Shown here piece by piece: positions 1-64,000 of a stretch of DNA of 64,000 bases. This stretch comes from Asterias amurensis (taxonomy: Eukaryota > Echinodermata > Asteroidea > Forcipulatida > Asteriidae): positions 6,650,391 to 6,714,390 of the forward strand of contig NC_092657.1 in assembly GCF_032118995.1 (NCBI RefSeq), written 5' to 3'. The notes beneath the pieces are model-generated. The model worked only from the letters and a program-made list of their open reading frames with translations. It was not told the origin of the DNA and did no database searches. The position numbers were made by a program, and so were the translations under genes. The number at the start of each line of letters is the position of its first letter. The first letter of the stretch is position 1.

Positions 1-309
1 GATATACCAGTGGCAACACACCCCAGGAAACTCCAAGGTGATATACCAGGGGCACCACACCCCAGGAAACTCCAAGGTGATATACCAGGGGCAGCACACT
101 CCAGGAAACTCCAAGGTGATATACCAGGGGCAACACACCCCAGGAAACTCCAAGGTGATATACCAAGGGCAGCACGACCCAGGAAACTCCAAGGTGATAT
201 ACCAGGGGCACCACACCCCAGGAAACTCCAAGGTGATATACCAGTGGCAACACACCCCAGGAAACTCCAAGGTGATATACCAGGGGCACCACACCCCAGG
301 AAACTCCAG
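1..309. repeat. 39-bp minisatellite, about 8 units, cut by the window start
   Basis: Eight units of 39 bp run head to tail, the core being GATATACCAGGGGCACCACA followed by CCCCAGGAAACTCCAAGGT. Units differ at a few bases (GTGGCAACA, GGGCAGCAC). Because 39 is a multiple of 3 and the unit lacks stops in two + frames, two 100-130 codon open frames appear, reading as 13-residue repeats. A degenerate relative of the unit sits at about 380-430. No splice sites or start context suggest a protein, so I call it non-coding. The array probably continues upstream of the window. Confidence 0.9.
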
Positions 310-840
310 GAACATGTTTAGCAAAATCCAAGATAAAACATCATGCTACATGTACCTCTTTGATACTTCAAGGGAACCTCAGGTGCATGTTGCAGCACAC
401 TCCTGCAAACTCCAAGAGGAAACACCACACAAGCAATAATGCATACTAGAATGTCTGGGAGACTCTGCAGTGAAACACAAGGAGCCTCGTTTGGTTGTGG
501 TTCACTGTTTGCAATTGGGTTTACCTCTAAAGAAGGCTTTGGAGTGAGAGCCGTTGAAGCCCACACCCCCAAAACAAAGATCTGGCAATCTTCATGGCAA
601 ATTATTTTTCTACAAATGTACATAAATCCTAACGCCCAAGCCACCCGCGTTTAATCTGTCGGTTAAAGATGAAAATGTAAAAGATGAAAATTTAAAAGAT
701 AAGTGGCATTGGTGTACTTGACCTCATAATGGGGAGATTGCGCTGAAGTACTGGGTAAGCTTGGGCGACTAGTGCAAATGTTGTATAAGTCGCAACTATT
801 GAATGCATCAACAGATGAAGTCCAGTCGCCACTACTGTTT
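310..840. other. Intergenic, no gene seen
   Basis: Contains the decayed minisatellite unit near 380-430 and a short direct repeat of AAAGATGAAAAT-type words at 666-703. Nothing else is recognisable on either strand. Confidence 0.5.
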
Positions 841-1197
841 TTAAACGTTGCCTTGGATTGGGCGAGTTGTTGCGTGAAAAGTGTTTGAAACCGTTTGTTA
901 TGAAATGCATTGTTAGAAGGATGTTTTAAAAGTAGATTATTATGATTCACACCAATATGCCTCGAAATTATGTGGTTTCCCTTTTTTTTTTTTTTAACAC
1001 AGTCTGCCATTTTGTCAAAATGGCGTGGTGGGTTGGTTCACGACATGAACGGAAAACCATGCAATTTTGAGGCATAATATCAATCATTTTATTCTACTTA
1101 TAAAACATCTTTTCGGCAGTGTGGGTTTCATAACAAACGGATTCAAATAGCTTTTCATGGACCAACTCACCTGATCCAGGGCAACCTGTCCCTTTAA
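841..1197. mobile_element. Fold-back MITE, family X (diverged copy)
   Basis: The left end reads ACGTTGCCTTGGATTGGGCGA and the right end is its inverse, GATCCAGGGCAACCTGTCCC followed by TTTAAT. The two arms pass through mirrored words (AAACCGTTTGTTATGAAATGCAT on the left against CATAACAAACGGATT on the right). The family recurs at 5,025, 8,421, 16,823, 30,244 and 34,781. It has no coding capacity and looks like a non-autonomous palindromic DNA element. Confidence 0.7.
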
Positions 1198-1802
1198 TCG
1201 GGCCGCCAAAAATACTAATAGTTGAGACGACCTGATCGGTGAACCAATTATCTCGCTCACGACTATTCATGACAACATAACTTACTTACAAAACACAATC
1301 AGACATCAGTGACACAATGCTTCAATCCTTCAGCTTGAATTTTACTTGATTGCGCCTGAGGTAAACATTGCCACAATGCATCTTGAGAATTAAAAATCAG
1401 TCTTGACTAGCATCGTAGTTGCAACTGTAAGAGGTGCGACTAGTCGAGTAGTGAATATCAGCCGTCGCCCAGGCATTGTCCCGAGTCCCTGTGAAACTTG
1501 ACTCCAGGATTTTAATTGAGTTATGGAGCATCAGGCAGTTCACAGATTTGAAAATATCAATCCCTCAAGCAGACCCTGACTTGACAAAGGCTGTTGTGTA
1601 ATAAGCAGTGGGATTTGTTATTCTCTTGTGCAAGTAACACAGTGGAATGAGTAAAGTGGTACATTCATGCAGCGACATGAAACAATTCAAAGGCTTCTAC
1701 ATGCTCTGCTATTAACTACACTGTAGGATAATTTCTGAGAATTAAGAGGCATGAAGCTCACTTTAGCCCACACGTTTTTACTACAGTCTCTCAGGTCAAG
1801 AG
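1198..1802. other. Intergenic, no feature seen
   Basis: Unique-looking AT-rich sequence with no credible ORF, splice-flanked exon or repeat. Confidence 0.4.
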
Positions 1803-1947
1803 TAAAGCCCGCTTCATACTTCCTGCGAATGCTTCGTGCGATGCGAATTTCATTATGTCACAAAGGTAAATGGAGCGCGTACCGATTGTTGCGCCACCAA
1901 AATTCGCTTTGCATTCCCATTGGCAGGAAGTATGAACCGGGCTTTAA
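1803..1947. mobile_element. Short inverted-repeat MITE (TAAAGCCCGCTTCATACTTCC ends)
   Basis: The left end AAAGCCCGCTTCATACTTCC is mirrored by GGAAGTATGAACCGGGCTTT at the right end, and both arms carry GCGAATGC-type words. Related copies lie at 13,665-13,849 and 25,541-25,729. It is non-coding. Confidence 0.75.
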
Positions 1948-2499
1948 AAGACTATAGAGCACTGAATCAGTCACCAAAAATGTGACGTACACTATGAGCG
2001 GCTTTTATCAGCTTGATTACCCTAGCCAACATTAATAAGCAAGGAGCCAATCACTGAGACAATGCACACTGATTCTTGCTAGTTTTGCAGCTTTTAAGTT
2101 TCTTTCATTTAATGATAAGGTGTTTATATTCAAAGTACATTTACTGTGGTTAACAAGTAATTGAGCCCAAGCCTGAAGTTTTAGGTTGGGTAAAGGTATG
2201 GTCAAATGTGTGCTTAATGTTATAAAGTAACAACTTTTGGGGACAGTATGATCGGTATGCAGATCGGGATAGAAAGAATCAAAATGTCGAGTTGTTTCAC
2301 TGACAAGTGACTGGTTCTTTTCGGTTCTTTTCAGAATCGCCACTAAATAATGATAACAAAGACGATCACACGCAGACCCTACATGTAGTTTCTACATGTT
2401 GTATTGTTTAATTATTATTATTACAAGTATAACACTATATTGCTGGTAATGAAACCAGGGTTGTCTTATAAGTGAACTAGCACGGCACAGCATGCCATG
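1948..2499. other. Intergenic, no feature seen
   Basis: AT-rich sequence. The only long frame (about 100 codons on the - strand near 2,032-2,343) shows no recognisable domain or splice context. Confidence 0.4.
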
Positions 2500-2690
2500 T
2501 TGTGGAGTCAAATTTTTGACTCCACAAAATGGCGGACAGTGCTAGTTTGCAAAATGAAAGGAAAACCATGCAATTTCGAGGCATGTTTGTGTGGATCATT
2601 ATATTCTACTTTTAAAACAGCTTTCTAACCACTTCTGTTCGGAACAAGTGGTTTCAGAAGCTCCAATCCAAGGCAACGTGTCCCTTTAAT
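2500..2690. mobile_element. Fold-back MITE, family X (right half only)
   Basis: Starts at the central hairpin (GTCAAATTTTTGACTCCACA), continues through GGAAAACCATGCAATTTCGA and ends at AATCCAAGGCAACGTGTCCC followed by TTTAAT. This is the right arm of the family; the left arm is missing. Confidence 0.65.
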
Positions 2691-3638
2691 CACTGTAGCT
2701 CACAAGCCTGAATAAACTTGGAACAAACAAAAGGGTACTTGCTGTGTGATTAGACACATCGGATTTAGTGTGCGTGGTTCTTTAACGTGCACTACTTATT
2801 CTAGTCCACGGAACCTATGGCTTACCTACATGTATGTCCCATCGGAAGGACAAAGCAAAATGGTATTGTATCAGGCTCAACAAGACAAGTAACCATTACT
2901 TGAACTGGAGCTTGATTCTAGTGCAATACATGTAGCCAACATACGTTGCAGAATGTTTAGTCCTCCTTGATTAACAAACTATTATTGTTTATACAACAAT
3001 GTTTATAAGTAAAGACTTAATTTTTAATCAACACATCCAACAAAGTGTAGAGGAAAATCACCAAACATTGTTATTTTGCATTTTATGAAGTGATATTATT
3101 TAACACAAGGCTCTAAGAAGTAGTTGTAAAGAAAGAAAGAAAAATGTATCCTGAATATTTTACCCATTGTGGATTTATTATTTATTTTTTTATTATGTTG
3201 ACGAGCTCATTGGGTAAAGAATTCAGAAGTGATTCACGTACATGTACATGTAGTAACATCAGTCTGTATCATCATGTAGTTTTACTGTTCTTTTTTTTTA
3301 AACATGTCCAAGTCCCTCTCCATAGTGTGTTGTGCAACTTGACAAGCAACTTTTATAAAGCTGTAAGCAAAGTACTGCTGCTTACATGTAGGTAGTGGCA
3401 TTCCCGCATGACCTCAATCTCATTAGCATACTTTGCGTATTGTTTGCCATGATCGCTGAGACCAAATAATGGAAAGGTGTGAAGACGCCATGCAAGTCTT
3501 TTGACATTAAGCGCAAAAGGAAAAGTGCACTTTTTGGGGGGCCAGTGATTATTGCTTTTAACCCCCTTTGGTGTTGGTAGTAGTGGTATACAGTGTTGCC
3601 TAACCACGCCAACTGAAGTTGGTCTCATGCTCTACATA
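2691..3638. other. Intergenic; weak SINE-like fragment, otherwise nothing
   Basis: About 2,745-2,870 resembles a dispersed repeat (GTGGTTCTTTAACGTGCACT, then TGTCCCATCGGAAGGACAAA), whose second word recurs near 5,845. The rest is AT-rich and I see no exon. Confidence 0.4.
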
Positions 3639-3841
3639 AGCCCAATTTCATAAAGCTCTTAAGCAGTTAAAGGTACTTTCAGCTATTATGCAACATTTTC
3701 AGCTGAGCAAAACTTAGCTAGTAACCAGTCGTAAATATTTTACATTACAAGGTGTTTGGGCTTGTAACCTGTTTCTGCTAAGCATGAGTTTTCAGGGCTA
3801 AGCAAATTTGTTGTACTTAACAGCTTTATGAAATTTGACCC
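3639..3841. mobile_element. Inverted-repeat MITE, GCTTAAGCAGCTCTATGAAATTGGGCCC family
   Basis: The left end GCCCAATTTCATAAAGCTCT and right end CAGCTTTATGAAATTTGACCC are mirror images, with TTAAGCAG-type words inside. Better copies lie at 21,749-21,995 and 28,053-28,296. Confidence 0.7.
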
Positions 3842-4249
3842 TATTACCGAGAAATGCTCTCATTGGTTCTTGACAAAACACATAAAATAAAAACTCATTC
3901 TGCTTACTCAATGAGCTTAAGCAGTTACCAAACTTAAATTATTTTTTTAATGATAACTTGACTTTGACAAAGAATTGTTTGGGTTTTATGCACAAGACTT
4001 GACCATCACTTCTGTTTAGGAAGTGTTTTTGTGTTTTTTTCTACTTGAAAACATTTACTACAAGTAAATAAACAAAAAGTAGATTTTTGTTTGTTAATTA
4101 GCAATGGCAAATATAAATATATTCCCACCTATGTTCTTAATTTGCATGGCTCACGCCAGCCTTTTGCGTAGCTGTTGCTTTTTGGCCAAACATTTATTAC
4201 AACGAGGTGTATTTGTTTTAGTTCATTTACTACAAAATCCTATCTTATC

Positions 4250-4857
4250 GCTGGTCATTGCCTTGGTGCCCCCGGTCATTGCTCCTGGTCGTTGCCTTGG
4301 TGCCCCCGGTCATTGCTCCTGGTCGTTGCCTTGGTGCCTCTGGTCATTGCCATGGTGCTCTTGGTTATTGTCTATGTTGCTCCCGGTCATTTCCTTGGTG
4401 CCCATGGCCATTGCCTTAGTGCCCCTGGCCATTGGCTTGGTGCCCGTAGTCATTGCCTTGGTCATGTTGGTGCCCATAGTCATTGCCTTGGTGCCCGAAG
4501 TCATTGCCTTGGCGCCCCTGGCCATTGGCTTGGTGCCCCTGGCCATTGGCATGGTGCCCATAGTCATTGCCTTGGTCATGTTGGTGCCCATAGTCATTGC
4601 CTTGGTGCCCCTGGTCACTACCTTGGTGCCCCTGGCCATTGGCTTGGTGCCCATAGTCATTGGCTTGGTGCCCATAGTCATTGCCTTGGTGCCCGAAGTC
4701 ATTGCCTTGGCGCCCCTGGCCATTGGCTTGGTGCCCCTGGCCATTGGCATGGTGCCCATAGTCATTGCCTTGGTCATGTTGGTGCCCATAGTCATTGCCT
4801 TGGTGCCCCTGGTCACTACCTTGGTGCCCCTGGTCATTGTCTTGGTGCCCTAGTCAT
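4250..4857. repeat. 21-bp minisatellite with an internal ~198-bp duplication
   Basis: The unit GTCATTGCCTTGGTGCCCCTG and its variants are repeated about 29 times. A compound block at about 4,479-4,634 is repeated at about 4,677-4,829, so the array has higher-order structure. A 21-bp unit without stops leaves long open frames in two + frames (about 250 codons) and one - frame (175 codons, Met-Thr-Met-Gly-Thr-Lys type). I treat these as by-products of the repeat because no start context, splice site or flanking coding sequence supports them. Confidence 0.9.
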
Positions 4858-5024
4858 TGTTATAAATGCAAGTCTCCATTTTGAATGCTTGCAAATACAT
4901 GAAGAAAACCTGTATTCCAGTTCTCTAAACACTGAAGTGTGATTGATACATCTGCTAACCATTTTTTAAAATGTTGATAATATGAAATCTGCAAAGCAAC
5001 TTAACTACTTTAAACTGTCAAGTA

Positions 5025-5413
5025 TTAAAGGAACACGTTGCCTTGGATCGGACGAGTTGGTCAAAACAAAAGCGATTGTAACCGTTTTTCATAAAATGCA
5101 TATGGTTGGAAAGATGTTTCAAAAGTAGAATACAATGATCCACACAAGTTTGCCTCCAAATTGCGTGGTTTTCCTTCAACTTTGCGAACTAACATGGTCG
5201 GCCATTTATGGGAGTCAAAATTTTGACCCCCATAAATGGCCGACGTGTTAGTCGACGAGGTAAAAGGAAAACCACCCAATTTCGAGGCATTTTTGTGTGG
5301 ATCATTGTATTCTACTTTTACAACATCTTTCTACCCATATTCATTTTTAAAAAAAAGGTTTCAAACGCTTTTCAAAGACCAACTCGACCGATCCAAGGCA
5401 ACGTGTTCCTTTA
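5025..5413. mobile_element. Fold-back MITE, family X (full length)
   Basis: Runs from TTAAAGGAACACGTTGCCTT to its inverse AAGGCAACGTGTTCCTTTAA. The two arms pair over most of about 190 bp and meet in a hairpin at 5,205-5,240 (GGGAGTCAAAATTTTGACCC). It is the clearest copy of the family. Confidence 0.85.
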
Positions 5414-5886
5414 AATGTCACCTGTTTTGTATGTTCTGTGTAGGGGACTTCAGAAATTAACATTACTACGAGGTAATCTAATAATGATACAGTTAATTGA
5501 CAATTACAAAATCAGTAATTGACTTTTTTCCTTACTTTTGTCTCTGTAAAGATCTTCAGTTTATGCAGTTTTCTAGACATATCAGTTGGCCCATTTGCAT
5601 CTGCAGACGGTAATGCTGAACAATTTTCTGCCAAGTAAACATAATGTAAGACATGTAAGAAGCTTGTTGCATTTGGCATGGAATTTTCGTTGGTAAGAAG
5701 GCGAAAGTGTTTGGCTCTTTGCAAATTTGACAACTGTTCGAGCAGAAAACGTTTCTTGTCGCAAAACAATTCCCATGGGTACTGGGTGCTTTACACAACA
5801 CACAGGTTGTACACCATGTACACTGTACATGTACAGCTGTAAGTCCCATCAGGAAGGACAAAACAATATTGGTTAAGCGTCTTGCT

Positions 5887-6270
5887 TAAAGACACTGTAC
5901 ACTATTGGTAATTGTCAAAGACCAGTCTTCTCACTTGGTGTATCTCAACATATGCATAACAAACCTGTGAAAAGTTTAGCTCAATAGGTCGTCGAAGTTG
6001 TGAGATAAATGAAAGAAAAAACACCCTTGTCACACAAAGTTGTGTGCTTTCAGATGCTTGATTTGAGACCTCAAAATCAAAGTCTAAGGTCTCAAAATCA
6101 AATTCGTGGACAAATACTTCTTTCTCAAATTCTACATTACTTCAGTGGGAGCCGTTTCTCACAATGTTTTATACTATCAACCTCTCCCCATTACTCGTTC
6201 TGTCGTTACCAAGTAAGTTTTATGCTGATAAAAATTTTGAGTAATTACTAATAGTGTCCACTGCCTTTAA
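5887..6270 (+). mobile_element. MITE, family Y
   Basis: Ends are AAAGACACTGTACACTATTGG and AATAGTGTCCACTGCCTTTA, imperfect inverted repeats. The middle carries the family hairpin around GAGACCTCAAAATCAAAGTC, and the internal words GTCACACAAAGTTGTGTGC and CAACCTCTCCCCATTACTCG are diagnostic. Eight further copies occur in the window in both orientations. Confidence 0.8.
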
Positions 6271-6639
6271 GCACCACAATCGGAACTTGAACCCAAATTT
6301 TGCTGGTCAGAAACACCATAGCTTCGGTCCAATGTGCTTGACAGTCGAGTCAGACATGCCACCAATACTAACCCTCCACGTTCCAGTTACATGGTATATT
6401 GTGTTGTTTGTTGGTCTGTTTTTGCTGAGCATGATTGTTTTACCTTCAGAAATGTTGTTGCCTGCCAGCTTTAATGAAATTGGAGAACAAGTCTGCTTTG
6501 ACAGAATAATTGACGTTTCTGCTGTTGTTGCTGTTGCAAATTGTTTCTAACAAAATAAAACTGTTTATAGAGCAATTTAAAGTCATTGTGCAGTGTTTCC
6601 TATAAGCATTGATGCGAATCAGTAAAGCCATTTGGCTTT

Positions 6640-7039
6640 TAAAGACACCGGACACTATTGGTTATTGTCGAAGACTAGCTGTCACAGTTGGTGTATCTCA
6701 ACGTAGATGCATAAAATAAAAATCCTGTGAAAATTTGAGCTCAATCGGTCGTCGAAGTTGCGAGATAATAATGAAAGAAAAAACACCCTTGTCACACAAA
6801 GTTGTGTGCTTTGTGATACTTGATTTCGAGACCTCAAATTCTAAATCTAAGGTCTCGAAATCAAGTTCATGGAAAATCACTTCTTTCTCGAAAACTACAT
6901 TACATGTACATTGTACTTCAGAGGGAGGCGTTTCTTACAATGTTTTATACTATCAACCTCTCCCCATTACTCGTCACCAAGAAAGGTTTTTTGCTTATAA
7001 TTATTTTGATTAATTACCAATAGTGTCCACTGCCTTTAA
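6640..7039 (+). mobile_element. MITE, family Y
   Basis: Same ends and central hairpin as the copy 370 bp upstream and in the same orientation, AAAGACACCGGACACTATTGG to CCAATAGTGTCCACTGCCTT. The two copies are close but not identical, so they look like separate insertions. Confidence 0.8.
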
Positions 7040-7579
7040 AAGTATTATTTGTTCACGTTTGGCTCAAAATACAAAACAAAATCAAGAAAAGTTGTTTGGT
7101 TTCCAGCTGACTTTGTTGTAGCTTGTGTCTCTAGATACTTAAAGGCCATTTTGCCTGCCATGTAATAAAAACCTTATACAGTTATTTCAAAGTTGTATTT
7201 ATTCAATGTTGCCTTAAATTTTGTATCCAATGATTAAAATGGGAACTGATCCCAGAGAGTAATTGATATTTAATACTGTAGGTGTAGAGTAGAGCCATTG
7301 TTTCAAACGAAAGAGGTCTTGCAATGCATTATTAGAAATGTCTTTGTGAGAATGGTTTTAAATTTCATGGTGCTCATAAATGGCACAGTTTCATGTACTG
7401 ACCTGATCATGTATTAATAAGGAAAAAGCGTATGCGCTGTGCATGCACTTTTCCCTGAATACTTACATCAAAGATGGCGGTCGATGGCGCATAATGAATC
7501 CACCTATTGGTTGCACAATTCGGAGTCATAGTCGCCATTTGCATTTTAAAGTAATGTAGTCATAACACGTATAGAGCTG
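7040..7579. other. Intergenic, no feature seen
   Basis: AT-rich and unique-looking, with no ORF or repeat I can support. Confidence 0.4.
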
Positions 7580-7743
7580 TCAATTTCGCAAAGAGTTAGA
7601 ACTCGTCTTATCTCGAGTTAGGATGAGTAACTCGTCCTAACTTTGGATTAATCTTAAGGTCTGCATGCTTCAGTGCAGGGTTGGGACTTGTCCTTAGTCC
7701 TAAGATTAATCCTAAGTTAGGAAGAGTTTTGTGAAATAGACGG
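7580..7743. mobile_element. Short MITE, family W (CCTAACTTAGGATTAATC words)
   Basis: Starts near TCAATTTCGCAAAGAGTTAG and ends at GTTAGGAAGAGTTTTGTGAA. The inside is dominated by mirrored TTAGGACGAGTAACTCGTCC and AAGATTAATCCTAAGTTAGG type words. Related copies lie at 18,527, 26,866 and 27,398. Confidence 0.65.
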
Positions 7744-8420
7744 CAGTGCAAGTATCCACCAATAACGTGCTCAAGGTATGCACTGTTTTCCAAGTTTTTA
7801 CGCAAAACATATTCGCCTATTTTTCGCAATTTAGTGCAGTACTAAATGGCCTTACAATTACAGGACACACAAGTGCACACAACATTGGTAAACTTTGTTA
7901 AATTGAAAACAGAAATTTGTCACAAATTTACTTGTAACTAACATGATGGTATAAAGATGCTCGTGGTGGGAAACTTCCCCTGTGAAAGTCTTTGGTTTGA
8001 AACGCTAGTATTTGTGAAATGAGTAAAACATAGTTTTAAAATCACTGAAAACATGTAATGGAGGTTTTCACTGTTTCCTTGTGACTGCCGTGACTGGTTG
8101 AGCTTAAACTTTAACTTCTTTATTCAAGTATTTGTTGGGTCACACAATTACCTATGCTGTTCAAATACTTTGACTTGCGAGCAGTAATTTCTGCTGCAGT
8201 TTACATTAAATAACTTTAAGTAACTTTACTTAAACGCACTGTGTGTTCATGTAAATCAGCCTCATGAAGTACTTTTGCTGACACAAACTGTGATTGCAGT
8301 GTACTTGTTATGCTTTTATAGGCATCTTTATGAAATTGGGCCCTGTCTATTAGATCGTTAATACTTTTGTCACTATATCTGAATATTGCAATGAGTCGCG
8401 TAACATAAGACACTGGACAG
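7744..8420. other. Intergenic; diverged dispersed repeat at about 7,880-8,160
   Basis: Words such as GATGGTATAAAGATGCTCGT and GGTGGGAAACTTCCCCTG match the repeat at 39,860-39,960, so part of this stretch is a decayed dispersed repeat. No gene is seen. Confidence 0.45.
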
Positions 8421-8816
8421 TTAAAGGAACACGTTGCCTTGGATCAGTCGAGTTGGTCTGTGAAAAGCGTTTCTAACCAATTGTTATAAAATGCATATGG
8501 TAGAAAGATGTTGTAAAAGTAGAATACAATGATCCACACAAACATGCCTCGAAATTGCACGGTTTTCCTTTTACCTCGTCGACTAAAATAGTCGGCCATC
8601 TATGGGAGTCAAACTTTTGACTCCCATAAATGGCCGACCCAGTTAGTTCGCATAATAAAAGGAAAACCACGCAATTTTGAGGCAAATTTGTGTGGATCAT
8701 TGTAGTCTACTTTTAAAACACCTTTCCTACCATATGTATTTTATTAAAAAAAAAAACCGGTTACAAACGCTTTTTACAGACCAACGCGTCCGATCCAAGG
8801 CAACATGTTCCTTTAA
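8421..8816. mobile_element. Fold-back MITE, family X (full length)
   Basis: TTAAAGGAACACGTTGCCTT at the left and CAAGGCAACATGTTCCTTTA at the right, with a central palindrome ATGGGAGTCAAACTTTTGAC. It lies in a gene-free region. Confidence 0.85.
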
Positions 8817-9017
8817 TTTGTCTTTTCCAGTTTACGGTCACATTTCCTGTCTCAACTTGTGTCTTTCATGCAATTTCCATATAGCTGTATTTGATGGATC
8901 TTGTTTAGATACAACCCTTAGAGTGTAAGGGAGCATCTCAAAAGTCTGGCACAATCTAGGGGCAAGGGCATGTTCTTTATGGTATACACTTTCGTCTTAA
9001 AGAATGTTTTTGTTTTT

Positions 9018-9574
9018 AAAAAACGTGTTTGTGTCTTAAAAATGCAGGCGTGATCAACAGACAAAACTACGCGCGCACTTGACATAATATGCATTTTAAA
9101 AACGTGTTTGTGTCTTAAAAATGCAGGCGTGATCAACAGACAAAACTACGCGCGCACTTGACATAATATGCATTTAAAAAACGTGTTTGTGTCTTAAAAA
9201 TGCAGGCGTGATCAACAGACAAAACTACGCGCGCACTTGACATAATATGCATTTAAAAAACGTGTTTGTGTCTTAAAAATGCAGGCGTGATCAACAGACA
9301 AAACTACGCGCGCACTTGACATAATATGCATTTTAAAAACGTGTTTGTGTCTTAAAAATGCAGGCGTGATCAACAGACAAAACTACGCGCGCACTTGACA
9401 TAATATGCATTTAAAAAACGTGTTTGTGTCTTAAAAATGCAGGCGTGATCAACAGACAAAACTACGCGCGCACTTGACATAATATGCATTTAAAAAACGT
9501 GTTTGTGTCTTAAAAATGCAGGCGTGATCAACAGACAAAACTACGCGCGCACTTGACATAATATGCATTTAAAA
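9018..9574. repeat. 79-bp tandem array, 7 near-identical units
   Basis: Each unit begins AACGTGTTTGTGTCTTAAAA and contains GTGATCAACAGACAAAACTA then CGCGCGCACTTGACATAATA. Unit starts are spaced 79 bp apart (9,024, 9,103, 9,182, 9,261, 9,340, 9,419, 9,498). The only variation I see is TTTTAAAAAC against TTTAAAAAAC at the unit joint, so the array is young or homogenised. It is non-coding. Confidence 0.95.
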
Positions 9575-9758
9575 CCATTTCGTGAGCCACTCAGCGTTGT
9601 TTCCCAGTACATCCCTCCCAGGGGTCAGTGACGTGAGGTATTGATACGGCGTCTGCCCATGGTAGCGAGGCTGCACAGAACCTAACCTGTTAAAGCTCAC
9701 AAGACTTGCATTATCTGATATTATGTTAGGACTACTTTTTGTAGGACAAAAAACACAG

Positions 9759-10030
9759 TGTCCACAATTACATTTAACTTACACAGTTTGAAGATAATGA
9801 TAGTAGAAAGCTTCCCTGAAAATACTCAGTAAAACAATATCATGAAAATAATTTTTGTCGCTGATTTTTAGACGAAAATTATTTTAGCATGTAAAAACGT
9901 ATTTTCATGACATTGTTGTACTCATTTCTCAAAAACTACAGCACCTAAGCAACTAATACTTTAAGGTTTGCTTTCTACTATCATTATCTTCAAACGGTTT
10001 AAATTTTATGTAAATCTGTGGACATTGTGT
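9759..10030. mobile_element. Inverted-repeat element with about 55-bp arms
   Basis: The left arm CAGTGTCCACAATTACATTT through GATAATGATAGTAGAAAGC is mirrored by GCTTTCTACTATCATTATC through AATCTGTGGACATTGTG. The centre also pairs (AAAATAATTTTTGTCG with GACGAAAATTATTTT). Non-coding fold-back element. Confidence 0.7.
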
Positions 10031-11149
10031 TTTGTGTTACAAAACATACCCAAATCCTTTGAGGCAGTGCTAAAGCGGAATTCTTGGTTTTGAAAAAATG
10101 AGTAAAAAGAAAAAACATGCTTCCTCGATCTGCACTATCCAGAACTGAAGTGTCTTTTCTCTTACAAGTGTATTCCCTCTTTTTTTTCTTTTCTTTTTTC
10201 TCCAACCAATCAACTTTGCAGCCTCTTCAACAAAGCGGCTTTCTGTTCATGTGTTATGCATTTTACGAGCCCAGATGCACTAGCGCCATCGTTTTAGTAA
10301 AACACTGCATCATGGGAAACCAATGGATGAAGCTGGCAAGATGAATGCCATGCTGCAGTTTACATGTAACTATATGCCAGGTTTTATAGTTTTACGGCGT
10401 TGCTTCAAAATCGGTGTACCGTAATGCTTGAACTCAAATTTTGCCCAGAAATATTTGCGTGCTAATTATTTATGCGCATTGTGACATGCAGTGTCCATTA
10501 CGGGACAAAGGTTGTTGTCCGTAGTAGACTGGTGCCATAGAGTTATATTGTTCTTGTGTGTGCTACATGTCACAAAAGGTGTGTTGTGCGTGTTGGTTTT
10601 GAACCTGGGCCGATTTTTCAAAGCAATAAAAATTCATGGCAAGACAAAGTGTCAGTTTCACCATCATAGTGACTTATATTGTGACATCACACTTTACTTA
10701 GCAACTACGATGGATTTGCAGTAAAGATCAATCTTAGCTTTTTGTGGAATCGTCCTCGGGGTTAATTTTAGACAAGTCAGGTTAACAGACAATCTCTTCT
10801 ACTGCCTTATCGCTTAAACAATATCTCAGATAGTTTTAATCCGAATAAAGTATCTTGTCTGTGTGGTTCACTTCCACATAATCTTACAAATGTTGTGAGA
10901 TAAACAAAATATATCATAAACATTATGCAATTGCTGAATAAAAGTTATTTAAATTTTAACCTTGGAACAGAATTTGTTGGTTATTAAAATGACATCCATT
11001 TATATCAGAAACATTGATATTTAACAACCCTAGAAGCAATGTTGTAAACCCTACTAATTCCTTTTTAAAATAAAATGTAAATAAACAAAGAATCTGCAAA
11101 ATGATTATCGACATTGTTCATAATAATAAAACGTATGCCTCGGGGCTCA
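10031..11149. other. Intergenic; diverged dispersed repeat near 10,600-10,760
   Basis: The stretch around 10,615-10,745 (CACCATCATAGTGACTTATA, GATTTGCAGTAAAGATCAAT) is a diverged relative of the element at 11,150-11,297. The rest is AT-rich with no supportable gene. Confidence 0.45.
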
Positions 11150-11297
11150 ATTTCACAAGGCACTATTATTCATCGCAAGACAATTTGTCAGTATCACCAT
11201 AGTGATTTGTATTGTAACATCACCCTTTACTCAGCAACTACAACCCTACAACTGATTTGCAGTTAAGATTGTAGCTCTTTGTGAAACTGAACTCACG
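11150..11297. mobile_element. Short MITE ending GGGCTCAATTTCACAA / TTTGTGAAACTGAACTC
   Basis: Mirrored ends with internal words AGTATCACCATAGTGATTTG and CTGATTTGCAGTTAAGATTG. A second copy at 25,518-25,855 has been split by another MITE. Confidence 0.65.
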
Positions 11298-11341
11298 TTT
11301 GTCAGTTGGGGAGGAGTTAATAATGCTGGGTTTCGGGTCCT

Positions 11342-11520
11342 GGGGTGGATTTCACAAAGGTAGTCCCTAACTTAGGACTAGTCCTATAGGCAATAAAGAG
11401 ATAAGGACTGGTTAGGATGAGCATAGAGTAAGGACAGAGATGGGATGAGCTACTGGTCCTATCTCTTAGCATTGCCTAGGACTAGGCCTAAGTGACAACT
11501 ACCTTTGTGAAATCCACCCC
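11342..11520. mobile_element. Palindromic MITE (GGGGTGGATTTCACAAAGGTAG ends)
   Basis: GGGGTGGATTTCACAAAGGT at the left is an exact mirror of ACCTTTGTGAAATCCACCCC at the right, and the arms continue with TTAGGACTAGTCCTATAGGC against GCCTAGGACTAGGCCTAAGT. Clean inverted-repeat structure, non-coding. Confidence 0.85.
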
Positions 11521-12099
11521 TGGGCATTGATTTAACCATAGATCAACCAACAGTAACTTGCCACAGAGTGTCCAGGATTTACTATTTCGAAAATGGGGGG
11601 GGGGGGGGGGCTTGTGAGCCTGCCTCATCACACACAGGCCTATGCAAAAATGTTCCCTGGAGTTAGAATCACAATCGAACTTGTAAGGAAAACAAAGCAG
11701 CGCGTTGTCCTCAATTCAAAAGTTGTTCCTAGTTTTTATTTGTCATTTTTTTGTAAAAGAAGTAAAATGTTTGCAAAATTAGCGCGCTCCCCTCGGAGAA
11801 CCCCGCCCCCTTTTTGTCGTATGCCTATTTTTAGCTCTTCTGCCCATCAAAATGTCAACAAAATCCTCCAGCTTTCCCTGGTATCCGCGCCGAAGTAATC
11901 GGTGTCATGCAGCGGGTATGGTGTTAGACTTCCATTCAAGTCTGAGACTGTGGTTATTTCTCTGCATCACACGCTCAACTCTCGTTTTCCTGAACCTAGG
12001 CCAATGTGACAGTGGTTAATGTGCAAGAGGGCGCTATATCAGGCGATCGGCTACACTAGCCTAGATCACACACTTGGAACCAAGTCTAGTATTAGGTTT
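11521..12099. other. Intergenic with a poly-G run
   Basis: A run of G lies at about 11,594-11,610. The 101-codon + frame around 11,593-11,898 has no recognisable domain. Nothing else is supported. Confidence 0.4.
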
Positions 12100-12359
12100 G
12101 TTCACCAGCGCGGCGTGAATATGTGATGATGAAGAACACACGATAAAAACTTCATGTTGTGGCCGGCCGGCCAGCCAGCAGTAGAGAGACAGCGATAATC
12201 ATGCCCGGAATTCCAAGAATTTCCCCTTCGACTTAATCGAGCCTTGCGCTCTGCAGTCGCATTCCTTGTCATTCGCCAGCTCTTCAGACGAAACAAAGGG
12301 ACGTGAAGGGATCGCCTTGCTTGGTGTGTTGCTTGCCGGCTTTTGAAGTAAAGAAATAG
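12100..12359 (+). promoter_or_regulatory. Probable FBXO30 promoter region and 5' non-coding exon
   Basis: This is a locally GC- and CpG-richer patch (GGCCGGCCGGCC near 12,160) that ends in a consensus splice donor, AAATAG then GTAAGAAG, at 12,359/12,360. The first coding exon of the FBXO30-like gene opens at a splice acceptor only 2 bp before its ATG (14,697), so an upstream non-coding exon is required, and this is the best candidate. The transcription start itself cannot be placed from sequence. Confidence 0.45.
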
Positions 12360-14696
12360 GTAAGAAGTCTGATTATGCTGTTCTTTGTAAAGTAGACAGT
12401 AGTGTAGTGTGTGTTCTGATTGGAATGTTATTATTGTAAATTGACAAACAACTTTGTTTTGAAAGAATAGCTAGCCACGTATAGCACGTATAGACAGTTC
12501 AATTCGATTACACCACACAGACAGAGCATGGAGGAAGAAAATTGACAGAGCAAGGGTTTACTGTGTGTGTGTACATGCATGGTACATGTGTGGTACAACA
12601 TTTTTTAACCATGCATTGGTTGGAATTTATTCTAATTTTTTACAGTACAAGTGAAGTTAGGCCTATATATAAGTATAATATTTATCATGTTTATAATTAT
12701 ATCTAATCATGGAGGTAGAAATAAAAACAGATTCTACCTCCATGATCTAATCTACGTGTAAATCTAGTTATAATTCATGATAATGCAGCAAGTACATGTT
12801 ATTGTAGGCCTAATGATGTATTGTAAGTACTGGGACTAATTATTGACTGCTTCGAGGAGTGCTACCATTAATACTACTTCTTGGTTAAAACTAAGAAACC
12901 TGAGCGTTCTATTTTTCCGAGGCGGATTTCCCAAGCAGGAGACGAGGGAAAATAGGACGCTCAGCAGGGGATCAATGAAGGCATGGAGAGGTATAGCACA
13001 AGTAAAACTTTAAAAGGCAGTCAATATTGGTTTCAACACCCTACTTCTAGAAACTATAAATAAGGCTCTCCCGCTCACGGGGGAGTCTTCTGGTTTCTAG
13101 AAGTATCAACACCCCATCATACATGTACATGTATTGTAGGTGGGGGCTGGGGGTGGGGGGGGGAAGTCCCCACACATACATAAAATGTACCCTAAACCAT
13201 GGAGGTAGAAATACCGCAGTCGTCTTTTTACAGGAATTTACATCATTGTATTTAATGCAACTGGAGCAAGGTAGGCCTAATGAACAATTAATAATAATAT
13301 ATTAATAATTTCCAATAATAGTAACCAGTTTTTACATGCTAAACATTCAAACAATCATACCACGTCATCTGAAGTTAAAAGTCTGCAAAGCATCACACAA
13401 ATTTTTTGTTATCAAGACAGAAAAAAATTCAGCTTTTTTAGACATAGAAAAACCTGAACATGGGGAAAACACACGCAGTCGGGTAGGGATTGAAAACCCA
13501 ATCCACATCTGGAGGCGAGTATCACAGTCATACCGTATCTTCTTCACAATGAACTTTCTCAACATTATAAAGGGAACTGAATCCCCCCCCCCCCAAAAAA
13601 AAAAGGGAACGAAAAAAGCTCACGTATTAAAATTTGATCTTGATATTTTATGTTAACAAGGTGTTAAGACCAGTTCATACTTCATGCGAAATCAGAATGC
13701 GAAGCAAATTTGAAGTGAATTTGACATCACAACACTCAAACAACACTGACATTTCGCAGCAATATTCGCAAGTAAGTTGAACAGAGAATTATTCATTGCG
13801 AATTTGCTGTCAACATTCGCATTCGTATAGGAATATGTTCGGGCTTCAATTCTACCCACACTGGTCCCTGGTGGTAGGCCTACCCCAAACTTTGGGTTTG
13901 CCGTAGCTTGTACAGTGACTAGCCAGCAGAACTCAAACCCAAACTATGTACATGTATTATAGGTCCTAATTTACAGCGTTCCGTGTCATGGGGTGACCTT
14001 TCTTCACAGACGACCTTTCACCGTATACGTAGTCAGTAGTGTTGTTGATTAGAAGAATCTTGATTTGGTATATATAAAAGAAATATTGACTGCTTAATAA
14101 TCGGGGAACAGTTCAAATTACAGGCCCTCGGTGATGTCAAAACCATGGCTAATGCCCTCAGCTTCGCTTTGGGCATAGTCATGATTTTGAAATCACCTTT
14201 GGCCTATAATTTCAACTCTGCCCCTCACTCAGTCATTGCCTCTCACGCAGTCAATACAATGTATTTCAATATTGAATAACCACTTTTGTTGCTATTCCAC
14301 ACTAACATTGGCAGCATGAGGTTTTTCTGTTTCAAATACATGTACAGCTTGGGCCTTTCTCGAACCTTGGCTTAAGGCTTACACTCGGTGTTCTGATGTT
14401 CGTGCAGTATGCGCTGTGCTACTTCCATGACTTCAGAAGGCAGGTGGAGGCCGAGCTGCTCACGCACGCAGCGCACAGAGCCTAAGCTAGAGGCTAAGCC
14501 CAGGTTTGAGAAAAAGCCCCTAATATTATTATAGGGAAACCTCATGAACGTGAAGTCCAGATTAGCACCCAAAGCAGCGGGTGGATTTTTGTTGCAAAGG
14601 CTGGTTTGGCTGGTGAACTGATCAAAGTCTGAAAGTGATAAAGGTTCCCCACAATTTTAAGTAATTAATGTGTTCTGATTCTTTTATACTATCAAG
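12360..14696 (+). other. Putative intron 1 of the FBXO30-like gene
   Basis: Lies between the proposed 5' exon and the acceptor TTTTATACTATCAAG at 14,696. Holds several short palindromes (AGGTAGAAAT/ATTCTACCTCC near 12,712-12,745; GAGCGTTCTATTTTTCC mirrored near 12,902-12,962; TTCTAGAAACTATAA mirrored near 13,044-13,102), a MITE at 13,665-13,849, and mirrored stretches at about 14,110-14,230 and 14,345-14,525 that look like old inverted-repeat elements. No exon is seen. Confidence 0.45.
13665..13849. mobile_element. Diverged MITE of the TTCATACTTCC/GCGAATGC family
   Basis: GACCAGTTCATACTTCATGC at the left and the inverse-like ATAGGAATATGTTCGGGCTTC at the right, with GCGAATTTG and CATTCGCATTCG inside. 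It is related to 1,803-1,947 and 25,541-25,729 but more decayed. Confidence 0.5.
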
Positions 14697-14698
14697 GG

Positions 14699-17600
14699 AT
14701 GCCTTCATCGGGACTAGACAACCATGACCACTGTCAAACCTGCCATAACACCAGGTGCAACACGCGCCTCACATCATGCCACATGATACAATGTGAACTG
14801 GAATGTGGGGCTAGGTTCCACAGCTGTAAGGCAGTGGAACACCGCATGCTCTGCAGTAACGAGAAGGTCCAATGCATCAACTGTGGTTATGGATGCCCCA
14901 TTGAGGTGCAGCGATCCAACATGTCTCAACATCTCAATGTCTGCCCTGCAAGCCTCGTCCACTGCACCATGGAGTGGAATCGCTGGCCGGTGTGCTCCAG
15001 CGAGCGTCAGTCCCATCAACCTGTGCAAGTCCTGATGGACTTCAACAAGGAGCAACTAGACATCGCCCTTGCTCTACGCGACCAACGCATGTTGACAAAG
15101 TCGATGCGAGCATCAATCCGCACACGGCAGATCTTGACCAACAGTCTGAACCGGCGTCATCCGGCCGTACCACTCACCAACCAGCACACCAACGGCAGCT
15201 CGGAGAAAGAGTTTGATGAGGAGAAAGAACTTGAAAACCTTCTACAGGATATGCATCAATGGGAGAATAAAACTGAGCAGAAGCGATCACGTAGCCCCGC
15301 TGGGCTGCGACAGAGCATCTGTGATGAGCTTTACCGTGCGAGTCAGGACACTGTGCAGCAACTCTCAAAGGCACTTAATGTTATGACTGAGTCATCACCT
15401 GTTCCTGAACTCCCCGATTTTAGTCTGGGATCCTCGGCATATCCATACATTCACTGTAAACACTGCGAGAGGCGCAAGGAACGTCTGGACCGCTTGTTAG
15501 ATTCACGGGAGGCCATGAAAGAGGACAGCCAATCACAGCAGTTGTCTGAAAGCAATGAGCCAATCACTGATCAGAATACAGCGGGACATCATCTTGATGA
15601 TGACGATGTGCATTTGACGATTATCAGGGAAACATTGGCGAGGGATTTAAAGAGCAAAGACCAGACCCAAGAAGTAAGTTGATTGATGTTCACTTTTTAT
15701 TTGGTCAACCATTTCCCGAAATTTACTACTCGACAGTCACGGCTCAATAAGTCGCGAGTATGAGACACTAGTCTCGACTTATTTTTACTTCCTGATATAT
15801 TTTATAGCATTTTAGTTTACAAAAACATGTTGTTTAAATGTCAACCCTGTTGGCCTGTTTTGGCTTGTTTCTCCATTAATACTATTTCAGACAAATGACT
15901 CAAAACCCGATCGAATCACATCTGCAGCAAACTGTGAATCTATCTGCCATAATGGAGTACTGTACACTACAGGATACGTGCCCTTGTGCCATCCAGCATG
16001 GGGTTTCTGAGTGCTAAGCTCTTGGCTCCAGCTTGGTGAGCGATATCAGTGAGATCTTAGAAAGGTCTAATAGGCCTACCGCCTCGAATATTATTTCATC
16101 ACACACCAATTTTAAGCCTTCATTTTTATACTTTGCATAAAACCACTTTACTATTTTGATTTTTATCTCCCACACTCCCTCCCAAAAGCTTGCAGATCAC
16201 AGGCACAGCTCATCAAGCAGTGAAGATAGTTTGACTGGATTGCCACTACCGGTGCTATTTGTCATACCGTCTAGTACAGGGGAGGTATCAGCAGCACCAC
16301 TGTGGGGGCACTCAAAGATACAAGTGATTGAGGTATGGTATTAAAGGCAGTGGACACTATTGGTAATCACTCAAAATAGTTATCATCATAAAACCTTACT
16401 TGTTTTTATATGAGTAATGGGGAGAGGTTGATAGTATAAAACATTGTGAGAAACAGCTCCCTTTGAAGTGACGTCTTTCTTGAGAAATTTGATTTTGAGA
16501 CCTCAAGTTTAGAACTTAAAGTCTCGAAATCAAGGATCAGAAAGTACACAAATTCATGTGACGGAGGGTGTTTTTTCTTTTATTATTATCTCGCAACTTC
16601 AATGACAGATTGAGCTCAAATTTTCACAGGTTTGTTATTTTATGCATTTGTTGAGAAACACCAACTGTAAAGACAAGTCTTTGACTATAACCAATAGTGT
16701 CCACTGTATTTAATAATGTATGAATATTTGTCATTGATTATTTTTGTAAAAAAGAGAACAGCTACACCATGCCTAGTACCTCTTCTTTCATTGTTTTTAC
16801 ACCAAATAATTTTGACTGGGATATTAAAGGGATCGGGCTATAATTGGTCTATGAAAAGCATTGGAAACTGTTTGTTATGAAATGCATATTATTATGGTTG
16901 GAAAGATGTTTTAAAAGTAGAATATAATGATTCACACAAATATGCCTTGAAGTTGCACGTTTTTCCTTATACGCCTTGAACTGTCAAATTTTGACTCCAC
17001 AAAATGTACACTGTATATTTCCACTTGTAATACATCTTTCCAATCATGCATTTCATAACAAACGGTTTCAAACAGTTTTCATGGACCAACTCGCCCGATC
17101 CAAGGCAACGTGTCCCTTTAAGGTTGTATGCCATACCTGACCCTGTGCTTGTGTCATACATGACCACCATACAGTTAAAATTCAGTTTCTATTTTTGTTA
17201 TTATTTTTTTAATGTAATCTTGCTCCAGCCTCCGAAGACAACATCTGGGTCCAGTGTAGCCTCCTCTCCAGCCACTGGGTCATCTTCTCCAAAACAAGCG
17301 TCTCTGAGTCTTGACTTGTCATTGGAGTCTATCACTAGGTACCAGGCCAAGCCGGATTCAATGTACACCTTCCTCTGTGCTCAGGTATGTAAGAAGACCA
17401 GTCAGACCTGGAAATACGTCACACTAGTAGTCTCTACTGTGGCTGTAGTTTTTTTTAAAGTTTGGCATTCCTGAAATAGACCGATCCATTAGTCTCCGCC
17501 CACGACGCACGTGTGAGCAGGAACACATGAGGTTCTCCAATGCCTTTCTGCACAACTCTGCCGCGCGCGCCAAGCATATGCGCACGCATGTCGGACCTTA

Positions 17601-18860
17601 TTTGTCGGACCTTCGTTGCGTTGTGATTGGTCAATACGCAATGGGGCAGAGCTTAATGGATCGGTCTATTACACGGAGGCCACAGAGGCCACGACCTGCG
17701 ATGCCCCTGCTCTTGGCCTTGGTGCCCCATCAAAAGTGTCCCATAGACTTTCAGATTTTACAATAGAAGTGCCCTTTGCAAAAAGAAAGTGGCCTTGCCC
17801 TTTCAAAGTTGAAACTCCATGCCTGAGGTTGGGTCTTCAGGGTTCAAATTTTACACTTGACTAGTGGCCCAAGGCAGTGACATTCAGCATGGGGCAGTTA
17901 AAGCTAGTGGACACTATTGGTAATTGTCAAAGACCAGTCTGCTCACTTGGTGTACATGTACATGTATCTCAACATTTATATATGAATAAAATAACAAACG
18001 CGTTGAAAGTTTGAGCTCAATTGGTCATCGAAGATGCGAGATAATAATGAAGGAAAAAACACCCTTGTCACATGTAGTTGTTTGCCTTATGGTTGATTTC
18101 GAGAACTCAAATTCTAAATCTGAGGTCTTCAAACCAAACTCGTGGAACTTTCTTGAAAACTATGTCACTTCAGAGGAAGCCATTTCTCACAATAATTTAT
18201 ACCATCAACCTCTCCCCATAACTCATCACCAAGTTAGGTTTGCTAATAATTATTTTGAGAATACCAAAAGTCCACTGCCTTTAATTCAAGATAGGACAAG
18301 TCCGGATGTCTTGTTTTTTTTATGTTTTTTTTTTTGTTCAACATCAAATGTCATTGTCAAAGTGTTTGAGTCTCACAAATATCTTTCAATCCTGCTGAGT
18401 ATTACCGTATAACACAGATAGATACAGATATATTTTCTCTTAGTGTTGTTCAGATAAAACAGTTGAGATGATAAAACAATGTTTTTGTTTATATTCTAGT
18501 CTCTCCTCATTTTGATTCTGCAGCTGATTTCACGAAAGGCTAGAATTAATCCTAACTCTAGTTAGGACGAGTAACCCGTCCTAACTTAGAACGAGTTCAA
18601 TGCGTCCTATGTATTTGAATACGGAACTGAACCCGTCCTAAGTCCTAAGATTAATCCTAAGTTAGGAAGAGTTTGGTGAAATCGACGGCTGGTCTTGTAG
18701 ATGATACCCCGGTCCAGTAAAGATCCTGAGGCCATTTTTTTTTTTGATTACTTAGATAACGGATTTGTAAGCTACTAAAAACGGGCGGGGGGCGGAAAAA
18801 AAAAAAAAAAAAAAAAAAACAGGGGGATACGGAATTTCAAGCCCAGAAAATCGGGTGGGG

Positions 18861-18898
<38 letters not shown>

Positions 18899-21800
18899 GC
18901 GGGCGGCTTCTAAAACACGTACATATATACACAATTTATGTAGATAAAAGCAACCACTCACTGAATGAATGTCGCCAGTGTTTTAGGCCAAACAAAATGT
19001 TCGGTTTCTGGTCACTGACCGGCCCTTACTTTTACACCGCGACCCTAAATTATTCACATTTTCGGCTTGAAAAAAATTTATTCATATTATTTTTTAAACC
19101 GTGTCGAACAAAAAGTCAGACTTTCACCAAATTAACAAATGTTAGAACAAAATTGAAATAAAGACAAATTTACCGATATCTCCGTGATTTAAGGCCCATG
19201 ATTTATTACTAATACGAAAAAGCAGCAAGATGCACCAAGCCTCGTCGTCGGCGGCCGCCATTGTGAACGAACCGGACACCTTGTAAATAAACAACTGTCA
19301 GTGCAGAAGGAAGCACACACGACACGCTGATGCTCTGCCCAAGTTCGCGCACACAGACCATTTGTTGACGCATCAATTGATTGCATGAGTTTGGGTCGTG
19401 AGCGGTCGATGCTCTCGTGGTTGTTACTAAATGGCCAAACTGTATGCACTTGGGCAAATAGTATAGTCTATAAACGGACTCACACTTTTGTACGTGAATG
19501 CATACCATTGGTCTGGTTTCCATCATACATCGGCCGCGATTTTTTTTTCTCCGTTGACACTGACTCACGCCGCGGTTTAATACGTGTACATGTGCATGTA
19601 CATTGTACAGTACATGTATGTGTACATGTAGGGGTCTCGTTGTAAATTCCAGAAGAAAAAATCGCTAGTAATAACATTTACACGATGGTGTTTTGTACAT
19701 GTACGCGATCGGTGGCACTGTTGTATGAAAGTGTTGTGTATTTTTTATTTTATTTTTTTTTTTTTCCCTACAAAATTAGATTTTTCGGGCGGGGATTTTT
19801 TAATTTTTTTTCAGAAACACGATTTTTTCGGGCGGCGATTCCCGTAATCCAAGTTATTAAAAAAAAATGGCCTGAGCTACGAGTCCTGTCTTGTTAATGA
19901 TACCCCGGTCCAGTAAAGATCCTGAGGTACGAGTCCTGTCTTGTTAATGATACCCAGGTCCAGTAAAGATCCTGAGCTACGAGTCCTGTCTTGTTAATGA
20001 TACCCCGGTCCAGTAAAGATCCTGAGCTATGAGTCCTGTCTTGTTAATGATACCCTGGTCCAGTAAAGATCCTGAGCTATGAGTCCTGTCTTGTTAATGA
20101 TACCCTGGTCCAGTAAAGATCCTGAGCTATGAGTCCTGTCTTGTTATTGATACCCTGGTCCAGTAAAGATCCTGAGCTATGAGTCCTGTCTTGTTAATGA
20201 TACCCTGGTCCAGTAAAGATCCTGAGCTATGAGTCCTGTCTTGTTAATGATACCCCGGTCTAGTAAAGATCCTGAGCTACGAGTCCTGTCTTGTTAATGA
20301 TACCCCGGTCCAGTAAAGATCCTGAGCTACGAGTCCTGTCTTGTTAATGATACCCCGGTCCAGTAAAGATCCTGAGCTATGAGTCCTGTCTTGTTAATGA
20401 TACCCCGGTCCAGTAAAGATCCTGAGCTATGAGTCCTGTCTTGTTAATGATACCCCGGTCCAGTAAAGATCCTGAGCTACGAGTCCTGTCTTGTTAATGA
20501 TACCCCGGTCCAGTAAAGATCCTGAGCTATGAGTCCTGTCTTGTTAATGATACCCTGGTCCAGTAAAGATCCTGAGCTATGAGTCCTGTCTTGTTAATGA
20601 TACCCTGGTCCAGTAAAGATCCTGAGCTACGAGTCCTGTCTTGTTAATGATACCCCGGTCCAGTAAAGATCCTGAGGTATGAGTCCTGTCTTGTTAATGA
20701 TACCCCGGTCCAGTAAAGATCCTGAGCTACGAGTCCTGTCTTGTTAATGATACCCCGGTCCAGTAAAGATCCTGAGCTACGAGTCCTGTCTTGTTAATGA
20801 TACCCCGGTCCAGTAAAGATCCTGAGCTACGAGTCCTGTCTTGTTAATGATACCCCGGTCCAGTAAAGATCCTGAGCTACGAGTCCTGTCTTGTTAATGA
20901 TACCCCGGTCCAGTAAAGATCCTGAGCTATGAGTCCTGTCTTGTAGATGATACCCTGGTCCAGTAAAGATCCTGAGGTATGAGTCCTGTCTTTTTAATGA
21001 TACCCCGGTCCAGTAAAGATCCTGAGCTACGAGTCCTGTCTTGTTAATGATACCCCGGTCCAGTAAAGATCCTGAGGTATGAGTCCTGTCTTGTTAATGA
21101 TACCCTGGTCCAGTAAAGATCCTGAGCTATGAGTCCTGTCTTGTTAATGATACCCCGGTCCAGTAAAGATCCTGAGGTATGAGTCCTGTCTTGTTAATGA
21201 TACCCTGGTCCAGTAAAGATCCTGAGCTACGAGTCCTGTCTTGTTAATGATACCCCGGTCCAGTAAAGATCCTGAGGTATGAGTCCTGTCTTGTTAATGA
21301 TACCCCGGTCCAGTAAAGATCCTGAGCTATGAGTCCTGTCTTGTTAATGATACCCTGGTCCAGTAAAGATCCTGAGCTACGAGTCCTGTCTTGTTAATGA
21401 TACCCCGGTCCAGTAAAGATCCTGAGGTATGAGTCCTGTCTTGTTAATGATACCCCGGTCCAGTAAAGATCCTGAGGTATGAGTCCTGTCTTGTTAATGA
21501 TACCCTGGTCCAGTAAAGATCCTGAGCTACGAGTCCTGTCTTGTTAATGATACCCTGGTCCAGTAAAGATCCTGAGGTACCAGTCCTGTGGTCTTGTGGA
21601 TATTTTTTTTTAAAAACTAGCCTTGGTCATAGTTTGGTCATCACCCTCAAAATAAAGTGTGTAATTTTTATCCAAAAGCCGACTTGTTAAAATAAAGATA
21701 GTAATAGTGGCAACCATGCGGTGAAAAGATTTGGTCTGAAGTACTCCAGGGGCCAATTTCATAGAGCTGCTTAAGCAAAAAACTCGCTTGCGCACAAAAA

Positions 21801-24800
21801 TAGGTCGCTTATTTTACACATGTTACTGGCCAAAATTTCATGCCATATATACATTGCTTCAGACTGGTATTTAGCTGTTGTTTACTTAGCATAACAATTG
21901 AGTGGAAGCCTGGCTGGTAATCTGATTTTTACTAGGCAGGGATTTTTTCGCTTAAGCAACATTTTGTGCTTAAGCAGCTCTATGAAGTTGGGCCCTGATG
22001 ATTAGAAATCAATAAAAGAAGTACTCCAGATGATTAGAAATCAATAAAAGAAGTATTCCAGATGATTAGAAATCAATAAAAGAAGTATTCCAGATGATTA
22101 GAAATCAATAAAAGAAGTACTCCAGATGATTAGAAATCAATAAAAGAAGTATTCCAGATGATTAGAAATCAATAAAAGAAGTATTCCAGATGATTAGAAA
22201 TCAATAAAAGAAGTACTCCAGATGATTAGAAATCAATAAAAGAAGTACTCCAGATGATTAGAAATCAATAAAAGTATGTTTAAAAATTTGAATGTCCAAA
22301 GATCACTTGCAGACAACTTTTGGAAATTGTTGTTGTGTATGTTTCATTTAGCCTTTTTGAATGTACATATGTTCTTGCCCACTTCTCAGCGAGTTGTTAC
22401 AAAAGTTAGATTTTAGATTTTAGAAGTTTTTGAAAAAAATATCTAGTGTTGTTGTACTCGCAATTTCTGCACTAGAATATTATTATTATTATTTATTTGA
22501 CCAATACAAACAATCTAGTTACAATAGCACAAGACAGAACATTAACGGAAAAACAATTATAAAAAAGCAAGAAATGAGGAAAATAAATACATAATTAATT
22601 CAATAAATAAATAAAATGGTTAAATTAAATTAAATTAACTTAAATAAATAATTTGAAAAGGAAAACAAAAGCAAAAAATAAACACTATAAGAGGGCGGCT
22701 GAGGGCGGAGCATGCAGGAGGAAAACAAAACCAAGTGGGAAGGACAACCAGGAGGGATAAAAAACAATACAGTGGTATACAAATTTGTATTTTTCTATGT
22801 TGCTGTTGTGCGGACTTTAGTTTACCGAGTCGGTTTCCCATGTGGTTTACTTGATATTTAAAATAAATAATTTGCATCCCGTTAAGGTGATCCCCTGGCC
22901 GCTGCTTCCATGGCTGTATTGTATATATAGGTGTGATCCCTGCAGCTATATGACAAAGAAATTGACAAAAAATGGGGACCGCCAACAAACATGTACATGT
23001 ACGTAGGGTTAGATACATGTAGCTCAGTTGGCATGTGAAACCGGAGGTCGTTGGGTCAAATCCCTCTCTAGTTGATTATTCTTTGCTGTACATGTGTTGC
23101 CAGGTACGTTTATCTTCCCCAAACCGCGACTGAAATTACCATGTACATGTATTGACCTAATTCATCTAACGCAACTCACTGAGTTACATGTAGATGTAAT
23201 TTGAATTTAAAAATGGCAGACTGGGGGCAGCTGGTAATCAGTACAATGGGTCTATAATAGCAGACAATTTAATTGCACTTTATTTTTAAAACACTTAACT
23301 TTACTCTTTTTTAAATCCGTTTTCTGTAGGTTTTCAGAAGAGATGAATTTGCTTCCCACTTTGAAAATGTCCACAGCGACATTCACGGCGGTCTGAATGG
23401 CTGGCTGGAGCCACGCTGTCCTCTAGCACCATACGGTTGTACGTTCTCACAACGCCGTTTCTACCCTGGTGAGAAATCCGCCAGGGTCGTCCACAATGAG
23501 AATCTGGAAAGCTTTGGTGTGCGATTGGATGGGAACAGACCCATACCGATGGAGGAAATAACTCTGGCTGATGGACCCATCGAGATGGAATGGGTGGGTG
23601 TCACATCCAATGGAAAGGACAAGACAATACCAACCATTGTAAACGGGAATTCCCAGGATCAGAATGACAATCGAGGGTTCTCCGAGAACACCTTTAAAGC
23701 TATCACAAACAGTCACTTGAACATGTCCGAGAGAAACGGCAAGCTTGAAATGTCTTCCTCAAATGTTGAACTAAGAAACTCAGACCAGGTTGACCAATCA
23801 GACGGCTCCCTTCTCGAGGCCAACCAATCGGGAAGCAGCTCTTGTAAAGATGCTATGCAGACTGTGCAATTATGTGCCACAAAGCAAAATGGCGGTTTTG
23901 AGGCTGACACCAAAGATCAAATAAACGCTGTTCCAAACAGCTCAACGACACATTGTTCTGGCCAAGACAAATCAAACGTTAACAACACTTCATCCAATCA
24001 GAAAGTCAACGCAGATTCTGAGCCGGACTATCTGAGTGGCCTTCCCTCAGAGCTTCTAAGATATCTTACTCGATTTCTGGACGCCTTCAGTCTGTGCAAC
24101 CTTGCAGTGACGTCCAAGTTACTGCGGCAGATATGCTGTAGTATTCTCGAGGAACGCGGCATGGTCATTCAACAGTGGGAGAAGCAGCGTGGACACTGGC
24201 AAGTGGCCTACAGGGTAAGTGTGTGGATATTGTTTCTATTCCAAGGGTATAACGCCAGCTCTGGACTATTGTAGGGTGTCGTTGCCTCTCCGATAAGAGA
24301 GCACCAAATTCAATAATAATACTACTAATAATAATACAAATTTATACCGCGCTTAATACTACGTTTCTAAGTTCAAATTCATGTTATGTACTTGTGATGA
24401 CCATTTACTATGTACTTGTGATGACCATTTACTTCAAATCCCGGTCGTGACACTTTTGTCCCTGAGCAAGACACTTTACTATAATAATTGCTTCTCTCCA
24501 CCCAGGGGTAAATGGGTACCAGTGAGGGCACAGTTGGTACTTGTGATTGATTTATCTGAGCAGGCTAGCGCAAATTTGGTGCGCATGCTTTTAACTCCCT
24601 TGGGATTTGATATCATGGTTTAAGGAATAAATTAAATGTCCCAGTGAACAGGTGTAGGCCTAATAATGTTGGAAGCGCTTTTCTGGTTTGAAAAACGCTG
24701 TATTAAAACTGGTTATTATTATTTAGATCACCTTCTTCTGGTAATCTTTGGATTGAAGTGAAAATAGGGAAATGTTGACATATTTTATTAGCTTTGAATC

Positions 24801-25313
24801 AGCTGGGGTGCTTCAGACAAAATTATTTCCCATGATGCTTACAATTTTGGAATTTCAGGGAGGCTATGACATGTATGAAGGGGGGGCCCCAACTTTTTGA
24901 CCTGGGTGCCCTTTCAAAAAATTCCAATAGACTGTTTTAATAATTTTTAATGGAAGTGCCCTTTTCAAAATCAAAATCACCTTGCCCTCTTAAGACAATA
25001 AACACTTCAATAATAATATAACAAGTTCTTAAATTTGCATCGGGGTAAAGAATTTCTTAACTGTGACTTTGATTTACTTGTTACACTATAGGTATGGCAT
25101 TTCAGCACCGCCTTCACACCCATCAGGAAGTGGGGTTTTGATGATTTCCCCAGTATGGCAGTTCACCTTAGTAAGTGCCCTTACAATGTCAAACACACGC
25201 AGACAGATCCAGTGCGGGTCATGATCAAACTACCACAGCCAGTAATACCCACTGCTGATGAATCGCTAGAGGTCAAAAGGTCACAGGAGGATCTCACTGA
25301 GGGGAGTGGCTGA
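14699..25313 (+). CDS. FBXO30: F-box only protein 30-like, five coding exons
   Basis: Substrate-receptor subunit of an SCF-type ubiquitin ligase. Coding exons: 14,699-15,673, 16,189-16,332, 17,229-17,384, 23,330-24,214 and 25,092-25,313. All four introns between coding exons are phase 0 with GT-AG ends, giving 793 aa; human FBXO30 is about 745 aa. The N-terminus (residues 12-97) is a Cys/His-rich TRAF-type zinc finger ending in CTMEWNRWP, a stretch conserved in FBXO30/FBXO40. Exons 4 and 5 join inside a second conserved block (YTFLCAQ to VFRRDEFASHF, then GLNGWLEPRCPL). The F-box is at about 659-705 (YLSGLPSELLRYLTRFLD). The C-terminal exon has the family's WHFSTAF and HLSKCPYNV. The middle (residues 150-400) is Ser-rich, low complexity and poorly conserved, so exon 3 is the least certain. 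The ATG is 2 bp inside the exon and is followed at once by the zinc finger, as in vertebrate FBXO30. FBXO40 is the alternative, but vertebrate FBXO40 looks like a later paralogue. Confidence 0.93.
16342..16712 (-). mobile_element. MITE, family Y, just after the FBXO30 exon 3 donor
   Basis: TTAAAGGCAGTGGACACTAT at the left and AACCAATAGTGTCCACTGTA at the right. It starts about 9 bp after the splice donor at 16,333, an unusually tight insertion next to a coding exon. Confidence 0.8.
16823..17120. mobile_element. Fold-back MITE, family X, shortened centre
   Basis: ATTAAAGGGATCGGGC at the left and GATCCAAGGCAACGTGTCCC followed by TTTA at the right. Sits in intron 3 of FBXO30, about 110 bp before exon 4. 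The central hairpin is reduced compared with the full copies. Confidence 0.7.
17475..17670. mobile_element. 196-bp TIR element (AATAGACCGATCCATTA ends)
   Basis: AATAGACCGATCCATTA at the left and TAATGGATCGGTCTATT at the right are exact inverse repeats. Inside is GC-rich (CCGCGCGCGCCAAGCATATG), unlike the flanking intron. Non-coding MITE in intron 4 of FBXO30. Confidence 0.8.
17899..18284 (+). mobile_element. MITE, family Y
   Basis: AAAGCTAGTGGACACTATTGG to AAAGTCCACTGCCTTTAATT, with the diagnostic internal AACCTCTCCCCATAACTCA. Lies in intron 4 of FBXO30. Confidence 0.8.
18527..18687. mobile_element. Short MITE, family W
   Basis: GATTTCACGAAAGGCTAGAA at the left against GAGTTTGGTGAAATCGACGG at the right, with the mirrored AATCCTAACTCTAGTTAGGA and AAGATTAATCCTAAGTTAGG words. 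Directly abuts the 50-bp array. Confidence 0.7.
18690..21588. repeat. 50-bp tandem array in FBXO30 intron 4, split by an insertion
   Basis: The unit (GAGCTACGAGTCCTGTCTTG, TTAATGATACCCCGGTCCAG, TAAAGATCCT) repeats every 50 bp about 34 times from 19,872 to 21,588, with one further unit at 18,690-18,730 before the inserted element. Units vary at three positions in a patchwork (CTAC/CTAT/GTAT, CCCCGG/CCCTGG), which points to local exchange between units. No coding frame spans it. Confidence 0.95.
18731..19871. mobile_element. 1.14-kb TIR element inserted into the 50-bp array
   Basis: Left end GCCATTTTTTTTTT then GATTACTTAGATAACGG, right end CCGTAATCCAAGTTATT then AAAAAAAAATGGC, an imperfect inverted repeat of about 30 bp. 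The array word CTGAG flanks it on both sides (18,726-18,730 and 19,872-19,876) and the uninterrupted array has it once, so this is a 5-bp target-site duplication (6 bp if the adjoining C is counted). The inside has long A runs at about 18,796-18,820 and 18,860-18,892, a T run at about 19,740-19,766, and CpG-rich patches. I see no transposase, so it is non-autonomous. Confidence 0.8.
21749..21995. mobile_element. Inverted-repeat MITE, GCTTAAG family
   Basis: GGGGCCAATTTCATAGAGCT at the left against AGCTCTATGAAGTTGGGCCC at the right, with TGCTTAAGCA words next to both ends. Intron 4 of FBXO30. Confidence 0.8.
21996..22275. repeat. 32-bp tandem array, about 9 units
   Basis: Units GATGATTAGAAATCAATAAA then AGAAGTATTCCA (or ACTCCA) repeat every 32 bp. 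The array starts directly at the end of the GCTTAAG MITE, so the MITE edge may have seeded it. Confidence 0.92.
22276..23329. other. Remainder of FBXO30 intron 4
   Basis: Has an ATT microsatellite at about 22,484-22,500, AT-rich sequence and the tRNA-like fragment listed separately. The 127-codon - frame (22,635-23,018) has no family resemblance. Confidence 0.4.
23012..23072 (+). repeat. tRNA-like SINE fragment
   Basis: Carries an A-box-like TAGCTCAGTTGG and, 30 bp on, a B-box-like GGTCGTTGGGTCAAATCCC, the internal pol III promoter elements of a tRNA. No full cloverleaf forms that I can see, so a tRNA-derived SINE head is more likely than a working tRNA. Confidence 0.5.
24215..25091. repeat. 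FBXO30 intron 5 with a SINE-like repeat (about 24,289-24,730)
   Basis: The block has an ATT/AAT-rich lead (24,300-24,335), the words CCCTGAGCAAGACACTTTAC and GGTAAATGGGTACCAGTGAG, then GAAGCGCTTTTCTGG and a TTATTATTATT tail. These words are typical of dispersed echinoderm SINE-like repeats. A second dispersed fragment (about 24,885-24,995) resembles 17,720-17,815. Confidence 0.5.
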
Positions 25314-25517
25314 GAGGCAAAAGGGGGAGATAGGAGTGGCAGTTGTTGATCTTGAACATGGTCTGTGGATCGAGTTTGAAACATTGGCTTCCTGTTTATT
25401 GTAGGCTGATAAAAACTGCTGGTTACCGGTTTGCTCCCTACGTCTTTGACCACTTGTTGCTATTCTACTATCGGGAAGCCAAGAAGTTGCCAACCACAGA
25501 CAGCCTACCAAAAACTG

Positions 25518-25855
25518 CCTGGGGCCGATTTCACAAAGAGTAAAGCCTGCCCGGGTCATACTTCCTGCGAATGCGAAAGCGATATGAGTTCCGAATCAGC
25601 TCTGTTTATGCTGCGAATGTTTCGCAGCAGTTGAGCATATTTAAACTGATGCGAGTTATTTGTTGAGAGTTTGTGACATCAAAATTTGTATCGCATTCGC
25701 ATTCACAGGAAATATAAACCAGGCTTTAATCAATCTAATAACTGCAAATCAATCGTAGTCGCTTAGTAAGTGTGATGTCACAATACAAATCACTATGGTG
25801 ATACTGACACGTTGTTGTACGATGGACTTTATTGCTTTGTGAAATTGAGCCCAGT
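25518..25855. mobile_element. MITE with another MITE inside it, just 3' of FBXO30
   Basis: The outer element has ends GGGGCCGATTTCACAAAG and CTTTGTGAAATTGAGCCC, as at 11,150-11,297. Inside lies a TAAAGCCTGCCCGGGTCATA to AAATATAAACCAGGCTTTAA element (25,541-25,729) of the 1,803-1,947 family. The outer one is therefore older. Both probably fall in or next to the FBXO30 3' UTR, whose end I could not fix. Confidence 0.7.
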
Positions 25856-26865
25856 TGTACTGTTCTTCTGTTTTGACTTTATACGCAAGTGCAACACTTT
25901 TGGTCCCTGATAAATATATTTGTGCATGAGGTACAGTACGTCACAATGCTACCCAAAACGAGGCAATGGGCGCAACCACTGCAAGTGATGGGGAACGTGC
26001 GCCCAACGCCTCACTTTAGGTAAGAACTATGACGTCATGCATAAATATTAAGAGAGGCGTACTGGTGGGACTAACGGAGCTTGAAATATTAACTAGACCA
26101 TAGACCACTGGTCTGAGTTTAGTTTAACTTTAGCACTGGGCCAGTAATCTCACTGACAAGTGTTCTTCCAATCTCATTTATTTTATGATTTACAAATTTG
26201 TAAAAGAGCTTTTCACTTCCAAACCTTAAAGGAACTATTACAGAATTAACTGCTTTTTGCTAACAAAACAGTTGCTGGCAGTGTAAGCACTTTATGCAAG
26301 CCACCATGTAAATGTATGTAAACTGACAAACCTGTAGAAATTTGAGATCGTTCAGGCATCTGGGTCACAGAAAAGTAGTGGAAAAAACCAATGGCACATT
26401 TTGCATGACATCTGTCAGTGTCTGTTAAAAAAAAAAAAAAAAAAAACGCTCACTGAGTGATAAAATGAAATTAGTTTTATGTATTTCTCATCAAATATGA
26501 CATTTCAGACAGAAAGATTTGAAAGGGGATGTTTTCTACTATCATCATTAGACCGTGTAAGTTTTATGTAAATTTATCTGTGATCGTAGACGATTTTTTT
26601 TCTTACCAATTCCGTAACGTTCTTTTAAAGTTTCAGGAAATAGGAAAATTAGAGAACTACACGTACATGTATCTGGCAAGTAGACACACACATGGTGTTA
26701 CCGCACACCAAATAAAGTGATACCTCACCATGCAATGCCTCAAAACCTTTTGTAGGGCTTTTAAAAGTAGCTCTTGGCTAGAAAAGCTGAGCCATAAGAT
26801 CATTTATCTAGTGAAGATCTTCTTCTGTCAGCCAGGCAGTTGATTTCACAAAACGCTTGGATTAA
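25856..26865. other. Intergenic, no gene seen
   Basis: Poly-A run at about 26,426-26,446. AATAAA-type words occur (for example near 26,711) but none can be tied to FBXO30. No exon is supported. Confidence 0.4.
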
Positions 26866-27368
26866 TCCTATCTCGAGTTAGGACAACGAGTAACTCATGT
26901 CCTAACTTAAATATTGGTAACTACTCAAAATAATTATTAGCACAAAACCTTACTTGGTTAAGAGTAATGGGGTGAGGTTGATAGTATAAAACATTGTGAG
27001 AAACGGCTCCCTCTGAAGTGACGTAGTTTTTGAGAAAGATGTAATTTTCCGCGTATTCGATTTCGAGACCTCAGATTTAGAATTTGAGGTCTCAAAATCA
27101 AGCATCTGAAAGCACACAACTTTGTGTGACAAGGTATTTTTTCACGATTATCTCGCAACTTCAACGACCAATTGAGCTCAAATTTTCACTGGTTTGTTAT
27201 TTTATGCATATGTTGAGATACACCAAGTAAGAAGACTGGTCTTTGACAATTACCAATAGGTGTCGAGGGTCTTTAAGATGGGTTCAATTGGTCCTAATTT
27301 CCATTGCTGCTCGTCCTCAGTCCTAAAATTAATCCAAAGTTAGGAAAAATTTGGTGAAATCGGCGGCT
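26866..27368. mobile_element. Family W MITE split by a family Y MITE
   Basis: The W element starts with CTTGGATTAATCCTATCTCG, breaks at about 26,909, and resumes at about 27,277 to end in GTTAGGAAAAATTTGGTGAA. Between them is a minus-orientation Y copy (ATATTGGTAACTACTCAAAA to ATTACCAATAGGTGTCGAGG). W was there first. Confidence 0.7.
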
Positions 27369-27397
27369 GGCAGGTTACTTGGGTATTAATGGGAGGA

Positions 27398-27572
27398 AGT
27401 CAGCTGCCGATTTCACCAAACTCTTCCTAACTTAGGATTAATCTTAGGACTGAGGACGAGTAAAGTTTTGACCAATAGACATTAGGACGAAATTGAACCC
27501 ATCCTAAGTTAGGACGAGTTTACTCGTTCTAACTCGAGATAGGATTAATCCTAGCATTTCGTGAACTCGGCT
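27398..27572. mobile_element. Family W MITE, inverted relative to its neighbour
   Basis: AGCTGCCGATTTCACCAAAC at the left and TTTCGTGAACTCGGCTGC at the right. It is a complete W copy in opposite orientation to the split one 30 bp upstream, so the pair forms a larger inverted repeat. Confidence 0.7.
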
Positions 27573-28052
27573 GCAGTTTTCTCATTTTGTGGAAGTTGAG
27601 CATTGTTCGTTCTTCAATGTTTCTCTCTGATTTGGGGATTATTTTTTTTCTTTTTCAAGTTGCAGACAGATGTGAAGTAGTTGAGTGAGTGCAATGAAAA
27701 ATAGGGAAATATTTGACGGGTTTTTAAATTGTACTCAATCAGAATGTAATTCCGAGGAATGTGTGTAATATTAATTATATATTGAATGATTGGTTTGACG
27801 ATTAGATTTAAAATTTGTCTAATGTATTTAGTGCCCAAGACCCATGCCATTCAAAGGGTGTTCCAGAGAACAAAACAGAAAACATTTCTTGTCCCTTTTA
27901 TGGGCTCAATACGCCTACTTTTCTTTGAGTGTGATGTGACTTCCATACTGTTCATAGTGGTTTACCATCTAGCACTCTGATTGTCAGCAGTACAGCTTCT
28001 GTTTAGGAAGTCTAACCTACTACATTCGTTCTGAGAATAGATTTACCGACAT
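27573..28052. other. Intergenic, no feature seen
   Basis: AT-rich. Open frames here are short and unrelated to anything I recognise. Confidence 0.4.
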
Positions 28053-28296
28053 GGGCCCAATTACATAGAGCTGCTTAAGCACAAAATTCTGCTTAAGCAA
28101 AATAATCCATGCTTAGTAAAATCAGAATACCGGCCAAGATTCAACTCCATTGTTATGCTAAGTAAACAATAGCTCAATACCAGTCACAAGCAATATATAT
28201 GGCATGAAATTTTGGCCAGTAATATGTGTAAAAAAGCAAGCTATTTGCGTGCTTAAGCACATCTTTTGCTAAGCAGCTCTATGAAATTAGCCCCTG
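28053..28296. mobile_element. Inverted-repeat MITE, GCTTAAG family
   Basis: ATGGGCCCAATTACATAGAG then CTGCTTAAGC at the left, mirrored by GCTAAGCAGCTCTATGAAAT then TAGCCCC at the right. The inner part matches 21,749-21,995 in reverse (CATTGTTATGCTAAGTAAAC). Confidence 0.8.
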
Positions 28297-28846
28297 TTCA
28301 GTTGATAGCAGCTCTTTTTGAAATGGTCTCGGTCTGTGAATTTTTTTATCACCAACTTGTGTCTGGTCAGGGCCCCCATAACTCAGAGTCCAGTCTGACA
28401 GAACACTAAGCCACAACCACTCACAGCAAACAACTCCATAATGATCAAAATATAAAACGTTGTTCTTTGTAGCCAAATAAGCTTCACTAGATTTAAATAA
28501 TTTATTGTACCAACAATATTTGAAGTATAAAAACTAACTTAAATAATATGTACAAATTCTATGCAATTTCGTTCTTGATAATGTATTGAAATGCTTGCCG
28601 TTATACAGGAGTAAGATTAACATGTAGCTCAATAAACTGTCAATTTTATTTCATTGTTTTGTATTTTGTTTGCCTCACCACAAGGAACTGTTTGAATTAG
28701 TGGCTGATGCTATGGCTGTGGCTAGCCGAACATGTTAGCATGCATTGAAGCATAGGCTGTTAGCAACAGTCTTACACTCTTAGCCGCTACTTCAGACATG
28801 GCACAAAGCCCTTACACCAGATAAATGTTATAGGCACTGCATACTA
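28297..28846. other. Intergenic, no feature seen
   Basis: No supported ORF, exon or repeat. Confidence 0.4.
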
Positions 28847-29079
28847 CGGTGGCTGATCTCCGCCAACAACTAAACACTTTTTAAGTATGGCGTTATAACG
28901 CCCTATACGGCGTTATAACGCCCTAAATTATGGCGTTATAGCCCTAATTGAGTAATAGGGCGTTGTTATGCTGTAATAGAGCATTATAATGCTGTAAAAT
29001 AGAGCGATATAACGCCGTAAATTTAGGGCGTTATACTGCTGTATAGGGCGTTATAACTCCATACCGAGATCAGCCACCG
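28847..29079. mobile_element. Fold-back element made of GGCGTTATAACGCC palindromes
   Basis: The ends CGGTGGCTGATCTC and GAGATCAGCCACCG are exact inverse repeats. The inside holds several GGCGTTATAACGCC-type palindromes and decayed versions (GGGCGTTATAAC, GCATTATAATGC), so each arm can also fold on itself. Non-coding. Confidence 0.8.
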
Positions 29080-29149
29080 TTGTATACAATGTAGGCCCTA
29101 TGTATTTGGTACTTTTCCCGAGTTATGCGAATCAAATTCACAGGAGAAT

Positions 29150-29226
29150 CACGCATGTGGGATTCAAACCCACAACCATTGCATTGCTAGAGCAGATGTG
29201 TTACCACTAGACCACCGTGCTAGCCT
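29150..29226 (-). repeat. tRNA-like SINE head (minus strand)
   Basis: On the minus strand GCACGGTGGTCTAGTGGTAA is an A-box and GGTTTGAATCCCAC a B-box at tRNA-like spacing. I cannot pair a full acceptor stem with confidence, so a SINE is more likely than a tRNA gene. Confidence 0.5.
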
Positions 29227-29676
29227 GATGGCTCAATGCAGTTTGAGTACTTAGCAGCGGGTACTTCAACCATTGAGAAACTTTTAATTCTTGGTTTCTA
29301 CCCTTACACCAATGTGTATTATCACTTAGGCCTATTTGTAACTTTGAACTGCCAATGAATTGCTTTTACGTAGGTTTGTACACTTACATTTATATGTCAC
29401 TCGGCTTCTAAATACATATAGCTCTCGTGTTTCTCAGCTATATGAGTTGTACTTCGATTTTGAAAAAGTCATGTTTCTTTCGTGTTTTTCCCAAAACAAC
29501 TGCACTTTTTACTGTAAACTCCCATTTGTAACAACTATTTAGAGCAACACTTTCCCTCCCCCATTCAATAGTATTGTACACGCTGCTCAATATTAAAACA
29601 TGAAATTTAATTTTTGTGTTTTGGATTTTAAGAGTGATGTTGTTTAAATATTGCCCCTTTACCGACTGTTACTGGT
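29227..29676. other. Intergenic, no feature seen
   Basis: AT-rich, with short chance frames only. Confidence 0.4.
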
Positions 29677-30069
29677 TAAAGGCATGCACACTGTTGGTAA
29701 TTACTCAAAATAATTGTTAGCATTTTATAAAAACTTACTTGTATTGGTAACAAGCTATCAAGCTATCGAGAGTGTTGTGTGAGAAACAGCTCCCTTGGAA
29801 GTAACGTAGTTAATGAGAAAGAAGTACTTTCCCACTAAAATATTTGAATGGATTTGGAGACCTCAGCTGAGGTCTCGAATTCAAGCATCTGAAATCACAC
29901 AACTTCAGGCAACAAGGGTGTTTTTCTTCCATTATTCTCTCGCAACTTTGACGACCTATATTGAGTTCATATTTCCACAGGTTTATTTTATGAGTTATGT
30001 TCTGTTGAGGTACACCAAGTGAGTAGGGACTGGTCTTTGACAATATTACCAAAGGTTCCCAGTGTCTTT
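29677..30069 (-). mobile_element. MITE, family Y
   Basis: TTAAAGGCATGCACACTGTT to TACCAAAGGTTCCCAGTGTC, with the central hairpin GGAGACCTCAGCTGAGGTCTC reduced to a short perfect palindrome. Confidence 0.75.
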
Positions 30070-30243
30070 AACTTTAATAAGGACCATGCGCGGCATCTCA
30101 TACTTTTTAGTTCTCTTGTAATTACTGTATGTTTACTTTAAAGTGCTGCGCTGTCTCTCTCTACCATTGCCGTTCTGCGGTCTCCATCGCTAGTTCGAGC
30201 GATATTGGTCATACCCACAGGTAACTCCGCACCCAAGGCTGTT

Positions 30244-30635
30244 ATTAAAGGAACACGTCGCCTTGGATAGGTCGAGTTGGTCTTTGAAAAGCGTTTGTAA
30301 CCGTTTGTTATAAAATGCATGATTTGAAAGATATTTTAAAAGCAGAATATAATGATCCACCCACACAAGTATCACTCGAAATTGCGTGGTTTTCCTGTTA
30401 CCTCGTCAACAAACACGGTCGGCCATTTATGGAAGTCAAATTTTTGACTCCCATAAATGGCCGACCGTGTTAGTTCGCAAAGAAAAAGGAAAACCACGCA
30501 ATTTCGAGGCAAATGTGTGTGGGTCATTGTATTCTACTTTTTAAAACATCTTTCTAACCATAATTTTTTTATGCATTTTATAACAAACGCTTTTCAAAGA
30601 CCAACTCGACCGATCCAAAGCAATTGTTCCTTTAA
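30244..30635. mobile_element. Fold-back MITE, family X (full length)
   Basis: ATTAAAGGAACACGTCGCCT at the left and GATCCAAAGCAATTGTTCCT at the right. The centre (TCGGCCATTTATGGAAGTCA against TGACTCCCATAAATGGCCGA) is a near-perfect palindrome. Confidence 0.85.
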
Positions 30636-30956
30636 TGTTCTCTTTAACACCATAATTATATTCAATCGAGACGTTTCTGAGATTGTTTTCTTTTTCCGCA
30701 AACCTTGCATACAAACATTGCAAACAATCAAACTACACATACCCTTTTTTCGTTTTGTGTTAATGAAAGTTCAAGTATTTTCAAAATCCAAAGGGCAAAA
30801 ATTGTACTGCTCAAATTGTAAGACTTATTGTTCTGTTTCTTTTGCCATTGCATTAGGCCTCTAAATGGCCTAAGATTGCACCACGGGCTTTACAATCTCA
30901 TTCTCACTCTTTGACAGATGAAAATGCTGTTGCCCAAAAAGGTTCTACTGCATTTA

Positions 30957-30990
30957 AAAGCTCCGTACGTACTACGGAGCTTTTAAAGGG
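30957..30990. other. Short near-perfect hairpin
   Basis: TAAAAGCTCCGTA and TACGGAGCTTTTA pair across a CGTAC loop. A stray 34-bp palindrome; function unknown. Confidence 0.7.
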
Positions 30991-31009
30991 ACATGCGTTC
31001 AGTTAAAAA

Positions 31010-32200
31010 ATAACTGCGCCAAGAGGGTCCACGGTGACTTCTCTGATCAAAGGCCATTTTTGTCCAACATTTAATCAACTTTTGTATTATGCCAACTTAG
31101 AGCCAATTGTGTGTGGCCAACTTTGGTCCAACGCACGTGCTTTTAACGAAGGAAGATATACAAATCGTGCCGATGTTGGGCCAAACATAACTTTAGCAAT
31201 ATGGGGCCAACGCAAGGGTGCGTTCGATTTGTTTCCCTGGGTCGACCCCGGTCTGCCCCCGGTCGGTGCGTTCGAATAGCTTTGACGTCATTCAAGGGGC
31301 TCACCCGGTGTGGCGGTTTCAGTCTTCCGCCGTGTTCAGTTTCCCGGGTGACGTAGCCGGACATTTCAGCACGTTGTTCGAACGGTTTTAGTTTCCGGAG
31401 AGTAACACGGATGACTCAATACGGCACTAAACATGGACTACTTTCGCTTGTTGTGCGCAGGCATCGCATGACGTAATTGTTACCGTATTTGGTCATTCGG
31501 AAAACTGAACACGGCGGAAAGTTGAAACCGCCACACCGGGTCAGCCCCAAGTGCCCTGCTTGTGGCGTGGGTCACTTGGGGGCTGGCCCCAGGTGCATGA
31601 CGTCACCACGAGAGGGGTGATCGTTCGATTAGCTCTTGTCAGGGGCTCACCTAGTGAGCACCGCGGTGTCGACCCAGGGAAGCTAATCGAACGCACCCCA
31701 AGGATAAAGACAGGTCCCTGCTGTCAGATCCAGTGGTTCCATCGTGTACAATGATACGTGCAGTAGGAAGAAACTGTAATGTAATTTGACTGCGTATCTC
31801 TATGTGAAATGAATGAGGTCAAAGGTGAAACTACACGCCGGTTTAGAGGCAGGTCTCTGGCGTTGCTCACGAGCCTCGAAAAGTGAGGGCGAGGGCCAAC
31901 GTAGATAAGACCATCATAAAAAAAAACTGCGCCAACAGAGGGCCCACAGTGACTTCTCTGATTTTGCCAACTTAGAGCAAATTATGGTGTTTGGCCAACG
32001 TTGGTCCAATGAAGGAAGATACAAATCGTGGCAATGTTGGGCCAATGATTAAAACCAAGCCAATATAAAGCAATGTTGTTCTCACGTGGGGCATATCGTC
32101 GGCCCAATGTAATTCAACCGACACCGACCGTACCAACAAAACCATATAATAATGTGCCAACATTGGCCCAACGTGTGCTTGCTGTGCAACTGATGATTGA
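31010..32200. repeat. Two copies of a GGCCAAC-rich repeat flanking a TIR element
   Basis: AACTGCGCCAAGAGGGTCC at 31,013 and AACTGCGCCAACAGAGGGCC at 31,925 start two related blocks rich in TTGGCCCAAC-type words, both containing GTGACTTCTCTGAT. The TIR element at 31,214-31,699 lies between them. Confidence 0.6.
31214..31699. mobile_element. TIR element, GGGTGCGTTCGATTTGTTTCCC ends
   Basis: GGTGCGTTCGATTTGTTTCC then CTGGGTCGAC at the left, mirrored by GTCGACCCAGGGAAGCTAAT then CGAACGCACC at the right. A second mirrored pair lies inside (GTGTGGCGGTTTCAGTCTTC near 31,309 against GAAAGTTGAAACCGCCACAC near 31,516). The interior is GC-rich compared with its surroundings. No transposase. Confidence 0.8.
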
Positions 32201-32615
32201 CAAGAAGGCATGAAAACACGTTATTGCTACAAAGTGGGGAATTGAACCACGCGGTCTGTTCTAAAAATCCATTGTCAGGTTCTTCTGGTCCGCTTTATGT
32301 TCGTCAAATACCCCTGTAGACGACAAAACTACGAACATTATAATGCCCAGACCCAGAATCTACAAATAAAGCAAACATTTTCACCGTTTTGTGTAAACCT
32401 CGATCAAGTCAACAGTGGCAGCATGTTTTTTTTAGCAGCATGGGCGACTTCATCCCATGTGTTTTGTTTTATCAATAAGGGATAGGTTTCTAGCACCAAA
32501 TGGTGTTTATATTGGGTTCAGACCTCGAAGGCTCTTATTACAAATAATATTGCAATTTTTCAGCATGTTCTAAAATATTTTAATTGCTTGAGTTTGAAAA
32601 AAGAGAAATTAACCG

Positions 32616-32692
32616 CAGCGAGACATGAACCAATGACCTCTGAAATTAACGTACAAGTGTTCTACCAACTGAGCTATCCAGCCCATGGTGGC
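32616..32692 (-). repeat. tRNA-like SINE head (minus strand)
   Basis: On the minus strand GGATAGCTCAGTTGGTAGAA is a good A-box region and GGTCATTGGTTCATGTCTC a B-box, about 40 bp apart. The 3' part does not close a clean acceptor stem. Confidence 0.55.
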
Positions 32693-32739
32693 GGTGTCCC
32701 TATTTGTCATCAGAAATTGATTAATAGGGACACAGCCAA

Positions 32740-32818
32740 CATAGTGCTGGCTAGCTCATTTTGTTAGAGTGCATGTACGCTAATCTTAAGATTGCTGGTT
32801 CAAGTCTCACTCCAATTA
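32740..32818 (+). repeat. tRNA-like SINE head (plus strand)
   Basis: GCTGGCTAGCTCATTTTGTT (A-box-like) and TTGCTGGTTCAAGTCTCACT (B-box-like). It faces away from the copy at 32,616-32,692, so the two are divergent. Confidence 0.5.
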
Positions 32819-33164
32819 CTTTTCCATTGTTCAAACCCAAACTACTTTTAAAACTCGCACAATCTGTTCCCCTTGTTATTTGTTGCATATTTTAGTATGA
32901 GTGTCTCCACACTAATTTATAAGCTCAGCTCATTAATTTTTGCAATCGAGACATAGGAGGGTTGTTATAAGCAGCTGTATGTAGCTGGTTTCTACATAGT
33001 GAATTTTTTTTACACACAAAAATATTAAGTATAACAACAATATGAGATTTAGAATATGTTTTATTTGCATCAGGGATTATGAATATTTATTGTGGTTTTA
33101 CCCATATAAACCGATGCGTGTGAGCCACTGTATTTTGGAACTTCTTTGAAAAAAAACCATCACA

Positions 33165-33346
33165 GACAAATTACTTGGGTGGTATTCGAAGCCATGACCC
33201 TTGCAACGCTTAGAAACTTTGTATTAAGCGCTATATAAATGCATGTTATTATATTATTATTTGCAATTCTAGAGCAGTGTCATAGAAACTAGTCTAATTG
33301 GCTCTAGAATTGCAAAGGTCATTGGTTTGAATCCCACCCGAGTAAC
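33165..33346. repeat. Inverted pair of tRNA-like repeat ends
   Basis: TTACTTGGGTGGTATTCGAA at the left is mirrored by GTTTGAATCCCACCCGAGTAA at the right, with TTGCAATTCTAGAGC against GCTCTAGAATTGCAA inside. A SINE tail word (AAGCGCTATATAAATGCATG then TTATTATATT) sits at about 33,229-33,260 between them. Confidence 0.55.
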
Positions 33347-33684
33347 ATGCTTGCTTTTTTTCACAGAATTTGGTGGAAGTACTGAGTATGCTATTGACAC
33401 ATCAATGTATATGGGTCAAGCCAAAATGAGGAATAAGATTAATAAAAACAAACTATGGATAAAGAAATTACATTAATTCAAAGGTGTATCATTCATAACA
33501 AGGACATACTCAAAAGACAAGAAAATGATCCAAGAACACGTCATTTTACCTCAACTTGTTAAATTTAATGATCAAGTCAGAAATGAGACCTTCCACTTGG
33601 TACATATGTATTTAGGAAATTAAAGTGGGAGTTAATTTTGGCTGATAGTTGTGATTTTGGCTGATATGAACAATCTTCAAGATG
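33347..33684. other. Intergenic, no feature seen
   Basis: AT-rich, no supportable ORF or repeat. Confidence 0.4.
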
Positions 33685-34051
33685 ATCACTATTGGTAAAC
33701 TACTCAAAATAATTGTTAGCATAAAAACTTGGTAACAAGCAATGGAGAGCTGTTGATAGTGTAAAACATTGTGAGAAACGGCTCCCTCGGAAGTAACTTA
33801 GTTTCCAAGAAAGAAGTAATTTTCCACAAATGTGACTTCGAGACCTCAGATTTAGAATTTGAGGTCTCAAAATCAAGACATGAAAGCACACAACTTGGTG
33901 TGACAAGGGTTTTTTTCTTCCATTATTTTACCGCAACTTTGATGACCAATTGAGTTCAAATTTTCACAGGTTTGTCATTTTGTACATATGAATGTTGAGA
34001 TACTCAACGTGAGAAAACTGGTCTTTGACAACTACCAAAAAGTGTCTATAA
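33685..34051 (-). mobile_element. MITE, family Y
   Basis: CACTATTGGTAAACTACTCA to CAACTACCAAAAAGTGTCTA, with the hairpin GAGACCTCAGATTTAGAATTT in the middle. Minus orientation relative to the copy at 5,887. Confidence 0.75.
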
Positions 34052-34354
34052 AACAGACGTTACAAAATATTTAACCTGCAATAGTTTTAAACCATGTAAC
34101 GCCAAGTGGTTTTGTTTTTCAAAGTGAAAAGAATGAGATTTCCAATTTCTTTACTTCTTGTTCATCCCATCAAGTCTCTCCTAGACTAGTTTTTCTATGG
34201 ATTGGGCTGGCACTTTTGCAATGGTGAAAGAAATGCGTTGTGGATTATCATCAGATAAAGTAAAAAGTGACATGCTATGATAAATAACCATGTACCCGCC
34301 CCGCCCACTTATGATCTTTTAGCTGCAATCCTCTCCATCGAATCTGTGATGTAG

Positions 34355-36711
34355 CTATAGGGCTGCGGTTTGGGCTTGGGATGTGCTGACCATTTCTTTT
34401 ACCTGTGGAAACCTGGGAAAGGGAAATAATAATAATATGAGATCAGAAAAATACACCTTGGTTTGACAAGTTAAAGTGTTCTGGAGCTCTTGAAAATTGA
34501 AGAATTTTATTACAAGAGGATGTATTGAAATGAATATGTATGTTCCTAAGAATATCCTTTGGAAGGTTTATTTAGTTACTAGAGGTGTAGTTTGTTGATA
34601 TAACAAAAACAACTGATTTTGGAAACAGCTTACTTTTACGAAACATTCAAGGATACACGCGCACATACTTGGGTGTTAAAATTGACACAAGATCAATGTC
34701 AAACAAAGATACATGTACAAACAACAACTTATTGTTTACATCATTGGGTGTTTAGCAACATGAAAATAACACTCATTTTTTGTTCCCTTGGATCGGTCGA
34801 GTTGGTCTTTGAAAAGTGTTTGTAACCGTTTGTTATAAAATACATTATGATTAGAAAGATATTTTAAAAGTAGAATATAATGATCCACACTAGTATTACG
34901 CGAAATTGGGTGGTTATCCTTTTACCTCATCGACTAACACAGTCGGCCATCTGTGGGCGTCAAATTTCTCCCATAAATGGCCGACCGTGTTAATTCGCAA
35001 AGTAAAAGGAAAACCTTGCAATTTCGAGGCAAATTTGTGTGGATCATTGTATTCTACTTTTGAATCATTTTTCTAACCATATGCTTTTTATTACAAACGG
35101 TTACGCTTTTCAAAGAACAACTCGACTGATCCAAGGCAACGTGTTCCTTTAATTTGGGTTATTTTTAGGGTCTCAATAAAGTGAAAATACATTGGTGTTA
35201 ATTTTTTACACCCCAGTTTTTGCAGTGCATAAAGGCAAGGCATTTTCTGTCTATTTATTGGCAAGTTAAAAGTTTTAACTGTTTTTCTGTTTAGTCGTAA
35301 TTTGGAATAAAAGGCATCCTAATTGTTACAATAAATGTTCTTTCAAAAACAACCTGTCATGCCCATTTTTGTTTTGATACTAGACTTGTTTAACCTGTAT
35401 GAGTGACGTTTGTGAACAAACATCAAATTATGATTATTGTGTCTGTTCAGAAACAAAATTAACAGTGTATGCATTTAGCCTTCGAAATTAGACTGGGTTG
35501 AAACGTCAGGCCATTATCTATTTTGTGCATTCACGGTCGTTGTGGTTGATCAGTTCACAAGTAGCCTTAGTATATATAAAACAAGACAAGTTGCAAGGTC
35601 CTTGAATGCCATCCCTTCTTCATAGAACCTTCAGAAAGATTGTACCTTTGACAACTTTATTACTAACCGTTCTGAGTTAATGTCTGCATGGTCTAGTGAC
35701 ATTCCTTTCTCCATGGGTCCAAACAGTCTCTTTGCTGTGGTTTTCTTTAATATTGGCGTTGATCAATGAAAAGTGAAATTAAACACAACACATTTATGGT
35801 ATGACCATGAGTATAAATTATGAAACCGTTTGTTTACACGACAAGGCATTTATTTATTCTTCCAAGTTTTTCCCCTCCATTTTCAGTTGTATTGTTTATT
35901 TTTTTCTAGAGGGTCCCTAGACTATGCCAGGGAGAAAAGGGTTTTCACACTGATGTCAGGCATGCAACTACATCAGCTGATATAAATTTTTTTTTATTCT
36001 CAGTACTTTCAATTGAAAAATATCGTACAAAATTTTGTGACATTTTGTAATTTCCTCCTTTTTGTTTAAGTTACAGTTGCATGCCTGTGACGACCATGCT
36101 GTGTGAAAACATAGGCCTTATTAACCGTTTATTTAGATTTTATTTTTTTATAATGAAAACAAAATTAATCAATGAGACCTTTCCAGCTATTTTGCAGGCA
36201 TATTCTTTAGTACAAAAAAATTATAATAAAAAACCCCGAAACCAAGCTCTTTCTTAAAAAAACCCAGGATCAATAAGAAGCCCGTTTCATTATAATTAAT
36301 TCTTTAATCCACTTTAAAACAAAAAAGAAGGAATATTTAAACATTATTTTCGTAATATCATCACTTGTGGAGGGGGGCCGATAAAAAGCATAGCTTGTCG
36401 AGAGTATGGACCCCTAACCTAACGAAAGCAATGAACTGAAGCAAAAATTAATACATAGGTGGAGAGAGCGAGTAAAATGCGAGTAAAACTTTAATAGCCT
36501 ACCTTCTGGTGAATATTCTAGTCGTAAACTCTGGTCTTGACCACAAGTAGAAGTCTACTGGTAGATCTAGAACATGAACAGTGTAGTAAGTAAACAAGAT
36601 CGCGGACAGGACTGTCATCAGATGTTTGACAAACTGGGACAGTTTTGAGTTAATGAATTTACACTGCTCTCGCATTGATTGGAACTCATCATTCGCATCA
36701 GCTGGATTGAC
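34355..36711 (-). CDS. Tentative small single-pass membrane protein, two exons (minus strand)
   Basis: I do not recognise the family. Exon 36,711-36,503 is open for 69 codons plus 2 bases between an acceptor (GCAGGCTAG) and a good donor (CCAGAAG then GTAGGC). It can splice to 34,412-34,355, whose acceptor TATTTCCCTTTCCCAG has a strong pyrimidine tract, and the joined frame ends after 19 more residues (RFPQVKEMVSTSQAQTAAL). The product has a hydrophobic stretch (LMTVLSAILFTYYTVHVL) followed by DLPVDFYLWSRPEFTTRIF, which reads like a membrane segment with a short tail. The start is unsettled: an in-frame Met lies 13 codons into the exon, while an upstream ATG exon (36,831-36,815, donor AAGAG then GTGAGG) joins in the wrong phase and would have to be 5' UTR. 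A chance frame is possible. Confidence 0.28.
34781..35153. mobile_element. Fold-back MITE, family X, inside the tentative minus-strand intron
   Basis: CCCTTGGATCGGTCGAGTTG at the left and CCAAGGCAACGTGTTCCTTT at the right. The extreme left end (AAAGGAACACG) is missing. Confidence 0.8.
35154..36502. other. AT-rich stretch, no feature seen
   Basis: Would be intron of the tentative minus-strand gene. Carries no repeat family or ORF I can support. Confidence 0.4.
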
Positions 36712-36814
36712 CTAGCCTGCTGTGTACTTCCTTCTGATAATCTCTGTTTTGCACAGATTTCCTTCTTTTGTTGGCAGATTCCGATACTGCCCAGGTAACT
36801 TTCCTGTTCCTCAC

Positions 36815-36905
36815 CTCTTCTTCATGGCCATTTTGATGCGCCGTCAAAAACGCATAATACACCCGCAGGTCCTTTCCCTACGGATAAGGTGCGGTGGTTG
36901 CGCAC
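36815..36905 (-). promoter_or_regulatory. Possible 5' exon or promoter-proximal region (minus strand)
   Basis: Locally CpG-rich, with an ATGGCCATGAAGAAGAG segment (minus strand, from 36,831) directly followed by a consensus donor GTGAGG at 36,814. Looks like a first exon reading toward smaller coordinates, but its phase does not match the only downstream exon candidate. Confidence 0.25.
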
Positions 36906-36970
36906 ACTCAAACATGAAAACACGACGAAAAGCTCTAGACACAGATAACACGATCGACGTGTGTAATAAA

Positions 36971-37110
36971 TCCATGCCATTGCAATAGCGCGTATCGTGT
37001 GTATACACCCATGCCATTGCAATAGCGCGTATCGTGTGTATAAACTCATGCCCCTGCAATAGCACGTATCGTGCGTATAATCCCATGCCATTGCAATAGC
37101 ACGTATCTAT
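36971..37110. repeat. 36/37-bp tandem repeat, 4 units
   Basis: CATGCCATTGCAATAGCGCG then TATCGTGTGTATA repeats four times, at about 36,973, 37,009, 37,046 and 37,083, with drift (GCACGTATC in the last two). Creates overlapping minus frames that I do not believe code. Confidence 0.85.
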
Positions 37111-37820
37111 ATTTAGACTACGCCCTCCGGGGATGGTAAATGTAACAGCTATCGTCGCACTGTGTCAAAGGTAAATATGCTTGGCAAGCATTTTTCGTTC
37201 TTGCGTATGACGATACAGCGTCTTTAATGGAGTGTCACTGAATGGAGCAGTGCCATTACTTTTCATTTCAATCACAATATTCAACGAAGCATATAGGCCT
37301 AATGCACAAAGTAGACAGACATGACAGACCCATGGAACCGAGTTTAGTGAAAATTCACCCCCCTAAAAAAAAGGTCAACCCCCAGCGCACTGTGTTTATG
37401 CGGTGGGTTACTGCTAGCCTTGATCAAGGCGCTACAGCCAGCCGCGATCTGCAAAATCCCAATCCCCATCACTGAATTCCGCCAGCGCACCCCCATACAA
37501 AATACGTCTACATGTACAGCGTATGTACACTGGTAATGTCCATTTGTGTATGCACTGCATGCGTGTGCAGCGAACCGGGCCGGGGAACAGTACGTCAACA
37601 GCCTTGACCAAGGCTAGGTTTACTGCGGAGACGCTTTATATCTATACTGACTATACATAATATAAGGCATACTGCTTGCCTTGGACATGGACCAACCGAA
37701 CTTATAAAACTCCCCATGCATGGATTTGTAGTTGATTATAGTTTACAATAGTAAATGGCGTTTGGCTATTAAGTTCGTCGCTACTGATTTTTTTGTTTGT
37801 TACCACATTGGACCCCTGTG
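37111..37820. other. Intergenic, no gene seen
   Basis: Two related words, TAGCCTTGATCAAGGC at 37,416 and AGCCTTGACCAAGGCTA at 37,600, form a short spaced repeat. Nothing else is supported. The block ends at the terminus of the first satellite element. Confidence 0.4.
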
Positions 37821-38830
37821 TACGGAGCTCCAGGAGTGCCATCCTACATAATGAGTTACCGACATAATTTATCTCATCAAGACGACTTATTTCGTGGTAT
37901 AAGTTAACTTACCGACATATTTTATCTTGCTAAGTCGACTTATTCAAAATAATAAGTCGACTTACTGACATAATTTAACTCACCAAGTCGACTTACTGAG
38001 AGTACTAAGTCGACTTACTGACATAATTTATCTCCCCAAGTCGGCTTACTGAGAGTACTAAGTCGACTTACTGACATAATTTATCTCACCAAGTTGACTT
38101 ACATATAGTACTAAGTCGACTTACTGACATAATTTATCTCACCAAGTCGACTTAGATAAAATATTAAGTAGACTTACTGACATAATTTATCTCACCAAGT
38201 CGGCTTACTGAGAGTACTAAGTCGACTAACTAACATAATTTATATCACCAAGTCGACTTAGATAAAATATTAAGTCGACTTACTGACATAATTTATCTCA
38301 CCAAGTCGACTTACTGAGAGTATTAAGTCGATTTACTGAGATAATTTAGCTCGCCAAGTCGACTTACTGAGAGTACTAAGTCGACTTACTGACATAATTT
38401 ATCTCACCAAGTCGGCTTACTGAGAGTACTAAGTCGACTAACTAACATAATTTATCTCACCAAGTCGACTTAGATAAAATATTAAGTCGACTTACTGACA
38501 TAATTTATCTCACCAAGTCGGCTTACTGAGAGTACTAAGTCGACTTACTGAGAGTACTAAGTTGACTAACTAACATAATTTATCTCACCAAGTCGACTTA
38601 GATAAAATATTAAGTCGACTTACTGACATAATTTATCTCACCAAGTCGGCTTACTGAGAGTACTAAGTCGACTTACTGACATAATTTATCTCCCGAAGTC
38701 GGCTTACTGAGAGTACTAAGTCGACTTACTGAAATAATTTAGCTCGCCAAGTCGACTTACTGGGAGTACTAAGTCGACTTACTGAAAAAATTATCGCGCC
38801 AAGTTGACTTACAGAAACCGAGAAGTCGAC
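37821..38830. repeat. 53-bp satellite array A1 (AAGTCGACTT palindromes)
   Basis: Opens with the element terminus, then alternates two half-units: AAGTCGACTTACTGACATAA then TTTATCTCACC (31 bp), and AAGTCGACTTACTGAGAGTA then CT (22 bp). Each half carries the 10-bp palindrome AAGTCGACTT. All units point the same way. Variants with GATAAAATATT or GTCGGCTT occur throughout. Arrays at 42,720 and 55,487 share the first about 170 bp almost exactly. Confidence 0.93.
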
Positions 38831-38934
38831 AGAAATCAATTGATTTAGACATGTTTGAACACGTCGTATGACAATAGTAGCATGCTTAACGTATGAAGAC
38901 ACACACCTCGCTCACACCAGTTAATTCTACCAAG

Positions 38935-41779
38935 ATGTACATGCGAACATCACTGCCAGTGTGCCTTCTGACGGTAAGTTGTGTGTTCTTAAATGCATAT
39001 TAATTAGTAATAACATGGGTTATCAAATTGCAGGACTGTGTAGTGTGTTCCTATGTCAAAAAGACCGTACGGTTTGTCATTCAGCACACCTTTTGAAAGT
39101 GAGACGCACAAAGCTCAACCTCCATGGTCTCCGGAAATGTCTCCGTTTTATTGTGAAGTTTCCTCCGTCATAATTATTATGACAAGTGATGTGTGTCAAT
39201 CAGTCCCATACAACAAAATATTGTAACTGCATGTTAAAACTTGCCAATAAATTATGGTGTATTGCGAAAAACACACAAGCCTACTGTAGCCTACATCATT
39301 TCTCCAAAATGTATTGTTGTTCATGTAAATTGCAACGTTTGGCATTGTTGAGGAAAACTGTTTTTATTACCAGAAGGTAAAACTTAATTACGTCTGTATA
39401 CTCGTCGTTATGCATACGTTAATAAGATCTACTTTATTGCAATGTAGTGTCAAATGCCTCCTGACTAAAACAATTGCGGATTGTATCTGTAATCGGTAAT
39501 ACTTCCTTTCAGCATGCCTCCTTAAAGGGAGTTAATACTTTTGGTAAATGTCAAAGAACAGTTTCCTCACTTGGTGTACATGGTGTATCCCAACATATAC
39601 ATGAATTAACAAACCTGTGAAAGTTTAAGTGTTTTCACTGTTTTCAAACATCAAGTTTTCGACTCATGAGATCAAAACTAATATTGTTTTATTCTTTTCT
39701 CAAAAACTATAGCATTTAATGCAAAATATTTCAAAAGCAGTATCCCATCATGACCATCTTTATACCATGTAAGTTATGTGTGAATCTGTGAACAAGTTAT
39801 ATTTTTTACTTTTTACCAATGTTACAAACACCCTTTAAAGGGTGTGTACAGCATTGGTAAGAATGAAAATATAAATGTTCACAGATTTACACATAACTTA
39901 CATGGTATAAAGATGGTCATGGTGGAAAACTTCCCTTGGAATAGTTTTGCTTGAAATGTCATAGTTTTTAGGAAAAGAAAAAATTAATGGTATTTATCCT
40001 GCAGGATAAATTTCGATGTTTGAAAAGAAGTTAAAACACATGAGGGTGTTTTTCACTGTTTTCTCATGGCTCCGAAGACCGATCGAGCTTAAATTTTCAC
40101 AGGTTTGTTATTTAATGTATTATGTTGGGTCACATCAAGTTTGGATACAGGTCTTTGGCAAGTACCAAATGCGAGTTTGCTTGGCTTCAAAGACCAGTAA
40201 AACCCAAAACCACATGTGAAAGTAGTTTTTTGTGAACCCCTGAGGAAAAAAACACAAAAAACACACACATTTCAGATGAACAAACTGGTGTGGCCCTACA
40301 GTAGGTGTATATGTGTATGCTAATTGTTTACATATACCGCCAGGCTTTTTTGCACGCATCATTTTTGCATTTATTTGTTTAAAGATACATTGCCCGTGTT
40401 TTGGTCGATGCAGGAAAAGTTTATTAGCTTTCATCTAATACCTGGAACGTAACATTGATTATGTTGTTGTTTTCTTCCAAAATTCCATTCAGATGTAATA
40501 CTATAAAATTTTACATTTTTTTTTTCAGATTGCACTACTGATGAAAGTGCCCTATGTGGCTGCGCCACTTGCAGGACAACCTTATACAGCAGCTGAGGTT
40601 GGGGGGCAGGTGGGTGCAACAAGAGAGGAGATTATCGCACACTACTTCATGGATGGTTATACGGCCTATGAAATCATAGGATTTTTGTATTTCTGTCACG
40701 GTATTAGCATTAGCCTTCGCCATCTAAGAAGACTACTGAGACAACTTGGTCTTCATCGGAGAAATGATTCCCCTCTTCAAGATGTGGTGGAAATCATGAT
40801 GACTGTTTTAAATGAAACATCAAGTGATCTTGGATATCGCTTCTTGTGGCGATTGTTGACCACTCGCTATCACCTTCGAGTATCTCAGCACACGGTCAGG
40901 AGATTACTTCGTGAACTTGACCCTGTAGGTGTGAGACTTCGATCAATTCGTCGCTTCAGACGCAGAAGATACGCAACTAAAGGGCCCAATTATTTGATTC
41001 ATGTAGACGGATTTGACAAACTCAAGCCATTCGGTATTTCAGTTCATGCAGCAATTGACGGTTATTCACGTCGAGTCCTCTGGATCAAAGTCGGGCTTTC
41101 AAATAAAGATCCAAGGTACATTGCCCATTTTTATATGGAACTAGTTCAGACATTACAGGGAGTTCCAAAAATTGTAAGAGCAGACAGAGGAACGGAAAAT
41201 GTTATTCTGCGCGATATTCAAGTTGCACTTAGGATGTATCACGAAGACTCATTCTGCGGGGAACGTAGTTTTATGTATGGACGCTCTACAGCTAATCAAC
41301 GTATTGAGGCATGGTGGTGTATCTTAAAGCGCATGAGCAGTGGTTTTTGGGTAAATTTCTTCAAAGATCTACGAGATATTGGAATTTTAGATACATCCAA
41401 CAACGTTCATATAGAATGCATCCGATTGGCGTTCACTCAACTGATACAGCGTGACTTTTCTAGAGTGGTTGAACTATGGAATCAGCACTTAATTCGAACT
41501 CAGCGAAATGTTGAGTGCCCAGCTGGTAAACCAGATGTCTTATATTTCCAGCCACAGATATATGGCACAAGAGACTATAGAATGCGACTTCACTATACTG
41601 CTGCTGAGTTGGAACAGGTGAAAATAGAATACTGTAAGCCATTGCCCGAACATGGATGTTCTCCAGACTTCTCTGCACTTCTTACTGAACTAGTAGGGGA
41701 TTTAAATCAATATACACTGCCGAATACAATCGAAGAGGGTTATAATTTATTTTGCTCACTTGTTGATTTGTTAGATTAA
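38935..41779 (+). CDS. IS3EU-type DDE transposase (integrase core), apparently intact
   Basis: Predicted to cut and join transposon ends in the nucleus. The main exon (40,529-41,779) holds a 412-codon frame from ATG 40,541. Residues 25-75 look like a first HTH (EIIAHYFMDGYTAYEIIGFL), and residues 97-130 (DLGYRFLWRLLTTRYHLRVS then QHTVRRLLRELD) match the IS3 HTH_21 pattern. The RNase-H-like core follows, with catalytic Asp156 (LIHVDGFDKLKPFG), Asp215 (VRADRGTEN) and Glu256 (NQRIEAWW), spacing D-58-D-40-E. The C-terminal part (WNQHLIRTQRNVECPAGKPD) is typical of this fish and invertebrate family. A possible 5' coding exon (38,935-38,973, donor ACG then GTAAGT) joins in frame to the acceptor TTTTTTTTTCAG at 40,528, adding 17 residues; ATG 40,541 is the alternative start. 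No stop interrupts the frame and all catalytic residues are present, so it may be recently active. Confidence 0.85.
39523..40215. repeat. Dispersed inverted repeats in the transposase 5' intron
   Basis: Two back-to-back blocks share TACATGGTATAAAGATGGTC and TTCACAGATTTACACATAACT words with opposite orientation (39,740-39,840 against 39,840-39,940), so they form a large inverted repeat centred near 39,838. The flanks read AAAGGGAGTTAATACTTTTGG and CAAACACCCTTTAAAGGGTGT. Confidence 0.6.
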
Positions 41780-42719
41780 TTCACAATAATACCTTGCTAG
41801 TGTGTTGTCATAGGATCATTCTGCGTCTTGCATGTAGCCTACAATGGCCAGGGTCCCGTTTCATAGAGCTATTTAGCAGATTTTATCAAGTTTTGTGAAT
41901 TACTGGGTCGAATATTGATGCTATTATGTAGCACATTATTATCATAAGAACAAAATTAAGTTTGAAAAAAAAAAACCATTTTGGGCCTTCCTGTTTTTTT
42001 TTTGCATAATTTTTGTTTTTCAAAAAAATGGTAGTCTTAAAAAGTAATAGGAAGGCACACAAAAGTAATAATAGTAAGACGTTCTTATAGAGCGCATTTC
42101 AGTTCTGGGAGAACTCTCAATGCGCTAGGTCACTTGCTGACATGACTGGATTCCTTGTGTGACGTCATATTGACGTAATCTATTCATAAGCTATTCCATG
42201 TTCTGGGACGGGTTTGACCATACAAAAGTATGAGTTATATGTATTGAAAACTTCTTTCATGAATATTATGTAAAAGGAATCTAGGGTTCTCCCATGCACA
42301 AGCTAGCGTATCGGGCCGATACGCAAATAAATTCTGCCGATACGCCAAAAAAAAGGGCCGATACGCCAAATTATTATTATTATTATTATTTTAAATACGG
42401 TAGTTTCACACAAAAGCATGAAAAGAAAACCGTATAGAATGCTCCAAATTGCACAGTAGGGCTTTGAAAACCATGAAAAACACAAAGAAGAAAGTATTCC
42501 GAAGACCTTGTTTCAATTCAGCATGCGTTGGCCAAACATCCCAAAACTTTGGCCCAGAATGCCCCACAGGGGCAGAACCCTGGGAACCACCCATGTCAGG
42601 TAAACAAATTTGCGCTGTGGTCTAGATGAAATGGCACGTTAGTTATACAAGCCTTGTATGTATGTATGAATAATACATTATACAAGTTCAGGGTGGACAC
42701 AGACTTTGTGGAGACAATC
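41780..42719. other. Downstream of the transposase; no gene seen
   Basis: Contains a fragment of the GCTTAAG MITE (GGGTCCCGTTTCATAGAGCT at 41,851), an ATT microsatellite (42,370-42,391) and three GGCCGATACGCC/GCCGATACGCC words at 42,312-42,368. The expected right end of the transposon was not recognised here. Confidence 0.45.
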
Positions 42720-43690
42720 TACGGAGCTCCAGGAGTGCCATCCTACATATTGAGTTACCGACATAATTTATCTCATCAAGACGACTTATTTCGTGGTATA
42801 AGTTAACTTACCGACATATTTTATCTTGCTGAGTCGACTTATTCAAAATAATAAGTCGACTTACTGACATAATTTAACTCACCAAGTCGACTTACTGAGA
42901 GTACTAAGTCGACTTACTGACATAATTTATCTCACCAAGTCGACTTACTGAAAGTACTAAGTCGACTTACTGACATAATTTATCTCACCAAGTCGGCTTA
43001 CTGAAAGTACTAAGTCGACTAACTAACATAATTTATCTCACCAAGTCGACTTAGATAAAATATTAAGTCGACTTACTGACATAATTTATCTCCCCAAGTC
43101 GGCTTACTGAGAGTACTAAGTCGACTTACTGACATAATTTATCTCACCAAGTCGACTTACTGAGGGTAATAAGTCTACTTACTGACATAATTTATCTCAC
43201 CAAGTCGACTTATTGAGAGTACTAAGTCGACTTACCGACATCTTTTATCTTGCTAAGTCGACTTATTCAAAATAATAAGTCGACTTACTGACATAATTTA
43301 TCTCACCAAGTCGGCTTACTGAGAGTACTAAATCGACTTACTGACATAATTTATCTCACCAAATCGGCTTAATGAGAGTACTAAGTCGACTTACTGACAT
43401 AATTTATCTCACCAAGTCGACTAACTGAGAGTAATAAGTCGACTTACTGAAATAATTTATCTCACCAAGTCGACTTACTGAGAGTAATAAGTCGACTTAC
43501 TGACATAATGTATCTCACCAAGTCGACTTAGATAAAATATTAAGTCGACTTACTGACATAATTTATCTCCCCAAGTCGACTTACTGGGAGTACTAAGTCG
43601 ACTTACTGACATAATTTATTATCTCACCAAGTCGACTTACTGAGAGTACTATGTCGACTTACTGACATAATTTATCTCACCAAGACAACT
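42720..43690. repeat. 53-bp satellite array A2 (AAGTCGACTT palindromes)
   Basis: Same terminus and unit as A1 in the same orientation. Differs from A1 in the order of variant units beyond the first about 170 bp, so it is not a simple recent copy of A1. It appears identical to A3 at 55,487. Confidence 0.93.
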
Positions 43691-44954
43691 TACACAAATA
43701 ATCTGAAGTTATACCTTTTGGCAAGTTCAGACACGTTTGGAACATGTGGTTTTCGCCACACGCAAGACGCAACCCGTTGTGTGTACATTAGTACTTGCAC
43801 TAGTACCTGATCAACAAGCGCGAAGAAGACACTGCAAAAGTCCTCGGGGGAGTCGAGACTAGATACTCGGTAGACTAGATACTGCAAACTCGGTAAGTTA
43901 AGTAAAGATCAGTACTAGACAAACCTGAGCTTGTTATAGGTTTCCTGTTTGTTCAATACATACTTAGTATATAACCATTGAGGTAGAATTCTACCCATGG
44001 TGGTTCCTGACACAAGCTTGAACTAAATTTGTACAGTTAATGATTCGAACGGTGTCGTATGCTGAGGTGAGTGCATGGAACATTGCATTTTTATTACAAT
44101 ATATTCAAATGAAATGAAAGATGTATTGACGTTATGTCAATGCTGTCATAATAAAGTTTATGTTTAGCTGAGTACATGAACATTCAATGAAAAATTAGCA
44201 AATAATGTAGTGAGACTGTCTTTTGGGTGTATAAAAGGCAAACATGAAAACCTGAAAATCACCATGGAAAATTAAGGAGTGATTTGATGGCACTGCCATG
44301 CGACTGCAGTAACATAATTATGAAAAGTACATGTAAACTGTGTGTGGTGGCCATTGCGTGTAACTAGCAGACTGCTGGTGGTGACCACATAATTTGTTTA
44401 GCTTCAACTCGTCGTTCGCGCAAATCTCTGCCCAGTTGTTTTGTTAAATCAAATCAATGTTTACTTTACTCTTTGTAATTGGCCACGATCTATTGGGGAG
44501 GGGGGGCAGAACATTCAAAAAGTCAATTTAGTGAAATAGTTAAGTAGTACCCACATGACCCACACACACCAACCCTAATAATTTATAATGCAGTGTTAAC
44601 AATGTCTAATTTTCTTAAGTGGATAGACCTAATTTTAACAACTTCTAAGCAATTAGTTAAAATTAGTTCGAGAACAGTTGATCCAGGATTTTTTTTTATC
44701 AGTGACGACCCAGAAATAGGTGTGGAAATTTTAATTCTCAGTTTTATAATTTTGCTTGTAAAACAATTTCCCAATTACTGAGAACCTTTTTGTGGTTCTG
44801 ATCACAGCTGCATTTTATAGTTTGTTATTACCGCATATAGACTGATTCAGTTTCAGTGATTGGTGGAAACTAGTACTAATATGTCAATGATGTGTACATC
44901 TTTATCACTGAAACCAGTCATAATATTATTAATCAGTGTGAAATTTACTTCCAG
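43691..44954 (+). promoter_or_regulatory. Putative promoter, 5' non-coding exon and intron 1 of the RING gene (copy A)
   Basis: A good donor (AAACTCG then GTAAGT) at 43,892/43,893 follows the satellite directly and resembles the one after array A1 at 38,973. The coding exon opens at the acceptor ATTTACTTCCAG at 44,954. A 5' exon just downstream of the array is therefore likely. Also contains a palindrome GAGGTAGAATTCTACCCA near 43,980. Confidence 0.35.
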
Positions 44955-44979
44955 GTAAAATATATCCAAGATAATAAAG

Positions 44980-47900
44980 ATGTCTTCAGAATCGGACTGT
45001 TCTGAATCTGAGGAAAAAGTGCCAGTACTGTTTACCTTTCTGGATCACACCAGAAAGGCCCTTGTTTCTAAGGGATGTGGCCTAAAGGAGGTCACTTGCA
45101 AAGTAATAGAGGTAAGCATTTACTCTTTTGCATAAGTAATTTTTATATGTTTAAAACTAAGCTAAGTGTTTTTTTTTATGGTAGACCCAGCACATTGATT
45201 TGTCAAAGACATTTTATGATTTATTATAAATTCACAAGTGTCACAATTTATACTGAATCATGAATTTTATAACAAAAGGTTACAAACGCTTTTTATACAC
45301 CAACTCGCCTGATCCAAGGCAACGTGTGCCTTTAATAAATATGACAAACATGTGAACGGCCCAAAAAAATTTATGCCAGAATAATGATCGCAGTCTTTAT
45401 CAAATTACATATGTTATAGAAAGTTAGAAAGAGTCTTTTTTTATGGCAGGGTATATATTTGGTAATTGTCAAAGACCAGTATCCTCACTTGGTGAAAAAA
45501 TAACAAACCTGTGAAAATTTAAGCTCACTTGATCAACAAATTTGCAAGAAAATAATGAAAATAAATGAATAAAAAATCACCTTTGCTACATTGTGTGCTT
45601 TCAGATGTCTGAGAAAGGCTTCATGCGTGAAGCCTTTCTCAGATTCAAATTTTGGCGTGAAAAAGTTTCTTTTTCTCTAAAACTCCATTACTTAAAAGGG
45701 GTCTTTTCTAACAATGTTTCATAATATCAACTGCTCTTCAGTGCTGACTGCTCTTCATCAAGTAAATTTGTATGGTTATTACTATGTGGTGTAACTACCA
45801 AGCAAAATTACACCCTGCCTTTGAGAGACAATTAACCATAATAATCTCCTCAAATATGTTTTGACTGCAATGTTTTGTTATAGACTTTCAAAGATGTTCT
45901 GGCAGATAATCAAGCAGATCTAATGATCATTAAATACTTCGATGACGAATGGAAAGAGTTCATTGATCTTCAAGATGAACCAACAATTTACAGCAAAACA
46001 AGGCTGCAAATTGGTAAGTGGAGTGGTTGTAAGAAAACCCAAGGCATGCTTTGGTTCTGCACAATTAATTAGGCCCTACTGAATAGAATAATAATGAAAA
46101 TGTCTGCCTGCGCACATTATTATTATTAAGACAGCACGCGCACCAACCTCACAGTGCGTTATATTCATATTATGAAGACTGCACTTTACCAAGATGAAAA
46201 TGCATTTGTTATTTATTAAACTTTTAATGCAAATTTGCTTAGAAACTGGTGCTGGAATAGGCGTTCATTGGACTAAGTAAATTTTTTGAAAAGCAATAAA
46301 TTGTCTAGTCAATTAGGCAAGATTATGTATTTAAAAAAATGTTTTTAATATTTATCATAGATTTGAAGCAAGACAACAAGAAACGTCTTAGCAAAGGTTT
46401 GTGAGTTTATAGAATGACTTTTTTAAAAACAATTTGTTATTAGTTATTGGTTGTTGTGTTTATGTCTGTTATTTTATTAGGCTTGGTAAATTATCTTATA
46501 GTAATACTTAACTAAAAGTACCCAAACAAATGAATGGTAAACTTTGTGTATGTAAATATTTTTGACAATTTGGAAGAAAAACATAAACAACAAAAATATC
46601 ACTGTGTAACCCTGTAACCAAACAAATACTTTGCCCTCGTTGCAATGGTGTATTAAAAAAAACATCTTGGTTGAAGAACCAAATTCTACTGCCACACTAT
46701 AAAAATAAGACTAAGAAATATTATGCGCCAAATCAATCAAAGAGATGTTCAAGGGGCAGAACTTGAGCTTATCCTAGAGACTTGTAAATATCTACAACAG
46801 AATCTACAACATTTCCCCCATTAATTTTTAATGGTTTCCTTGAAAATTGTATATTGTCTGTTGTGACAGTTCTGGAATCCTTAACTCATGCTATTATTTG
46901 TTAGGAAACTTTCCATTCCAAGTAAAAATGTATGTTTTCTAACAAATGATTTGGTGTATTTTATACAAATCATTCAGCCTTTGTTTAAAGAGAGGCATTC
47001 AAAGTTATTATGCAAAATGTTATGTTCAGCACCCAATTTAGCAGTGTGTAATATTTTCTATTTCCAACCCACTCTGTTTGCCTTCTGTAGCCCTCCTGGT
47101 TGATAATAAAAAAAATTTTGACTTATCAACAAAAGCAACAGGCAATCCCCAACAGAGTGATAGCGATGATGGAGAATCAGGTAAATAATTCAGTGTTACA
47201 AATTATTTATACTTATTTATTGGGCGTGCTATTCTTCCTACTTTAATCTGATTTTTGATTTGTTGTTACTAATTAACCTGAAAGGCTAGTGTCTAAGAAG
47301 CAGAATAAATGAGGCTGTTTGTCTTAACAGTTGTTTTTGGTTTATTTGCCAAAAAACGAACATTGTTCACAAATGACACTGTGCAAACAAGGTGCAGTGT
47401 TTTTACCAAAGTGATGTTCTGTTATTTAATAAAGGAATAAAAGAGTAGTGATGCGGTCTTAAACGGTCATTTCCGATTGGCAGATTTGTGGCCCAGCCAC
47501 AACCCTGCACTCTTTTATTCCAATTAATAAATACCCTTTTTGTTAAAAGCATAATAATTATGGGAAATTTGTAAAACTTCCATGCTTGGTAATTTTGAAT
47601 TGCTGTCGGCAGGCTTCATTGCGTGCATGGGCCTGATAGGTCAAATTACACGCCACACTCAATGGTTGTGCGTACATGCAGGCAAATGTACATTTTAAAA
47701 GGCACAGACAATGACCATGAAGGCATTTGCATACATTGCCTCTAAATATCAGGCTTGTCATTGAGGTGGTTGTCAAACCAGATGGTTTGCCCACCAGGTA
47801 GAGGGATTTGATGTCTAAAATTGTGACAATTTAACTCAGGTTTTTTTTTTTTTGTAGGGCCAAAACCACTATTGGCAAGCATGCTTCAACGCATCCGTGG

Positions 47901-50900
47901 GAAGTTTAAGGTAAGAATGTAAGAATGTATACATTGCTGCAGTATAGGCAACCTTGAGTTAATTATTAAGTTCTATTATAGATAGCTGGCCGGGTTGGCA
48001 ATTTGTGTGTAGGGGTTCGATCCATGTATAAAAAATTGTATTTGGATACTTCTACAGGCCCTTTTAGCAATTGCACTCATTATAAAATATAAGTGGTAGG
48101 GGATATCAACTGAATGTCATAAACATTTCTTGGGTTTTAATTGTGGACACTAGATATTGTTGACCTTGCTTTGGATAAATAAGTACTTGTTTAAAACATT
48201 AAATTGGTATATCAATACTTTTGCTGTAACCCTGCATGACCTTTACAAAGAACACATCACAACTTTGCCCACAAGCTTCCTCTCAGGAAGCAGGTGGGTT
48301 TAAGCATACGTTCATGTACTTTGCAACCCTGTATACAATCCTTTCTTCAAGGGTCTAAATACATGAATGGAGGTCCTTTTGACTTCCTTTAAACCAAAGA
48401 TCCGGACCCCCACCCAAACCCTCTGCATTAGCCACAGTTCTGCTGATTCTAATCACGCCCACATTGCTGGCATACGTTCAAATACCTTTAAAACAGTTTA
48501 AAACAGCAGCATTCTAAAAATAGCCACCTGACCACTCCCCTCCCCCTCAAATAAAAAAATTAAAAAATAAAAAAAATAAAAAAATAAGAATATACCTTTG
48601 TCTGCTAGTCCCACTTGAATGTGAAGGATGACAAATAATTATACCCTTTTTTGTATCACTTATGTCTGGCAGGCTGAACCGACAGCTTCAGCAAGCAGTA
48701 CCAAAAAGATAAGCCCATCAGTCAAAATTCAAGTAGGATGGCTGCATATGAATAATAAGCTGAAAGATTATACACAGGTGCGCTGCCAGAAAGGAGGAGG
48801 AGTCCGATATTTAACGTGCGACCGCAAGGCAACCTATGTCCAGCTGCTTGAGGGTTGTGTGCCACTTTTCTTCCCTGCAGGGGAATCTTCAAAAGGGCCC
48901 CGCAGTAAGATGGAATTCAGCCTGGCCAACTTTCAAGGACATGAAATAGAGAAAGAGGACTTTGACTTAAGCACTGTTTATGGAGAAAAGGGATCAAAGA
49001 CAAGAATATACATCAAAACTAAAGAAATACAGGTGTGGCAATGATTTAGTTTGTTTTAAGTATAGGTTTTTTCCCGGTAATTTTCGGCAAATACGCGGCC
49101 TATTTCACTTTCGTGCATTTGTATTAAAGCAATTTAGCCTACTCGGTTTAAAGCGTCATTCAATTGCATGTAGAGGCAAGCAAATTTATACAGCATAACA
49201 TTAAATTTAGAAGAGTAGGACCAACTTCAGATTTGTACAAAACTGTTACTTTCGTTTTCGTTAAGCGCAAATCAATTTGTCATACTTAGCATTACAAAAA
49301 AATCACTAAGAAACAGTTGCAAATCATAGGTTTATCTGTTTTTTCTGTTTCTTTGATTCTTTTCTTTGCTTCATTTTTTTATGTTTCTTTGTTTCTATAT
49401 TCATGTTTCTTTGTTTCTTTATTTTTGCGTCTTTATTACTGTTTCTGTGTTTCAATGATTCTCATACAACTACTCAACCGTTTTTATACCTTTTAAATTC
49501 TAGGAGGGGTGACAATAATATCAGAGCAACAAAGCGTCAATTCAAATGCACAATTCCCTTAAATGCCGGTCTGAAAATTAATTCGAATGACCAAGTGCAC
49601 GCCAGAAAATGCTGCTGTGAATTTGAATGCTGTTCGACTGGTTTGTTAAATCGAATGGTGTTTGTTGCTTATCGCATGATGCAAAAGAACGCTTGCTTAT
49701 AAAATACATATAGTGAAGTTAAATGACTGCACAAAATGGTATGACGCTACATTTTAATAGGCCGCTTATTTGCCAAAAAAGACTGGGAAAACCTATAATA
49801 TATAAAAATCTGTTTTATAAGTATATTGTTCACTTTTGGTTATTAACAAAGGTTTTTGGTATGAATTTTAGGGTGGTAAATATTTACTGTATCTGTTGAC
49901 AAAATATGTGCAAGTGCTTTTACATGGCAATCAAGGTACTTGTGCATGGGCCTGGTACTCTCTTGTCACTAAAGGGGGTATTGGGCATGCTCATGATCTC
50001 ATTGGTTGCCCAGTGAAATGTGAAAGGTTACCATAGTGCCAAGAACGACCATTTAATACTCACCATCTTGAGGCATATTTCTGACTTAAATTAGTCCTTT
50101 TACAAGCACATACAATTCTTTTTGTTTGAATGATCCAGCCGTGTAGGCAATCCTGAGGACTATTTTATATTTTATATTAGTATTTTAGCAATTTTTCAAA
50201 ACATTTGTTTCAAAATTGATGCACACTTGATGCATCAACATTTTACAAACCTTCAAACTTGTACATTGGCTCTGACCCCCCCCCCCCCAATAAGTACTAT
50301 TTGTAAGACTGTTAAAAGTTTGAAAATTTGGACGGCCCCAAGATTAGTGCGTGTAACATTTAACAGATTGCAGAGTTGAAACAATCGTACAGTGTAATAA
50401 TTGCCACTATTGAAAGATTGCATAAAAGCAGTTAAATAATGTTTTATTTCAATGATTTTAGAAGGATAACTCTTCAAGTAGCTCATCAAGCTTGGAAGAG
50501 GTTCCATTTGACCTTGAACACCAAGATTCATCTTTCTTTGATTTGGATACACCTACAGTAAGTACACACTATATATCAGTCAGTCGACAATACATTTGTT
50601 CATAACAGCGGGTCCTTGTTCATAATAAGGGTTTTAACAACACTCTGACCTTTGAGGTGAGTTTTGAATAAAGACACATCTTTATGACTAAATTTAACCC
50701 CTCAGTACACCTCATTGCACCTTGGCTCCTAAAGTGAATGCCCTTATCACAATCAGAGCTGATCAATGCTAAGTATGTCTGTATACCCCTTCTTTCTTGT
50801 TCTGAATTGCCAGGGTGGTATAGTTGATTGTTCAACACCAGGGTACAAGTATTACTTAATCAGTATATTTAAACAGCATGGAATAAAACAAAAAAATGAT

Positions 50901-51261
50901 CACCCCCCCCCCCCCGAGTAAAATCCACAAAAGATTCGTAAAACAAGAAAAGATTTGTAATGGATATTTTAAAACTGTTTTCTCCCTGCAGGTGTCCTTT
51001 AAGAGGAAGAGGATGGTTGTCAACGATGGTCAACAACCTTCATGTAGTTTTACCAATTCTGGACCAACACCATCACCACCATCTTCAATGGACCAACACA
51101 AGAAAGACTGCAGAATCTGTTACGACAGAAACCAAGACTCTTTCCTCATCCCATGTGGACATAAACTGTGTGCTGTGTGCGCTGTGGCCATAGAGGAACA
51201 GAAGCAGGGGTGTCCCTTTTGCAAAGAAACTATCTTAAAAATCGGTGAATTATTTGGTTAG
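44980..51261 (+). CDS. RING-finger protein with ubiquitin-like N-terminus and Gly-rich module (copy A)
   Basis: Probable E3 ubiquitin ligase. Exons 44,980-45,111, 45,884-46,013, 46,361-46,396, 47,091-47,180, 47,858-47,910, 48,673-49,032, 50,462-50,557 and 50,992-51,261 join in frame with GT-AG ends to 388 aa. Residues 15-87 (FLDHTRKALVSKGCGLKEVT, then DLMIIKYFDDEWKEFIDLQD) follow the CIDE-N/PB1 ubiquitin-like pattern. Residues 158-265 hold a module centred on VGWLHMNN, YTQVRCQKGGGVRYL and LFFPAG, which I associate with proteins accompanying IS3EU-type elements in fish and invertebrates. After a Ser-rich acidic exon comes a C3HC4 RING: Cys339/342, Cys354-Gly-His356, Cys359/362, Cys373/376, with the stop shortly after. 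The donor after exon 7 (CAG then GTGTGG) is weak; if unused, the protein ends 3 residues later without the RING. Lies directly downstream of array A2, so I infer it is mobile-element cargo rather than a host gene. Confidence 0.75.
45262..45335. mobile_element. Family X MITE fragment in RING-gene intron (copy A)
   Basis: Only the right terminal part remains: TTTTATAACAAAAGGTTACA, then CTGATCCAAGGCAACGTGTG followed by CCTTTAA. Repeated at 58,029-58,102. Confidence 0.7.
45446..45822 (+). mobile_element. Family Y MITE in RING-gene intron (copy A), altered centre
   Basis: GCAGGGTATATATTTGGTAA to TTACACCCTGCCTTTGA. The ends are diverged but the internal words match the family. The usual central hairpin is replaced by a perfect one with 16-bp arms, TCTGAGAAAGGCTTCA and TGAAGCCTTTCTCAGA, at about 45,607-45,642. 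Confidence 0.7.
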
Positions 51262-51269
51262 TATTGGGG

Positions 51270-52045
51270 TAAAAACAGGACACTACTAAGGTACAGGACA
51301 CTACTATAGTATCAGGGTATAACATGACTACTCGGGTATGATCATCAATAGTATCAGGGTTTAAACAGCACATTACTCAGGTATGATCATCAATAGTATC
51401 AGGGTGTAAACAGCACATTACTCGGGTATGATCATCAATAGTATCAGGGTGTAAACAGCACATTACTCGGGTATGATCATCAATAGTATCAGGGTGTAAA
51501 CATCACATTACTCGGGTATGATCATCAATAGTATCAGGGTGTAAACAGCACATTACTCGGGTATGATCATCAATAGTATCAGGGTGTAAACAGCACATTA
51601 CTCGGGTATGATCATCAATAGTATCAGGGTGTAAACAGCACATTACTCAGGTATGATCATCAATAGTATCAGGGTGTAAACAGCACATTACTCAGGTATG
51701 ATCATCAATAGTATCAGGGTGTAAACAGCACATTACTCGGGTATGATCATCAATAGTATCAGGGTGTAAACATCACATTACTCGGGTATGATCATCAATA
51801 GTATCAGGGTGTAAACAGCACATTACTCAGGTATGATCATCAATAGTATCAGGGTGTAAACAGCACATTACTCAGGTATGATCATCAATAGTATCAGGGT
51901 GTAAACAGCACATTACTCAGGTATGATCATCAATAGTATCAGGGTGTAAACAGCACATTACTCGGGTATGATCAATAGTATCAGGGTATAAACATCACAT
52001 TACTCGGATATGATCAACAATAGTATCAGGGTGTAAACATGCCTT
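51270..52045. repeat. 45-bp minisatellite right after the RING-gene stop (about 16 units)
   Basis: Units of CTCGGGTATGATCATCAATA, GTATCAGGGTGTAAACAGCA, CATTA run from just after the TAG at 51,261, so they would lie in the 3' UTR. Variation is limited to CTCAGG/CTCGGG and CAGCAC/CATCAC, plus truncated units at both edges. Confidence 0.93.
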
Positions 52046-52199
52046 TTTAGAGTGCAGTACAAATTATATTAATGATCATATCTTTTACAATATGTAAAAT
52101 ATTTACCAAAGTAAATGTACAATATGAGAAAAGCTGTGTTGGTGACCAATTAATCATATTATTGGGAATGATATGTTAATTTTTATATATGCACTCTTT

Positions 52200-53425
52200 A
52201 CTACAAACACTATACTATGATGGAACCTAAATTATGTTTACGACCAAATTTCAATCTGAAATGATTCATATGTTGGTATGGTTACCATTTACTCTTCAAA
52301 TTATTTTATGATAAAACCTAAATTATGTTTATGACCAAATCTCAATCTGAAATGATTTAAATGTTAATATAGTTACTATTTACTTTACAAATTATTTAAT
52401 GATAAAATCTAAATTATGTTCATGACCAAATCTCAATCTGAAATGATTTAAATGTTAATATGGTTACTATTTACTCTACAAATTATTTTATGATAAAACC
52501 TAAACAATGTTTATGACCAAATTTCAATCTGAAATGATTCATAATTATGTTGATATGGTTACCATTTACTCTTCAAATTATTTTATGATAAAACCTAAAT
52601 TATGTTTATGACCAAATCTCAATCTGAAATGATTTAAATGTTAATATAGTTACTGTTTACTCTACAAATTGTTTTATGATAAAACCTAAATTATGTTTAT
52701 GACCAAATCTCAATCTGAAATGATTTAAATGTTAATATGTTACTATTTACTTTACAAATTATTTAATGATAAAATCTAAATTATGTTCATGACCAAATCT
52801 CAATCTGAAATGATTTAAATGTTAATATGGTTACTATTTACTCTACAAATTATTTTATGATAAAACCTAAATTATGTTTATGACCAAATTTCAATCTGAA
52901 ATGATTCATATGTTGATATGGTTACCATTTACTCTTCAAATTATTTTATGATAAAACCTAAATTATGTTTATGACCAAATCTCAATCTGAAATGATTTAA
53001 ATGTTAATATAGTTACTGTTTACTCTACAAATTGTTTTATGATAAAACCTAAATTATGTTTATGACCAAATCTCAATCTGAAATGATTTAAATGTTAATA
53101 TGTTACTATTTACTTTACAAATTATTTAATGATAAAATCTAAATTATGTTCATGACCAAATCTCAATCTGAAATGATTTAAATGTTAATATGGTTACTAT
53201 TTACTCTACAAATTATTTTATGATAAAACCTAAATTATGTTTATGACCAAATCTCAATCTGAAATGATTCATATGTTGATATGGTTACCATTTACTCTTC
53301 AAATTATTTTATGATAAAACCTAAATTATGTTTATGACCAAATCTCAATCTGAAATGATTTAAATGTTTATATGGTTACTCTTTACTACATACTTTATAA
53401 TATTTTCATTTATGAAACCTAAATT
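52200..53425. repeat. 91-bp AT-rich tandem array with a 364-bp higher-order period
   Basis: Each unit carries CCTAAATTATGTTTATGACC then AAATCTCAATCTGAAATGAT, spaced about 90-92 bp, about 13-14 units. Groups of four recur: the variant AGTTACTGTTTACTCTACAA appears near 52,648 and again 364 bp later near 53,012, with matching neighbours. That is higher-order repeat structure like that of larger satellites. Confidence 0.9.
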
Positions 53426-53945
53426 ATGTTGATTATCTTGATATGATATGTCAACATTGTTTCATTTACAGTTAGTGCTCTTTAAAGCTATTTTTAAAAC
53501 AGTTGTTTTGTTAAATAAGAGTTAAAAACAAGTATTCATATATTTTTAAGCAAGTTGGCTTGTATTTTCAAACGAACTGAAGTATATTGTATTTTTTTTA
53601 TATGTTGTGTTCTGAAACATTAAATATAAGATAGTTGATTCAATACCACTTTTGCATGTGTTCATATTGTATGAACAATTGTTTGAAATAGACGACTTTT
53701 GTTCAAACTTTAGATTATTGAAATACACACACAGGCTCGACTTACTGCAGCCCCATCCTATGGACCTATTTAATCCTTAGTATTTTGATTAATATTTGTA
53801 TTTGTATTTGATTAGATGCATTTGCTGACAAATACACAGTAGATTTAATTTTCACATTAAGTTATCCAGAAGTACTTTACAGACAGGTTTCCTTTTCTTA
53901 ACCACCACGACAGACAACTAAGACAATGGGAGACTTTTTGAAAGC
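53426..53945. other. AT-rich, no feature seen
   Basis: No ORF, exon or repeat that I can support. Confidence 0.4.
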
Positions 53946-53948
53946 TCT

Positions 53949-53966
53949 GCCACTAGAGGGCAGCAG
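53949..53966 (+). promoter_or_regulatory. Strong CTCF-type motif
   Basis: GCCACTAGAGGGCAGCAG matches the bilaterian CTCF core (CCASYAGRKGGCRSY) at every position of the core. A weaker, oppositely oriented candidate lies at 54,386-54,404. The motif is within the duplicated block. Confidence 0.55.
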
Positions 53967-55486
53967 ACCTACCAGGTAAGGGTGCACAACTCCTATAGCA
54001 AACAATGGTAAATGCTAAAAATTAAAAAGTACTCAAAAAATATTTAGAAGTCTCTCAGCCTCTTGAAAATTAAATCAGATACATTGTCATACAACTAAAC
54101 TTCAGATTTCTTTTGGTAGGTCAGCATTTTGGAATTTTTGCTAATTACTCTAGAAGAAACACTCCCAGAAACTCATGCACACCGCTTGTTATCCATGGGG
54201 AACTCGTGTCCAGTACGTCCTGTTCCAGAACAGTTCGGTTTATGCTGGCAATGTGTTATGAAAAACAAAATACAGTTTGGCTAAATCTAAATACAAAATC
54301 AAAAACACGCAAAACACAAGGTATTTGCTGTCAGTGACCGTCACTCATGCTTCTCCTATTCCTAAGTTGTTGACATAACCTGGTGAAGAGCGCCCTCTCT
54401 TGGTGACTGGCAGATAGTCTAAAGTTCCCCATTGATCTACTAGTCGATTAAATGCAATAGAGATCAGTGGTTGGGGGATGCAGCGCAAAGGTGTTCTGAC
54501 ATTAGGCGTTGGGACTGAACATAAAAGGACTCTCACGAGATTGGGACTTGAGTCAAGTCTACCCAAATACACGTACAATCATACAACACTGCGTGATGTG
54601 ATGTCACTGCTGCCATGGTCTATATTTATGTAGACCTGCAAAGCTTTGGGTTTGCATAATAAACATAAATTTATCTGGAGATTTACAAAAAATTCTCTCA
54701 AGAAATACAGAGAAAAAACGACAGTCGAAGATGGAATTTCAAAAATAAAAAGTCATTGTCAGCTTGAGGGCCTTTCTATACCCATATATCGAAAGATCAT
54801 TCGGGGTCTACGCCCGGACCGCCCCCTTTATGTGACCCGAAGAGAAGGATTGTTTGTAATAGTGCGTTTTTTTTAAAGGTAAAATGCTAAATAATTTCAA
54901 AGTGTTATCTTTGAAAAATGTCCCACCCTTCTGACATTTCAGATCCGCCGCTATGGGCTATGCAAATAATATATTTTCGGCAGCAGACTGAAAACGAACA
55001 ATCCGACAAGACAGGACAAACACAACTAAAAAGGAAAAGGAAACAATAACATTTTTATTAACATGACGATTTATTTGAATTGTTAAGGTATAAAATAAAA
55101 GAAAAATAAAGTCCATATAGCCTTTCCAAATGAAATTGACTTTTAGCCCAGCCCCCCCCCCCCCCGAGTACCACTAGTTTATATAGTTTGAACATTATTA
55201 ACAATATTTATATTATAATGACAACACTATGATTGTGGAGATATCTAGACCAAAATGACTGTGAAGGGAGACTTATGCCTTCACCTTGTGTACTTGTTAC
55301 TAGTTCCGTCTTAATAATTCAAAGGAAAGTAAATTTCAGTCCCTTTTTTGTAAATTCATACAACTTCAAGTGAAGCCTATGACATTGTAAATAAATCACG
55401 ACCCACACACCTTTCATGCTGCTATGCTTTATTTAAAGTTGAAGAATGGAATTGAGAAGAATAAACCAAACCCATGAATTGATTGT
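53967..55486. other. End of the first duplicated block, no gene seen
   Basis: Short open frames (54,113-54,337, 54,345-54,578, 54,646-54,876) show no domain and no consistent splicing. A poly-C run lies at about 55,148-55,164. The end abuts array A3 directly. Confidence 0.45.
54386..54404 (-). promoter_or_regulatory. Weak CTCF-like motif, opposite orientation
   Basis: On the minus strand TCACCAAGAGAGGGCGCTC fits the core except at the two variable middle positions. Listed because it lies 420 bp from, and faces, the strong site. Confidence 0.25.
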
Positions 55487-56457
55487 TACGGAGCTCCAGG
55501 AGTGCCATCCTACATATTGAGTTACCGACATAATTTATCTCATCAAGACGACTTATTTCGTGGTATAAGTTAACTTACCGACATATTTTATCTTGCTGAG
55601 TCGACTTATTCAAAATAATAAGTCGACTTACTGACATAATTTAACTCACCAAGTCGACTTACTGAGAGTACTAAGTCGACTTACTGACATAATTTATCTC
55701 ACCAAGTCGACTTACTGAAAGTACTAAGTCGACTTACTGACATAATTTATCTCACCAAGTCGGCTTACTGAAAGTACTAAGTCGACTAACTAACATAATT
55801 TATCTCACCAAGTCGACTTAGATAAAATATTAAGTCGACTTACTGACATAATTTATCTCCCCAAGTCGGCTTACTGAGAGTACTAAGTCGACTTACTGAC
55901 ATAATTTATCTCACCAAGTCGACTTACTGAGGGTAATAAGTCTACTTACTGACATAATTTATCTCACCAAGTCGACTTATTGAGAGTACTAAGTCGACTT
56001 ACCGACATCTTTTATCTTGCTAAGTCGACTTATTCAAAATAATAAGTCGACTTACTGACATAATTTATCTCACCAAGTCGGCTTACTGAGAGTACTAAAT
56101 CGACTTACTGACATAATTTATCTCACCAAATCGGCTTAATGAGAGTACTAAGTCGACTTACTGACATAATTTATCTCACCAAGTCGACTAACTGAGAGTA
56201 ATAAGTCGACTTACTGAAATAATTTATCTCACCAAGTCGACTTACTGAGAGTAATAAGTCGACTTACTGACATAATGTATCTCACCAAGTCGACTTAGAT
56301 AAAATATTAAGTCGACTTACTGACATAATTTATCTCCCCAAGTCGACTTACTGGGAGTACTAAGTCGACTTACTGACATAATTTATTATCTCACCAAGTC
56401 GACTTACTGAGAGTACTATGTCGACTTACTGACATAATTTATCTCACCAAGACAACT
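55487..56457. repeat. 53-bp satellite array A3 (AAGTCGACTT palindromes)
   Basis: Looks base-for-base the same as A2, including rare variants such as the extra TTA in AATTTATTATCTC and the GGGTAATAAGTCTAC unit. Same orientation as A1 and A2. Confidence 0.93.
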
Positions 56458-57746
56458 TACACAAATAATCTGAAGTTATACCTTTTGGCAAGTTCAGACA
56501 CGTTTGGAACATGTGGTTTTCGCCACACGCAAGACGCAACCCGTTGTGTGTACATTAGTACTTGCACTAGTACCTGATCAACAAGCGCGAAGAAGACACT
56601 GCAAAAGTCCTCGGGGGAGTCGAGACTAGATACTCGGTAGACTAGATACTGCAAACTCGGTAAGTTAAGTAAAGATCAGTACTAGACAAACCTGAGCTTG
56701 TTATAGGTTTCCTGTTTGTTCAATACATACTTAGTATATAACCATTGAGGTAGAATTCTACCCATGGTGGTTCCTGACACAAGCTTGAACTAAATTTGTA
56801 CAGTTAATGATTCGAACGGTGTCGTATGCTGAGGTGAGTGCATGGAACATTGCATTTTTATTACAATATATTCAAATGAAATGAAAGATGTATTGACGTT
56901 ATGTCAATGCTGTCATAATAAAGTTTATGTTTAGCTGAGTACATGAACATTCAATGAAAAATTAGCAAATAATGTAGTGAGACTGTCTTTTGGGTGTATA
57001 AAAGGCAAACATGAAAACCTGAAAATCACCATGGAAAATTAAGGAGTGATTTGATGGCACTGCCATGCGACTGCAGTAACATAATTATGAAAAGTACATG
57101 TAAACTGTGTGTGGTGGCCATTGCGTGTAACTAGCAGACTGCTGGTGGTGACCACATAATTTGTTTAGCTTCAACTCGTCGTTCGCGCAAATCTCTGCCC
57201 AGTTGTTTTGTTAAATCAAATCAATGTTTACTTTACTCTTTGTAATTGGCCACGATCTATTGGGGAGGGGGGGCAGAACATTCAAAAAGTCAATTTAGTG
57301 AAATAGTTAAGTAGTACCCACATGACCCACACACACCAACCCTAATAATTTATAATGCAGTGTTAACAATGTCTAATTTTCTTAAGTGGATAGACCTAAT
57401 TTTAACAACTTCTAAGCAATTAGTTAAAATTAGTTCGAGAACAGTTGATCCAGGATTTTTTTTTATCAGTGACGACCCAGAAATAGGTGTGGAAATTTTA
57501 ATTCTCAGTTTTATAATTTTGCTTGTAAAACAATTTCCCAATTACTGAGAACCTTTTTGTGGTTCTGATCACAGCTGCATTTTATAGTTTGTTATTACCG
57601 CATATAGACTGATTCAGTTTCAGTGATTGGTGGAAACTAGTACTAATATGTCAATGATGTGTACATCTTTATCACTGAAACCAGTCATAATATTATTAAT
57701 CAGTGTGAAATTTACTTCCAGGTAAAATATATCCAAGATAATAAAG

Positions 57747-60700
57747 ATGTCTTCAGAATCGGACTGTTCTGAATCTGAGGAAAAAGTGCCAGTACTGTTT
57801 ACCTTTCTGGATCACACCAGAAAGGCCCTTGTTTCTAAGGGATGTGGCCTAAAGGAGGTCACTTGCAAAGTAATAGAGGTAAGCATTTACTCTTTTGCAT
57901 AAGTAATTTTTATATGTTTAAAACTAAGCTAAGTGTTTTTTTTTATGGTAGACCCAGCACATTGATTTGTCAAAGACATTTTATGATTTATTATAAATTC
58001 ACAAGTGTCACAATTTATACTGAATCATGAATTTTATAACAAAAGGTTACAAACGCTTTTTATACACCAACTCGCCTGATCCAAGGCAACGTGTGCCTTT
58101 AATAAATATGACAAACATGTGAACGGCCCAAAAAAATTTATGCCAGAATAATGTGCGCAGTCTTTATCAAATTACATATGTTATAGAAAGTTAGAAAGAG
58201 TCTTTTTTTATGGCAGGGTATATATTTGGTAATTGTCAAAGACCAGTATCCTCACTTGGTGAAAAAATAACAAACCTGTGAAAATTTAAGCTCACTTGAT
58301 CAACAAATTTGCAAGAAAATAATGAAAATAAATGAATAAAAAATCACCTTTGCTACATTGTGTGCTTTCAGATGTCTGAGAAAGGCTTCATGCGTGAAGC
58401 CTTTCTCAGATTCAAATTTTGGCGTGAAAAAGTTTCTTTTTCTCTAAAACTCCATTACTTAAAAGGGGTCTTTTCTAACAATGTTTCATAATATCAACTG
58501 CTCTTCAGTGCTGACTGCTCTTCATCAAGTAAATTTGTATGGTTATTACTATGTGGTGTAACTACCAAGCAAAATTACACCCTGCCTTTGAGAGACAATT
58601 AACCATAATAATCTCCTCAAATATGTTTTGACTGCAATGTTTTGTTATAGACTTTCAAAGATGTTCTGGCAGATAATCAAGCAGATCTAATGATCATTAA
58701 ATACTTCGATGACGAATGGAAAGAGTTCATTGATCTTCAAGATGAACCAACAATTTACAGCAAAACAAGGCTGCAAATTGGTAAGTGGAGTGGTTGTAAG
58801 AAAACCCAAGGCATGCTTTGGTTCTGCACAATTAATTAGGCCCTACTGAATAGAATAATAATGAAAATGTCTGCCTGCGCACATTATTATTATTAAGACA
58901 GCACGCGCACCAACCTCACAGTGCGTTATATTCATATTATGAAGACTGCACTTTACCAAGATGAAAATGCATTTGTTATTTATTAAACTTTTAATGCAAA
59001 TTTGCTTAGAAACTGGTGCTGGAATAGGCGTTCATTGGACTAAGTAAATTTTTTGAAAAGCAATAAATTGTCTAGTCAATTAGGCAAGATTATGTATTTA
59101 AAAAAATGTTTTTAATATTTATCATAGATTTGAAGCAAGACAACAAGAAACGTCTTAGCAAAGGTTTGTGAGTTTATAGAATGACTTTTTTAAAAACAAT
59201 TTGTTATTAGTTATTGGTTGTTGTGTTTATGTCTGTTATTTTATTAGGCTTGGTAAATTATCTTATAGTAATACTTAACTAAAAGTACCCAAACAAATGA
59301 ATGGTAAACTTTGTGTATGTAAATATTTTTGACAATTTGGAAGAAAAACATAAACAACAAAAATATCACTGTGTAACCCTGTAACCAAACAAATACTTTG
59401 CCCTCGTTGCAATGGTGTATTAAAAAAAACATCTTGGTTGAAGAACCAAATTCTACTGCCACACTATAAAAATAAGACTAAGAAATATTATGCGCCAAAT
59501 CAATCAAAGAGATGTTCAAGGGGCAGAACTTGAGCTTATCCTAGAGACTTGTAAATATCTACAACAGAATCTACAACATTTCCCCCATTAATTTTTAATG
59601 GTTTCCTTGAAAATTGTATATTGTCTGTTGTGACAGTTCTGGAATCCTTAACTCATGCTATTATTTGTTAGGAAACTTTCCATTCCAAGTAAAAATGTAT
59701 GTTTTCTAACAAATGATTTGGTGTATTTTATACAAATCATTCAGCCTTTGTTTAAAGAGAGGCATTCAAAGTTATTATGCAAAATGTTATGTTCAGCACC
59801 CAATTTAGCAGTGTGTAATATTTTCTATTTCCAACCCACTCTGTTTGCCTTCTGTAGCCCTCCTGGTTGATAATAAAAAAAATTTTGACTTATCAACAAA
59901 AGCAACAGGCAATCCCCAACAGAGTGATAGCGATGATGGAGAATCAGGTAAATAATTCAGTGTTACAAATTATTTATACTTATTTATTGGGCGTGCTATT
60001 CTTCCTACTTTAATCTGATTTTTGATTTGTTGTTACTAATTAACCTGAAAGGCTAGTGTCTAAGAAGCAGAATAAATGAGGCTGTTTGTCTTAACAGTTG
60101 TTTTTGGTTTATTTGCCAAAAAACGAACATTGTTCACAAATGACACTGTGCAAACAAGGTGCAGTGTTTTTACCAAAGTGATGTTCTGTTATTTAATAAA
60201 GGAATAAAAGAGTAGTGATGCGGTCTTAAACGGTCATTTCCGATTGGCAGATTTGTGGCCCAGCCACAACCCTGCACTCTTTTATTCCAATTAATAAATA
60301 CCCTTTTTGTTAAAAGCATAATAATTATGGGAAATTTGTAAAACTTCCATGCTTGGTAATTTTGAATTGCTGTCGGCAGGCTTCATTGCGTGCATGGGCC
60401 TGATAGGTCAAATTACACGCCACACTCAATGGTTGTGCGTACATGCAGGCAAATGTACATTTTAAAAGGCACAGACAATGACCATGAAGGCATTTGCATA
60501 CATTGCCTCTAAATATCAGGCTTGTCATTGAGGTGGTTGTCAAACCAGATGGTTTGCCCACCAGGTAGAGGGATTTGATGTCTAAAATTGTGACAATTTA
60601 ACTCAGGTTTTTTTTTTTTTGTAGGGCCAAAACCACTATTGGCAAGCATGCTTCAACGCATCCGTGGGAAGTTTAAGGTAAGAATGTAAGAATGTATACA

Positions 60701-63700
60701 TTGCTGCAGTATAGGCAACCTTGAGTTAATTATTAAGTTCTATTATAGATAGCTGGCCGGGTTGGCAATTTGTGTGTAGGGGTTCGATCCATGTATAAAA
60801 AATTGTATTTGGATACTTCTACAGGCCCTTTTAGCAATTGCACTCATTATAAAATATAAGTGGTAGGGGATATCAACTGAATGTCATAAACATTTCTTGG
60901 GTTTTAATTGTGGACACTAGATATTGTTGACCTTGCTTTGGATAAATAAGTACTTGTTTAAAACATTAAATTGGTATATCAATACTTTTGCTGTAACCCT
61001 GCATGACCTTTACAAAGAACACATCACAACTTTGCCCACAAGCTTCCTCTCAGGAAGCAGGTGGGTTTAAGCATACGTTCATGTACTTTGCAACCCTGTA
61101 TACAATCCTTTCTTCAAGGGTCTAAATACATGAATGGAGGTCCTTTTGACTTCCTTTAAACCAAAGATCCGGACCCCCACCCAAACCCTCTGCATTAGCC
61201 ACAGTTCTGCTGATTCTAATCACGCCCACATTGCTGGCATACGTTCAAATACCTTTAAAACAGTTTAAAACAGCAGCATTCTAAAAATAGCCACCTGACC
61301 ACTCCCCTCCCCCTCAAATAAAAAAATTAAAAAATAAAAAAAATAAAAAAATAAGAATATACCTTTGTCTGCTAGTCCCACTTGAATGTGAAGGATGACA
61401 AATAATTATACCCTTTTTTGTATCACTTATGTCTGGCAGGCTGAACCGACAGCTTCAGCAAGCAGTACCAAAAAGATAAGCCCATCAGTCAAAATTCAAG
61501 TAGGATGGCTGCATATGAATAATAAGCTGAAAGATTATACACAGGTGCGCTGCCAGAAAGGAGGAGGAGTCCGATATTTAACGTGCGACCGCAAGGCAAC
61601 CTATGTCCAGCTGCTTGAGGGTTGTGTGCCACTTTTCTTCCCTGCAGGGGAATCTTCAAAAGGGCCCCGCAGTAAGATGGAATTCAGCCTGGCCAACTTT
61701 CAAGGACATGAAATAGAGAAAGAGGACTTTGACTTAAGCACTGTTTATGGAGAAAAGGGATCAAAGACAAGAATATACATCAAAACTAAAGAAATACAGG
61801 TGTGGCAATGATTTAGTTTGTTTTAAGTATAGGTTTTTTCCCGGTAATTTTCGGCAAATACGCGGCCTATTTCACTTTCGTGCATTTGTATTAAAGCAAT
61901 TTAGCCTACTCGGTTTAAAGCGTCATTCAATTGCATGTAGAGGCAAGCAAATTTATACAGCATAACATTAAATTTAGAAGAGTAGGACCAACTTCAGATT
62001 TGTACAAAACTGTTACTTTCGTTTTCGTTAAGCGCAAATCAATTTGTCATACTTAGCATTACAAAAAAATCACTAAGAAACAGTTGCAAATCATAGGTTT
62101 ATCTGTTTTTTCTGTTTCTTTGATTCTTTTCTTTGCTTCATTTTTTTATGTTTCTTTGTTTCTATATTCATGTTTCTTTGTTTCTTTATTTTTGCGTCTT
62201 TATTACTGTTTCTGTGTTTCAATGATTCTCATACAACTACTCAACCGTTTTTATACCTTTTAAATTCTAGGAGGGGTGACAATAATATCAGAGCAACAAA
62301 GCGTCAATTCAAATGCACAATTCCCTTAAATGCCGGTCTGAAAATTAATTCGAATGACCAAGTGCACGCCAGAAAATGCTGCTGTGAATTTGAATGCTGT
62401 TCGACTGGTTTGTTAAATCGAATGGTGTTTGTTGCTTATCGCATGATGCAAAAGAACGCTTGCTTATAAAATACATATAGTGAAGTTAAATGACTGCACA
62501 AAATGGTATGACGCTACATTTTAATAGGCCGCTTATTTGCCAAAAAAGACTGGGAAAACCTATAATATATAAAAATCTGTTTTATAAGTATATTGTTCAC
62601 TTTTGGTTATTAACAAAGGTTTTTGGTATGAATTTTAGGGTGGTAAATATTTACTGTATCTGTTGACAAAATATGTGCAAGTGCTTTTACATGGCAATCA
62701 AGGTACTTGTGCATGGGCCTGGTACTCTCTTGTCACTAAAGGGGGTATTGGGCATGCTCATGATCTCATTGGTTGCCCAGTGAAATGTGAAAGGTTACCA
62801 TAGTGCCAAGAACGACCATTTAATACTCACCATCTTGAGGCATATTTCTGACTTAAATTAGTCCTTTTACAAGCACATACAATTCTTTTTGTTTGAATGA
62901 TCCAGCCGTGTAGGCAATCCTGAGGACTATTTTATATTTTATATTAGTATTTTAGCAATTTTTCAAAACATTTGTTTCAAAATTGATGCACACTTGATGC
63001 ATCAACATTTTACAAACCTTCAAACTTGTACATTGGCTCTGACCCCCCCCCCCCAATAAGTACTATTTGTAAGACTGTTAAAAGTTTGAAAATTTGGACG
63101 GCCCCAAGATTAGTGCGTGTAACATTTAACAGATTGCAGAGTTGAAACAATCGTACAGTGTAATAATTGCCACTATTGAAAGATTGCATAAAAGCAGTTA
63201 AATAATGTTTTATTTCAATGATTTTAGAAGGATAACTCTTCAAGTAGCTCATCAAGCTTGGAAGAGGTTCCATTTGACCTTGAACACCAAGATTCATCTT
63301 TCTTTGATTTGGATACACCTACAGTAAGTACACACTATATATCAGTCAGTCGACAATACATTTGTTCATAACAGCGGGTCCTTGTTCATAATAAGGGTTT
63401 TAACAACACTCTGACCTTTGAGGTGAGTTTTGAATAAAGACACATCTTTATGACTAAATTTAACCCCTCAGTACACCTCATTGCACCTTGGCTCCTAAAG
63501 TGAATGCCCTTATCACAATCAGAGCTGATCAATGCTAAGTATGTCTGTATACCCCTTCTTTCTTGTTCTGAATTGCCAGGGTGGTATAGTTGATTGTTCA
63601 ACACCAGGGTACAAGTATTACTTAATCAGTATATTTAAACAGCATGGAATAAAACAAAAAAATGATCACCCCCCCCCCCCCGAGTAAAATCCACAAAAGA

Positions 63701-64000
63701 TTCGTAAAACAAGAAAAGATTTGTAATGGATATTTTAAAACTGTTTTCTCCCTGCAGGTGTCCTTTAAGAGGAAGAGGATGGTTGTCAACGATGGTCAAC
63801 AACCTTCATGTAGTTTTACCAATTCTGGACCAACACCATCACCACCATCTTCAATGGACCAACACAAGAAAGACTGCAGAATCTGTTACGACAGAAACCA
63901 AGACTCTTTCCTCATCCCATGTGGACATAAACTGTGTGCTGTGTGCGCTGTGGCCATAGAGGAACAGAAGCAGGGGTGTCCCTTTTGCAAAGAAACTATC
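57747..64000 (+). CDS. RING-finger protein, copy B, 3' end outside the window
   Basis: Exons at 57,747-57,878, 58,651-58,780, 59,128-59,163, 59,858-59,947, 60,625-60,677, 61,440-61,799, 63,228-63,323 and 63,758 to beyond 64,000 repeat those of copy A with all splice sites intact. I saw no amino-acid difference in the visible exons. The last visible bases are inside the RING exon, after the final Cys pair. Both copies therefore look able to make the same protein, and expression data could not tell them apart except through the poly-C and intron differences. Confidence 0.75.
58029..58102. mobile_element. Family X MITE fragment (copy B)
   Basis: Duplicate of 45,262-45,335; the insertion predates the duplication. 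Confidence 0.7.
58213..58589 (+). mobile_element. Family Y MITE (copy B)
   Basis: Duplicate of 45,446-45,822, including the perfect 16-bp-arm hairpin at about 58,374-58,409. Confidence 0.7.

Follow-up and report, generated by a model that had tools for sequence, protein, structure and literature searches.

In the available text of their published descriptions, IS3EU elements have TA..TA ends and usually produce 6-bp target duplications (PMC10045372), and members from rust fungi possess inverted repeats longer than 30 bp with ends of the form TAYGG..CCRTA (PMC12730594). IS3EU elements with accessory genes are already known. The accessible part of the fungal report describes elements carrying TET/JBP and alpha-kinase genes, of which TET/JBP has been proposed to aid escape from silencing (PMC12730594). 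Outside this group, Helitron/Helentron elements are described, in the accessible portion of the source, as encoding VTD and OTU deubiquitinases (PMC9741609). Titles and abstract openings of the literature on IS3EU and ubiquitin hold nothing on transposon cargo, and searches of the literature outside Repbase and subscription journals yielded no report of a RING gene in IS3EU.

The locus described here lies in a stretch of 64,000 nt from Asterias amurensis (NC_092657.1), referred to as the window, and all coordinates are window positions. Three blocks in this window, E1, E2, and E3, open with the same terminus (Table 1). E1 contains a gene for an IS3-like transposase, and E2 and E3 contain a spliced gene for a RING protein; this gene probably travels with the transposon family as a passenger. 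Elsewhere in the window, the open frames at 14669-15682 and 23330-24274 match zf-TRAF_2 (2.8e-33) and F-box_4 (4.8e-19) and are presumed by us to belong to an FBXO30/FBXO40-like host gene. A 50-bp satellite is present at 19871-21589 (34.4 copies, 96% matches). Scans of the window with Rfam at gathering scores and with ARAGORN for tRNAs found none.

Table 1. Features of the three blocks and of the sequence between them.
Feature	Position	Strand	Basis and remarks
Left terminus of E1 (TACGGAGCTCCAGGAGTGCC)	37821..37840	+	Word search; left flank unrelated to those of E2 and E3
Subterminal array of E1, 53-bp unit with 10-bp palindrome AAGTCGACTT	37856..38812	+	37 sites at two mismatches or fewer, 21 exact
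Possible 5' intron of transposase gene (GTAAGT ... T-run CAG)	38974..40528	+	Picked by eye; predicted from sequence
IS3EU-like DDE transposase, 412 aa	40541..41779	+	Open frame, Pfam
Left terminus of E2	42720..42739	+	Word search
Subterminal array of E2, homologous to E1 array	42755..43693	+	35 sites at two mismatches or fewer, 22 exact
Possible 5'-UTR intron of RING gene (GTAAGT ... TTCCAG)	43893..44954	+	Picked by eye; predicted
RING gene exon 1 (start codon, acidic head)	44980..45111	+	Splice model
RING gene exon 2	45884..46013	+	Splice model
RING gene exon 3	46361..46396	+	Splice model
RING gene exon 4	47091..47180	+	Splice model
RING gene exon 5	47858..47910	+	Splice model
RING gene exon 6, GGGVR module	48673..49032	+	Splice model; nothing in Pfam at cut-off, PDB matches not credible
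RING gene exon 7	50462..50557	+	Splice model
RING gene exon 8, C-terminal C3HC4 RING (PF13920) and stop codon	50992..51261	+	Splice model, Pfam
45-bp satellite	51306..52039	+	Starts about 45 bp past RING stop codon; like the 91-bp satellite, a further, unrelated one
91-bp satellite	52216..53387	+	Between RING gene and E3
Block E3, near-identical copy of E2 from terminus to window end (8514 bp)	55487..64000	+	Sequence comparison; RING gene cut 27 nt early

The Shared Left Terminus

An earlier note on this DNA, made from the sequence alone, had described three blocks that open with an identical 20-bp word followed by some 1 kb of AAGTCGACTT satellite, and both a word search and a repeat scan confirm this. 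The word occurs exactly three times in the window, always on the + strand and always at the start of a block, and no fourth copy was found on either strand of the window with up to four substitutions allowed. Each copy is followed by an array of about 1 kb whose 53-bp unit is built on the palindrome AAGTCGACTT; that of E3 spans 55522-56460, and that of E1 extends to 38847 in a 159-bp repeat row.

The shared termini are real boundaries. The 200-bp left flanks of the three blocks, compared without gaps, are 22.5-28% identical, which is chance level. To the right of the boundary, E1 and E2 show 4 differing positions within their first 230 bp and can be aligned up to the end of the array, past which their interiors are unrelated except for one small palindromic repeat. 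E2 and E3, head-to-tail blocks whose starts lie 12,767 bp from each other, align over 8514 bp, the sole differences being a single dinucleotide change and a single homopolymer indel. Their similarity begins exactly at TACGG, the same base at which the similarity between E1 and E2 begins, and their left flanks differ. The terminus is thus a true boundary, together with which the RING gene was moved or copied. Given the near identity of E2 and E3, the two RING-gene blocks of the earlier note are both present in the window, but they represent a single lineage that was copied very recently rather than two independent examples. The small repeat common to the interiors of E1 and E2 is MITE-like and is located at 39522-39629, together with 40050-40170, in E1 and at 45440-45561 in E2.

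Within the arrays of E1 and E2, the AAGTCGACTT sites are spaced by 22 and 31 bp in alternation, with few exceptions. The possibility that the palindromes form a constrained binding array was considered and rejected, as the 10-mer has 0.05 mismatches per base, a rate biased low because sites were picked at two mismatches or fewer, and does not exceed the 21-nt spacer, at 0.05-0.06, in conservation; greater variability, at 0.19-0.21, was seen in the 12-nt spacer. Rigid helical phasing along the whole array was not found with five repeats tried in the range of 10.0-11.0, from which 10.6, a fifth of the unit, was left out, and coherence was low (R 0.04-0.28). Neither selection nor rigid phasing is claimed for the array. 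Just 3′ of the arrays are sequences that resemble p53-family response elements (38847-38866 in E1; 43719-43738 and 43729-43749 in E2). Counted post hoc, the window contains four such sites at two mismatches or fewer (one in E1, one in E2, its copy in E3, and one other); the site at 43729 has three mismatches, and 11 sites in the window are that good or better. The similarity of E1 and E2 just 3′ of the arrays is not significant, with a best local score of 14 that was matched by 238 of 2000 shuffles.

The Transposase of E1

The intact IS3-like DDE transposase that the earlier note had placed in one of the blocks is borne out by the open frame of E1. This frame (40499-41779) remains open for 426 codons, and the longest frame in 300 mononucleotide shuffles of 40001-42000 has 148. 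The encoded protein matches the Pfam families rva_4 (5.4e-32) and HTH_21, both above their cut-offs, along with partial matches to IS481 (4.9e-10) and IS3 (1.6e-7) that fall far below the curated cut-offs. A search of PDB sequences gave no match up to E 0.1. D156, D215, and E256 are the putative catalytic residues, assigned from motifs by inspection. A single-sequence AlphaFold model of the protein (pLDDT 36.5) was of no use and was discarded. The TACGG left end at all three blocks agrees with both the TA..TA and the TAYGG rules of IS3EU. Judged by the protein profiles and this end, the transposase and the left end of E1 fit IS3EU as published, and E1 probably belongs to this group.

The RING Gene of E2 and E3

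The gene in E2 consists of eight exons with boundaries picked by eye, and all seven introns begin with GT and end with AG. The spliced product of 1167 nt is open to the stop codon and encodes 388 aa. The E3 protein is identical to that of E2 over the 380 residues that lie within the window, and its last 27 nt fall beyond the window end. The C-terminal RING matches PF13920 at 2.7e-11 (43.5 bits, cut-off 27), and all eight zinc ligands are present by inspection. Its sequence matches in PDB are CBL-B (9.1e-8), BIRC7 (5.6e-7), and MEX3C (3.7e-6). The last zinc Cys is followed, at a distance of 11 residues, by a Phe that probably occupies the place of the aromatic residue that contacts donor ubiquitin in the tails of IAP and MDM2.

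The earlier note had read this gene as encoding a ubiquitin-like or CIDE-N-like head, a GGGVR module, and a RING. The spliced gene and its RING stand, the latter in the profile search that the note had proposed, but no Pfam model matches the other two parts at cut-off. The spliced head gave no match to CIDE-N, PB1, ubiquitin-like, or any other Pfam model up to E=10, which leaves the note's view of it unsupported. Searched on its own, exon 2 reaches MSV199 at E 0.078, short of the cut-off, and the best PDB sequence match of the head, an epimerase at E 0.018, is not credible. Pfam likewise yields nothing for the GGGVR exon up to E=10; the longer frame around it matches LysM3_NFP at E 0.15, below the cut-off, and the best PDB match of the exon (E 0.36) is not credible. 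This frame is long at 139 codons, yet that length was reached in 4 of 300 shuffles. A single-sequence AlphaFold model of the module (pLDDT 37.8) was discarded as useless. Since neither the head nor the GGGVR exon has a credible match in Pfam or PDB, the labels CIDE-N-like and G2E3-like are impressions. According to the earlier note, IS3EU-type elements of fish and invertebrates travel with genes for G2E3-like HECT ligases that have a similar Gly-rich module; the protein found here has no Pfam match to a HECT domain up to E=10.

Between the 91-bp satellite and E3, at 53950-53963 and 54390-54410, are two sequences in opposite orientations that, judged by eye, look CTCF-core-like.

Right Ends and Element Membership

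The earlier note had proposed one element family using two block types. The shared boundary and the RING stretch copied from the terminus speak for this proposal; right ends, target-site duplications, and a block carrying both the transposase and the RING gene were not found in the window. The inverted terminus was searched for throughout the window and was absent, as the best CCRTA-anchored match, among 67 CCRTA on the + strand, agrees at 13 of 20 positions and lies outside the blocks at 23433. TA followed by an exact repeat of the 6-bp left flank was found neither in 41780-42720 for E1 nor in 51234-55487 for E2. At a looser threshold, the E1 flank has no TA-preceded match of 5/6 or 6/6 in 41780-42720, the E2 flank has two of 5/6 in 51234-55487, and the E3 flank has nine of 5/6 in 51234-64000, three of which lie to the left of E3 and are irrelevant; a CCRTA end accompanies none of these matches. 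Of the CCRTA sites behind the blocks, the best repeats three of six flank bases, and exact flank 6-mers that lack a preceding TA do occur. The stretches behind the two genes have only AT-rich noise and one palindromic repeat in common, with no right end shared by E1 and E2, and the right side of E3 falls beyond the window end. The lack of a right end, an inverted terminus, and a 6-bp target duplication in the stretches searched leaves membership of E1 and E2/E3 in one element unproven.

The reading we favor, with moderate confidence, is that of IS3EU/GingerRoot-type sister elements with a common left end, in which E1 carries the transposase and E2 and E3, at least 8.5 kb long, carry the RING gene as a passenger and are moved by an E1-type transposase. 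The missing right ends would mean either that the blocks are nested, with ends past the window, or that the ends have been lost. Nesting also allows for a single large element that encodes both genes, with E3 inside E2 inside E1 in the same orientation and every right end past 64000. E2 and E3 would then have their own transposase past 55486, E1 would be internally deleted or separate, and the RING gene would be an accessory gene in cis, as are the TET/JBP and alpha-kinase genes in the accessible account of fungal IS3EU elements (PMC12730594). This arrangement predicts the lack of a right end for E1 or E2 in the window. However, it requires three nested insertions in one orientation, and no remnant of a transposase is present in 42720-55486; tblastn of the transposase against the window returned only the transposase itself and one 11-residue chance match near 9826 (E 5.7). 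We consider this arrangement unlikely.

A host origin of the RING gene is less probable again. A transposon end would have been inserted upstream of a host gene, and a segmental duplication with its breakpoint at that end would have produced E3. The many introns of the gene, the head-to-tail arrangement of E2 and E3 at their 12,767-bp distance, and the lack of a right end in the window are all compatible with such a history. Against it, the match between E2 and E3 opens at the exact base where that between E1 and E2 opens, and the flanks differ, so a breakpoint falling there by chance is improbable unless the transposase itself cut at the terminus.

An explanation of the 1-kb satellite end as a small element of its own, or as a promoter-rich satellite, unrelated to either gene is very improbable; the arrays do stop near the end of the similarity between E1 and E2, but E3 comprises the terminus, the array, and about 7.5 kb behind it, copied as one piece, which already weakens this explanation. 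That E3 is a false assembly duplicate of E2 is hardly credible, for despite the near identity and the location of one of the two differences in a homopolymer run, the differing left flanks join exactly at TACGG, which needs two real junctions whatever path the assembler took, and E1 supplies a third.

A Proposed Mechanism

Under the favored reading of sister elements, E1 would represent the left portion of an element that bears the transposase, and E2 and E3 would be recent copies of a sister element in which a complete RING E3 ligase gene replaces the transposase. The E1-type transposase would recognize the shared TACGG end and move both element types, presumably acting in trans on the RING-bearing one. 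Inspection by eye places a GTAAGT donor no more than about 200 bp from the array end in E1 as well as in E2, and an acceptor 12-25 bp ahead of each start codon. Each gene thus seems to start with a leading exon just inside the array. Since both would start there, the array may double as a shared promoter region, and array and end together would serve the two sister elements as a transposase-recognized terminus and a promoter. By analogy with the TET/JBP proteins (PMC12730594) and deubiquitinases (PMC9741609) that transposons carry, the RING protein, as a putative ligase, would most likely ubiquitinate either a host factor that limits transposition, whether through chromatin silencing or through repair, or the transposase itself, in which case it would set copy number.

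A tentative extension of this scheme, which we think rather unlikely as a whole, is a split two-component transposon. The separate sister elements, with their common left end and promoter-proximal array, would be switched on together, share one transposase, and supply the ligase in trans against host defense or the transposase.

Comparison with Known Systems

Relatives of the locus were sought in two further collections. No relative of the transposase, terminus, transposase motif, or satellite was found in a viral contig collection, in which the GGGVR stretch gave six pattern matches, none of them confirmed, and none of the transposase motif or satellite was found in prokaryote genome contigs. 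Three viral-collection contigs that matched another short motif were rejected, their tblastn matches being at chance level (E of at least 0.51 for the transposase and at least 0.055 for the RING protein).

If true, IS3EU cargo in the form of a separate RING ligase would bring ubiquitination, in animals, into a set that already includes the TET/JBP dioxygenases of transposons, which have been proposed as erasers of silencing marks, and their deubiquitinases. Given the near identity of E2 and E3 and the open frames of both genes, activity of the element today is conceivable, and its function is therefore open to testing. The closest described system is IS3EU/GingerRoot, as given in the accessible text of its descriptions, which shares with this locus an IS3/IS481-like DDE transposase, the TA..TA and TAYGG rules that TACGG matches, and, in fungal members, the presence of accessory genes (PMC10045372, PMC12730594). 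The locus differs in that its RING E3 passenger occupies a block of its own and its left end bears a 1-kb palindrome satellite, and the right end, inverted repeat, and 6-bp target-site duplication were not found here within the window. The fungal elements with TET/JBP and alpha-kinase genes likewise place extra genes in IS3EU, but as far as the available text states, their dioxygenase and kinase genes adjoin the transposase in one element (PMC12730594), whereas the RING protein is encoded on a sister block.

Among RING proteins, the CBL, IAP, and MEX3C E3 ligases have the same C3HC4 RING, and the Phe past the last zinc Cys resembles that of IAP and MDM2 tails, whereas the remainder of the protein described here falls under every Pfam cut-off. 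RAG1 and Chapaev also exemplify RING domains encoded by DNA transposons, but theirs are part of the transposase, and the RING of E2 and E3 belongs to a separate spliced gene. The VTD and OTU deubiquitinases of Helitron/Helentron elements are, like the putative ligase, ubiquitin-system enzymes borne by transposons (PMC9741609), although, in the accessible portion of that source, they remove ubiquitin rather than attach it and belong to another transposon class.
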